This document shows positions 1-64,000 of a stretch of DNA of 64,000 nt, piece after piece; the first letter of the stretch is position 1, and every line of letters starts with the position of its first letter. This stretch comes from Membranipora membranacea (Eukaryota > Bryozoa > Gymnolaemata > Cheilostomatida > Membraniporidae). The stretch covers positions 9,610,001 through 9,674,000 of the forward strand of contig OU612067.1 in the NCBI GenBank assembly GCA_914767715.1. Direction: 5' to 3'. The translations under genes were made by a program, and so were the position numbers. The notes below the pieces were generated by a model. The model ran no database searches. It had not been told where the DNA came from and worked only from the letters and a program-made list of their open reading frames with translations.

Positions 1-1354
1 AGCGCAAGCGGTTCAAATTAAATCAGTCGCAACTCATGCATACTGCCTTCTGACGATGGTAGATAATGCGACTAACAGTAGCCAAAGGCAATGGTTTGAG
101 CACTTTAACTAATATATTCAGGATCACAGTACCATTTCTTTGATCATAGACTCTTTGAGTTTACCTTGAACATCAATACGTCTCATTAAAAACAAACAAA
201 TTAAGTAGTGACCAAAAGTAGGCTTGATACCTGCTCGTAACATTTCGATAATGATTTCCTCATGATCGAGCTAAATTGATGTAAGATGAGTGAATGGTTA
301 TGACAGATCCACAGTTTGACAGACATGGGAATAACCTCTTACAAAAGATTCGCCAGCTGCGAATGCCCGCCGCAGTGCTCCAGCTTTCAGCGCTTGGATC
401 CTTTAAGAATAATTCCTATGTACACGTATCAAAGATGATGCAACAGTAAATTATACCAAACACTGTCAGATATATCAAAACAAAGAATAGTATTCAAAGG
501 CGCAATCCAGAAAAAAATGTTTGACCAGGCTTTACGATTAGTCAAAGGGCGATTTCTGCAACATGGTGTCTACTCAGTACTTTTAAGGATCATCTGGTGG
601 ATTTAAAACTGTTTAACGCTTAATAAGAGAGTTTTAATAAGAGAGTTTTTGCGCCTTGAATTGCCATTACTAAACTGAGCTAGTTTGTTTAACATGTGTT
701 TATTTATTTTCCCTAATTTCTATTGCTCTCAGCCAGTCCTGCCCAAGTAAACAACAATTTGATGCTCAAACACATAGAGTTGTTATTACAAATTCTGCTG
801 AGTGCAGCAGTTACTGTCATCATTCAATATCGTTAGGTCCAGTTTTTCGATTAATTCTGTATTAACGCCTGGACAGGTTAATGCAGTGACTTTTTGTGGT
901 GTTTTTATCACTTCATAACAGTTATGACAGTGAAGACTTTACCAGATATTGCATCATTCTGCAGTCCACCTAGACATAAGTGTTTTGTTTACTAAGCTTG
1001 GGTAATTAAAATGGCTGTTTTGCGGTCATCAGGTTGGGCCTCCCACTACCTTTTCATCAGGAATTTCTAGGCAGTTCTGTCTAGTCCAGTACAAAAAAAA
1101 CCTATAGTGTCTTGAAAGACAATCAAGAGATATCATTGACCTTCAGGCCATTGATAAAAACTGAGGTGCTTTCAAAATACACCTGTTCGTAGTAAAAAAA
1201 CAAGGGCTTTTCCAGGCAATACAACGTATAAATAGTGTATATGTTTATAGTTGCGACTATTTATGTAGATAACCCCTATTGATAATGTCATCATCTTTTT
1301 TTGCAGTATGAGGGAAGTAAACCAGAACAATGAATTCCATTATTTCTTTTGTAG
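1..1354 (+). other. Intron of the + strand kinase receptor gene
   Basis: I see no coding exon here. The stretch lies upstream of the first recognisable exon of the partial kinase gene. In the - strand paralogue the intron before the equivalent exon is about 1.8 kb long, so the DFG-containing exon is expected just outside the window. A short duplication (TTTTAATAAGAGAG repeated) sits near 622-650. The sequence does not visibly resemble the matching intron of the paralogue (9244-11083). Confidence 0.5.
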
Positions 1355-2396
1355 CCTGGAACATGTCGATATATGGCCCCAGAACTGCTGGGAAGTCACA
1401 TGATCAGATCAAGAGAAGGACTACTACAAACTGATGTATACAGTATAGCTCTTATACTCTGGGAGATACTCTCAAGATACGAGAAATATAAAGTAGTGGG
1501 TGAGTTGGCAAAGCTTGGATATGGGGGGGAAAACTCAATACCCTCGGTACAAATCATGTCTTTCTGCAATTAACAGCAGATCCTAATCTGCAATGGGGAA
1601 ATGGCGCACCTTTGACGGTCTCCCGATGTCACTCCAAACAAATCCTCATTTGACCATCCTTGCACTTTGGAGGTGAAGCCCGAAAGAAAAAAAAATCTGC
1701 AACACAATACAACACATATTTTCCTACCTGCTTTACTTACCATAATGATGATAATAATACCATCATGCTGTTTCGAAGATGAGCTTATTTAATTAATATA
1801 TTCTGCATGTTTTAGCGAGTAAGACATACAGACCCCCCTATGATGAGTATGTGGGCAGTAATCCTGCAGTGAAGGATATGTACGAGGTGGTATGTGTACA
1901 GAAGAGGAGGCCGTACCTCGCCCCGCAATATCATCAAGTGAGTAACTCAGAATTGAGGCTAAAATTGACACGATAATTCCGTTTGACGTGTAATGCTGCC
2001 AATTGCCCACAGATGTAAAGAATTTCAAGGATGAATAAAATAGTGATGCAATCTAACTCTGAACATTAAAATAGTTCCACTATGATGATGATGATCACTA
2101 CTTTGCTACAGTCTGTCATTGTGATTCTCTGACTAGTTTGCCATAGAAAACCCTTCAAAGAATCATGACACAATCAATGGTAACTTTCATATATAATATT
2201 TCAGGCAATGGAGGAGCTGGTGGAAACAATAAAAGATAGCTGGGACGATGATGGCGAGATGCGATTAACATCAGCAGGAATCGAATCTCGAATCGTTGAA
2301 CTTTTTAAACAATATCCACATCAGGCACCGAGCCTCAGTGAGAATACTAACATTGATAGCGTTGAGCTGAATAATCGCAATAATCTCAATGGCTGA
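1355..2396 (+). CDS. TGF-beta/activin type II receptor kinase, 3' end (partial)
   Basis: This is the C-terminal part of a transmembrane receptor serine/threonine kinase that would phosphorylate type I receptors after ligand binding. Three exons are visible: 1355-1499 (ends on GTGAGT), 1816-1937 and 2205-2396 (stop TGA). They encode the activation-segment end GTCRYMAPE, the type II-like block [20 protein letters not shown], then [19 protein letters not shown] with KRRPYL, and the kinase C-lobe end with [15 protein letters not shown] short Asn/Ser-rich tail of about 30 residues follows. Phases (1, then 0) match the paralogue at 8272-9243 and the 122-bp middle exon has the same length. The N-terminal exons lie outside the window. 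In the paralogue the APE exon reads GTTRY instead of GTCRY. It is convergent with that paralogue. Family assignment is strong; the exact subfamily (ActRII-like or BMPR2-like) is not settled, though the short tail argues against a BMPR2-like long tail. Confidence 0.85.
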
Positions 2397-2661
2397 GCTG
2401 AAAATTTTTTTTTTAAGAAGGCATTAAAACCTCTCTTTGATTGTGATGGTAGGATAAGTATTACAGATTCTCATTCTATCTGATTCGATCCGATTTTGTC
2501 GCCTGTTCTCGGCATTTTATCAGAGTTTCCGAGAGGTTAAATAGAATTCATTAGCTTCTAGCAGGAGGGACAACACCAGGAATAAGTGACAAGTAATGAG
2601 TCTCAGAGGTCTATCAAGTATAAGATTTACATTTAGTGCTTGAGTATCCGTATAATTATTG

Positions 2662-2667
2662 AATAAA
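2662..2667 (+). terminator. Candidate poly(A) signal of the + strand kinase gene
   Basis: AATAAA stands about 265 bp after the TGA stop at 2396, a plausible 3' UTR length. The downstream sequence is AT-rich. Only the hexamer supports it. Confidence 0.4.
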
Positions 2668-4750
2668 CGAATTTATATTATTTTTCTGTATTATTATACA
2701 CATTGTATGTACATAGACTCATATTTATTTATTAGCATTATCTAATATCTATCATATTGAAAGAAATTCTAACGGTTGTCGCCGCACAACTTTGGTTACT
2801 TAAGAGATTGTGGGTTACAACCTTTACCTATATCCATATGGACTAAATTTTGATAGTCCAAAGTTTTTGTTGCAACCTACACTTCATTGCAATATATATT
2901 TCTTCATGAAAGGTCAGAATTATTTTACTTATTTTACTTCAAAACTGTGTTGACTTGTTGATGCATGATTTGGAGTCAATCATTAGCATTCTATTTATAC
3001 CACTGAGATTTCTGGTGATGTTAGGTTCACCCGTTATAGCTTATAATAGTACAACTGACTCTGCTAAGTGTTCATGCTGTGCATCGTGGCAATTTGAATG
3101 TTTTTTTTCTGAGTTTTGCTATCAGAGACAACAAACAAAGCGGTCATCACTCCCGCTGATATATGGTTAATACTGAACAATTTTTCTATCAGTATTAGTG
3201 TACACACTGTTTTCAGTATTATGGCGCAAAATTATAACATAATAATATTTTTGCGATCACTTTTTTTTTCAAACAACTTTATGATTGAGTATTTAGCAGT
3301 GAATATCAGTATAATATTAGTATTTTACATATTGGGATATGGCTGTTTTGTTTCTCAGTATTATTGTAATAATCGAATGATTGTAAATAAAAATGATGAA
3401 AACTTATTATCAGACAACGTGACCAGAATTTGGTGACCCCAGTAAGTATCAATTTTGGTGATTTTGATTGAAATTAACACCACTGTGAATTTTCAAAGTA
3501 ATAACAACTAAGCTTCAGACAATACTTTCTCACTACGAGAGTTTATCCTAAAAATCCTGCAGTGCAAATCTTTTGAAATTGTGATCAACGTACATTCGAT
3601 AATCAGAACAAAATCTTAAAAGCCTTCTCAAGACAATAATAGCACAGGTATGAGATCCTAGGACACATACAGCTGTCCCACTGTGCAGTTAGCTTCAGTG
3701 TTGCCCGACGGACGGGCACGATCTGAGGATGGACGGGAACGGGCATGATTTACTTGTCCACCGTACTCTTCTGGCATGTACCTATTGATGGGTCAACAAT
3801 GAGAGCTGGCTGCAGGGCTGACATGCCCCTTGGTTTGCTGTAGTTTAGTGATTTTAACATTCCATACTATACCTAACAGCCAACCCTCCAATTAAGTCTT
3901 GAGTCTGATGTCTCACTTTGTATATGACCTTTTATATTTAAATTTTTTCCAGCAAATAATGACACCAATAAAATGAAATAGCTATAAACGTGTTGCATCA
4001 TGATGAAATGTTATTCAGACTTTAGAATCTTAAGAAGTTACTACACTCTCCTTACAAATACTCCTAAGTGCGACTGGGAGATCTACACCTGAGTCTATAG
4101 CACATTCCAAACGATTGGTCCATCTCCATACAAAACAACGTGAGCTGATAAACAAACATTTTGTGCAAAAAAATGAATAAATATACTGTGATTTGGATGA
4201 CTATAGATGAGTATTTTGAGGTACTTGGGCAACATATAAGGTTGCTAGTAGTAGGATACAAGTTACCAAAAACCTCTGTTCAGTCTTTTGTGGGTGTATC
4301 AGGAGGGAATTCCATTGAGGTTTCCTGTTTACATAGTATCATGAATGAATAGCACTCAACCATTTTCTGTTTCATACTCACTGTCTCGGAGTTTTAAAGT
4401 TGAGAAAGGGACATTGGAGAGAGTGGTATGATAGGGGGTGTTACTATCTAAGAATACAAGCCGGTCGAGTACACAGGCTATGATATTGTGGTGAGAAAAA
4501 ATTTAGTGTTTAATTATATATTAATGAATTGTTCAAATGCTTGCGTGTTTCAATCTAATCAAGAAAAAACTCCTCACAGCCTACCAAACTCAAAGAGTGC
4601 ACATACTCAGTAAGATTTTTTGTTGGTTGGCAAAAATAGAAAGAAAATGTTGATTTTTCTGGCAAACACAGTTGTGTATCTATTTCTGTGATCTAAAATT
4701 TACAATGGAGATGATAAGTTGTTTTTGCAGAACCTATGGAAAACAGTGCA
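2668..4750. other. Intergenic, no gene recognised
   Basis: This is AT-rich sequence between the two convergent kinase genes. Open frames here (for example near 2955-3436 and 4064-4352) are short, lack splice context and do not resemble any family I know. A weak imperfect inverted repeat around 2790-2885 (ACTTTGG...CCAAAGT) may be an old transposon remnant. Confidence 0.4.
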
Positions 4751-5173
4751 AGTCACTCCAGGTGCAAAGTTTTCATTTTTTACCCCCTGACTTCATCAGT
4801 CAGCGCTCTCGTTCCTATAACAGCTCTGGTTGTGTCTATAAGCACTATTCTAGCACCCCAATGGATCCAGTATTGTAATTAAATTTTTTACGATTTCACA
4901 GAGAGGTTCTCATTTTTGCCACCATGGAAGGGAGGTTTTTACATAGTCCATCATCCATCATTGTTCTGAGTATGAGGTGATGACCGTTGTGCGCTGGCAT
5001 TGTGCCGAGAAGTCTTTTCAAGGATGGTTCAAGGGCAAGGTGCAAAAAAGCTGGGAATAGACATCGGGTAAAAGCGAAGTAAGAAACACAGCAGCTTGAG
5101 CTAAGAGATTAACTTGAAGATCTCAGCAGAACAGCCGAGGAGTAAATGTACGATTTAGATCTGAGACTGATCA
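4751..5173 (+). repeat. Direct repeat, copy 1 of 2
   Basis: A unit of roughly 420-450 bp starting AGTCACTCCAGGTGCAA recurs at 5341-5790 with high identity and a few small indels. The copies are separated by about 170 bp of unrelated sequence. Inside is GCCACCATGG, a good start context, but the frame closes after about 18 codons. I do not recognise a coding function; it may be a transposon piece or a local duplication. Confidence 0.7.
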
Positions 5174-5340
5174 TTTGAGATTGAGAGGACTTTAGAGTCC
5201 AAAATGGTGAAATTAAAGGTCCTGGCCATGGCTATCCATATCACCAATGCACACTAAAAGTTGAACTAATCCTTCAAAATGTGCAAAAATATAAATTTAG
5301 GTAGAAATAAAAAATATTGGAAGAGGCTCTGTTAAATTTT

Positions 5341-5790
5341 AGTCACTCCAGGTGCAATGTTGTCATTTTTTACCCCCTGATTTCATCAGTCAGCGCTCTC
5401 GTTCCTATAACAGCTCTGGTTGTGTCTATAAGCACTATTCTAGCAGCCCAATAATAGATCCTGTATTGTAATTAAATCTTGTACGATTTCACAGAGAGGT
5501 TCTCATTTTTGCCACCATGGAAGGGAGGTTTTTACATAGTCCATCATCGATCATTGTTCCGTGTGTGAGGTGATGACCGTTGTGCGCTGGCATTGTGCCG
5601 AGAAATCTTTTCAAGGATGGTTCAAGGATGGGCAAGATGCAAAAAAACTGGGAATTCACATCATTGGGTAACAGCGACGCAAAAAAAAAACAGCGGCTTG
5701 AGCTAAGAGATTAACTTATTGAAGATCTCAGCAGAACAGCCGATGAGTAGATGTACGATTTTTGCGTTCGATTAGATCTGAGGCTGATCA
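5341..5790 (+). repeat. Direct repeat, copy 2 of 2
   Basis: This is the second copy of the unit at 4751-5173. It shares the CAGCGCTCTCGTTCCTATAA and GTTGTGCGCTGGCATTGTG blocks and the end near GATCTGAGGCTGATCA. Small insertions (for example a GATGGGCAA stretch near 5625) make it slightly longer. Confidence 0.7.
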
Positions 5791-8271
5791 CATTGCCCAA
5801 GCCTTATATATAATAGAATGTTGTTCTATCAAAAGGATCCAGACTGTAGTTTACTATAATCGATGTTTGTGGATCCGAAGTAGACAGCTGAGTTAAGGTA
5901 GGCGAATAATGTAATAACAGAACACACCCCTGACATTAGAGATTATAAAAGTTTGTAGTTATCCATATCCGGTCTAGCAGTTTTGAAATTGTTGAACTGA
6001 TCAAAATTTCATATGTGAGAACCTAATGGTTGACAACCATACAACAGAGTGCTATACAATACCCCCCCCCCCCCCCCCCAATTAGATCAACAGTACATAA
6101 TACAATATATAACCTTTCTGAATCTCTCCTACAAACTAAAAAACTCAACAAGGTCAATTCTTAAGGTTTCATCGACAGATCATGAGAACTCTTGGTAGGA
6201 GTTGTCTACCTCTTGAAAAAGAGCGGAGAACCCATCAGGCCATTGATAAAAATCAAGTTCACCAACAAGACATTTGAAGCCAATAAAGAGTCTCCCATCA
6301 ACTTGAAAATTTAATTTGCTGAGAGAACTGCTAGCTAGTTATCATTGGCTTTTTTAAAGAATATAGAAATATGTACAACAAGCACAATACAGTACAACAT
6401 CGATCTTAAATATTATATCCAATTGAAACGTCTAGCAAAATTGACTGAGGGAACTAACTCTCTTTAATTTTTGAGCTAAAAATTCCAGTCAAGAGATCAA
6501 AAGAATTTAAATCTATCCAGTCTCAAGTCAACATTTTAAAACCATAGCTGGTACTGGTACCCCTTTAAGAGCCGGACAAACTTTCCTCCGGCAGGTGTAT
6601 ACAGCGAGTAAACTGTCAAAAGTTTTTAGATTGATTGATTTAGAACACTCTGTGCCAAGTTTTACAATTAGAAATTTTTTAGATACTTATACTTTTATTT
6701 TTCTCCAGCTTTTTAGGAACCATCTTTAAATGTAAATCTACAGAGCACATTTTTACAAATTTATCTGCAAAAATACATTGAGCGTTATACATACATAACA
6801 GTTTCCGCACGCAGATATTGTATGGTGCCACAGACCTGTGAGTAGAGTGCTGGTAAATAAATTTCAAAATTTTTTCAGTGCAAAAATAATCTGTCTTGTG
6901 TGATTTGTTCTACACAAATACATTGATTCCTTAAGGATTGCAATCAATTACGATTTGAATTTGAATCTGATATGTTTCGCACCTTTATTATTCAATTTCA
7001 AAAGCTTATTTACAAGATTGAAAGGATAAAATATGGTAATGAATGATATTTGCATGCAGAAATCATAGTTAATCATAAAGAGTTCAAGGTGGGAAGTATA
7101 AGCTACAAAAAGATTGGGATTTTTAACATTTATGTAGAATACCTAAATATACTTTAAAAGAAAAATAATTAAAATTAGTTTTTATTTATTTCTTACACAT
7201 TTTCTACAAAACTAATACTGTGAGAGGCTTGTGAAAATAACTGATCTAATACTGATTCAATTAAAATAGATTTAAAAAGCAATAGGTATTTTGTTTATAA
7301 TCATGGTCAATCTTATGTAAATTTTACAATTAATTTGTTGTTTGTTATTTAAGAAGAAAGAGTAAAAGCAATTGAAAATTTCCTGTGAACCAAGATACAT
7401 GAGCTTAGTCTGAGAACTGAGCCAGCTGTCTTGCTGAGAAAGTGAATTGCCGCAAATTCACTGCAGACACTTGCCCGAGCCCTCCGGCTACACTAAATGA
7501 ATCATTGTGAATGGTAGCGGTCATCCGTACTATAATGCTAAGAATGAACAGGTGCTTGCTCTGTTCAGAAAATCAGCAAAAATAGCACAATGATGAGTGA
7601 AATGCTAAATCTCTCGCCACCTATACAGCCACATGTGTGAACTGATTAGGAAAAATACAACAATGCTTGACCAATAAATAGAACATGATTTGCACACGAG
7701 TTTATACAAATTTCCAGTAACATAACATGAATCAATTTATATTGGTAGAAATTCGTGGAAAAAGTGGCACACCGCAGGAAGGAAGATTGATGATGGTACT
7801 GACATTATATTGGATCAGTGCCAAATGTATACTTTATGTACTAGTAAAGTTTAAATCTATGTACAAATGGCTAAATAATAAAATGCTTTGCTGAGAAACT
7901 TATACTCTTAAAGCAGCGGTAAAGAAAATATGTTCTTTGAATAAACTCAAGGCTGTTTCCAATGGTTACTGATGGATCAATTCCTTGTAACCAAACTGTG
8001 GCATAATAGTTATTTACCACAAAAATAAATATCCAACCGCCGGTGCTGTTGTAAAAACTTAATAATAACAAGGTTTTAAATCCTAAATTTCCCAGTTATC
8101 TCTGCTGTCGAAAGTCGAAGTATAGATTTCTCTGTGACTTTACCCTACCTTTCATGTGATGTTCTAAATTGTCTCTTACACTAGAACTGGTGCATGTTTT
8201 GTCCTGTCTAACTGTACAAGAGAAGCCATGGTTATTATGTTGACCTGTCAATCCAAGAGATACTTCAATCC
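5791..8271. other. Intergenic / 3' flank of the - strand kinase gene
   Basis: No gene is recognised. It includes an 18-base run of C at 6062-6079 and AT-rich single-copy-looking sequence. The 3' UTR of the - strand kinase gene must lie in the right-hand part, but I found no clear AATAAA close to its stop. Confidence 0.4.
6062..6079 (+). repeat. Homopolymer C run (18)
   Basis: An uninterrupted run of 18 C residues in otherwise AT-rich intergenic DNA. Length is likely unstable between individuals or assemblies. Confidence 0.9.
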
Positions 8272-11200
8272 TCAGCCATTGATATTATTGCGATTATTCA
8301 GCTCTACACTATCAGTGTTAGTAACCTCACTAAGACTCGGTGCCTGATGTGGATATTGTTTAAACAGTTCATCAATCCGAGATTCGATTCCTGCCGATGT
8401 TAATCTCATTTCGCCATCATCATCCCAGCTATCTTTTATTGTTTCTAACAGCTCTTCCATTGCCTGAAATATTGAATGAGGCACTGCAACTTGCGTCTTT
8501 CATATGCCGAGGATAGCAATGTGACACAGTATCTTTGTGACCTCCTCAGCATCAACCCATGACTTTGACCAAATAACTTATATGATGAGGCTTAAAAAAA
8601 CTTTTTGCTGGATACCAATAAATATATTTGAATAATATCCCACAATGCAGCATTCTGAAATTCCCAGGGAGAACAGGGTAATTAAAACTTATCTTACATG
8701 AGTCTAGGGCAGGTATCAACACCATAGAAACAAAAGTAAACCTATTTCTGAGATACTCACAGGATGATATTGCGGGGCGAGGTATGGCCTCCTCTTCTGT
8801 ACACACACCACCTCATACATATCCTTCACTGCAGGATTACTGCCCACATACTCGTCGTAGGGTGGTCTGTATGTCTTACTCGCTAAAATTTTGGATGGAA
8901 TACAATAGGTTATTGTAGATAATATATTTTCAAATTATGAATATGTATCATTAATTTAAATTCTTTACTTATTGATTTCTTGCATCAGCAACTTACATTT
9001 TATCGCAACAAAATGGACAACTTTAACAGCTTTTACAGATTGTTTCATTTTTCGAATTTGATTCTGAATCCTCAATTCAAAAGGTATGAATCAGAACAGA
9101 CCTGTTTTATATTTCTCGTATCTTGAGAGTATCTCCCAGAGTATAAGAGCTATACTGTATACATCAGTTTGTAGTAGTCCTTCTCGTGATCGGATCATGT
9201 GACTTCCCAGCAGCTCAGGGGCCATGTAACGAGTCGTTCCGGGCTACAATGGATAAAAACTTCCCGAATACAAGAGAGATTCAGCTGTTTATGAATATTA
9301 GAATTCCAAGCCCTTTTTTCTTTTATGTAACATTTCTATACTTTACCAGTACCCACTACCCATTACCCACTGTAACATTTTATATTCTATCTCAAACCCC
9401 CTGTACCACCTCGCAAAGAATCATAATCGAGAACACTGAAGGATAGGCAGACAATCCAGGTGAATACAGACATCTACAAAAGAGACCTTGTCTCAATACC
9501 ACGACTACATGCAGGGCTGGTCAGCTATTATGGGACCAGATTTCCTGTGTACCTTGGCAGCCAAAACAAGCAGCTACAGAAAATATATAAGTAGCATTGA
9601 TTTGAGGTCATTGGTAAAAGTATCTACCGTAAAGTTTTGGAGGAGGGAGCTTCAAAGAGACCAGCCCCTTCACCACAAAAGTCTTTTCCACAACGATTAG
9701 TGTTGGGGCTGTTATTTGTACAATCATTTAAATACATGCACTTCCCAATTACCTCATAAAGCCAAGAAATTTGCAAAAACAAAATTAATTTCCCAATATC
9801 CTAGTTTTTAACTGCTCCATCACCAAAGGTATTTTTATGGGTCCGAATAAAGGTAGATGTATCACCCGTAAAATGCTGCCGCAAGTATGATATGATATTA
9901 ATGTGTATGGAAAAATATGGATCGTGTAAACATTAAATTTGAGTTCTGAGTAAGCCCTGTTGCTTTGCCTGGTAAACTAACACAATATCTACTTGTGGTT
10001 AGGGCTAGTGAGGTCATTTTTTACCATTCAATGGTCCCCTATGACCTTGTTCAATAAGAACATTTCAGCATGCGCCATTAAATGTGTTGAAATCTGTGTG
10101 AGTAACTGGAACACAAAAACGCGTAATGTTGTTGCAAAACCTAATTTTTCAAACTTGATGATGGAGGGAAATTGGATGTACCACACCGAGGATGTGAATT
10201 ATAAGAAAACAAATTAGAAAATAGAACAGATAACTAAACCATTCATGAGTTTGACATCCAGTCTCACCCTGAATGAATACGGTATCACTTTTGTTTTGAT
10301 ATGATATGCCTGAAGGAAGCTCAAAATATGAATTACATAATCATCTTATATTGAGATTAATAGATCTTTCTGGATTAGAGATGCGATTGAGCAAGCACCT
10401 GCTCTGCCCTGCCAGATTCCCATGTATGCCACTCTGCATGACATGTCATAACCAACTATTCATCTACAGCTGAAGGTCGTTAATGTTCTTGCTTTTGAGG
10501 TAAAAATGATAACTTCCTTTGTCACAACTCCTCAATCACAGAGAGGATACCTATACTTTTCAGCTATTTTTATCTTTCTTAGGAAAACCACAATTGTTAT
10601 TTACTTTTGCGTAACCATATGTTTTGAAAATTGGCATAATGAACCGATTTGATTCACCAAAGGAGTATAATTCCATAAACAAGATACACGCGTCTGAATG
10701 ACGACGAACATTCTAGTAAAATAGTATTCGAGCTTGGGCGTTTCAACTCAGGAAATTTTCTTCCCAAGCCAAACCCTAAATTCTAGATCCTAACCAAAGA
10801 GAAAAATAAGACCAGAAATCTCGGTATTCCCTGAAATCTCAATAGCTAAACACTGTAGCTTTCACATAATCCTCCCTAGTCCCTAGGTAAGCAGAATATC
10901 CCCATTTCGCACGACATGTGATAGAATATTTAGGCTTACTAACATCTACTCAATTTTCATTGCTTTACATAAACTCTCACTGCGATAATTGGCGCAAGCT
11001 GACATCAAGTCACCTTCTTGCTAACTCTAGCTAATATTTATTCCTCATAGATTTTGGTTTCATATAGTGGAGATGTAACTCACCAGAGACATTTTCTCCA
11101 TTTCTATCAGGTTTTTCTCCAGAACCAAACTTAGATTGAAATCACAAATCTTGGCAGTAAGGTTGGAATCTACAAACAAAAATTGTGAAACATATTTTTG

Positions 11201-14200
11201 AATAAAAGAACAAAAGAAAATTATTTATGGGTGGAGATCATATTAGTGGAAGACAGATGGAAATACACTCTAAAAAATCAAGTGCCCTAGCTACAATTCA
11301 CTGACATCATGGAATTAAATTTTTCTGAATTTTTATTTATTCTTATTTAATAGATATTTTTATTTCATTTTATCAAATGGCATTGAATTCAAATCTAGCA
11401 AAAATTCAACTTCTAATATATAATGTAGTTGATTTGTTCCCCTCCTCCAATTTCAAAATATTGATATAAAAAAAAATTCAGTCTCCCAGCTTCTAGACTT
11501 TAAATGAGAGTGCCATAGTAGCGTAAAAAAATAATGCATGGGACAAGTTATTCACTGAGTAACCTTAAGTGATGGAGTTTCAACCTTGTCCTTGCTTCTT
11601 ATGCCATTAAAATGGACTGGTTAAACAAAATATTGGTAAAAATCACAAGGTTGAGTCATGTACCTCATTCCGAAGAATGGGACACGAGATAGGGTGTACC
11701 TTAAAGGCGAGGTCGCAATGTCTGCCCCAATTTGCTCTCGGTTTGTAGCCAGGAGCACACCTGGGGATCCATCAAGTCCCAGTAGTAAATGATTTACAGT
11801 GGGATTTGAACCTGCGACCCTCAACACATGCGTACTGAAGTCCGGCGCTCTAACCAACTGAGCCACCTCCTACTCCTAATGTAGCTGAGGGTGTGATATC
11901 TCCGCTAACAAGCACTACCAAACAAGTTCTACCCAACTCATACATATTAATTGAAGCTGACCTTGCGATGAATGTCATTCAAATTTCCTGTCAGGCCAGA
12001 AGATAACTGTTTGAAAGGTTTTGACCATAGATTTTAAAGCTGTGATCAAAACGATCACAACAATTCACAATTTACTACTCTCAGAATACATCTTCATAAT
12101 ATTTACTATTTGAGAGGATTTTTGGAATTCAGTGTTGTCAAATCCATTATTCTCAATAGCTCTTCAGACAGACAGCCCATCCTGTCGCAAAAAATCCTTT
12201 TGAATATAAATGAATCCAACCTTGAGTGCAAAATGGTCTTTTCTGGCCTTTGAAATAAAACGTTTCTTGTAGATGAAAAAGAGTCATTTTGGCTGTTGAA
12301 CAGAATAAAAATTCCACCAAAATATACACAAACCTCAAGTATAAAAAAATTGACTGCAAGTTTAGCCAGAGAAATTTCAGTAACTGGCATGCCAAAATTA
12401 GGTATTTTTACACCATCGAAATCAACATTAACTTGTCTGTGCAGTCTCAAACCTGGACAGTCGGGCACAATGTTCCATTTGAAATACGAGCAATACAAAT
12501 ATTTGGCAGATCATGATTTTATCATTTATACTTATATTGAAACATACGTAATACATACCGAGCATGATATTATTACTCTTCACGTCTCTATGTACTATGG
12601 GTATCTTACAGCTCAAGTCTTCTGGTATTGTATAACAGCTGTGTAGGTGGGAATAACCCTTCATCATACTTTGCATTATGGTCATCATCTCTGTCCATTT
12701 CAATGTGTGACCTAAGAAATTACAGCAGGTGTCAAGTTAGTAGCAGTGATAACATGTCATCTAAGAGCCATGCTTTCATTTTACTTCTCGTATAGTTACA
12801 ATGATGGCAAGAACAAAATATGATGGCGGGTAAAATATCAAAGTTTCAGTATAAAAACTTCTGTGTATGTGTGGCATCAAAGAGTATCCAACTCCTTGAG
12901 AAGGCTGAAACTATGATGTCTGCTGAATTGGGCGTGCACAAGGTTTACCTTTCAGATAGCTTGTAAGGTTTGTGCTGTAAAACTCGAGGATGATAGCAAA
13001 GTCATCACCCAGACACACGGGGCCGAGAAAGCGGACAATATTCTCATGGTCAGCCATATGAGGTTGTGAGAAAACCTGTCTCTCCTGATCCCAGAACTTC
13101 TTATCCTTAGCCATATATACCTTCACTACAGCTTTATAATCATGATAGGGCGTGTCCAGCAGATAGACTTTACCGAATCGGCCTGTAATAATATTTGAAT
13201 TTAACTATGACACAGACTGCGAAATGTGAGCCCGGCTTACAAGGCAAAGACAACTTCAAAATGAATGTAGTTTGATTGCTCAAATCTGATAAACTTTATA
13301 GTCTTAACATTGCAGGCCGAGTTGCACACAGTGTTGTGAGCAGTGTTTTGCGGCATATGTATCATATCCTGTCTACCATGTTATGATGCGAAAAACAACG
13401 TCTCGGTGTCACATGCATATTAAACCAATGCCTCAACCATCTCGCAAACCACTGATCACACTTGGCAATTATTTAATCAAAACCCTGAAATGATTATTCA
13501 AAAACTGCGCAACAAGAACCTTCATACCTTATTCTTGAGCCAAGCCAAATATTATCACGTAAGCTGAGCCCTTCCTTCTGTCTGCTATGTTTAAAATTTA
13601 TCTTTAAGTAAGAGTAATATTAGTCTAAGTGCTCAGACGGCTGCAATGCGAGTTAATGGCATTACATTGTCAACCACCCATTTGATTGATTATGAAATGC
13701 CACTAACTCGCAATGGAGTCGTCTGAGCACTCAGACTTGAGTAATATGTACCCACCTTGGTTATGGAGAACAAGGCTTTTGAGATTGATGTGTAAGTCAT
13801 CACTGACTTCAGGCGTCTCAAGGCCAATTTCCTCTTCACTTGACTTCGTTTCTGAGTCACTCGACGCGTAATTAGAAGCTACGTATTTGTAAATTTGTAT
13901 ACAGGTCCTATACCAGCTGTACTTCAGGCACAGAACCAAACTGATTATCAAGGTGACAGTCACGGCGAGGACGCAGCCAACCGCCACAATCAAGGTCATG
14001 TTAGTGGTGAGTTGATTAGAAGTGTCTCTGCTACTTGTATCACCGTCATCCTCCGGGGAGGGCGATGGAGAGTTTCGGATGACCGTAATTTCGTCTACTG
14101 TGACAAACCCTAAAAAAATGAAACAAGATTGTTACCTTGACAGATGTGATTTTTCAGCTCATATGATTGCAGGACAATTACCCAACATGGATGTCCAACA

Positions 14201-16661
14201 TCAGCATATCAACTGGCAAAACACAAAACTTGTTTGTATGTTTATTATGCTGTTTTAAAACCATTGATCGAATGGGCACGCTTCATACAAACAAATTAAA
14301 AGCTTGGTAACATCTGTAAAGGCAAACGTTAGGCGGTGGGCAGAGGTTATAATTGATCGAAGGTCAGACAATTTGCTAAGACTGTCAAAGTTTTAAACAG
14401 CACTGCCAATAATATCAACATGCAAAGGAAACTGCAGTTTCCAATCAAAAGAAACCTTGTTGTTTATTGCAGTGTTTTCTTTTCAGCACAGAGGGTTTTG
14501 CTTGTCCAACAGCTTAGACTAATAAGAAGAACCAAGGCTAAATCCAGCAGACCAACAAACATCCCAAACGGTTTTGTTTGGTTTTGAAACTTGGGCTATG
14601 ATGTATCACCGATCGGAGCGGGAAGAGCATCACACCACATAAGAGGTATCTCGCCAATGTAATTAACCTGAGTGCCAAGCAGCTTCTGTACAATTATTTG
14701 CAAAGTAATCATGATTGTTTCAGAGTCTGGTAGCAAGAAAAATACATAACACGACTATTTTATACAGACAATTCGGTTGTAGCAACAAGGCATTGCTCTG
14801 TTGCAACATTTTGATAGCTGGTTTTCAAGATAGGTTTTTATGCGTTATAGGCAGTCTACACACAAAAATACCGCAATACAACATTTTCAGCAACATAAAT
14901 GTGATCGTGGAATCTTGTTTGCCGTGATAATTTAAAATAGGTGATGCCAAATTCTTCTAATATAGAGTTGTTTTACACCATGTCTGCCTAGTAAAGCTCT
15001 GTTTGTATTTTGGGTTGTCAGAAGGTAAAATTACCTGATGGATAGCACCTGCTATGCCAGTGCCACAAATAGGGGGTTCGAGTGAATATGTTTTGTATTA
15101 TAGACAAGTCAAAAGGTGTACGTTTCTTGTCAGGGAAAATTTGAATGCTGATCCATACCTACGTAAGCTTCCTTAGACTCCTCATCTTCAGGGTGAGCGA
15201 CTTCTTGTGGCCAGTAGTTACAGTAGTCACCAGCACACCATCCCCAGCTCATAATTTTCTCAGTATTTGCATATCGTGTGTATTTACAGAAGCCTTCGTT
15301 ATAACCAGCTTTCAATGAGGAGTTGGCAGGTGCGCATCCAGAGTCACTCTAAACACATCATGTATCAGACATAATTTATTAATTGCCACAGGGAGTAAGG
15401 ATATAACCAATGTGCCATTGGAGATATATTTTTTGTTCATGACTATATACCATGGCAAATAAAAACAAAATAAAAATGTTGAGAAAAACATATCTTGACT
15501 TACCAGCCCGTTCAACCAGGTGTCATTTAGATTTTCTGGGTTTATGAACTGTACGTTAAGACAGTAAGGTCGACTGAATCGACATGCCTGTTTGACAGGA
15601 TGACATGTGGGCTCTTCTTCAAATGATCTGCTATTTCTCTTTGCGTTGAGAAGACATGTAGTTCGATTATATGTCCAGCATGATTGGTTAAAACTAAAAC
15701 CTTCTCCATACTTGCGTCTCACCATCACGTCTGCGCGATAAAATTGAAAATATGATAATCTAACTTCTTTGCTGTGCAAGGACAAAGATACTAGCTGGAT
15801 TCTGACAAATCATTGGATGAGTGCTAAATGCAATCCTGTCAATGTCAAGAGAAAAAACACTAATGTCAGACACATATTGAAATTGGAAGACATGTAGTTC
15901 GATTATATGTCCAGCATGATCTGTTAAAGCTAAAGCCTTTTCCATACTCTCTACTCACTTTCAGGTCTGTAGGAAAATTACATCATGTTATTTATTAGGT
16001 GACATTACATACAACAATACTAATTTGTCAGAAATCTCGCCATACGTCTGTGTTCAGTATCGTTTTTGACTTACCGTAATAGTCTACCTGTACAAAAACA
16101 GATGGATCCATAACCAGTGAAGGCGGAACAGTAGTAGAAGAAGCATTTAGATTTGCAGACCTTTTACCCTCCGGTAAACTCACCACAGGCAAACAGGAAG
16201 CTACAATAGAACAAGAACCATGCACTATACACGTAGGTTTGAACTTAAGAAATATCACGGTGACAGGACTGTATATATATATATATACATATATAATATA
16301 TATATAAATTTTATTTGCTGATCAAGTCACTTGGCATATGAGAACAACACAGTCAAAAATATGTTTGTTTGTCATTCTTTTACAAATCAATATTATATTT
16401 ATAATATCTGACCACTCCCACTCTGTACGAGGTGAGAAGTCGTTCCCACTCTGAGTGAGCTGAGAAGCCGTGTAACAATGTTCTCTAAAAGGATATTGAC
16501 ATTGTGCCATTTGCAACTACATGCCACCATTTTCAAACAGTAGTCACTTCAAGTTGCTTCAGAGCGAAGAATGAGAATCATAGATCCAACTCACCGATAG
16601 CAATGAACACGGATACTAACAAAATTACTTCTAGAACCTGGAACGACATCAGTTTTCCCAT
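8272..16661 (-). CDS. TGF-beta/activin type II receptor kinase, complete gene
   Basis: Predicted cell-surface type II receptor serine/threonine kinase of 630 residues. Coding exons, 5' to 3' on the - strand: 16661-16595, 16200-16075, 15730-15504, 15348-15159, 14109-13756, 13182-12949, 12711-12559, 11169-11084, 9243-9102, 8882-8761, 8463-8272 (TGA). They total 1893 bp, divisible by three, and every junction keeps phase. Signal peptide is residues 1-23 ([19 protein letters not shown]). The Cys-rich ectodomain runs to about 203 with N-glycosylation sequons NRT, NDT and NSS, and ends in GWCAGDYCN, like the CxxxxCN end of activin receptor ectodomains. A Ser/Pro-rich stalk precedes a membrane segment at about 242-264. 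Kinase: glycine loop GRFGKV at 322, Lys342 in [14 protein letters not shown] at 440, DFN instead of DFG at 460-462, APE at 487-489, C-lobe end [15 protein letters not shown] short tail ends the protein. Exon A and its flanks appear recently copied from, or to, a secreted paralogue. Confidence 0.88.
11640..11875 (-). mobile_element. tRNA-derived SINE, in kinase-gene intron
   Basis: On the - strand the head carries an A-box-like TGGCTCAGTTGGTTAGAG and a B-box GGTTCAAATCCCAC, i.e. internal RNA polymerase III promoter boxes. No acceptor stem closes it, so it is not a working tRNA gene. The tail (CAGGTGTGCTCC, ACAAACCGAGAGCAA, then GACCTCGCC) is shared with the element at 48478-48700, which defines a SINE family. 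It lies in the intron before the DFN exon. Confidence 0.75.
13613..13749. mobile_element. Small terminal-inverted-repeat (MITE-like) element
   Basis: Arms of about 45 bp are nearly complementary: the left arm starts AGTCTAAGTGCTCAGACGGC and the right arm ends GTCTGAGCACTCAGACTTGA. A spacer of about 30 bp separates them. The 9-bp GAGTAATAT occurs on both flanks and fits a target-site duplication. It ends only a few bases from the splice donor of the membrane exon (13755), inside the intron. Confidence 0.65.
15888..15966 (-). pseudogene. Truncated exon-A fragment beside the functional exon A
   Basis: On the - strand a CAG acceptor is followed by coding sequence for [15 protein letters not shown] and [10 protein letters not shown], the first third of a Cys-rich exon A. 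Homology then stops abruptly at 15888, at the point where sequence shared with 29768-29190 begins. It has no donor site and reads into a stop after the junction. It is best read as the remains of the gene's original exon A after the present exon A (15730-15504) was copied in. Confidence 0.7.
16261..16318. repeat. AT/ATAC microsatellite
   Basis: Alternating TATATA tracts with interruptions in the first coding intron of the kinase gene. Confidence 0.8.
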
Positions 16662-17204
16662 GTTGTAAATCTGCACAGTCTATTCATCAGCGAAACTAAG
16701 AGATAAATATTGATAGCATGTACTGGACTGGATATAAGGTATGAAATTTCATAATGTGGCAAACTAGCCTTATCCAACACGCAGGCCCCAAAAATAGGGC
16801 CTTTGAAATTACAGAGACAGAAGAAAAATAGAGGGTGAGTGGTGGTGTTGTATATATTTATTACCTCTCCTTCACCTAAATTTCAGTCTAAACAATACAG
16901 TTTTTCGTGTAGTGAGCGCATAACATATTTATAAGAGACAACTATGTAAAGCATGATTGTGGCTGGCTGCTATAACATGGTAAATGTATATCCTGTTTAT
17001 CAAGGGAATGTTTAAAAGGGAGGAAGATATGTCAAAAAACAATGCTATAAATGTACTAGTAGTACTATTAGTACCAGCGCTCACAAACCAGCCACCTTAT
17101 CTTATTTTTATCATATGTGGCTGGTATCAACCGCAATTCGATGCGATAAAATTACAATGCAATCCTTAAAATAACGATATAAACAATACAACACAATAAC
17201 ATAC

Positions 17205-17330
17205 CTTCAACGAATGACAACTTCTCCAAGATTCTCTCAAAGGTGAACAGCGACTATTATCTCCGTAGACCTTTGCGATGGTTACAGCCAATCCGACAAC
17301 AATGTGCCTCCAGCCTAGCAGATCTTATGT
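17205..17330 (-). promoter_or_regulatory. Possible 5' UTR exon and promoter of the complete kinase gene
   Basis: On the - strand a donor-like GAAG|GTATGT at 17205 could end a noncoding first exon about 540 bp upstream of the signal-peptide exon, as in the paralogues. An inverted CCAAT box (GGATTGGCTG, forward CCAAT at 17288-17292) lies upstream. No clear TATA box was found, unlike the secreted genes. Confidence 0.3.
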
Positions 17331-19110
17331 TTGATGCTAGATATGAAGTTGCAGACCATAGTCTTCCGATTTGCTAAAGATCAGGCGGTATGTAGATGGT
17401 TGATGTTGCTGTTGATGGTATTGTCTTCTTACTCCCAAATTATAATATGGATAACGTCCAAGAAATTAGCTAAATCACTACTTGGCACTATCGAGTACTG
17501 TCGAGACTTAAGCGGAATATTTCAACAGGAAATTAGAAGAAGAAATCCGATTGACAAAAAAATGTTTTCTACTTCAGCCTCTGTCTGTTAGCTGTTGCTT
17601 GTTTCACAATCCACAGTTGTTTGGTTGGCAAAAAATGCTAACTTATTCTTATATATAACCATTATTTACAAGTCTGCTTTTTGGCACATACCCATACTTA
17701 TTGATGAGATACACACCCACTTAACCTTCAAGGCCAAAATTTATCACATAGAACTCTGAGTAATCTCTATTGAAAATCTCATTGCTAGTTATCTTTCTTT
17801 GTCTATTTTTTGGAATTCCCAGATCTTGAGTAGGTGTGTCAGAGAGACCTCTGCTGCAAATCCAGGAGCACAAATTTTTGTGAAATACCAGCAAGCAACA
17901 TATAGATAGAGTTGGTGCAATATCCCAATTTTTCTTTACAGCTCAATTGATTTTAAATTTAGATTAGTTGACTTTTCATTCTAAATGAATATCAAACCAC
18001 AGCTGCTGTTATATAATAGGATTTGGAACCATTTACAGTTAGACCACAGTACGGACAGGACATGCCTACCAGCATGGAGCTATGGATAGGATATCCTCCA
18101 CATTCAGACAGATAGCTGTAGCAATATTACATCGCTGTATATTCAATGAAAAGACTAACAATAGGTAAGTGCGATAAATTTAAAAATGGATATTTTTATT
18201 ATTTCATATTTTTATATCTAGGGTAAGTGCATAATCATTGTTTAAAGTTTTAGGTTGAAACTTTAATTGGTAAGGATTTAAACATATTTAAAATTACAGA
18301 AATACCTATCATTGATGGTAACTACTTTGCATTTTCTGTATAGACAGACAATACCAAGATTATATTTATTCCAAATTTTAAGGAGCATTTTTACCAAAAA
18401 TAATCTTTTCCACTATTGATTTGTTATTGTAGGGGCTGTGAAACGATAATATGAGGTGATCACTCTGTGTGACCTGCCTCTGTCCATACTGTTATATGGT
18501 ATACATCACAGAACCTCTCAGGTATTAATTTAACACTCAATTATAACTGTCCGGCTAAATAGTTATTTTGATATGGTCACCATATAGCTTGTCATAGTTA
18601 ATTAAATATTTTTACCTTCTCAGCAATTCAAAAAGCCAACACATCATATTTGATTTTGGCCGTTTCTTTTTGTGCATCATGTTTGTATAAACATAAAAAA
18701 GAAACTTGAAATTAACATAATAGTCACCAGTGTGATAAAACATCCGAAGAATTTCCATCATATTTTTTAGATAGTAAATTTTGCCATCCCAATCTAAGAC
18801 AAGAAAACTTTGATTTGCGCTTTCCATAAACACACAGCAGCCTGGCTGGCACCAAAATCTGTTCCATATAAGCCGCCTCCTTGCACAAGAAAATATTTTT
18901 GTGTTTCCATTGATGACTTACGTTTGTTATGTCAGCAAACAGATGTGCCGTTGCCAAACGAGTCACACTGTGAAGGGAAATGAAGCATAGACCCAATTTT
19001 ATCTTAATATGGCAACAACTTGCTAGATAAAAACTATTTCTGTTGTTACAAATGAAACCACACTGTAGGGATATGCTTTACCCAAAAAATTAATAATATT
19101 TATCATTATT
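17331..19110. other. Intergenic, no gene recognised
   Basis: AT-rich sequence upstream of the kinase gene. Open frames at 17331-17591 and 18612-18996 have no recognisable domain or splice support. Confidence 0.4.
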
Positions 19111-19118
19111 ATAAGGTC

Positions 19119-19217
19119 TGTGGTCTATGGTTTTTCTTGGGTCTATAGTATATGTCTATGGTCTATGGTCTATGGTCTATGGTCTGTGGTCTATGGTCTA
19201 TGGTCTATGGTCTGTGG
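19119..19217 (+). repeat. TCTATGG heptamer minisatellite
   Basis: About a dozen tandem copies of a 7-bp unit (TCTATGG, with variants TCTGTGG). Because seven is not a multiple of three, it leaves a repetitive open frame with no likely coding value. Confidence 0.85.
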
Positions 19218-19859
19218 TTCTAGCCATATTATAGTCAATGGACTTTGGCACTTCATGTTTGTTATGACAGGCATATGTACACACTGGATATATCCTGTCT
19301 CATAATGTCTTAGATGAAGGTCTATAACCTTAATTATATTACTTCCCTTCCATCAGCTATAGCCTTTTATTAATGAGAAATGTCAAAACAATACTCGCAC
19401 ACACAAGTTGATGCAACGGGACGATCTAACAGGACCTTTAATTGTACCGGTACCCTGCCTCCCCTCATAGGATATTTGATCCTAGCGCATTCCATAAGTT
19501 TCCATAATCATACTCTTGTCTTACTTTACCTTCATAATTATGAGCGGCAATGAGAAGGTCACTGTAAAGTTGATTTTTTTATCTTGTTTGATTTAATTTA
19601 CTTGTAGCAGCAATGGACGGAAGGAAGATGCATTAGAACTATAAAATCACATCTGAAGAAAGCTGGCAGGATGGATACGCAGCAACACAACGCACCGATT
19701 TGGTACATCCATGGTACAAATCTTTTGATATTCTTATCGATTATATGACTTTGAGTTATTATGATCATGGCCGAGGTACACTATTGGATGACGCTATGTA
19801 GTAAGGACATGTTTGTCAACAGTGCTAATGAATTTCATCAGGGCTACTGCAGCTATCAG

Positions 19860-20515
19860 TCAATGTGCACAAAAATAAACAATACTTCAATTGAGCAGGT
19901 AGAACAATTTACATACTTAGGCACCATTATTACCAACAAACTGGATTTTACTCTGAACACCTTGAAAACTACAGCGAAAGCTCGCCAAAGGCTACATATA
20001 ATCGCCAAGCTATACCATCTCGGTGTCACTGAGAAACTAATAACGACCTGCTACAAGTCCTTCATAGAGTCAGTAATCACCTACCACCTGGTTGTGCTAT
20101 ATAGTCATCTGAGCGCAGACTCTAAGAAAAAGTTAAAATCTGTGATAAGGACTGCAGGTTACCTATCAGGCGAACTTACGTTCACACCCGTAGACGACCT
20201 TTACTCTAATATACTGAAAGTAAAGAGCCTCCGTATGATTGCCACCGAAGATGAACCACTACTCCGTCTTAACCAGCTGCCGTCAGGCAGATATCAATCA
20301 GTCAAGTTCCGCGTGCAGATCCGTGCCAAATGTTTTAGAGCAGAATGTATCAAATACCTAAATAGTGTCTTCAAAAAGTAATAGTATTTTTTATGGTCTT
20401 ATCATTTTATTTATTTTTACAGAATCAACAGTTTTAATAATTTTTTACAGAGCACCCTACAGAGACAGTTTTATTTTTCAGAGATTGAGACCAAATATAA
20501 ACATACATACAATTA
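19860..20515 (+). mobile_element. Non-LTR retrotransposon (LINE) 3' end
   Basis: The open frame ending at 20381 encodes the C-terminal region of a LINE reverse transcriptase: YLGTIITNKLDF, then a block typical of the post-RT region (ITTCYKSFIESVITY, KKKLKSVIRTAG), ending QLPSGRYQSVKFR...FRAECIKYLN, the usual end of CR1/L2/Rex-like proteins. The catalytic YxDD region is missing, so it is 5'-truncated and cannot move on its own. The 3' UTR ends in a short ACAT repeat near 20500. A second 3' end of the same type is at 57866-58112. Confidence 0.8.
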
Positions 20516-20805
20516 ATCGATCAAAATCGAAATAGTATCCGATCTCACTCTACTCAAAGCACCAGAGGAATTGCAAAAAATGGCGTCACAATGCTTTTAC
20601 CAGCGAGCCCATAGCTTCACTTCCACATACCCACCTCAGGATCCCCTCATCCGGACATGCCTAAGTTATCATCAACTAGGGACAAAATCAGATTTGGGTC
20701 CAAAGTCTATAACTGGAGATCAAAAACAAATTTATTTTGAATTCTAAACTGTCTGTTCCGATAAAAAATAAAACAACTGAGTGTCATGTTACAAGCTTTA
20801 AAAGA

Positions 20806-20848
<43 letters not shown>

Positions 20849-21035
20849 GACTTTCTGACATACTTTCAATTTTTTAATGCTTTTATTGATAATAATTTTC
20901 ATTTTAACAATCTTTTTTAATCTGTGTCTAGTCTATCAAATAAAACAAATCAGAAAACTAAAAATATAAAGAAGCAATAAAAAAAAACCCAAGTATATGG
21001 GGAAGGAATAAGTGCATCGATAATAGTTAACATAC
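20516..21035. other. Intergenic with (GCT)14
   Basis: No gene recognised. A perfect run of 14 GCT triplets occupies 20806-20847. Confidence 0.6.
20806..20847 (+). repeat. (GCT)14 microsatellite
   Basis: Fourteen uninterrupted GCT units. No surrounding reading frame indicates that it is translated. Confidence 0.9.
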
Positions 21036-22392
21036 AAAATTGTAATATGCACCAAGCCATATGTGTAGTTTTCCGCTCCTGCACAATTTGCTGACGACTC
21101 CTCACAATATTTGCTCTGCATTCTCTAAACCCAAATATCATTGCTTGTCTCGATTATTTCCACACAAACCTCAAAAGATAGTCAATTTTCTATGTCATAT
21201 TTTTGTATAATCTCTTGTTGATAACTCGAAGTAATACTTGAAAATTCCACTTTTTCTTAACCTCCCATAAAATAAAAGTCATCTGATTCTGCTATAGTCA
21301 TTTTTTCAGCGATTAATCAGAACTAGCAAGTCTGAAAATAAAACTCGAGCAAAAGGTAGTTCTGTCAATGGAATGAAAATTGATAACTCAAAAATTCCTG
21401 AGTAGTTGTCCTGCTGTCGATGCGTGATAATTTGAAGGGGGATAACTATCTCCATAACAATCATTCCAAGCTGCATGTATGACTTTGATATGCGTGTGAT
21501 TTTTGAGGATTGGTAATTGTATGGTCATCAGGTTGGATAAAGTTTATCTTGGTGTTGTGATATTTTGCTGGGGAGGTGCCAGTGTTAATATCTCAGCAGG
21601 AATCGTACCCAGAACACTTTGAACAGCTGCACTATCAAGGCTCAGTCAGAGTAATTAAGGATCGTTGGCTGGGGCCCCTAACAATTGAAGATGAGGATGT
21701 ATATATAATAAATATATATGTATATATATGTGTGTATCTATGTGTTAATAGCCTTCAGTTCAGTTTATGTGACACTTTCATTAGCAGATAGTAAAAAGGT
21801 TGCCAGGGTACTGTTTGATGGAGTTGTGCCCTCATTGTTATGCAGCAAACTGTAGGCTACATAGAGCATGCCCATTGACAGATTGAGTACTCCGGCAATA
21901 CTTTCAGGCTTGTTCATCTGAAATCAATTTTGAAAAATCCTACCACTCTGTTTTCTCATATACGGGCGTTTAGGTTTCTAAATGGGTATATTCCTATGCC
22001 TAAAAGAGAAGGCAGAGTAACAAAGTTTGTCAATACCGTGCAATCACATTAGGAGCGAACTGTTTTGTAGCAACTATCTGTCATCCGTTGGGCAATCTAC
22101 TGAGTTTTATTTATAAGATAAGATTAGATAGCAGTTTATTGGTAAATCCGTCAAAGACAGTTAGAATTGTTTAAAATGGATAAATACAGTCTGACTAGTT
22201 GATTCTGATTATCAAAAATTAAAATAGATAGATATGAAAAGGAGGATTAAAGACAAAGCATATTTAGAGTTAGCTATTTATCTTTAAAATAGTCATGCTG
22301 AATAACTACCAAGCATTCTGTTATAAGCAGAGTTACTTAAAATAAGTCATGGTTGATAAGTGGTGTTTCGATCCAAAATGCGGTGTGCTTAT
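21036..22392. repeat. 3' flank shared in inverted orientation with 47.3-48.4 kb
   Basis: Blocks here match the reverse complement of 47.3-48.4 kb, for example GCATGCTCTATGTAGCC read on the other strand and the GGGGGATAACTATCTCC region. They are the 3' flanks of the two pseudogenes (22393-25744 on - and 43312-47270 on +), which shows that the pseudogenes came from one duplication followed by inversion. I recognise no separate gene. Confidence 0.6.
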
Positions 22393-25300
22393 TAAGTCTT
22401 CTGATGTTAGATAGAATCTCTGCTGCCTCTGCGTGATTCTGCGGCCTTACTAAAAATATATATAATTGAAATTAATGGAAAAGAAATGTTGCTTCTGTTG
22501 TCAATGCGGTCCAACGGCAGAAAATATCTGGCTGGGTTCACATTTGAATAATATAGAACATATTATAGAATATTGATGACATCACCTCTAAATATTTGCT
22601 GCAAAAAGAATTCTGATTTTGTTTTAAAGCTGTTGCAAAATGTATAGAAAGGATCACAGGCATTAAACACCCGCACACAATTGTCCTCTTAGACAAAGGC
22701 ACCAGACAAATCAGACTTTGCATAATGAAATTTGTATGCAACTATCGCTTTGATTCCAACAGTAAAAATACATAACAAGTAGATTCCAAACATGTAGTCT
22801 GGCTATATCAACAAATATGCACTGATGCGTCATTATAAACGTAGCAGTTCCAGACAGATTCGCTGTCATAGTCTAACCGCAATCTTTGTGGACATTTACT
22901 GTGAGAATTTAGAGGCTGATGCTTTTGATAGGGCTCAGAATTATAGAAATTAAACAATGCCTATCTTTTTATATTTTTGTTTTTGTCTGGTGAAAACTTC
23001 AGCAACCGGTAAAACAGACATTGATGCGTGTGGAAGTATCCTAATCGGTATGGTGAGACTGAAAAGGTAAAAATTTCACTCACACTTATCTTACTTTGAA
23101 TCACTTGATGATTCTGATTAAAACTTTCGAAGATATTGAGTTTTAATTGTGATTGATTCCTGGTTTTCAGGACGACCTTATGATGACCTCTATGCACAGG
23201 CCCACATACTCACTTCTCCTCAATTCATACCATAGGCGGTAAGCTTCCCTAGACTGCTGGTCTTCTGGGTGAGCGACTTCTTGTGGCCAGTAGTTACAGT
23301 AGTCCCATCCCCAGTACACCATCCCCAGCTCATAATTTTCTCAGCATCGCCATATCGTGTGTATTTACAGTAGCCTTCGTTATAACCAGCAGTCAAATAA
23401 GAGGTGTATCGTGCAAAACCAGAACTCACCTAAAGCCATTATAAACTAGACAATGTAAACCAGCAGACACATAACATTCATATTATTTTGATCACATTGA
23501 ATGTATGATCAGTAAAACCCAGGGCTATCAACTATTTTTGTGGGAAAAAAGTAAATTTTGTTATAGAGTCCTGGCTGGTGCAGTCCCTAGAGAGTTGTTG
23601 ACCATGAATTTTTTGAAAAGCAGAAGAGTAGAAAGTATAGAATTGGAGCAGATCTACTCTTGACTCATAGCACTCAAGACAATTGTACTTACCAGCCCAC
23701 TCAACCAGGTGTCTTCCAGTTTCTCAGACTCTATGACCTGTAAACTTTTACAGTAAGCTCGACTAAATCGACACGCCTGTTTCACAGGATGACATGGTGG
23801 GTTCTTCATCATTTGGTCTGTTATTTCTCTTTGCGTTGAGAATACATGTATTACGATTGTATATCCAGCATGATCTGTTAAAGCTTAAACCTTCTCCATA
23901 TTCATGTCTCACTACCATGTCTGTATGATAAAATTGAACATAAAATATTATATAATTTCTCTGCTGTGACAAATTTTGCCATTTAGTATCGGTTGATTAC
24001 AAAATTTCTATCAAAATCATAAAACAAAGAAGGCTTATGAGTGATGTCTCAATGACAAACAAGGGACATCATTTTTCCAAACAGCACCATGATTTTTTTG
24101 TATTGTATAATGAAAAGCTTTCTAAAAATTTTTAAAAATTTAAAAACTCCATCTCGTTTTGATCCATTATCAAGCCTAAATCATGCCAATATGTCATTAC
24201 AGAGTAAGTCCAGTTCTGTATGGACAGCGGCCAGTTTTATGAAAAAAATCATAGTAAAGGGTTTGTTGGTGCACCCTATGGTGAATGCTAAGACATAATT
24301 TAGGTACTTAGTCCAATCCAACACTTAGGTGTTGCGAGGCATGTGACAGGTGCTTCACGGGACATGTCTTACACTCTTACGCGGCCCCTGCAGCATCTAC
24401 CAACAATGCAGTATAGTACTAAGGTGCTGTAAGATAAGCCCATAGCACCTGCCACATGACTAACAAAACTCATCGCCAGCGACGGTTTTTAGTGCCCATT
24501 CAGAACAGCATAAATATCTTGTAGTTGTTGGCTTTGATTGGCTGGTGGGTCGGGAGAGAGCCACTTCCAGGTCATATGGTAGTTTCCAAAAAGTACCTAT
24601 TGGTATGTAGTGAATGTGAAAGTAATTCAGTTCCGCTTTCACTAAATCACAATAGGTAATGTGCTTATCTATTTTAAATTTTCAAAGCGGATGATGAATG
24701 TCAGCAGTCAGGCTGTACCAAGTTATGAGATTCAAAGGCAGACTTCTCTCCTATATATAACACAGTACACATGACCGTACACGCCCCTCCAATCAATAAC
24801 ATGTACAAAAGGCTGATCAAATAACACTTACTATTGATGTTAATCCAAGGCAGAATTCACTCTTTTTTGCTGTTTGTCATTTTGACTTGTTTTTGTTTTA
24901 TCATGAAATCTGCAGGGTGGATATTAACTTTTTCTAAAGCCAAACTTCATCCATTATACTTGCCTCATATAATTACATACACACATTACCCCTGGATAAC
25001 CCACTTGGCTGTTCTCTGCACCTTTTCTCTATTTCATTTCAAACATCTGAGATGACCTGATGCAATCAATTATGAGATTGATTGCACAAAAAATGTGACA
25101 GCTTTTACTTATTGTATATCTACTAATTTGCAAAAAAAGCAAAATATAAACCACACCCATAAATTAAAGCACCATCGTGGTCCCCTGGGAGTAAGGCTCC
25201 CAACTGGTACTGTATCGTACAGTGTTTTGTGCACTTTAAATCATGTTATAAATGCAAAACATCAGTGGATGGTGAGCTCAAGGTTTTTATTAACGCCGGG

Positions 25301-25744
25301 ATTGCTTGAAGGCATGGTAGTGAAGAGGAATATTTTAACATACATTAACTTGATACACATAAACAGTATATAATAAATAACCATTATTCTTCCTCCGGTT
25401 TCATTTTTTACCTACCCCAAAAGTCTGTGTATCCCGGAGTAACTGTAGAAATATCAGGAGTCGTGGTTCCGTTACCATCTGGTGAATTCAACACCGTCAC
25501 AAGTCCATGACCGACCACCATGAGTTGCACAAGGTCTGATGATGGCTGTAAACGCATGTATAAACAATTTGTGTACGGCTGCTCTCAAAAAGTGTGTACA
25601 GGGGAGTAACTATTGTGGAACCAGAATGTACAGTGCAGTAAAGCTTGGACTGAATTATTTTCCAATATTTATAAAATGAGTGTATGGTTTAAAGTTTACC
25701 CTGAAGCTAATACAAAATACGATAGTAATAGATCATAACATACC
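22393..25744 (-). pseudogene. Broken copy of the secreted receptor-ectodomain gene
   Basis: Recognisable parts on the - strand are: 5' UTR exon ending at 25744 (CAGAG|GTATGT), linker exon about 25508-25416 without a visible acceptor AG, exon A 23920-23693, exon B 23429-23214, and a doubtful last exon near 22449. The signal-peptide exon is missing; sequence normally upstream of it joins directly to the linker exon near 25535. Exon A is 228 bp instead of 227 (one inserted base after EEPT shifts the frame). Exon B has a 5-bp insertion from a repeat of CCATCCCCAG that shifts the frame after WCTGD, and the first cysteine of exon B is replaced (SSGFAR against SSGCAR in the intact orphan exon at 34824-35034). 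It therefore cannot make the family protein. Confidence 0.8.
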
Positions 25745-25849
25745 TCTGTTTGATAATCCTGTATCGAGCGTCTGTAAATCTTGAGGATTCTAAAAGTGCC
25801 TGCGCCTAGAAGCAGCCTAGGCCCGGTTTGATGATAATGAACGCACAAG

Positions 25850-25866
25850 GCCAGATATATATAGCA
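25850..25866 (-). promoter_or_regulatory. Relic TATA region of the pseudogene
   Basis: A TATATATAT tract about 110 bp upstream of the 5' UTR exon donor aligns with the TATA boxes of the intact paralogues (followed in all by a CAGTA-A-TCC motif on the forward strand). Confidence 0.4.
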
Positions 25867-26639
25867 GTAAATCCCAAAAAAAACACAACAGTGTCTCTGG
25901 TAATTCCATTAAAAAGAAGGCGGACCTACAAACAAATCACACCCCCTAAGAAACCAATCGAATCACAATATTTCCTTTTCGATCATAACATATTTTCTAT
26001 ATTTGCTATTTATCTATCTATTTCTCAAGTGCAATGAAATTCTGGGATCAGAAAACAGATTCAAAAACCGATCTTCACCAAGGTGTCTGGTAACAAGTGC
26101 TCACATTTGCCAACAGCCCGTTTAGATGGTACGTAGCCCAGCAGACCCAAGACATTGGATTTGTGCCAAGAAGACCACAATGTCATTATTTCAAGTCATC
26201 AATGATATGCTGGAAAAGTATCCTACAGAGTTTCTGTCTGCTCCTCATGCAAAAATATCAATAGATAGCCGGGGTTTCCTGCTGCTGCTGCTGCTGCTCT
26301 GGCTCACCTGGACTCCCTTGGTTCACAGTTACACTACTTGGAGTGGCTTTTTTAGAATTTCCTCTTCATGACAGCAAAGCCAGTGCTTGCTGATGCAGAA
26401 TATTCAAAGCAAACTAAATCAAAAGTGAAGTTTCGTTATTTCTTGACCACTAGGTAACGTCTCCTACCCCTTGTTCGCAAAAAGTTGAAAAGTCTTACAC
26501 AAAAAGGGAGTTTTTTGTATTTTCCTAAGGGAAAGAGCTTCTAATCAATAGTAACCATTTCATCCATTCTATCTCTTGGCTCCAGTAATCTAATAGCAAC
26601 CTTTCAATACACATACCTGCCATACAAAAATCTGGTACA

Positions 26640-26960
26640 GACATTTACTTTGCAATTACTCAGAGCCACATCCAATATTTGTGATGTCTAAACATTTGGG
26701 CATGGCTGTCACGTAAAACCTTTCTGGCGAGATGCCAAAATAGATGTTATGCATAAGTACATCAGTCAAACACTGCTGCCACTCAAAAAGTATCCAATAG
26801 TACATGTGTCCTCTTATTGTCAGCATAGTCAAATCAATGAATATATTTCCACAGATCCCTGGCCAATGATGAAATGTAATAATAGAAAACATTGCGCTAG
26901 ATGTAGAAATTGCGTTTTTATTGTGATCATCATTTAAACTGGTTGGTCTTCAATACAGTT
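26640..26960 (+). repeat. Interspersed repeat family R1, copy
   Basis: About 300-380 bp, recognisable by CAGAACCGCATTxAATGT or CAGAGCCACATC at the left, GCTGCCACTCAAAA in the middle and AGAAAACATTGCxCTA at the right. Copies lie at 26640-26960, 32240-32560, 41000-41270, 53160-53520, 54170-54440 and 59800-60100, with one inverted copy at 34225-34600 and a partial one at 35190-35310. No coding capacity is visible; it may be a nonautonomous transposon. Confidence 0.65.
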
Positions 26961-28054
26961 AAGTTGCCAAGTGTATCATGCCAAGATTTAGATCGGTTAT
27001 TCATCAGGAGACACTCAGTACAAGGGTAACCCAGCAATACTCTAAATCGACCTATATCAGCATCCAATCGGGCTGAGTCATATCTAAATGTCAGTAATTC
27101 TCTATATTCCACGTACCTTATGGGATTTTCAGTATATCCTCAAGTTTTAATGAAAACATATCCAACACTGCATTTGGAGTTCTGTATATGTCCAATAACG
27201 CTTAGGCACATGCATGTAAGCCTGGAGCTTGTTTTAATCATATCTGTGTTATCAATTAACTGTTAACGAGTAAAATACTCAGGGATGATTATTTTAATTT
27301 GCACCAAGCCATGTGGGTAGTTGTCCCCTCCTACAAAATTAGCTGACAACTCCTGACAATAATTTCTCTGGACCTTCAAACCACCCTCTCTGTTCAAACC
27401 CCCCCAAATCTAATCTATTCCCACATATTTGCTATAAGATTTTAATTTTGAATGATTTTGGTTTTGTATTTCAGTCCCATTTTGTTCTATGGCTAGCAAT
27501 TCAAAACAATCGGTCGAAAAATCCCGATCATTATAGAAAATTCTTGAGTCATTTACATTGGAGTAAATCACAACTAGCAAGTCTCAAAATAAATATTAAC
27601 CAAGAGGATGTTCTGTTGTTAAATGAGTTGTTAGCCTGATTTTTATCTAGACTTTTGAAATATCAATCTGCCTCCTCAGAGGGTCAAACTTGTTGCTGTG
27701 AAACCATAGCTCCTATCTATCCTATCTTGCAATCAACACAAACCATCCAGACATTAAGGCCAGAATAATACTGGGTTCTTTGGCTGATTGTCTATATTGC
27801 AGATGAGGATAGACTGTTCTTGTTACATTTTAAGTGTCACATGGCACTTTGGAGGACCTGTCCAAATACTGCCTGAGCCCCTCAATTCTGCCTAAGGCTC
27901 ATGTTTGGTAAAGTGCATAAATAGTAATTCAGGTGTACTTTTAAATCTCTGTCGACTGCACCAGGCCAACGAAGGTAGAAGGACAATTTTAGTCAATGCC
28001 TTATTCATAATAAGAAAAAATTGTTTGCTAACAACTTTTGAGAATATGATGGGT

Positions 28055-28060
28055 TTTATT
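28055..28060 (-). terminator. Candidate poly(A) signal of secreted gene 28497-30509
   Basis: AATAAA on the - strand about 440 bp after the stop. The same hexamer occurs at the same relative place in the paralogues (36733, 49061, 54905). Confidence 0.5.
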
Positions 28061-28496
28061 CATTACAAAATAACTACGAGTTTCACAAACCTATTTTGAC
28101 TAGCAAAAATTTGAAATAGTTCAAACAATGAGAATATATTTAAAATTGTTTCTACTGCCACTACAACTACAGGAAGATAAATTTCAACAGATATTACCAC
28201 TGTGTTCATATCTTGGACATAGTGGCTTAAAAATGCCAAGGAACCTACAGCTATCTCAGTAACTAAAATTGTAGATCCAAATAGTAGCTGAATATTTTCG
28301 AAGGGGTGTCCAATTACCGGAGTCCCTTAACTTAGTGCGATTGATACAAATGATAAAAAGGTTGTTTGTATTATAAAATAACGGCTTTTCTGGGATCAGA
28401 ATCACTACCACTGCGGCTGCTTCTGATGCTGCTTCTGCCACTGAGTGTACTATCCCTCACAATAGAAGGGGATGATGAGTTTGATGCGGTTGAGTC

Positions 28497-30509
28497 TTAA
28501 TCTAAAAATAAAACAAAATGAAATAGGAAAGGAATAGAAATGTTGTTTCTGATGCCAGGTGCCGGCAAATTACATGAAAATATCAATATTCAATGGCCAC
28601 AACAAGACACCGCAACAACCGACTGTGGAAATAAAACAACACGTTTCACAACATTTTGATAACAGCTGTTCCAGACAGATTTTCTGTCTAGTCTCACCAC
28701 AATCCTAGATCTTTCAAAAACATTAACAGTGAAAATTTTTAATGCTTCTGTAAGCTGGATTCTGGATTCAGAATTCTGGATAAGGGATGGGTTATAAAGT
28801 GCGTTTTTTCATGTTAGGTATTTTGTGTTTGAATCGTTTGGTCTAAACTTAAGCAGCTGGGAAAGCAAACATGAATGGCTGTAGAGGTATCCCAAGTGAT
28901 GTAATGAGACAGAAAACTCAAAGATTGTACTTTCAACCTTATCTGATCTGATCTGATCTGATACTTTGTGCACCATATGTATAAACATTGATAGATTACT
29001 GGTTTCTAGGACAAGCACCTACACTATATACTCACGGTACTGGTAAGCTTCCTTAGACTCCTCCGCTCCTGGGTGAGCGACTTCCTGTGGCCAGAAGTTA
29101 CAGTTATCTCCAGTACACCATCCCCAACTTATAGTACGCTCCACATTACCATATCGTGTGTATTTACAGTAGCCTTCGTTATAACCAGCTTTCAATGAGG
29201 AGTTGGTAGGTGCGCATCCAGAGTCACTCTAAACACATCATGTATCAGACATAATTTATTAATTGCCACAGGGAGTAAGGATATAACCAATGTGCCATTG
29301 GAGATATATTTTTTGCTCATGACTATATACCATGGCAAATAAAAACAAAATAAAAATATTGAGAAAAACATATCTTGACTTACCAGCCCATTCAACCAGG
29401 TGTCATTTAGATGTTCTGGGTCTATGAACTGTACGTTAAGACAGTAAGGACGACTGAATCGACATGCCTGTTGGACAGGATGACATGTGGGCTCTTCCTC
29501 AAATGATCTGTTATTTCTCTTTGCGTTGAGAAGACATGTAGTTCGATTATATGTCCAGCATGATTGGTTAAAACTAAAACCTTCTCCATAATTGCGTCTC
29601 ACCATCAAGTCTGCGCGATAAAATTCAAAATATGATAATCTAACTTCTTTGCTGTGCAAGGACAAAGATACTAGCTGGATTCTGATAAATCATTGGATGA
29701 GTGCTAAATGCAATCCTGTCAATGTCAAGAGAAAAAACACTAATGTCAGACACATATTGAAATTGGAAGTTCCAAACTAAACTGCCCATGTGACCTAGAT
29801 AAACAGCTGATATTTTGTATAACTTTATTTAGTTAGCTCAATCGACCACAAGTATTTCTCAGTAATGAAATCAAGTTATTCAATACATTCATAACAAGTT
29901 ATGTTTTCTATTTCTTGCGTGAACCCCTTTTACATCAATTGGATTCAATTGATTACATTAACTTGAAAGTCATAAAAAGTAGATAATAAAAGTCTCATTT
30001 TTTACCTACCATAATAGTCTATGTATTCCGGAGAAACCGTAGGGGTATGGGCATTAGTTATCCCGTAATTACCGCAGGAAGCTAAAAAAGAGTTATCAAG
30101 TGATGTCAAACAACCTAAAGGGTAACTCCTACCTAACCCTGTTAGCTCTGATTGCAACCTGACCAATCAGAGTCATTACATCAGCAACCCGAAAAATCAG
30201 AGCCAACACATAGGCAACCCGACCAATCAGAGCCAACACATCAGCAACCCGACCAATAAGAGTCGATACATTGACTAACTGCTAACCAGTTCTTTATAAT
30301 GATACCACCCAGTAATTTTTAGTAGTAAAATTTATCTCTTGCAATTCGATGATAGTATCATTTTTCGAGCTGTAGAGAGGTTACATGAGGAAACAGCCAT
30401 AAATGTTTATATTCACTATGAGGAATCTTGAATCCCACTTACCAATTGCAAAGAAGACGGCAACTAACAAAATTGCTTCACCAATCTGCCAGTTCATTGA
30501 TTTACTCAT
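28497..30509 (-). CDS. Secreted type II-receptor-like ectodomain protein
   Basis: Predicted secreted 187-residue protein related only to the ligand-binding half of the kinase receptor. Exons: 30509-30443 (signal peptide MSKSMNWQIGEAILLVAVFF), 30081-30010 (linker ASCGNYGITNAHTPTVSPEY), 29610-29384 (exon A, five Cys, sequons NRT and NDT), 29228-29036 (exon B, ends WCTGDNCNFWPQEV), then two bases (28501-28500) completing a His codon and TAA at 28499-28497. Lengths sum to a whole number of codons. It starts at MSKS as in the paralogues; an in-frame ATG at 30521 would add MGYT. Exon A, the next intron and the start of exon B are nearly identical to the kinase gene. It has its own promoter. It could act as a ligand decoy or carrier; that role is inference. 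No membrane segment or kinase follows in its 3' flank. Confidence 0.8.
30155..30274 (-). repeat. Four 30-bp repeats with CCAAT cores, intron 1
   Basis: Four tandem units of exactly 30 bp (CAACCCGACCAATCAGAGCC and ten more bases), three of which keep the GACCAAT core. They lie between the signal-peptide and linker exons. The same block is at 38894-39013 in the duplicate gene. The cores resemble NF-Y (CCAAT) sites, so an enhancer role is possible but unproven. Confidence 0.75.
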
Positions 30510-30909
30510 AGTGTAACCCATCTGCAAAACTAGAAGGATTTGAATATGGTTGGCAGCTTGTTACGAAAGGTTAGGGATAGTATGTCTTGATTCCTACCTC
30601 TCACCACATGATCACACAAGTTCACTGAACGGGGAAGGGGAGATGTTTGACGGAGGGGAAGAAGAGTTTCGGGGCCCAAACTAGACAAGAAACAATTCAG
30701 ATTTGACACTGAGCTGAGAGTGGCTTCAAAAGGCCTGATGATGGCTGTAAAAACATGTGTATGAACAGTGGGTGTTCACCTGCTCTCAAAAAACGTATAC
30801 AGGGGGGTAATCAAATAGAATTTAAACACCCTGTACAGATCAGATGCATAACTTGATTTCAAATCTATTTTAAATGGTATAAACAACAAAACATGGTTAT
30901 CAAACTTAC

Positions 30910-31085
30910 CTCTGTGAAAATCTTTAACTCTCGATGTTAACAGGACAGTATGCCTCCAGATAAAGTTTAAAGATAAAGAAGGCAAGAGGCCTATTATATA
31001 GGCAGCGTCTTGCCTCTGGTAATTCCATTAAAAAGTGAGGCATAGCTGTAGACATATCTCGACTGTCCAATCACAATGTTACCTT
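30910..31085 (-). promoter_or_regulatory. TATA promoter and 5' UTR exon of gene 28497-30509
   Basis: A noncoding exon ends at 30910 on CACAGAG|GTAAGT, about 400 bp upstream of the start codon exon. A TATA box (CTATATAATAG) is at about 30992-31002, and an inverted CCAAT box (GATTGG, forward CCAATC near 31069) is about 70 bp further upstream. The layout matches the other intact paralogues. Confidence 0.65.
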
Positions 31086-32585
31086 TTCGATGATAACATG
31101 TCAATGTGTTATTATCTAAACAGAGTGCCATCAAGTGCAGCAACATGCTGATGTCAGAATGCAGAATCAAAAATCAATTTTCACCAAGTTGTTTGCCAAA
31201 GTTGTCTGGGTAGGTCAGCAGAACTGAAACTGTGCCAGAAAATAACAACAAGGTCATTATAGTGACAGTAGCAAGGGATTTCATTGTTTACAAATGTGAT
31301 GTGATGTGGTGAGAAAGGTGGTATCCAACAGATATTCCGTCGCTCTCCTTATAGATAGCCACGGTTCCATGTCAGCTGCTTGCCTTGCTTCACAGCACAC
31401 ATTGCATCTTTGGCTTTTGAATCGCTTTTTGGGAATTTCATCTTCATGCCAGCGAATTGAGTGCAGGATGAAAAATATTCCGAAGAAAGCAACAAATATG
31501 CAGTTTTCTTTTCTATACATATCTAACAGTGATATTCAATTTCGTAGCTACTAGATGTTTGATTTCCTGCCAATTATTTTGGGGTTGTCTGTGATTCACT
31601 CTTAGACTCTTAGGGTGTAATACTGTTACCTTATGATGATTTGACGTTTTAGTTTATAGATCAAGGAATAAAATGAGACTGAGAAAAATTTTTCTGTTTT
31701 GATGCCATATTTTATTTAGGTCAATCCATGATTTTATAGTAACGGCAAAAGAGTAGCAGTGTTTTCGGTAATCACTTACAATAACCTTGTGCGAGCAGCC
31801 AGACTCTTCCGAAGACGTTGGCTAAATAATAATTATCAATTAAAGATTTATTTTGGGCGATTGTTAGCATGATAATGATCATTTCATTTACTGTCTTCTC
31901 TTTTAGTGTTCTTTGAATGTAAAGGAGTCCATCTGTCGGCACTGTCTAACGTGCATTTAATATTGAGGTATATATTTTATCTCATAAACATGCTTAAATA
32001 TCGTATTTTATACACCAATCAAGCAAATGGAATATTGCTTGATTGATAATATTATCCCTTATATTCAGAAAGAAGGTAAGTCTGCCACAAGGGGTTTGTA
32101 ATCTCTTGAGGGACAGAATTTCAATATGTGATTGATTTCAGTCCTGGTTTTGCAAGCGTGTCAAATCCAACAATCAAATTTGCCAAAATAATAAGTTTCA
32201 ATTGATTCATGTATGTCATAAAAATGTCTTTCCAGCTTGTTACAGCTATTCATTTAGCAAAAAATCAGAACCGCATTTAATGTTTGCGGCTGTCTGGCAA
32301 CACATTGGTGCAAAGTGAGAAGCAAAAATTAACATGATGCGGTAGTACTTTAGATAGATATTGCTGCCACTCAAAAGTCTCTTATAGTGCATGCAGCCTC
32401 TTTTTGTCAGCATAGTCATAACTATGAATATATAACAGCAAATCCTTGGCCAATGATGGAAAACAATAATAGAAAACATTGCACTAGGTGCAGAAATTGC
32501 GTTTTTATTTTTATCACCATATAAACTGGTTAGTCTGTGATAAAAGCATGTTGCAAAGTGCACTGTCAACACTTAGTAAGATTAG

Positions 32586-34230
32586 TGCACCTTTGAGGCT
32601 GATATGTTGTCAAAATATATGTGAGACCGCTCAGACAACGGTATGTGGTTGAGGGATAGAGTAGCACAAACTATTCAACCATCCGACCGACCAACCAACC
32701 AGATAATGTGGTCCAGATTAAGTGGTCGGATTCCTCCAGCAATAAACAACTGGAGGCCAACTGCTGAATTAGCTAAATGAGGCAAAAATCCATCAATAAT
32801 AAATTGAGTTTGTCGCCTGGCAATAACACATGAGAATTGCAATTCGTGCTGCTGCAGACTTCTCAGGGAATTCCAATAAGTAATTCACTGAAAATCATCC
32901 AGGCATACAGGCTACTACAAGTCGGTTGTTTTGATCGGAAACACATTTTCTGGGTGCCGCGATTTCTAGTCCATGCATAAATGCAAAGTCTGGTGCAGGA
33001 AAGCTAACCTTGTGTGCATGTTAGGCCTATAACTAGCTCACACTGATGAGGTAAGAGTGGGACTGTGTCGGGTCTGGTTAGATTTCGTTCTATCCCGACA
33101 AACCGAGCTTGTCTAGAACAACTGAAATTATTTTTTCAAAGCAGAGAAACTGCGTCAAGGGAAGCCCTGATCACTGCAACCACTGAAGTTAGCCCCTATC
33201 TACAATCCTGCTGCTCCATCTGGATCTGCCTATATCACTATACAATGGTAGTATGCACCAAATCATAAGGGTAGTTATTCCTTCCTACAAAAAGAGCTGA
33301 CAACTCCTGACAATAGCAGCTGTGCTTCTCATTATCCTAACCCTATATGTGATTTAGTAATTTTAGCTGAAGGTCACCTTTAACAGCTGGTTGGGCCATG
33401 CTATATCCTCGATGAGCTAGCAACCAACATTTGCATGTCCAGGTTTTTGCCAGAAATTTTTTAGGTCTAAACTTGAGGATGAGGAAAGACTTATCTTTTT
33501 AAAGTACTTTGAAGTGTCACACCAAACTATGGAGGCCCTGTTGAAACACAGAATAAGCACAATTGATCCTTCCTATGGTTCAAGTTAGGTGAAGTTTGGG
33601 CCATGTGGTTGTATTTCAGAAGCATATCAATCACAGAGATATGAATAAAACAAGCTCCAGGCTTACATACATGTGTGAAAGTGTTATCACACTTAAACAT
33701 AACTGTACAAAACATGGCTGTTTACTTAGCTCTTTATCTAACCAGAGATTTTGCAATTAAACTAATTTCATTTTCGATCTCTAGTTATCAAAGGTAGAAC
33801 AAAAAGAACAAGTGAAATTTAGATGTTGACTCAGCTCGATTGGATGCTGATCTAGGCCGATTTGGAGTATAGCTGGATTAGTTGCTGGTTACAGTGTTCA
33901 GAGCTACCCTTGACGCATTCTCCGCTCTAAAAAGTTCTTGCCAAGCCTAGTTTGATGAAATGAAACAAAATCTGACCAAACAAGACCCGGTCCTACTTTT
34001 CCAAATTATTTTGTTTTAGGTATGATGAGCAGACAAGGTAAGCTTTTCTGCACCAGGCTTTGTCCTAACCTTGGCAACTCCTTGGTCTGCACTGAGGTGG
34101 ATCCATTTATCTACAAGCTTTGCCTTACTCTGCTTCTAAGTTTTATGGTTTTTTTTCAACCGTCATCCACCATTCCACATACCGTTGTCTGAGCGGTCAG
34201 ACTTCTTTTTTGTTGATGCTCAAAGGTGCA
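32586..34230. mobile_element. Nonautonomous DNA transposon with long inverted ends
   Basis: Both ends start TGCACCTTTGAG and carry ACCGCTCAGACAACGGTATG about 40-60 bp inside, in opposite orientation (left 32586-32650, right 34170-34230). The 1.6-kb interior has no transposase frame. A related copy without the outer left end lies at 41262-43311, and single ends appear at 35390-35450, 53650-53690, 54480-54540 and 60165-60205. No clear target-site duplication was found. Confidence 0.65.
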
Positions 34231-34600
34231 TTTTTACTATGTGTCATGTCGAATGATAAATAACCCATCTTCATCTTGGCATGATGCACTTGGCAATTTG
34301 CCTTTATTACAGACTAACCAGTTTTTTATGGTGATTACAATAAAAACGCAATTTTTGCACCTAGTGCAATGTTTTCTATTATTGTATTTCATAATGTGCC
34401 AGGGATTTGTGGAAATTCATTCATTCATTCATTGTTATGACTATGCTGACAATAAGAGTACATACACATGCACTATTAGATACTTTTGAGTGGCAGCAGT
34501 ATCTGTATGAAGTACTGACTAATGTTATATTTAATTGGGCTTCTCACTTGGCATCAATTGTTGTGCTAGACCAAAAAATATCACCCCACAAACATTACAA
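34225..34600 (-). repeat. Interspersed repeat R1, inverted copy
   Basis: Same family as 26640-26960 but opposite orientation (TGCACCTAGTGCAATGTTTT then GAGTGGCAGCAGTATC). It includes a short CATT tetramer run at 34418-34434. Confidence 0.65.
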
Positions 34601-34823
34601 GCTGTTCTGATTTACTGTTAGGTAAACTGTAGTAATTTTGAAAGGTCTTTTTCATAACAGGCGTGAACATTTGAAACTTCAATTAGATATCTGGTTTAAT
34701 ACCAAAAAAAAGCAGGGCAAAAATCAACAAAAGTTTTATACAATACTGAGTTTTAATTGTGATTGATTCCTGGCTTCCAGGACGACCTTATGATGACGTC
34801 TATGCACAGGCCCACATACTCAC

Positions 34824-35034
34824 TTCTCCGCAAGTCATACCATAGGCGGTAAGCTTCCCTAGACTGCTGGTCTTCTGGGTGAGCGACTTCTTGTGGCCAG
34901 TAGTTACAGTAGTCACCAGTACACCATCCCCAGCTCATAATTTTCTCAGCATCGCCATATCGTGTGTATTTACAGTAGCCTTCGTTATAACCAGCAGTCA
35001 AATAAGAGGTGTATCGTGCACAACCAGAACTCAC
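34824..35034 (-). pseudogene. Orphan intact exon B
   Basis: A single Cys-rich exon of 211 bp with acceptor CTTTAG and donor AGAA|GTGAGT encodes VSSGCARYTSYLTAGYNEGY and on to [14 protein letters not shown], in the correct phase (0 in, 1 out). All four cysteines are present. The flanks 34741-35150 match 23140-23555 of the pseudogene at 22393-25744, but no exon A, signal exon or last exon lies next to it: upstream sequence switches to the 26.8-kb-type duplication at about 35190. It is therefore a fragment of a gene that was intact when copied. Confidence 0.75.
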
Positions 35035-36732
35035 CTAAAGCCATTATAAACTAGATAATGTAAACCAGCAGACACATAACATTCTTATTATTTTGATCAC
35101 ACTGAATGTATGATCAGTAAAACCCAGGGCTATCAACTATTTTTGTGGGGAAAACTTATCTTTTGCCCGGGAAAAGTGCATAGTATTTAAAATCTTTGGC
35201 ATAGTCAAATCAATGAATATATTTCCACAAATCACTGGCCAATGATGAAATGTAATAATAGAAAACATTGCGCTAGATGTAGAAATTGCGTTTTTATTGT
35301 GATCATCATTTAAACTGGTTGGTCTTCAATACAGTTAAGTTGCCAAGTGTATCATGCCAAGATTTAGATCGGTTATTCATCAGTATAAGGGCACCTTTAA
35401 GGCTAAGACGTCATCAAAAAATTAGTCTGACGGCTCAGACAGTGTTACGTGAAAATTTGAATGCTATAATACCAAATCTTAGAAACATAGTAACGAGCCA
35501 TATAGGTCAATGAATCCACCTCAGCACAGACTGAACAGTGGCGCGGAGAGACCATTGTGAGGAAAAGCCTAGTGCAGACAATCTCTAACCCTGTCTGCTT
35601 ATTATAACTAGAACAAAGTAATTTGGCAAAATTAGGACTGGGTCTTGTTTGGTCAGTTTTTGTTTCATTCCAACAAACAAGGCTCGTCTAGATAAACCAA
35701 AGATTACCAGCTAACCCAGCAATACTCCAAATCGACCTATATCAGCATCCAATCGGGCTGAGTCATATCTAAATGTCAGTAATTCTCTATAGTCCACGTA
35801 CCTTATGGGATTTTCAGTAAATCCTCAAGTTTTAATGAAAACATATCCAACACTGCATTTGGAGTGCTGGTTATGTGTAATAATGCTTAGGCACATGCAT
35901 GTAAGCCTGGAGCTTGTTTTAATCATATCTGTGTTATCAATTAACGAGTAATATACTCAGGGATGATTATTTTAGTTTGCACTAAGCCATGTGGGTAGTT
36001 GTCCCCTCCTACAAAATTAGCTGACAACTCCTGACAATAATTTCTCTGGACCTTCAAACCACCCTCTCTGTTCAAACCCACCCAAATCTAATCCTTTCCC
36101 ACATATTTGCTATAAGATTTTAATTTTGAATGATTTTGGTTTTGTATTTCTGTCCCATTTTGTTCTATGGCTAGCAATTCAAAACAATTGGTCGAAAAAT
36201 CCCGGTTTTTATAGAAAATTCTTGAGTCATTTACATTGTAGTAAATCACAACTAGCAAGTCTCAAAATAAAAATTAACCAAGAGGATGTTCTGTTGTTAA
36301 ATGAGTTGTTAGCCTGATTTTTATCTAGACTTTTGAAATATCAATCTGCCTCCTCAGAGGGTCAAACTTGTTGCTGTGAAACCATAGCTCCTATCTATCC
36401 TATCTTGCAATCAACACAAACCATCCAGACATTAAGGCCAGAATAATACTGGGTTCTTTGGCTGATTGTCTTTATTGCAGATGAGGATAGACTGTTCTTG
36501 TTACATTTTAAGTGTCACATGGCACTTTGGAGGACCTGTCCAAATACTGCCTGAGCCCCTCAATTCTGCCTAAGGCTCATGTTTGGTAAAGTGCATAAAT
36601 AGTAATTCAGGTGTACTTTTAAATCTCTGTCGACTGCACCAGGCCAACGAAGGTAGAAGGACAATTTTAGTCAATGCCTTATTCATAATAAGAAAAAATT
36701 GTTTGCTAACAACTTTTGAGAATATGATGGGT

Positions 36733-36738
36733 TTTATT
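36733..36738 (-). terminator. Candidate poly(A) signal of secreted gene 37175-39249
   Basis: AATAAA on the - strand about 440 bp after the TAA, at the same relative site as in its duplicate. Confidence 0.5.
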
Positions 36739-37174
36739 CATTATAAAATAACTACGAGTTTGACAAACCTATTTTGACTAGCAAAAATTTGAAATAGTTC
36801 AAACAATGAGAATATATTTAAAATTGTTTCTACTGCCACTACAACTACAGGAAGATAAATTTCAACAGATATTACCACTGTGTTCATATCTTGGACATAG
36901 TGGCTTAAAAATGCCAAGGAACCTACAGCTATCGCAGTAACTAAAATTGTAGATCCAAATAGTAGCTGAATATTTTCGAAGGGGTGTCCAATTACCGGAG
37001 TCCCTTAACTTAGTGCGATTGATACAAATGATAAAAAGGTTGTTTGTATAATAAAATAACGGCTTTTCTGGGATCAGAATCACTACCACTGCGGCTGCTT
37101 CTGATGCTGCTTCTGCCACTGAGTGTACTATCCCTCACAATAGAAGGGGATGATGAGTTTGATGCGGTTGAGTC

Positions 37175-39249
37175 TTAATCTAAAAATAAAACAAAATGAA
37201 ATAAAAAAGGAATAGAAATGTTGTTTCTGATGCCAGGTGCCGGCAAATTACATGAAAATATCAATATTCAATGGCCACAACAAGACACCGCAACAACCGA
37301 CTGTGGAAATAAAACATCACGTTTCCCAACATTTTGATAACGGCTGTTCCAGACAGATTTTCTGTCTAGTCTCACCACAATCCTAGATCTTTCAAAAACA
37401 TTTACAGTGAAAATTTTTAATGCTTCTGTAAGCTGGATTCTGGATTCAGAATTCTGGATAAGGGATGGGTTATAAAGTGCGTTTTTTCATCTTAGGTATA
37501 TTGTGTTTGAATCGTTTGGTCTAAACTTAAGCAGCTGGGAAAGCAAACATGAATGGCTGTAGAGGTATCCCAAGTGATGTAATGAGAGAGAAAACTCAAA
37601 GATTGTACTTTCAACCTTAGATCACTGCAGAATTCTGATCTGATACTTTGTGCACCATATGTAAAAACGTTGATAGATTACTGGTTTCTAGGACAAGCAC
37701 CTACACTATATACTCACGGTACTGGTAAGCTTCCTTAGACTCCTCCGCTTCTGGGTGAGCGACTTCCTGTGGCCAGAAGTTACAGTTATCTCCAGTACAC
37801 CATCCCCAACTTATAGTACGCTCCACATTAGCATATCGTGTGTGTTTACAGTTAGCTTTGTTATAACCGGCGTTCAATGAGTAATTAGTAGGGGAGCATC
37901 CAGAGTAAACCTATAGAGGCCAATATTCAACGATGTTTAATGATGTGTACAAGGGAACACAACAGAACTATATTATGTATGCTGCATAGATGGTCTTGGG
38001 AACTTTCTATTAAACAGGTGATCGAGTCCAAAAGAAAAGACGAAACTTAAAAATCTGATAATTAATTGTGTAATTGTAATTGTAATTGTGTAAACTTACC
38101 AGCCCATTCATCCAGGTGTTATTTAGCCCCTCTGGGTTTATGTACTGTACATTTTGACAGTAAGGTCGACTAAATCGACACACCTGTTTAACAGGATGAC
38201 ATGTGGGCTCCTCATCAAACGGTTTGTTATTATTCTTAGCGTTGAGAAGACATGTACTTCGGTTATATGTCCAGCATGATTGGTTAAAACTAAAACCTTC
38301 TCCGTAATTGCGTCTCACCATCAAGTCTGCACGATAAAATTGAAAATATGATATTCTAACTTTTCTGCTGTGCAAGGACAAAGATACTAGCTGGATTCTG
38401 ACAAATCATTGGATGAGTGCTAAATGTAATCATGTCAATGCCAAGAGAAAAAACACTAATGCCAGACACATATTGAAATTGGAAGTTCAAAACTAAACTG
38501 CCCATGTTACCTCGATAAACAGCTGATATTTTGTATAACTTTATTTAGTTAGCTCAATCGACCACAAGTATTTCTCAGTAATGAAATCAAGTTATTCAAT
38601 ACATTCATAACAAGTTATGTTTTCTATTTCTTGCGTGAACCCCTTTTACATCAATTGGATTCAATCGATTACATTAACTTGAAAGTCATAAAAAGTAGAT
38701 AATAATATAGCCCATAGTCTGGCCTCCACAGTTTCATTTTTTACCTACCATAATAGTCTATATATTCTGGAGAAACCGTAGGGGTATGAGCATTAGTTAT
38801 CCCGTAATTACCACAGGAAGCTAAAACAGAGTTATCAAGTGATGTCACACAACCCAAAGGGTAACCACTACCTAACCCTGTTAGCTCTGATTGCAACCTG
38901 ACCAATCAGAGCCATTACATCAGCAACCCGACCAATCAGAGCCAACACATAGGCAACCCGACCAATCAGAGCCAACACATCAGCAACCTGACCAATCAGA
39001 GTCGATACATTGACTAACTGCTAACCAGTTCTTTATAATGATACCACCCAGTAATTTTTAGTAGTAAAATTTATCTTTTGCAATTCGATGATAGTATCAT
39101 TTTTTGAGCTGGAGAGAGGTTCAAAAGGAAAACAGCCATAAATGTTTATATTCACTATGAAGAAAACTTGAATCCAACCTACCAATTGCAAAGAAGATGG
39201 CAACTAACAAAATTGCTTCACCAATCTGCCAGTACATTGATTTACTCAT
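37175..39249 (-). CDS. Secreted type II-receptor-like ectodomain protein, duplicate
   Basis: Predicted secreted 187-residue paralogue. Exons: 39249-39183 (signal peptide MSKSMYWQIGEAILLVAIFF), 38820-38749 (linker, identical in protein to the duplicate), 38326-38100 (exon A, 227 bp), 37910-37718 (exon B, 193 bp), then two bases (37179-37178) and TAA at 37177-37175. Exon A differs from the 29-kb gene in NAKNNNKPFDEEPTC and in NPEGLNNTWMNGL. Exon B has VYSGCSPTNYSLNAGYNKANC and keeps all four cysteines and the WCTGDNCN end. It is more diverged in its Cys-rich exons than in its introns and flanks, a pattern worth testing for positive selection. Its own promoter lies at 39650-39850. Confidence 0.8.
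38894..39013 (-). repeat. Four 30-bp repeats with CCAAT cores, intron 1 (duplicate)
   Basis: Same tandem block as 30155-30274; here all four units keep the GACCAATC core. Confidence 0.75.
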
Positions 39250-39649
39250 AGTGCAACCCATCTGCAAAATTAGAAGGATCTGAATATGGTTGGCAGCTTG
39301 TTACGAAAGGTTAGGGAAAGTATGTCTTGATTCCTACCTCTCACCACATGATCACATAAGTTCGCTGAACGGGGAAGGGGAGTTGTTTGACGGAGGGGAA
39401 GAAGAGTTTTGGGGCCCAAACTAGACAAGAAACAATTCAGATTTGACACTGAGCTGAGAGTGGCTTCAAAAGGCCTGATGATGGCTGTAAAAACATGTGT
39501 ATGAACAGTGGGTGTTCACCTGCTCTCAAAAAACGTATACAGGGGAGTAATTAAATAGAATTTAAACATCCTGTACAGATCAGATGCATAGCTTGTTCTC
39601 AAATCTATTTTAAATGGTATAAACAACAAAACATGGTTATCAAACTTAC

Positions 39650-39825
39650 CTCTGTGAAAATCTTTAACTCTCGATGTTAACAGGACAGTATGCCTCCAGA
39701 TAAAGTTTAAAGATAAAGAAGGCAAGAGGCCTATTATATAGGCGCGTTTTGTCTCTGGTAATTCCATTAAAAAGTGAGGCATAGCTGAAGACATATCTCG
39801 ACTGTCCAATCACAATGTTACCTTT
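39650..39825 (-). promoter_or_regulatory. TATA promoter and 5' UTR exon of gene 37175-39249
   Basis: Noncoding exon ends at 39650 (CACAGAG|GTAAGT). TATA box CTATATAATAG at about 39731-39742, with an inverted CCAAT box near 39808. Nearly identical to the duplicate promoter at 30910-31085. Confidence 0.65.
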
Positions 39826-41261
39826 TCGATGATAACATGTGAATGTGTTATTATCTAAACAGAGTGCCATCAAGTGCAGCGACATGCTGATGTCAGAATG
39901 CAGAATCAAAAATCAATTTTCACCAAGTTGTTTGCCAAAGTTGTCTGGGTAGGTCAGCAGAACTGGAACTGTGCCAGAAAATAACAACAAGGTCATCATA
40001 GTGACGGGAGCAAGGGATTTCATTGTTTACAGTTCTTCATAATGTATTGAGAAAGGTCTTCAACAGATATTCTGTCGCTTTCTTTTCTGCTCCGTGTGCA
40101 AAAATATCAATAGATAGCCAGGTTTTCAAGCCTGCTGCCTGCCTTGCTTCACAGCAAACAACTCTGTCTTTTGCTTTTGATTGACTTTTTGGAAATTACC
40201 TCTTTATGCCAGCAAAGCGATTGCTTGTGGATGCAAAATATTCCGAATCTTCCAACAAATATGTAGTTTCCTATCCTACACATAACAGTGATATTCAATT
40301 TGTACCTACTAGCTGTTTGATGTCCTGCCAATTATTTTGGGGTTGTCTGTGATTTACTCTTAGGCTCTCAAGGTGTAATACTACTAACTTTTGATGATTT
40401 GACGCTTAAGGTTATAGATTGAGGAATGAGACGGAGAAGAATGGTTTATGTTGTGATGTTTTTTATTTCAGTCATATCCGTGATTTTATAGTAGCGGCAT
40501 TAGAGTAGCAGTGTTTTCAGTAATCACTTACAATAACCATGGGAGAGCAGCTAGACTCTTCCGAAGACGTTGGCAAAATAATAATTATCAAAGATTTATG
40601 TTAGGCGCTTGTTATCATGATAATGATCACTTCATTCACTGTCTTTTTACATATAAGTGACATTATATTATTTTAGCATCACTCTTTTAGTATTCTTTGA
40701 ATGTAAAGGAGTCCATATGTCGGCACTGTCTAACGTGCATTCAATATCAAGGTATATATTTTACTTTATACACATGTATAATTAAGGTATTTTATACACC
40801 AATCAAGCAAATGGGCTATTGCTGGATTGATAACATTATCCCTTATCTGCCACAAAGGGGTTTGTAATCTCTTGAGGGACAGACTTTCAATCTGTGATTG
40901 ATTTCAGTCCTGGTTTTGCAAGAGTGTCAAATCCAACAATGAAGTTTGACAAAATACTAAGTTTCAATTGATTCATGGCTGTCATAAAAATGTCTTTCCA
41001 GCTTGTTACAGCTATTTATTTAGCAACAAATCAGAACAGCATTCCATGTTTGCGGCTGTCTAGCACAACATTGGTGCAAAGTGCCAAGCCAAAATTAACA
41101 TGATGTGGTAGTACTTTAGATAAATATTGCTGCCACTCAAAAGTCTCCAATAGTGCATGCAAACTCTTTTTGTCAGCATAGTCATAACTATGAATATATA
41201 GCAGCAAATCCTTGACCAATTATGAAAAACAATAATAGAAAACATTTCACTAGGTTCAGAA

Positions 41262-43311
41262 ATTGGCTGAGATGTCGTCAAAATACATGTGAGGTCGCTC
41301 AGACAATGGTATGTGGTTGGGGGATAGAGTAGCACCAACCAGTCAACCAACCGACCAACCGACCAGAAAATGTGGTCCAGATTATATGGTCGGAAGCCGC
41401 CAGCAATAAACACACATTGAAGGCGGGTTTATGCCTGGAGGCCAACTGCTGAATTAGCCATATGAGGCAAAAATCCTTCACGTCATAGACTTGATAATAA
41501 ATAAATAAATTATTATTATGTCTATGTACACGGCCAAGTTTGTTGCCTGGCAAAAACACATGAGAATTGCAATTTGTGATGCAGACTTCTTAGAGAATTC
41601 CAGTATGTAATTCACTGAAAATCATCCAGGCATAAAGGCTACTACAAGTCAGTTCTTTTGATCGGAAACACATTTTCTGGTTGCCAAGAGTTCTAGTCCA
41701 GGCGTAAATGCAAATTCTGGTGCAGGGAAGCTAACCTTGTGTGCATGTTAGGCCTATGACTAGCTCATACTGATGAGGCAAGAGTAGGACTGTGTCAGGT
41801 CTGGTTAGATTTCGTTCTATTCCAACAAACCAAGCTTGTCTAAAACAACTGCAGTTATTTTTTCAAAGCAGAAAAACTGCGTCAAAGGCAGCCCTGAAAA
41901 TTGCAACCACTGAAGTTAGCCCCTATCTACACTCCTGCTGCTCCGTCTGGATCTGTCTATATCATCATACAATCAGGTTTTAACCAGATCTATAATGTCA
42001 CTTATTTTATCTATTTCTTCTCTTATATAAAAAACATAATTTGTCTTATCCTTAAATCTCTGATCAGATAGAAATACTATTAAACAACACGAGTACCTGG
42101 TATGAGCTTCAGTGTGAATGCGTCAAAATTAGAGAAAATGTATCAACCAAACATTACAAATGGAGATTAATAATTATATACTGTACTGTGCAGATAACTA
42201 AACTCAGAGCTAGGTTTTTTCATATACCAGTAAATTACTCTGGGATGTTTATCTGAGGTCATCAATCATTGGTTATTGGTTGTTATTCTGTTGTCCAACT
42301 TGGTAGTGCGCTACTCATCCTAGAAAACTGGAATATGTAGTATGCACCAAATCATTTAAGGGTGTTATTCCCCCCTACAAAAAGAGCTGACAACGCCTGA
42401 CAATAGCAGCTGTGCTTCTAATTATCCTAACCTTATGTGAATTAGTAATTTTGGCTGAAGGTCACCTTTTACATCTGGTTGGACCATGCTATGTTCTCAA
42501 GTAGCTAGCAAACAACATTCGCATGTTCAGGTTATTTCCAGAATGGTTTCAGGTCTAAACTTGAGGATGAGGAAAGACTTATCTTGTTACCGTATTTTGA
42601 AGTGTCGCAGCAAACTCTGGAGGTACTGTTGAAACACATTGCTAAAACACAGAATTAGCACAATTGATCCTTCCTATGGTTCATGTTAGGTGAAGTTTCG
42701 GCCATGTGGTCGTATTTCAGAAGCATATTGAGCACAGAGATATGAATAAAACAAGCTCCAGGATTACATCCATGTGTGACAGCGTTATTACACTTAAACA
42801 GAACTCGACAAAACTTGACTGATTACTTAGTTCTTTATCAAACCAGAGATTTTGCAATTAAACAAACTTGATTTTTGATCTCTAGTTATCAGGTAGAACA
42901 AAACAAACAAGTGACATTTAGATATGACTCAGCTGGAATGGATGCTGATATAGGACGATCAGGAGTATAGCTTGGTTAGTTGCTGGTTACAGTGTTCAGG
43001 GCTACCCTTAACGCATTCTCCACTCTAAAAAAGTGGCTACAGGTGTTCTTGCCAAGCCTAGTTTGATGAAATGAAACAAAATCTGACCAAACAAGACCCG
43101 GTCCTACTTTTCCAAATTATTTTGTTTTAGGTATGATGAGCAGACAAGGTTATAGCTTTTCTGTACCAGGCTTTGGCCTAACCTTGGCTTGTCTCAGCAA
43201 CTCCGTGGTCTGCACTGAGGTGGATCCATTTATCTATAAGATTTGCCTTACTTTGTTTCTAAGTTTTAATGATTTTACTCCACCGTCATCCATATTTCCA
43301 CATACCGTTGT
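41262..43311. mobile_element. Truncated copy of the long-TIR transposon
   Basis: Copy of the 32586-34230 element inside the right segmental duplication. The left end keeps only the inner part (GAGATGTCGTCAAAATACATG and the CGCTCAGACAATGGTATG box). The right end stops at CCACATACCGTTGTC, directly abutting the 5' UTR exon of the + strand pseudogene, so it replaces that gene's promoter. Confidence 0.55.
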
Positions 43312-44836
43312 CACTTCTGGAATCCTTGAGATCGGAAGAATCTTGGTATAGGTCTTCCTTACAGAGGTATGTAATAACGTATTTTTGTTTTAGTTTCACT
43401 GTCAATTATACATCATATATACCTGTTACATGTTGTTGGTATGAAAATTTTTTCTGACCATCAGACTTAGGTTATGCTACCTGGAATACAATTTTTAAGA
43501 GCAGCCGTACACACACTGTTTATACCTACATGTTATCACAGCTGTCTTCAGCCCTTCTGCAGCTCATGGTGGTCAGTCATGTTCAAGAGTCAAAATTTGA
43601 AGTTTCATATTCCGTTTAAACCCTCAACTTCTGGTCCGCTTCCGACCAACCCCCCCCCCACCTTTCCTTTTCAACGAACTTTATGTAATGATGTTATTCG
43701 AGGTAGGAAGCAAAACAAAATTTCTTCACCTTCCAGTAGTCATCCTGCCCATCATAGTCAGCTTTCTAATATTGAGCAATAAACTGCGCAGGGGTATACA
43801 CTATGAGTAAATCAAAGTTCTGCTGGTTTGGTGAAGCAATTTTTTTGGCGGCCATCTTTATTAGTGTTGGTGAGTTTGATTCAAATTTTTTCATCTATTC
43901 TATCTGATATGATGCTAAACAAAAGTCTGCATTTTGTCACTTGAATACTGTGTATTTATAGCCGATATCTGTCAAATCATGAGCATCTAACCACACATGA
44001 ATAGATACAAGTTTTCTGTCATTTAGTTAATTGGTTTAGCTGGTTGCCGTTTTTTATTTTTATCTTTGTCATCTATATGCTGTAAAACTTGTTACTCTAA
44101 CCTAAGGAGGAGCTGACAATTTGTGATAAATCAATGCTATCAGATAATACAGTATGGCAGCTAGTGTGAAAACCAGCATAACAAAACTGTTTGTTCTGTT
44201 TTAGCCTCTTATCTACGCCTGGGCAATTCATGGACTATTATGGTAGGTCAAAAATATTGAAGCACTTATAACCTAGTATTAATTTCCAATAAAATATTTT
44301 CAAATCTCACTTACCTCATGTCCCATTCTGGCAAACCTCTCTAATTATATCTACCAGCCACGTTTCCACCAAACCTTATACCTGGTCAAAGGGCCCGCTG
44401 TTGAACAGGTCAACAGTTTTTGGGGGCTCCAACTAATTACTGTGCCGATACAATCGAGAAAACGTATGTGTGCTATTTAGTATATTGGGATATGAAGTTA
44501 CTATCAATTTATCTGATCTTTGCAGACTCGATTGTTATTGATGAATATGGAGAAGGTTTTAGTTTCAACCGATCATGCTGGACATATAATCGCACTACAT
44601 GTCTCCTCAATGCTAAGAAAACTCACAGACCATATGCTGAAGAGCCATCATGTCATCCTGTCAGACAGGCCTGTTGATTCAGTCGACCTTACTGTCAAAA
44701 TGTACAGTTCATAAACAACCTGGGGCTCGAAAACACCTGGTTGAATGGGCTGGTAAGTAGAATTCTACTTTCTACTCTCCTGCGTATTTTTCAAAAATAT
44801 TCTCTTTAAACCAGTACTGACACAGCTGGGCTTTGC

Positions 44837-45200
44837 CCAGCAGAGCCACCAGTCAAAAATTTAAATAGAAAGTTGTGGCATCAAAACATCTAGCCAGTAG
44901 CTTGGCCCAGCCATCCACAATTAGTGATGACAAATGTTGTTGTTGACCAATCCGGTGGCTATAGAATCTAGCTGAGATCCAACACTAATAAAAATGTTTA
45001 TTAGTGTTGGACCTCAGCTAGATTTCAACGGCACCTGATTGTTCAACAACAACATTCGTCATCGCTAATGGTGGATGGCTGGGGAAGAAGATACTTCCTA
45101 CATTTTGAGTGCTCATATAACTCCATTCAAAGCTACTGGCTAAATGTTTTGATGCCACAACTCTCTATCTAAATTTTTGACCGGTGGCTATGCTGGGCCT
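44837..45200. mobile_element. Foldback (long palindrome) element
   Basis: An imperfect palindrome about 360 bp long, centred near 44995 on AACACTAATAAAAATG/TTTATTAGTGTT. Arms pair CAGCATAGCCACCGGTCAAA-type ends with each other, and the right arm carries about 45 bp of extra sequence near 45085-45130. It lies in the intron of the + strand pseudogene. No coding capacity. Confidence 0.7.
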
Positions 45201-45223
45201 CTAACTCCTTGGCTGGGCAAACC

Positions 45224-45517
45224 GATCATAGCTTGCAAGCTTGAACACGAATAGGTATTGAAAGGGGATTACAAAAAATAGGCATGAATTCAAGCTTTTT
45301 ACCACTGCTGCCACAGCTGGGCTGGTCAAAGCCCAGCTGTGGCAGCATTGGTTAAAAACAAAAAATAGGCATGAATTCAAGCTTTTTACCACTGCTGCCA
45401 CAGCTGGGCTGGGCAAAGCCCAGCTGTGGCAGCAGTGGTTAAAAACTTGAATTCATGCCTATTTTTTGTAATCCCCTTTCAATACCTATTCGTGTTCAAG
45501 CTTGCAAGCTATGATCG
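45224..45517. mobile_element. Second, nested foldback element
   Basis: Outer arms (GATCATAGCTTGCAAGCTTG at the left and its complement ending at 45516) enclose two internal hairpins built on CCACAGCTGGGCT / AGCCCAGCTGTGG. The segment AAAAATAGGCATGAATTCAA occurs twice directly and once inverted. It probably grew by duplication of a hairpin arm. Confidence 0.7.
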
Positions 45518-47270
45518 CAATGTTGTTTATTTTGCCTCGACCTTTTGTTGATATTGGTTTACTCCATATAGTCCTTCAAATTAGTGTCTCGACGCACTCC
45601 TCCTGCACCTTTACCGGGGCCCCTAGGGACTGCTGCTCTTCATACCAGCTAAGCCAACCACATCCATAACAAAACTTACTCTTTTTCCCACAAAAGTAGT
45701 TGACAGCCCCTGCTATTACTGCTCATGCGTTCAATGTGAACAATATTGCATCATTCCTAATGAACGTTATGTATCCGCTGTCTAGTTTATAATGACTTTA
45801 GGTTGGTTCTGGTTGTGCACCACACAACTCTTATTTGGCTGCCGGTTATAACGAAGGCAACTGTAAATACACATGATATGCCGGGCATAGAATGAGTTGG
45901 GGATGGTGTATTGGTGACTACTGTAACTACTGGCCACAAGAAGTCGGTCACCCAGAAGACCATGAGTCTTTATAGCAGCATACCACCAGTGGCATGAATG
46001 TGACCAACGTGAGTATGTGGATCCTTGCATAGAGGTCATCATAAGGTCATCCTGAAAGCCAGGAATCAATCACAACCTGTTCCAATTAAAACTCAATATC
46101 TTTTACCGTTTTGATCCAAATTTCTTGTAGAGATTGTAAAACTTTTACTTTTTCAGTCTCACTAAACTTCTGCAACCATCAATATTTGCCTAACCGGTTT
46201 CTTAAGTTTTGACCATGCATCAAAAAATAAAGAGAAAAAGGTACCCATTTCTCATTTTCAAATAACGAGATTCCTTAAATTTCCACTGTAAACAGTTTTA
46301 GAAGAATTGGGATCGTGGTTAGACTAGGACAGATGATCTGTCTGAAACTGCTGTGTTTATAATGACGTATCATTGTTTTGCTGAAGCAGTGTACATGTTT
46401 GGAATCAGCTTTTTGTGTGAATTTTACTGTTGGAATCAAACTGATCTTAGTTTCTGATAAGAAGTCTTAGATGATGTAATTGAAAAATTGTGTACTTATA
46501 TTATACTTGACAAGTTGGCAAACCCAGAAATCAGGAGGCCCGCGGACGAACTCCACACCCGGAGTTCCACCCTCAGTCCCAGAGTGCGGGTGCAATTCAT
46601 CCCTTGTTTATCGTATTTCAAAGCTAAAACTTGACTGTTCATCTTATGAATTGCATCTTTTTACCAAATTTTGTGAATGATATTGTCTTAATTTGTGCGA
46701 CATAGGGAAGAACAGCCCTAACAACATTGGTAGGTTAGGCTCAGATATTGAAAAGCTGCATACAAACAGTGATGGTGAAGAACGAATACATAGGTATCTG
46801 GACTGTGGAGGTTGCTTTAAAAATGTTCTGAGTGAAGGAAGCTAAAAAAAAAGGAATTAGGGCAGGGTGGGAATCAACCCTAAAAACTGGGAGTCTCCCT
46901 ACCAATAGGGAGACTTGTCAGGTATGACTTGTGTGATGTTTGCAAACCTGAAACAGCTTCCAGACAAAAACAATAATTTATACTTCATCAGACATCTCTA
47001 TGATGATGTCATCAATATTGAACATCATCAGGTTTTCTATTCAAATGTGAACCCAGCTAGATATTTTCTGGCATAGGTCTGCATCAGACAACAGAAGCAA
47101 CAATCCTTTTCCATCAATTTCACTCTTTTTTTTTCGTTTTTAGGGGGCTAAGCCATGACAACATCTAACACAGGCTCACCTACTATAGAGGGTGATGGTG
47201 CAGGCAGCAGCATCATCGGCAGTGGCAGCAGTGATTATTTCTAACTTCAGGAAACCTCAAAAGCACACCA

Positions 47271-48300
47271 TAACATGATCAAACACATCATTTATTAATC
47301 ACGACTTGTTTATAGTTACTACGACAGTATCAGAATGCTTGGCAGTTATTCTGCAACCTTTTCAAAGATATATAGCTAATACTAAATATGCTTTGCCTTT
47401 TGTATAAATTGATCTATCATTTTTTTTCATTTTTACCCTGATCAGAATTGACTTGTCAGACTTGTAGTTATTCTTAGTAAATAATACACAGTAAATTTCT
47501 CAACAGACATCAGAGAGTTGCCACAAAACAGCTCGCTCCTCATGTAATTGCAAAGAATTGACAAAATTTTTTATTCCATCTTTGCTCTATGGCATAGAAA
47601 AATTATCAAGTAGAAACCTAAACGCCTGTATGAGAAATGAGTGGTTTGGTTATTCATAATTGATTTCAGATGGACAAGCCTGGAAGTATTGCCCAAGTAC
47701 CCAATCTGTTATTGGGCATGCTCTATGTAGCCTGTGGTTCACTGCGTACAATGTGGGCACATCTCAATCAAACAGTACCTTGACAACCTATTTACCGATC
47801 TGTTATTGAAAGTATCACATAAACTGACTGAAGGCTATTCACACATATAAACACATGTACATATATCCTCTAGAGAGATTTATTCTGGCCTAACGACATA
47901 TCACAACACCCAGATAATCTTCAGCCAACCTGAAATGACTGCTTCCAAATGATCACATGCATCTCAAAATCATGCATGCAGCTTACATGTGTGGAGTGAT
48001 TGTTGTGGAGATAATTATCCCCCTTCAAACTATCACTCATCGAAAGCAAGCTAATAACTCAGGAATTTTTGAACTATCACTTTTTATTCTAATAACAGAA
48101 CAGCTTCTTGAATAATTGCTCACCAGAGCCGAATAAAAATACTTCATTTTATGAACCAATAGATTTAATACTAAACAAATTTTTGTATGAACCAACAGGG
48201 ATTTTATAAGTGATTCCTTTGAATTAACAGCGTATAAAAAAGATGGCATTCAAAACCGACTAACTTTAAAAGGCTGTGTGGAAACAAAGGGCATAAATAT
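47271..48300. other. 3' flank of the + strand pseudogene
   Basis: No gene recognised. Several blocks are the reverse complement of 21.4-22.3 kb. Confidence 0.5.
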
Positions 48301-48477
48301 AATTTAGAGAGTTTTGAGTCTGCAGAGCAACCTATTCTCACGAGTCGTCGGCCGATTGTGTAGGAGGAGAAAACTACACATATGGCTTGGTGCATACTTC
48401 AATTCTGTGTCTACTAACTATTTATTGATGATTAAAGACTCAGTACTTTTCTTGCATACTTGGGTTATGAAGCTAAG

Positions 48478-48700
48478 TAGAAGGTGGCTCAGTTGGTTAG
48501 AGCGTCGCCTTTTAACATGCACATGTTGAAGGTCGTGGTTTCAAATCCCACTGCAGTCCATCGACTACTGGGGTTTGGTTGGCCCCCAGGTGTGCTCCGA
48601 CCTGCCTACAAACAGAGAGCAATTTGGCGCAGATATTGCGGCCTCGCCATGAAGGCACTACAACCGCCGCCCATGCTTCGGGATGTGGTGATAAGACATC
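48478..48700 (+). mobile_element. tRNA-derived SINE
   Basis: Head with A-box-like GGTGGCTCAGTTGGTTAGAG and B-box GGTTTCAAATCCCAC, then the tail CAGGTGTGCTCC, ACAAACAGAGAGCAATTTGG and GGCCTCGCC. Same family as 11640-11875, opposite strand. Without an acceptor stem or sensible anticodon arm it is not a tRNA gene. Confidence 0.75.
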
Positions 48701-49060
48701 TGATTTTAATCAACGTAAGTCTACTTATAAATCCATGTCGTTATTTTCTTGTATCAAAATTGTATATTTTTCCAACTTGTCTTATTTGATAGACACAGAT
48801 GGAAGACCATACTTAAGATAAAAATCATAATCAATAAAAGATTTAAAAAGTCTCATCAAGCTATTGGTTCAGTGTCATCAAATAAAAGCCACTCAAGACG
48901 TATACATATTGAAATCAGCAGTCAGAAACTGTGTTTTTTCTTTATCTGTTTAGTCCCCAAAGTCCCAAAAGGCAAAAAAAAACGATGTTATAGTCAATTC
49001 CTTGCTTATTGTATAAACAAAATGGTTGATATAAAACTCTTGCGGTTGAATTTTCTGAGT

Positions 49061-49066
49061 TTTATT
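49061..49066 (-). terminator. Candidate poly(A) signal of secreted gene 49475-51742
   Basis: AATAAA on the - strand about 410 bp after the stop, in sequence conserved with the 54.9-kb copy (CATAGATAGCT beside it in both). Confidence 0.45.
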
Positions 49067-49474
49067 AATCATAGATAGCTAAAAATTTAACTTACCAATT
49101 ATAAAATTCAAATATCAAATATTGAAAGTAGTTAATAATAATTTATGAGAATGTGCTATGAAAACATCTGTCACTACAACCACAAAAAAAGTACATTAGC
49201 GCTAGCTTTGTCTTTTCGAAATCGATGTAGAAATGCATAAGCCTCTCCAGCTTTAGCAACAAAAAAGCTATTGTAACCTAAAGCAGGTGATACGAATGAT
49301 GTTTATTAGCTGATGGGTTCAAACTAGCTACGGTATGTGTGAGATGTATTTTAGATGTTTCTTAGAGTTAGAAAAGATCGCTGCTTTGTTACTGCTGCTG
49401 CTGCCGCCGCTGCTGCGGCTAACTGTACTGTCACCCTCTATAGAAGGTGAACGTGTGTTTGATGTAGTCATGGC

Positions 49475-51742
49475 TTAGCCTACTAAAGACAAATTAGAGT
49501 TAAATTGAGAGAAAATGAAAGGTTTCTTTTGTTGTTAAACGCAGTCTGATTACCATATTATATCGATTGAAGATCACATTTTGATCACAGAACCTGATTA
49601 ATGTCTATATTTATGACATCTAAATCTATCAGGAACATGGAGAGTACATTCAAAGGTTGAAACATTAGTTAGTCAGAAAGTCTGGATCAGAGAATAAAAA
49701 CAATACAATGTGCTCCTTTTTTATCTTTTTAGTTAAATGTTCTTTGAATTGTCTGCATTTCAGGCAGCTGGTGGAGCAAATATGGATGGCTGTAGAAATA
49801 TCTTCATTGGTGTAGTGAGAGTGGATAAGCGAGAGTTTTCTGGAAAACCCTGACTCACTACAGGATTCTGACCTGGATGTTTGGAGTACCATTTTTGAGG
49901 AGCTTTGATTGATTCCTGGTTTTCAGGATGAACTTATGCACGGGTCCACATACTCACGTTGGTCATATTCATAATACTGCCGGTAAGCTTCCTTAGACTC
50001 TTGGTCCTCTGGGTTTGCAACTTCTTGCGGCCAGTAGTTACAGTAGTCACCGGTACACCATCCCCAGCTCATAGTTTTTGCCACATTACCATATCGTGTG
50101 TATTTACAGTCGCCTTCGTTGAAACCAGCAGTCAAATAAGAGTTGTGGGCAGCACAGTCAGAGAAAATCTAAAGACAATGGTCAATGGTCATTGAACTAT
50201 TATCAGCTATGTATATACAAATATCATATCATTGGTGATGGAATTTCTGTTCTAAAAATTATGTATAGTGTTAGAAATTTTCCTCCCTTCTCATAATATA
50301 TGAGTTATGAGGTGTCTATGAGGCCTAGTGCTGTGCCAACCTAATAAGCTACCACTTCAAAATACTTTTAATTGCTATTCTGTTCCACATAAGTTCAAAA
50401 TAAATATAGTTTCGTTGTTAGTAGACATTTTGCACTCATGAAATATTTAAGACATTGTGAAATATTGGATAATTACTTCAGAACTAGCTGCCAGACTTTA
50501 TATTGCTGTGGTCCTTCCGAAGTCTTCAACACCATAAGTTTTAAGTATTAAGGTAGAACCTCTATGTTTTATGAAGCTATATGGACTCACAAAAAATCAA
50601 ATCGGGCATTGGCAGCTATAAGTAATTGATGATAAAATGCCAACCTATATTACCCACCAGCCCATTTAACCAGGTGTCTTCCAGTATTTCTGGGTCTATG
50701 CACTGTAAATTTTTACAGTAAGGTCTACTGAATTTGCACGCCTTTCTCACAGGATGACATGTGGGCTCCTCATCAAATGTTCTGTTATTTCTATTTGCGT
50801 TGAGAAGACATGTAGGTCGGTTATATATCCAGCATGATCTGTTGAAGCTAAAACCTTCTCCATAATTGAGTCTCACTATCTGGTCTGCATGATAAAATTG
50901 AATACAAAATATTATAATTCCTCTGCTATGCAAAGTCAAAACTACTAGCTTGATTCTTGTATCAGGTATCAACAATCTTAAAAAAAAAGTGGTTTAATCA
51001 ATGTCTCATTAACAAATTAAAAAAAATTGAGTATTAATGTAAATAGTTTTGAGCTATGTGAGGGCATGGCTTCTTGCATGATCTGGTTAACAAACTATTG
51101 GTTTTCATCATCATACTTTTTATCTCATCAAGCCATCGATTTAGTGTCATAAAATCAAAACCACTTGTGCCAAATACATTTTGAATTCAAAAGTCAGAAA
51201 CTTATTCATTAAATATTTCTTTATTTTTTGCGCACAACTAAATATTATTGTTTTATTTTGTTATGTGGTCTACAATATGTCATCAATTAACATAAATCAT
51301 AAATCGGTTTCTTTTTTTTCCTACCCCAATAGTCCAATTGTAATTGACGTACTGGAGAAGGACCAGGATCTGCAGTTCCGCTACCAACCAGTGAGTTCAA
51401 CACAGACGTACTGGAAGCTAAAACAGAGTTAGAAGTGTAGCGATAAAAACCTACAAGAGTAACTGGGAAACCATAATGAAGCAAGCAAAACGTTTTGTTT
51501 AAATATACTGATGCAGAAAATCTGCTTTGGCAGTTTGAAGAACTGTTGATTCTTGAGAGGGAGAGAGTTTAAACTAGAACAATGGACATAGATATACAGT
51601 GTTTACATAGCGATATTTGGATAATTATCCGGCATTATTACTGACAGCAGATCTAGTAAAATAATCCAAACTCACCGAGAGCAAAGAAGACAGCAACCAA
51701 GAGAACTGCTTCACCAAACCAACAGAACATCGATTTACTCAT
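49475..51742 (-). CDS. Secreted type II-receptor-like ectodomain protein
   Basis: Predicted secreted protein of 200-201 residues. Exons: 51742-51676 (signal peptide MSKSMFCWFGEAVLLVAVFF), 51417-51325 (93-bp Ser/Pro-rich linker starting ASSTSVLNSLVGSG, no Cys), 50884-50658 (exon A, with an extra Cys in KNLQCIDPE), 50168-49958 (exon B, 211 bp, ending [14 protein letters not shown] and EYDQ), and a last exon whose TAA is at 49477-49475. Two overlapping acceptors (TTTAG at 49483 or TAGTAG at 49480) both read into the same TAA. If the last intron were retained, the frame would stop soon after REYVDPCISSS, again giving a soluble product. It keeps sequons NRT-like (NRPT is not one) and loses some glycosylation seen in the others. 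Its promoter is at 52218-52420. Confidence 0.8.
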
Positions 51743-52217
51743 AGTGAACCTCTGAACAGTCCGCTGCTACTGAAACTAGAAAGTTTGTATATTTTGGGAA
51801 GCATGTATTGAGAGGCAAGGAAAAACTACTGCTTTGTAATACTAGACGATTCAAATATGTTTGGCTGTACTGAAAGTTCAGAGAAACAGTTAATTGTGAC
51901 AGCAGCACACAAGCAACAACCAGAAATGAGTTGTAGAAGGTCCGGTGATAGTTGGTTAGTTTGGACAAGGTATATTATCAATAGCGTAATTAATGTAGAG
52001 CCCGAGCGCTACAAACAGCCCTGATGAAACGTACTCCGATCTTTTTAAAACGTTAACGGTACAAAAATTACTCCGAATCTATCGATATTGGTACATTATT
52101 ACATACTTCCGTAAGAAAAACCAATACCCGGTATAATAAATGTAGAACACCCCAGACTCTTTTTAGATTTGTATGGAAATATATATTCAACTAACTAGAC
52201 ATGTCAGTGATACATAC

Positions 52218-52420
52218 CTCTGTAAAGAATAAAAAACTACACAAAGCTTTTTTAAATCTCGATGATTCCAGAAGTGTCTGCGTCTAGATACAGTTTGGCG
52301 ATAAAGAAGGCACAAAGCTACTTATATATGCAGTAGATCCAGAAACCAAAATTCTATCCCTGGTTCTTCCGTGTTAAAATAAGGCAGAGCTACAGGCAAA
52401 TCTCAACCGGCCAATCACAT
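52218..52420 (-). promoter_or_regulatory. TATA promoter and 5' UTR exon of gene 49475-51742
   Basis: Noncoding exon ends at 52218 (TTTACAGAG|GTATGT). The TATA box (CATATATAAG on the - strand) is at about 52321-52330. An inverted CCAAT box (GATTGGCCGG) lies near 52415. Same layout as the copy at 58925-59130. Confidence 0.7.
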
Positions 52421-54900
52421 GCTACGTTTTCAACAACATCATACGTTATTGTTAGTGGCATAGACAAAACACACAACAGTGTTTTGTCTACGGTTAGTGG
52501 ATTACATGATCATGTCATCAAGTGCAGCAACATTCTGGTGTCAAAATATAGAATCAAAAACTCATTTTCAATCTTTGCCAAAAGTACATCATTTCCAAAC
52601 AGCATTTTAGATGGAACAGGACAACAATATATTGGAACTATGCCAGAAAAAGAAGTCAAGCTCGTAATGGAGTGAGACACTTTATTGTTCACATTCATCC
52701 ATGTGTGGTGAGATAAGTTTCCAAGATCATTTCTGCATAACATATGATGGGAACATGGTTAAGACATAGCAACTATTTACTTATTCAGCTCCTCATACCG
52801 AACATACCAGTAGAGCGCCTACTAGATCAAGTCTAATCCAATTACCCGCATTCCAGTTGCTCCCTACAACTGGTCACGCTGCAGTGTGACAAGTGGACAA
52901 GCAACTCCGATTGCGGGCAAACTTGGTCTTACCAATGCGCAACAGTCAAAACACATCAAATCAAGCCTGTAGTTTTCCTGTCTTATACATCTGGCAGACG
53001 ACTCCCAACAAAGAGTCGACCCATTATCGGCGAAATACGGGTAGGTGTGCCTCAGGAGTGTTTAGTCTCGCTTTTGTTGAGTGTAAGCTCCAGCAATCTA
53101 GTTGATCGCTTGAAAAATATGGAGTTTCATCAATCTCTTGCTTGCCAAAAAAAAACTTTTCAAACTTGCCACAGCAATAAATCAGAGCCACATCTAATAT
53201 TTGTGATTTCTTAACTTGCATACATGGCTCTCTGACACAACCTTGTTATGTCAAGATGCCAAAATAAATATTGTGCGTCAGTACCTCTTACAAAATACTG
53301 CTGCCACTCCAGTCTCCAAAAGTACATACGATCGATCGAAGAGGAATAGTATGTCTTGATACTTACTACTTGATACGATCATTTATTGTTGGCAAAGTCA
53401 TAAAAACAGATGGATATTTCAACTATAGATAGAAATGCAATTATAACAAATGTTGCACTACATGAAGAAATTGTGTTTTTTTATTATGATTATCATATAA
53501 ACTACTTAGTCTGCAATAAAGACAAAACTGCTGCCAAGTTTCAGATTAGGTAATTATCAGTCATCGCAGTAGCCTTGTTCGGTGACCCCCCCCCCCCTTC
53601 CCCACTGAACAAAGCTTGTCAAGACAGGCTATCAACACATGTACATTACCAAAATATAAGTCTGGCCGCTCAGATGGCCATATGTGGGGGAGGGCGAGAA
53701 AAGCACCAACAAGTGGGCAAGATTTTTGTTTGGTGAGTTTTCTTTCCTTCCGATGACCAGAAATTGTATAAAATCCACTGCAGTGATTTCGGAGAGCGGT
53801 GTCCTTTCACACCTTAGAAGAATCGGACACTTATAATGACATATTGTATATTAAGATAATACACATTTATTCTATATTGATACAAATACCAAATTGGAGC
53901 CTCAGCAGCAAATCTAACACGCATCTAATATCAAGGTATATATTATATTTTTTACACTGCATAAATAATGAATATTATACACCAATCAAGCAAATGGACT
54001 ATTGCTTGATTGAAAATATTATCCCTTATCTGCAAAAAGAGGGTAAGTCTGCCACAAGGGGTTTTGTGATTTCAGTCCTGGTTTTGCAAGCGTGTCAAAT
54101 CCAACAGTGAAGTTTGACAAAATGCTAGTTTCTATTGATTCATGGCTGTCATAAAAATGTTGTTCCAGCTTGTTACAGCTATTTATTTAGCAACAAATCA
54201 GAACCGCATTCAATGTCTGCGGCTGTCTAGCACAACATTGGGGCAATATGAGAAGCCAAAATTAACATGATGCGGTAGTACTTTAGATAAGTATTGCTGC
54301 CACTCAAAAGTCTCCAATAGTGCATGCAAACTCTTTTTGTCAGCATAGTCATAATAATGAATATATTTCCACAAATCCTCGGCCAATGATGAAAAACAAT
54401 AATAGAAAACATTGCACTAGGTGCAGATATAAACTGATTAGTCTGTTGCAAACGCACTGTCACCACATAGTCAAGTACAGCTTTGAGGCTGAGACGTCGT
54501 CAAAATATATCTGGGACCACTCAGACAATGGTGTGTGGTTGAGGAATAAAGTAGCACTAACTAGTCTTGGAAACCCACTACAACACAGACCAAGGATTTG
54601 CTCAGACAAGCAGTTTTTCATACCAGAAAATGTGGTCCAGATTAAAACGACAGGAATCCTCGCCAAATTATGGAGGCCATGTTGAAAGCGCAGATTAAGC
54701 ATATTGATTTCTCCTATGACTCAGGTAAGGTGAAATGTGGGGGCTCAAAAAAGTCATGTGGTAGTATTTCAGAAGCACTTTTCAATCTCTGTCAACTCCT
54801 TCCAAATTCCCGAAAAAGCAATATACATGCTATATAGTTGAGTCCTTGCTAATTACAAGTGCAAAACATCTTGGTTGACTATTATGGCGTGGAATTTGCT
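52330..54900. other. Upstream flank, duplicated and repeat-filled
   Basis: No gene recognised. 52440-53600 matches 59160-60200. It holds a perfect hairpin, AGACAAAACAC / GTGTTTTGTCT, at about 52465-52493, copies of repeat R1 (53160-53520 and 54170-54440), a C-rich run near 53586-53598 and one end of the long-TIR transposon family near 53655. Short open frames ending in TMPEK are present in both copies but look like shared noncoding sequence. Confidence 0.5.
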
Positions 54901-54904
54901 GAGC

Positions 54905-54910
54905 TTTATT
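54905..54910 (-). terminator. Candidate poly(A) signal of secreted gene 55307-58439
   Basis: AATAAA on the - strand about 400 bp beyond the stop, matching the position in the 49-kb gene. Confidence 0.45.
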
Positions 54911-55306
54911 TATCATAGATAGCTGCTACAAGTTTGATTTACAAATTATAAGTAGTAAATCTTAAAATAGATTGATGAGAATGTGCTACGAAAACTCCTG
55001 TCACTATAACCACAGGAGGATAAAACAACAATAGCGCTAGCTTTGTCTTTTTCAAATTTTTCTAGAAATGCATAAACTTCTCCAGCTTCTGCGACAAAAA
55101 GTGATTATAACTTGAGCAGGTGATACGAATGATGATTATTAAGTGATGCGTTCAAACTAGCTACATGTGTCTTATATATATTTTAGATATCTCTTTGAGT
55201 TAGAAAGAATCACTGTCTTGTTATTGCTGCCGCTGCTGCAGCAGCTGGCGCTGCATGTTTCATCACCATCTATAGGAGGGGAGGAAGTGTTTGATGTAGT
55301 CATGAC

Positions 55307-58300
55307 TTAACCTTCTAAAAGTAAATCAGAGTTAAATTGAGAAAAAATGAAAGGTTTCTTCTGTTGTCAAATGCAGTCTAATTACCAAATTATATCGATC
55401 ACGGATCATGTTTTGAACATAATGATTTTCTATTTTGATGATGATGATGCAGTCCTGAATCTTCCAAGAACGTAGAGTGAAGATTCTGAAACTTCTTCTT
55501 GGACTCAAAATCTCGATCAGAGAACAAGGTGCCTCTTTTTCTCTTTTGAGTTGAATACCTTTTGGGTTGTGCGGACAAAACTTAAGCAGCTGGTAAAGCA
55601 AACAACTTACTATCTTGGAAACTTTGAATCACTACTGAGTTCTGACCCACAAACCTGAATGTTTTGAGTACCATTTTTGAGGAGCTTTAATTGATTCCTG
55701 GTTTTCAGGATGAACTTATGCACGGCTCCACATACTCACGTTGGTCATATTCATAGAACCGGTGATAAGCTGCTAAAGACTTTGGGTCTTCTGGGTTAGC
55801 AACTTCTTGCGGCCAGTAGTTACAGTAGTCACCAGAACACCATCCCCAACTCATCCCATAATTGGCATCCCGTGTGTATTTACAGTTGCCTTCGTTATAA
55901 CCAGCAGTCAAATAAGAGCTGTGCGCAGCACAGTCAGAGTTAACCTAAATACAATGGTTATTGGACTATTATCGGCTAGGGGTATACAAATATTATCATA
56001 TCTTTGGTGATGGAATTTCTGTTCTAAAAACTATGTATAGTGTTAGAAATTTTTTCTCCCTTCTCATATATGAGTTATGAGGTATCTATGAGCCTAGTGC
56101 TGTGCCAACCTAATAAGCTACCACTTCAAAATACTTTAAAATTTGAATTACTATTCTTTTCCATATAAGTTCAAAATAAATATAGTTCCATTGTTGGGAG
56201 ACAGTTCACAATAGTAGATAACTTCATTTATCAATTTATACAGTTGTCTCAAGTAGATAGAAGTGATAGCTTATTACCCTGTAGGAGTTTAATTTAGCTA
56301 GACTTTAATTTCGCTATCTGGACCTGGTACTAAATTTCACTAGTACTAAATTTCGCTAGTACTAAATTTCGCTAGTAGGCTTACTAGTGAAAATTAAAAA
56401 AAAAAGTGTACAAACTGGGATTTGAACCCAGGGCATAAATCTCCATAAGGTGTGCATAAGGTGTCCATAAGGCATGCATTTGTAAGGTGTATTCCTGTAT
56501 AATTGTACATATGAAACTATGGTGAGTGAGTTTAATTTAAGATACACTAAACTTCGCAACCGAGGCAACAACGCGAAAAGCGAATCTTAAATGCCGCGAA
56601 AACTAAACTCCTATAGGGTAGGTTGACACAGCACTAGGCCTTATAGATACCTCATAACTCATATATGAGAAGGGAGGAAAATTGCTAAGACTATACATGA
56701 TTTTCACCCGGAAGTGCTCTGAATTTTCTAATTGTCAAAATATTGGATAATTACTTCAGAACTAGCTGCCAGACAATATATTGCTGTGTTCCTTCCAAGT
56801 CTTTAACACTATAAATGTTAAACTACTGCTGCCACTCATGCAAATTTGTGCTCATTGAATATGCATAGCTCCAAGATAATTAATTGAGACTTAAATTTCA
56901 TAATTGTCACCTAATAGACAAATAATTTGCACAAACTGATCTTCAAAATCAGGGCATGAAATCTAAGCACCAGCTAGTAAGACGGTAACTACCTCACCTA
57001 ATGCAGTCGATAATTAATTTCATACCCTAATTTTGACGATCAGTTTGTGCAAATTATTTGCTCATTATGTTAGGTGATAATGCTAAGATTGCAGCCTGAT
57101 TTTATTAGTTTTGAGCTACACAGAATTCTATAAAGCACACATTTGGCTGTGTGGCAGCAGTGTTTTAAGGTATCAAGGTAGCACTTCTATGTTTTATGAA
57201 GCCATTTGGACTCACAGAAGATCAAATCGGGCATTGGCAGCTATGAGTAATTGATGATAAAATGCCAACCTATATTCACTTACCAGCCCATTCAACCAGG
57301 TGTCATTTAGCCCTTCCGGGTTTATGAACTGTACATTCATACAGTAAGGTCTACTGAATTTGCATGCCTTTCTCACAGGATGACATGTGGGCTCCTCATC
57401 AAATGGTCTGTTATTTTTCCTCACGCTGAGAAGACATGTAGTACGATTATATGTCCAGCAGGATCTGCTAAAACTAAAACCTTCTCCGTAATCACGTATC
57501 ACTAGCCAGTCTTAAAAAAAAGAAGATTTATGGATGACTCATTAACAAATTTAAAACATTGAGCTGTGTGAGGGCATGGATTTCTCTATTTTTTGCATAC
57601 AGCTTACCATTTCTTTTTCTGTGGTCTACATAATGTCATTAATAATCGATAGTTACATAAATTTAATATAAATCGTAAATCTGCCACCAGTTTATGTTTT
57701 ACCTACCATAATAGTCGAATCGTGATCGACTTACTGGAGAATTTGACAGTGAATCCAACAAAGACGTACTGGAAGCTGAAACAGAGTTAGAAGAAGTGTA
57801 GTGATAAAAACCTAAAAGGGTAACTAGGAAACTACAATGTAACAAAAATAATGACCGCTAACCAGCTTTAACGTTTGACATGCTACCATCTGGTCGGTTT
57901 CGTGCTGTAAAAGCAGGTATAAATCTGAGGCGTAACTGTTTCCGTGCCATTGCAATTAATACATTGAGCAAATAAATCTTAGTCTATGCTTTTTCCACTT
58001 TTATTTTTTTTATTTATACCTGCATTTTATGAGCTCAATTCACAGTTTTATCAGCAGTCCAGCAATTTTATTTATCAGTAGTGATATAATAAAGGTACAT
58101 ACATACATTTAACTGTCCCAGAAATTTTCCTTTGTGAGTTTGAAAAGAATTATGATCTTTAAGAGGGAGAGAATTTATACAATGTAGCAAAAGGTTTTTT
58201 TTCTAACTATACTGTCCCAAAAAATGTTTTTTTGGCAGTTCGAAGAACTGTTGATTCTTGAGAGTATATACGAGGACAGTGGGCATAGATATACAGTATT

Positions 58301-58439
58301 TAAATGACAATATCCAGAGGATTCTCTGGCATCATTTCTGACAGCAGATCTAGTAAAATAATCCAAACTCACCGAGAGCAAAGAAGACAGCAACCAAGAC
58401 AGCTGCTTCACCAAACCAACAGAACATTGATTTACTCAT
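55307..58439 (-). CDS. Secreted type II-receptor-like ectodomain protein
   Basis: Predicted secreted protein of 191 residues. Exons: 58439-58373 (signal peptide MSKSMFCWFGEAAVLVAVFF), 57775-57707 (69-bp linker ASSTSLLDSLSNSPV), 57510-57284 (exon A, 227 bp, beginning DWLVIRDYGEGFSFSRSCW), 55944-55740 (exon B, 205 bp, ending [14 protein letters not shown]), then 55314-55307 with Gln, Gly and TAA (55309-55307). Phases 1, 1, 0, 1 match the other members. Sequons NRT and NDT are present in exon A. The intron between exons 1 and 2 has a LINE 3' end inserted (57866-58112). The intron between A and B holds two inverted-repeat elements (56045-56685 and 56908-57075). Its promoter is at 58925-59130. It is most like the 49-kb gene. 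Confidence 0.8.
56045..56685. mobile_element. Inverted-repeat structure with nested MITE
   Basis: Outer arms 56045-56110 and 56620-56685 are inverted copies of a segment also present once at 50285-50345 (TTCTCATATATGAGTTATGA then CCTAGTGCTGTGCCAACCTA). Inside, 56277-56620 starts CCCTGTAGGAGTTTA and ends TAAACTCCTATAGGG, a terminal inverted repeat. A tRNA T-arm-like CTGGGTTCAAATCCCAG (- strand, near 56420) and a tandem CTAAATTTCGCTAGTA repeat lie within it. Confidence 0.55.
56908..57075. mobile_element. Small palindromic element
   Basis: Arms of about 55 bp pair around ATAATTTGCACAAACTGATC / GATCAGTTTGTGCAAATTAT with a spacer of about 55 bp. It lies in the A-B intron of the 58-kb gene and has no coding capacity. 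Confidence 0.65.
57866..58112 (+). mobile_element. LINE 3' end inserted in intron
   Basis: The frame ending TAA at 57975 encodes LPSGRFRAVKAG, then LRRNCFRAIAINTLSK, the extreme C terminus of the same LINE group as 19860-20515. The 3' UTR ends in an ACAT repeat near 58092-58110. It is strongly 5'-truncated, which is typical of target-primed insertion. Confidence 0.7.
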
Positions 58440-58924
58440 AGTGTACCTCTGGATAGTCTGCTGCTACTCAATCTAAAACTAAAATATGGATATTGCAGGA
58501 AGCATGTAATGAGAGGCAAAGTATGTAATACTAGAAAATTCAAATAAATCTTTGGCTGTACTGAAAGTTCAGAGAAACGGTTAATTGTGACTGCAGCACA
58601 CAAGCGACAACCAGAAATGAGTTGCACAATGCTCGGTGATGGCTAGTTAGTTTGGATGAGGTATATCTGCTCTTGATCAATTACACGATGGTGTAATTAA
58701 TGAAGATCCTGAGTGCTACAAACACTACCGGCGGAATGTATTCCGATCACTTTAAAACGTTTACGGAACAAGAATTACTCCATATCTATTGATATTGATA
58801 TTTTAGTACAATCTTCTATGAAAAAAATCTACAATAGCTGTAATAAATGTAGAACACCACAGAATCTTTTTAGATTTGTGTGGAAATAAATACTCAACTA
58901 ACTAGACATGTCAGTTATACATAC

Positions 58925-59130
58925 CTCTGTAAAGAATAAAAAACTACACAAAGCTTTTTTAAATCTCGATGATTCCAGAAGTGTCTGCATCTAGATACAG
59001 TTTGACGATTAAGAAGGCACGAAGCTACTTATATATGCAGTAGATCCAGAAACCAAAATTCTATCCCTGGTTCTTCCATGTTAAAATAAGGCAGAGCTAC
59101 AGACAAAACTTATCTGTCCAATCACAATGT
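58925..59130 (-). promoter_or_regulatory. TATA promoter and 5' UTR exon of gene 55307-58439
   Basis: Noncoding exon ends at 58925 (TTTACAGAG|GTATGT). TATA box (CATATATAAG on the - strand) at about 59028-59037. An inverted CCAAT box (GATTGGACAG) lies near 59118-59122. Confidence 0.7.
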
Positions 59131-60850
59131 TACGTTTTCAATAATAACACTAACATTATTGTTAGTGGCATCAATGAACTAAACCATTGGTGGCGTAGAC
59201 AAAACACACAACAGTGTTTTGTCTATGGTTAGTGGTCTAAATAGAGTGCCATCAAGTGCAGCAACATTAGGGTGTCACAATACAGAATGAAAAAATTGTT
59301 TTCAATCTTTGCCAAAAGTACGTCATTTCCATACAGCATTTTAGATGGAACAGGACAGCAATATATTGGAACTATGCCAGAAAAGAAGTCAAGCTTGTTA
59401 CGGAGTGAGGCACTTTATTGTTTACAGTCATCCATCATGATGAGGTGGGAAGGTATCAATGATCATTCTGCATTACATATTGATGAGAATATGGTTATGA
59501 AGTTGTAACTATTTTATTATTCAGCTCCTCATGCCATGCTAAACAAACCAGCTTACCGATGTGCAACAGTCAAAACACACCAAATTAGATGTGTAGTTTC
59601 TCATCCTATACATCTGGCAGACGGCATGGTTAACTCCCAACAATCAGTCGACCCATTATCTGCAAAATATGGGTAGGTGTGCCTCAAGAGTTTTTAGTCT
59701 CGCTTTTGCGTCGAGTGTATGAACCAGCTATCTAGTTGATTGCTTGAAAAATACAGAGTTTCATTAATATCCCTCGCTTGGCCTAAAATAACTTTTTCAA
59801 ATTTGCTACAGCAATAAATCAGAATCACATCTAATATTTGTGATTTCTTAACATGCGTACATGGCTGTCTGGCACAACCTTGTTATGGCAAGGTGCCAAA
59901 ATAAATATTGTGTCAGTACCATCTTACAAAATACGGCTGTCACTCCAGTCTCTAAAAGGGCATAGCATCATTTATTGTTGGCAAAGTCAGAAAAACAGAT
60001 GGATATTTCCACAATTGATTGATACGCAATTATAGAAAACATTGCACTACATGAAGAAATTGGTTCTTTTTATTATGATCAGCAGATAAACTACTTAGTC
60101 TGCTATAAAGACAAACCCGCTGCCAAGTTTCAGGTTAGGTCATTATCAGTCAACGCATGTACCTCACCATAATATAAGTCTGACTGCTCAGATGGCAATA
60201 TGTGGGGGAAGGAGAGAAAAGCTCCCTCAAGTCTGTGCAACATAGTAAGACAGCTTATCTTGTGTGGATCATACAACTATATCAAATAATTTGCCATAAA
60301 TGGGCAAGGGTATTGTTAGGTGAAGTTTTGTTTCCTTCCGATGACCAGAAATTGTCAAAATCCACTGCAGTCGAGCGGAGACCTTTCATACCTTAAAAGA
60401 ATCAAATATTTTTAACGACATGTATTTTAAGATAATACACATTTAGTTTTATATTGATACAAATACCAACTTGGAGGCTCAGCAGCAAATGAAATTCTCC
60501 CGGAATGAAAAAAAATAATGTGATTGAAACACAGAGGTTTAAACATTAATAACATGAGATCAATGCCTACTTTAGGCAAAGCAAAAATACTGAACATACA
60601 TCCAAGTGCCTTCAACTGTTCAATGAAAGATGCGAATAAATGAGTTTTTCCATCTAGTTGTGTCATAGATGCGGGAAAAAATGGCATGTCACCAAATTTT
60701 GCTGGTGTTTACAAATGATCTTTGTAATATCTGTACTTTTTCAAAGTTTCACAGCAAGAATCTAGACAAACTGTACGTACCGCCGACACTGATGGTATCT
60801 ACATATCATTATATCAATGTAAGTACACATGCAGGGTTTAAGACGATAGA
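59131..60850. other. Upstream flank of the array, repeat-rich
   Basis: No gene recognised. 59160-60200 is the duplicate of 52440-53600. It includes the AGACAAAACAC hairpin (about 59197-59225) and a copy of repeat R1 (59800-60100). Confidence 0.5.
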
Positions 60851-60855
60851 CTTAA

Positions 60856-60861
60856 TTTATT
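60856..60861 (-). terminator. Candidate poly(A) signal of DCP1
   Basis: AATAAA on the - strand about 175 bp beyond the DCP1 stop codon. Confidence 0.45.
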
Positions 60862-61033
60862 TAGTATATTAAGTCTATAGTACAGACTACAGAAAGTCGA
60901 ACCAAAAATATCACATGAGGTTTAGAAAATAAGATCTTTTTTCTCCCTACTCGTAATCTTGGATGGCGATACGTGTCCTTATCTGAGGCAGTCTTATGGA
61001 GACCATAGAGTGGTGTAGATAGTAGAAGTTATC

Positions 61034-63732
61034 TCATCTTCGTAGAGTAGAGTTCAAGCTATGAATGTAACCGGCGTGAAGTGTCTCCAAAAACTGCTGA
61101 TCCGTCTAGAAATAGAGAAAAAAAAATCAGCGATTAACATATATTTATATAATAATTTATATAGAACGTCAAAGCCGCGTACAAACAGATTTCTTGTTAG
61201 TATTGTACGTTTTAATACTCGTGTATGAAACAACTGATGTTCCTTTATTTTTGAATTAACAGACAGCGCTTAATTGTAATTATTACCGAAAATAAACTCA
61301 TTCATACATATGTGTAATGTAGCTAAGAGGAGGCCATTCGATTTTTATATTGATAGTAGTCGGGGTAAAAGTGAGGTTAGAATGAAAAATTTACAAAAAT
61401 ATCTGTTGATTCTCGTAACATGGACATATATCAATATTACCCTAATATGATGATATACAGATGAGTGCAAGCCTTCCTATTAGCATGACAACGCGATGGT
61501 CCATATTACAAATAATCCATTATTTTTCGCAACTAAGACACATATATACTAGTAATACTACACTGTGATGATTCGCAGAGGTGTGCTGTTTGTATGATGA
61601 GATGATTGGTAGAGGTGTGCTGTTTGTATGATGAGATGATGAACCATATTACTAGCTAGAAATGCCGCAATCATAAATGCCACAAAACTTCAGGGGTGTG
61701 AATGACATACACTCAGGTTGTCGAGTGAGTTTATGATGGATGGCCAATTGGCAATGTCATTATAAGTGCGAATTTAAATGACTGTCCTTTCCATACCACC
61801 TATGAGGTAGACAGTCTGAGTATCGTTGTCCTATTATGTGGCGGACCTCCCCCCACAATTATTCTCTGTGATTACAGCCATAGAATATAGCGCAACTAAC
61901 ATCTTTGTGGAGGCCTACAGCCAAATAGGAATCTCCACCTGCTTGGTGGATAGCATATTGAGGTATAAAATACAGTAGAAATATTGAGGTATAAAAATAG
62001 AGTAGAAAAGAACCAGAGTTTAGATTACTAGCCACAGACAGTCCTTGGCATGAATGTTAATCAGGTGTCGGATGACCGTACACTTTTGGAGGACTGGTTG
62101 CTCAGAATAATCAACTGCTTTTTGGATGATTATCAAGGTATGGTCCGAGGTTGTGTGTAATTGAATATCAAATCAAATCAATCATTTTCATAGATATAAT
62201 AATAAATCTAGACAGACCACTATATGAAGCATTAGCGTAGTTGATCAGAGGCAGTAATTGTGGGTGTCATAACAATATTGAATTACGTGGTAGTAGTGGT
62301 GTTAATATTGTCTCAGTCCATAGTTCGATCACTTTCAATCGGATTATGAGTATGAGAATTGGAATAGATTATGCAGCTTATTGGGATCAATTAAATGACT
62401 GGGAATCGACGATAACACGGCTGCTACACAACCTTCAGCTGCCAGGCCATCCACAAAGTGGTCTACTGAATTAAGAATTATCTGCTCCTTGAGATAAAGC
62501 CCCAGCGAGAGCACAACTCACCATTATGAGATGTATAGAAATATTTGTGAGATCAATCGGGTCGAATAACAAATCACTCACATTAAGTAAATGCACCATA
62601 GCCTGTCTCAGCTGCTCTTTAGTAAGAGCTGATACAGAAGCGTGCGCTCCTGGGTGATCCTGCTCCAGGGGCACCGGATCAGAGGATTGGCTGAGCGTAC
62701 GGCTCGTCTGCCTAGCGAAACTGAAGCCTGGGATCATCTTAGTGTCTGTATAAATACAATGAATACATTATTTCAACACAACATAAACTATAGCCTCTCA
62801 GAACAAAAACCAGATATTTTGTGATGGCAGTAGGAGAGGATCAAGAGAATGTAATGGTTGGGCTGATCAAAAATTTATTTGAAGAAGTTATCATTAAAAA
62901 GCTCATTGTTTATATTTATATTCGTAAAATAGACATTCTCGTGTATCAGGTGTTCAATAAACATCACAATAATGTCGTCATGGTTGGTGATGCAAAAAGA
63001 TACATCTGATTTAGGAAGCAGATACAGTCTCCCCTTGCCCTTTTCAATATTGGGTCACATAATCCAACTTCAAACTATTATTTAATTTTATCATGTATGA
63101 TTTTTTACACTTCTCGTATAGAAAAGTTTGAGAGCCTCAACTCAGTTGGTCGCTGGTAATGGAATGCCACAGCCGAAAATCCAGGTAGAGTTTAGCACCT
63201 ACCATCTATCAATGATTTTTATTTCAACTCGCTGATTCCCACTTTAGTGAAGTTTAAAATGACCCTACCTACCCGTTACATAATAGAATTATTTTAATGA
63301 CTCCACACAAACATCTTCTCGCACACTCAGCAACTTTAGACTAATGCAATGTCGCACTGAGAAGAGATGTTGCAACTTCTTTAGTTATTTATGTCTTACC
63401 ATGACAACAATTTTTATGTAAGCTGAAAGATTTTTAGCACCGTTTTTACACAGAGCACCCGGTGATACATTTTTATTATCACATGGTAATATCGGATTTG
63501 ATAATAAAACAAAACTAAAAAACTAACCTCAACTACTATAATATATCATACCTGTTATATTGACATGTTGTGGCGGGTTTATAGCGACAGGTATGTTCTG
63601 GTTAGCACCGATAGATTTACCGAGATCTCTCCTAGCTGGAGGCTGTACAGAGAAGGCCATCGGGGACATGAGCTGAGCCTGATTTGGTTCTCCTGTCATA
63701 GGCGAGTCTGATTTACCGGGAGTTATGTATCC
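61034..63732 (-). CDS. DCP1: mRNA-decapping enzyme 1 (DCP1), 3' end (partial)
   Basis: DCP1 is the cofactor that activates the decapping enzyme DCP2 in cytoplasmic mRNA decay and P-bodies. Three exons are visible on the - strand: 63732-63552, 62745-62582 and 61105-61034 (TGA). Phases fit (0 in, 1, 0, stop). The first contains QLMSPMAFSVQPP, resembling the short MI motif of DCP1 that binds decapping activators. The second ends LTKEQLRQAMVHLLN and the third begins TDQQFLETLHAGYIHSL; joined, these match the helical C-terminal trimerisation domain of the family. The N-terminal EVH1 domain that binds DCP2 is outside the window. Between is a Ser/Pro-rich linker, as expected. The family was recognised by motif, not by a search. 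Confidence 0.78.
61575..61640 (+). repeat. Two-copy tandem repeat in DCP1 intron
   Basis: A unit of about 33 bp (AGAGGTGTGCTGTTTGTATG and on) occurs twice in tandem. A second two-copy repeat of about 27 bp (ATATTGAGGTATAAAA) lies at about 61950-62005. Confidence 0.75.
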
Positions 63733-64000
63733 CTGAAATGAGTTAAACAAATAATATAATTGGAAAATCATAGCCATCTAGATTGTTTTATGAGGTTGCA
63801 CACGGATACAAGATTTTCACACTTATTCCTTATACCTAACAGTTTAAATTCACCAAACGGAAAAGGTGACAGCACCAAACTATGTCATACAAAATTGATA
63901 TCACCGCCAAGTAATGTATTGACCATCTTCGCATTCACCAATCGGCTAACTTGATTAGATTTCTCATTAAAATTTAATAATATTAACTTTATATTTCTCT
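63733..64000 (-). other. DCP1 intron
   Basis: Upstream of the first visible DCP1 exon. I see no further exon before the window ends. Confidence 0.5.

Follow-up and report, generated by a model that had tools for sequence, protein, structure and literature searches.

Alternative and multiplied ligand-binding domains are known from several receptors of the TGF-beta family. The Drosophila gene baboon combines one kinase with the alternative ligand-binding exons 4A, 4B and 4C, the fourth exon alone differing between the forms (PMC12124520), and extracellular splice forms are reported for fly tkv and sax, too (PMC10847725). In vertebrate TGFBR2 and BMPR2, the type II ligand-binding domain is encoded over two exons and has been multiplied as an exon pair, with 12 vertebrate events of multiplied ligand-binding domains and with single-domain splice forms that are marginal in chicken and horse, while duplications in sponges and oysters are cited in the discussion of the same paper (PMC13187141). 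A soluble splice form of the human TGF-beta type II receptor, TbetaRII-SE, has likewise been described (PMC8461249). Vertebrate genomes contain more ligands of this family than receptors (PMC13187141), and how the ligands are discriminated is of general interest. Ligand-binding cassettes multiplied beside one kinase, whether as secreted traps or as exchangeable heads, would offer a natural experiment on this question.

Comparison of the locus analysed here with these systems revealed features of each. Like baboon, it holds one TGF-beta-family receptor kinase together with several ligand-binding-domain exons that may be used alternatively; baboon as described, however, is a type I receptor with one exon per domain and three alternatives (PMC12124520), whereas here a type II-like kinase is preceded by four-exon units that include a signal exon and whose splicing is predicted. 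As in TGFBR2 and BMPR2, the ligand-binding domain is split over two exons and duplicated as a pair, but those genes are described with two or three domains in one gene and as exon pairs (PMC13187141), while here seven extra copies were found, of which the four intact ones each possess a signal exon and a linker. The putative soluble products would resemble TbetaRII-SE as type II ectodomains that bind ligand, although TbetaRII-SE is a splice variant of the receptor gene and not the product of a gene array (PMC8461249).

In the literature searched (titles and abstract openings of the best matches, with few subscription journals), we found neither an array of secreted type II ectodomains nor one of alternative type II cassettes, and nothing there matched the arrangement seen here, in which a single kinase gene is preceded by four intact units and three broken ones. 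The pseudoreceptor BAMBI is receptor-like and kinase-less, as are the units described here, but it is a membrane protein, and the 1.0-2.5 kb scanned behind each unit revealed no convincing transmembrane exon. Clustered protocadherin and UGT1A loci carry an array of alternative 5' variable units before shared 3' exons, the variable part being one first exon without internal acceptors. Each unit here has three acceptors, and skipping of units is therefore harder to explain than in those loci.

A type II receptor kinase gene and four intact units

The window, by which we mean the whole stretch of 64,000 nucleotides that was analysed, contains on its minus strand an intact type II receptor kinase gene, K (8272..16661), modelled with 11 exons and 630 aa, with GT-AG at all introns, agreeing phases and no internal stops. 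Its signal exon (16661-16595), linker (16200-16075), exon A (15730-15504) and exon B (15348-15159) are followed by the transmembrane (TM) exon (14109-13756; hydropathy maximum 2.82), whose phase-1 acceptor is a possible common joining point, and by six kinase exons (13182-12949, 12711-12559, 11169-11084, 9243-9102, 8882-8761 and 8463-8272), the transmembrane segment thus sitting between exon B and the kinase exons. The kinase matched ActRIIB (2qlu) with an E-value of 7e-50 and the Pfam kinase profile with 1.1e-28, and among the best 60 of 1604 PDB matches ActRIIB, ActRIIA, TGFBR2 and BMPR2 preceded any type I receptor; inspection of the 630-aa model by eye revealed no GS (SGSGSG) box before the kinase. 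Receptor and gene structure together indicate that the DNA comes from an animal. In the alignment with ActRIIB, likewise judged by eye, HRD, APE and a VAIK-type lysine are apparently present, and the exon at 11169-11084 reads DFN in place of DFG. We discarded an alternative phase-0 donor of exon B at 15163: with it, the TM exon would meet a stop after four codons (by eye), and its score is lower (4.1 vs 6.8). Downstream of K lies a direct repeat of about 450 nt (4751-5173 and 5341-5790, 88% identical).

Upstream of K, exon models with GT donors on all four exons and AG acceptors on linker, A and B bore out the four minus-strand units with preserved frame and phase that an earlier note on this DNA had proposed. 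E1 extends to its donor over 30509-29036 (signal 30509-30443, linker 30081-30010, A 29610-29384, B 29228-29036), E2 over 39249-37718 (signal 39249-39183, linker 38820-38749, A 38326-38100, B 37910-37718), E3 over 51742-49958 (signal 51742-51676, linker 51417-51325, A 50884-50658, B 50168-49958) and E4 over 58439-55740 (signal 58439-58373, linker 57775-57707, A 57510-57284, B 55944-55740), the ATG of E4 falling exactly on 58439, the upper end of the region that the earlier note had singled out. The signal exon has 67 nt, the linker 69-93 nt and exon B, measured as far as its donor, 193-211 nt, while exon A has, as previously claimed, 227 nt in all four units, and the same length in K. An ATG and a hydrophobic core are present in 4/4 signal exons (judged by eye, no predictor). 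Between signal exon and donor, cysteines and sequons are kept as had been stated, with 10, 10, 10 and 9 cysteines (10 also in K) and 5, 4, 2 and 2 sequons in E1 to E4, respectively. The reported lengths of 187, 187, about 200 and 191 codons need correction: read to the first stop, which ends at 29019, 37701, 49923 and 55705, the four units encode 191, 191, 210 and 200 aa. A 30-bp minisatellite (3.6 copies) occupies intron 1 of both E1 (30154-30262) and E2 (38893-39001).

The proposed similarity to activin receptor ectodomains, in turn, was not recovered by any sequence comparison. PF01064 (Activin_recp, three-finger) matched none of the five proteins (K and E1-E4), and there was no Pfam match to the ectodomain; a profile built from the five ectodomain sequences had no hit in the PDB with an E-value of 10 or less. 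Protein searches, which reach only proteins sharing exact five-residue words within set lengths, returned nothing significant among 51 candidates for K residues 60-225 and among 730 for the four-unit alignment. Of 4094 candidates in the search with K, 34 proteins matched, most of them kinases of the plant type, and the sole match also bearing a receptor ectodomain domain, P0002 of the sea slug Elysia, gave no aligned stretch with the ectodomain described here. Exons A and B folded separately reached a mean pLDDT of 50.0 and 49.7, too poor for a fold search. Receptors of this family carry near the membrane a cysteine box of the form CC-x4-5-CN, and all five proteins resemble it in part, with C-x4-CN (WGWCxGDxCN) in 5/5 and the double CC in 0/5; the box of Babo reads CCKSDFCN (PMC12124520). 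As nothing matched in Pfam, PDB or the protein searches, linkage and gene structure are the grounds for regarding the ectodomain as activin-type: in K it occupies the ectodomain position, and in 5/5 proteins the ligand-binding domain is split over two exons (A and B), as in vertebrate type II receptors (PMC13187141).

The splice donor after exon B and what it permits

The units had been described as stopping right after exon B, whereas their frames actually read through a consensus donor, GTGAGTAT, at the position of K's exon B/TM intron. This donor directly follows exon B invariantly in 7/7 non-kinase copies and stands in phase 1 in 4/4 intact units, whose stops end 17 or 35 nt beyond it; it lies 4 nt past the last shared codon in K and 7 or 25 nt past it in the intact units. 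Invariant columns make up 13% of the 30 columns before the donor (stalk) and 32% of the 82 after it (tail), and the longest uninterrupted stretches of them measure 2 and 4 columns, compared with 8/8 at the donor itself. A run of 8 invariant columns arose in 0.5% of column shuffles (P 0.005), which counts as moderate evidence, since the shuffle ignores relatedness and E1/E2 as well as O/PS (the latter a lone exon B and a broken unit, see below) are recent duplicates. In the single comparison of E1/E2 with the remaining copies, stalk identity was 0.65 and tail identity 0.57, which by simple powers gives about 0.01-0.03 for eight matches at the donor, a weaker result than that of the shuffle. The chance of a GTGAGT within 36 nt is about 0.013 here. 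On a weight matrix, exon B donors score 5.8-8.0, inside the span of the other modelled donors (5.1-10.6).

Beyond the donor, identity among E3, E4, O, PS and the inverted copy INV falls gradually (0.86, 0.77, 0.46) with no sharp drop at the stop, and the tails of E1/E2 are set apart from the other copies by indels. In the 60 nt after the donor, E3/E4 are 96.7% identical vs 83% over exon B, and E1/E2 also 96.7% vs 91%, while one TGA is common to E3, E4, PS and INV. The tail peptides read EYIV in E1/E2, EYV[D/E]PCISSS in E3/E4 and EYVGLCIDVIIRSSWKPGINHN in O. From the conserved donor, the K intron at the same place and the improbability of a chance GTGAGT, our conclusion is that exon B was originally internal and that the tail originally belonged to an intron.

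The donors of the units, the acceptor of the TM exon and every linker acceptor have phase 1 in common, and linker, A and B together form a symmetric 1-1 module. All 11 joinings tried were open (K itself, four single units and six chains): E1, E2, E3 and E4 joined to the TM-kinase exons of K give 613, 613, 626 and 616 aa, none of the four being interrupted by a stop, and multi-unit chains were open in 6/6 cases, up to five units and 1302 aa. Judged by its reading frames, the locus thus permits direct joining to the TM exon, serial joining and read-through alike.

Two possible readings: receptor heads or secreted proteins

These results led us to favour, tentatively and at slightly less than an even chance, the reading that the units serve a membrane receptor as ligand-binding cassettes, used as alternatives or stacked, soluble products of read-through being a possible addition. 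A transcript starting at a cassette would be spliced at the exon B donor. From there it could go straight to the TM-kinase exons 15-42 kb downstream, so that one kinase would be fitted with alternative ectodomains, or it could pass through further linker-A-B modules and encode a receptor with more than one ligand-binding domain. Transcripts left unspliced at the donor would terminate in the intron and yield soluble proteins. The invariant phase-1 donor at the position of K's exon B/TM intron, the 11/11 open joinings, the 10 cysteines before the donor in K and in three of the four units, and the failure to see an own TM exon with a convincing phase-1 acceptor within 1.0-2.5 kb downstream of each unit are in line with such cassettes. 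So are the ordinary donor scores, the gradual loss of identity beyond the donor, the indels that set the E1/E2 tails apart, and the precedents of baboon (PMC12124520) and of the multiplied exon pairs (PMC13187141). Hydrophobic candidates for a TM exon at 28326-28065 and 37004-36743 were dismissed for their weak acceptors (61% pyrimidine) within a duplicated stretch, and those behind E3 and E4 for having no acceptor. Against cassettes speak the long skip from the donors of E1-E4 to the TM exon, past the linker, A and B acceptors of the intervening units, for which a mechanism is not evident, as well as the higher identity after the donor than in exon B, the shared TGA and the odd number of cysteines in E4 unless the tail is counted. 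Conservation of the donor is in addition weak evidence of its current use, because the broken copies PS and INV keep it too, and the separate signal exons argue for separate starts as opposed to multi-domain chains.

Carried further, the cassette reading would make this one locus a repertoire of type II receptors, in which one kinase could receive, singly or serially, any of its five cassettes (once about eight), every one of them with a start and a signal exon, while recombination shuffles sequence among the cassettes and into the receptor. We regard this extension as rather unlikely; if true, it would give TGF-beta signalling a counterpart of the clustered protocadherins.

The main competitor, which we consider less likely yet a strong rival, follows the earlier note and treats each unit as a gene of its own with exon B as its last exon, the four products being soluble ligand traps or carriers. 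It accounts for the retained signal exons, dN/dS values below 1 (see below), the missing TM exons, the TGA common to four copies and tails more alike than the exon before them; the even cysteine number that E4 reaches only with its tail (10 instead of 9) fits as well, and the human splice form provides a precedent (PMC8461249). The same tail, however, opens with an intact consensus donor in 7/7 copies, its peptides differ among E1/E2, E3/E4 and O, and in E3 it raises the cysteines from 10 to 11. Poly(A) hexamers are uninformative either way: the 2-kb stretches behind the stops of E1-E4 contain 6, 6, 6 and 4 of them, respectively (2-3 per kb), and the minus strand as a whole has 1.86 per kb. 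What stands of the earlier proposal is a tandem family of receptor-type ectodomains beside a type II kinase gene; its division into separate, secreted-only genes is less secure, as a phase-1 donor precedes every stop. It is the tail identity, the common TGA, the cysteines of E4, the donor in broken copies and the long skip that keep our preference for receptor cassettes below an even chance and leave secretion a tangible share. The two readings predict different splice junctions.

Selection, exchange and broken copies

Three broken or partial copies, a truncated exon A within K and part of a second kinase gene were absent from the earlier note. PS (23214..25497, minus strand) comprises a linker-like piece (25497-25417), exon A (23920-23693) with one extra base and exon B (23429-23214) with a frameshifting insertion and the donor kept; a signal exon of PS was not found. 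O (34824..35034, minus strand) is a lone exon B, open and with the conserved donor, and INV (43803..46008, plus strand) is an inverted unit whose exon A (44526-44752) contains a stop and whose exon B (45802-46008) contains a stop and a frameshift; its signal exon (43803-43869) was found, and its donor is kept. Between exons A and B of INV, at 45271-45446, lie two copies of an 87-bp unit whose consensus has a self-complementary stretch (by eye). The second kinase gene, K2, is represented by its last three exons (1355-1499, 1816-1937 and 2205-2396, plus strand), tail to tail with K and with intact splice sites; they are 90-95% identical to K exons 9-11 while the introns can hardly be aligned, and further K2 exons were not found within the 64-kb window.

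Protein identity of exon A to E1 is 76-94% in full-length copies (77% and 64% for the two PS pieces), that of exon B to E3 66-78% with pieces of broken copies counted, and signal exons are 41 to 91% identical among copies. Over signal, A and B, dN/dS was 0.33-0.52, with a bootstrap interval below 1 in 8/8 pairs computed (of 10 possible, K-E3 and K-E4 being left out, and the pairs not independent), although two upper bounds come near 1 (0.88 and 0.91). The dN/dS comparison suggested in the earlier note therefore favours function, and similarity among the units exceeds chance. Linkers were excluded from all totals; a value of 3.1 for the E3-E4 linkers was set aside as the product of aligning unequal, gapped linkers, those of E1-E2 giving 0. 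K vs K2 gave 0.09 (bootstrap 0.03-0.18) over 149 codons, several times lower than the ectodomain values, albeit from different gene pairs, and the kinase exons are held much more strictly than the ectodomain exons.

Abrupt changes of identity along the units reveal a mosaic and therefore exchange between copies. The stretches adjoining PS and O share 97.8% identity over 1874 nt and E1-E2 pieces 81-92%, so that the E1+PS and E2+O blocks are, as far as their sequence tells, a segmental duplication; when E1 is compared with E2, identity is 94-96% in introns 1 and 2 and 88% in exon A, and intron 3 is hardly alignable (46%). K matches E1 (29769-29043) with 95.0% identity over 727 nt, including a tract at 15290..15889 (part of intron 2, exon A, intron 3 and the 5' part of exon B) with 15 differences in 600 nt, followed from about 15290 by a cluster of differences; the 5' part of K's exon B is closest to E1 and most of the remainder to O and PS. 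At the left junction, a leftover exon A fragment in K (15886..15966, 81 nt, 85% identical to exon A) is joined to E1-type intron sequence, for which reason much of K's present ectodomain appears to have been supplied by an E1-like copy. The cassettes are intact at the protein level and arose by segmental duplication with sequence exchange, K included.

With 3/7 extra copies broken or partial, an E1-like tract and a leftover exon A in K, and ectodomain dN/dS several times that of the kinase exons (in different gene pairs), the array might also be a decaying or idle cluster, that is, little-expressed by-products of unequal exchange that feed the receptor by conversion or insertion; we consider this improbable, as every exon, frame and donor is kept in four units and 8/8 dN/dS intervals exclude 1, two of them reaching 0.88 and 0.91. 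That the E1-PS and E2-O blocks are in part two haplotypes placed in tandem by the assembly is very improbable, for although the blocks are parallel and 97.8% identical where they flank PS and O, the divergence of E1 from E2 amounts to 12% in exon A and 9% upstream, PS has an exon A and O none, and E3, E4, INV and K would still be distinct copies.

Rfam gave no matches; several further elements were observed in the window. An element of about 80-115 nt recurs on the minus strand upstream of K, PS, E1, O and E2 (21130-21030, 27370-27291, 33345-33230, 36048-35969 and 42435-42337), with one copy on the opposite strand (48311-48408); it is possibly a shared 5' exon or promoter piece, or else a mobile repeat. 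A dispersed repeat with the look of a tRNA-derived SINE (by eye) occurs at 11662-11874 and 48476-48689 on opposite strands with 76% identity, and a 208-codon open frame at 19755-20381 (plus strand) resembles a piece of LINE reverse transcriptase (by eye). The open frame at 62471-62767 (minus strand), with a weak match to PF16741, the mRNA-decapping enzyme C-terminus (E 0.0036; 17 bits vs a cut-off of 27), perhaps belongs to a neighbouring gene upstream of the array.
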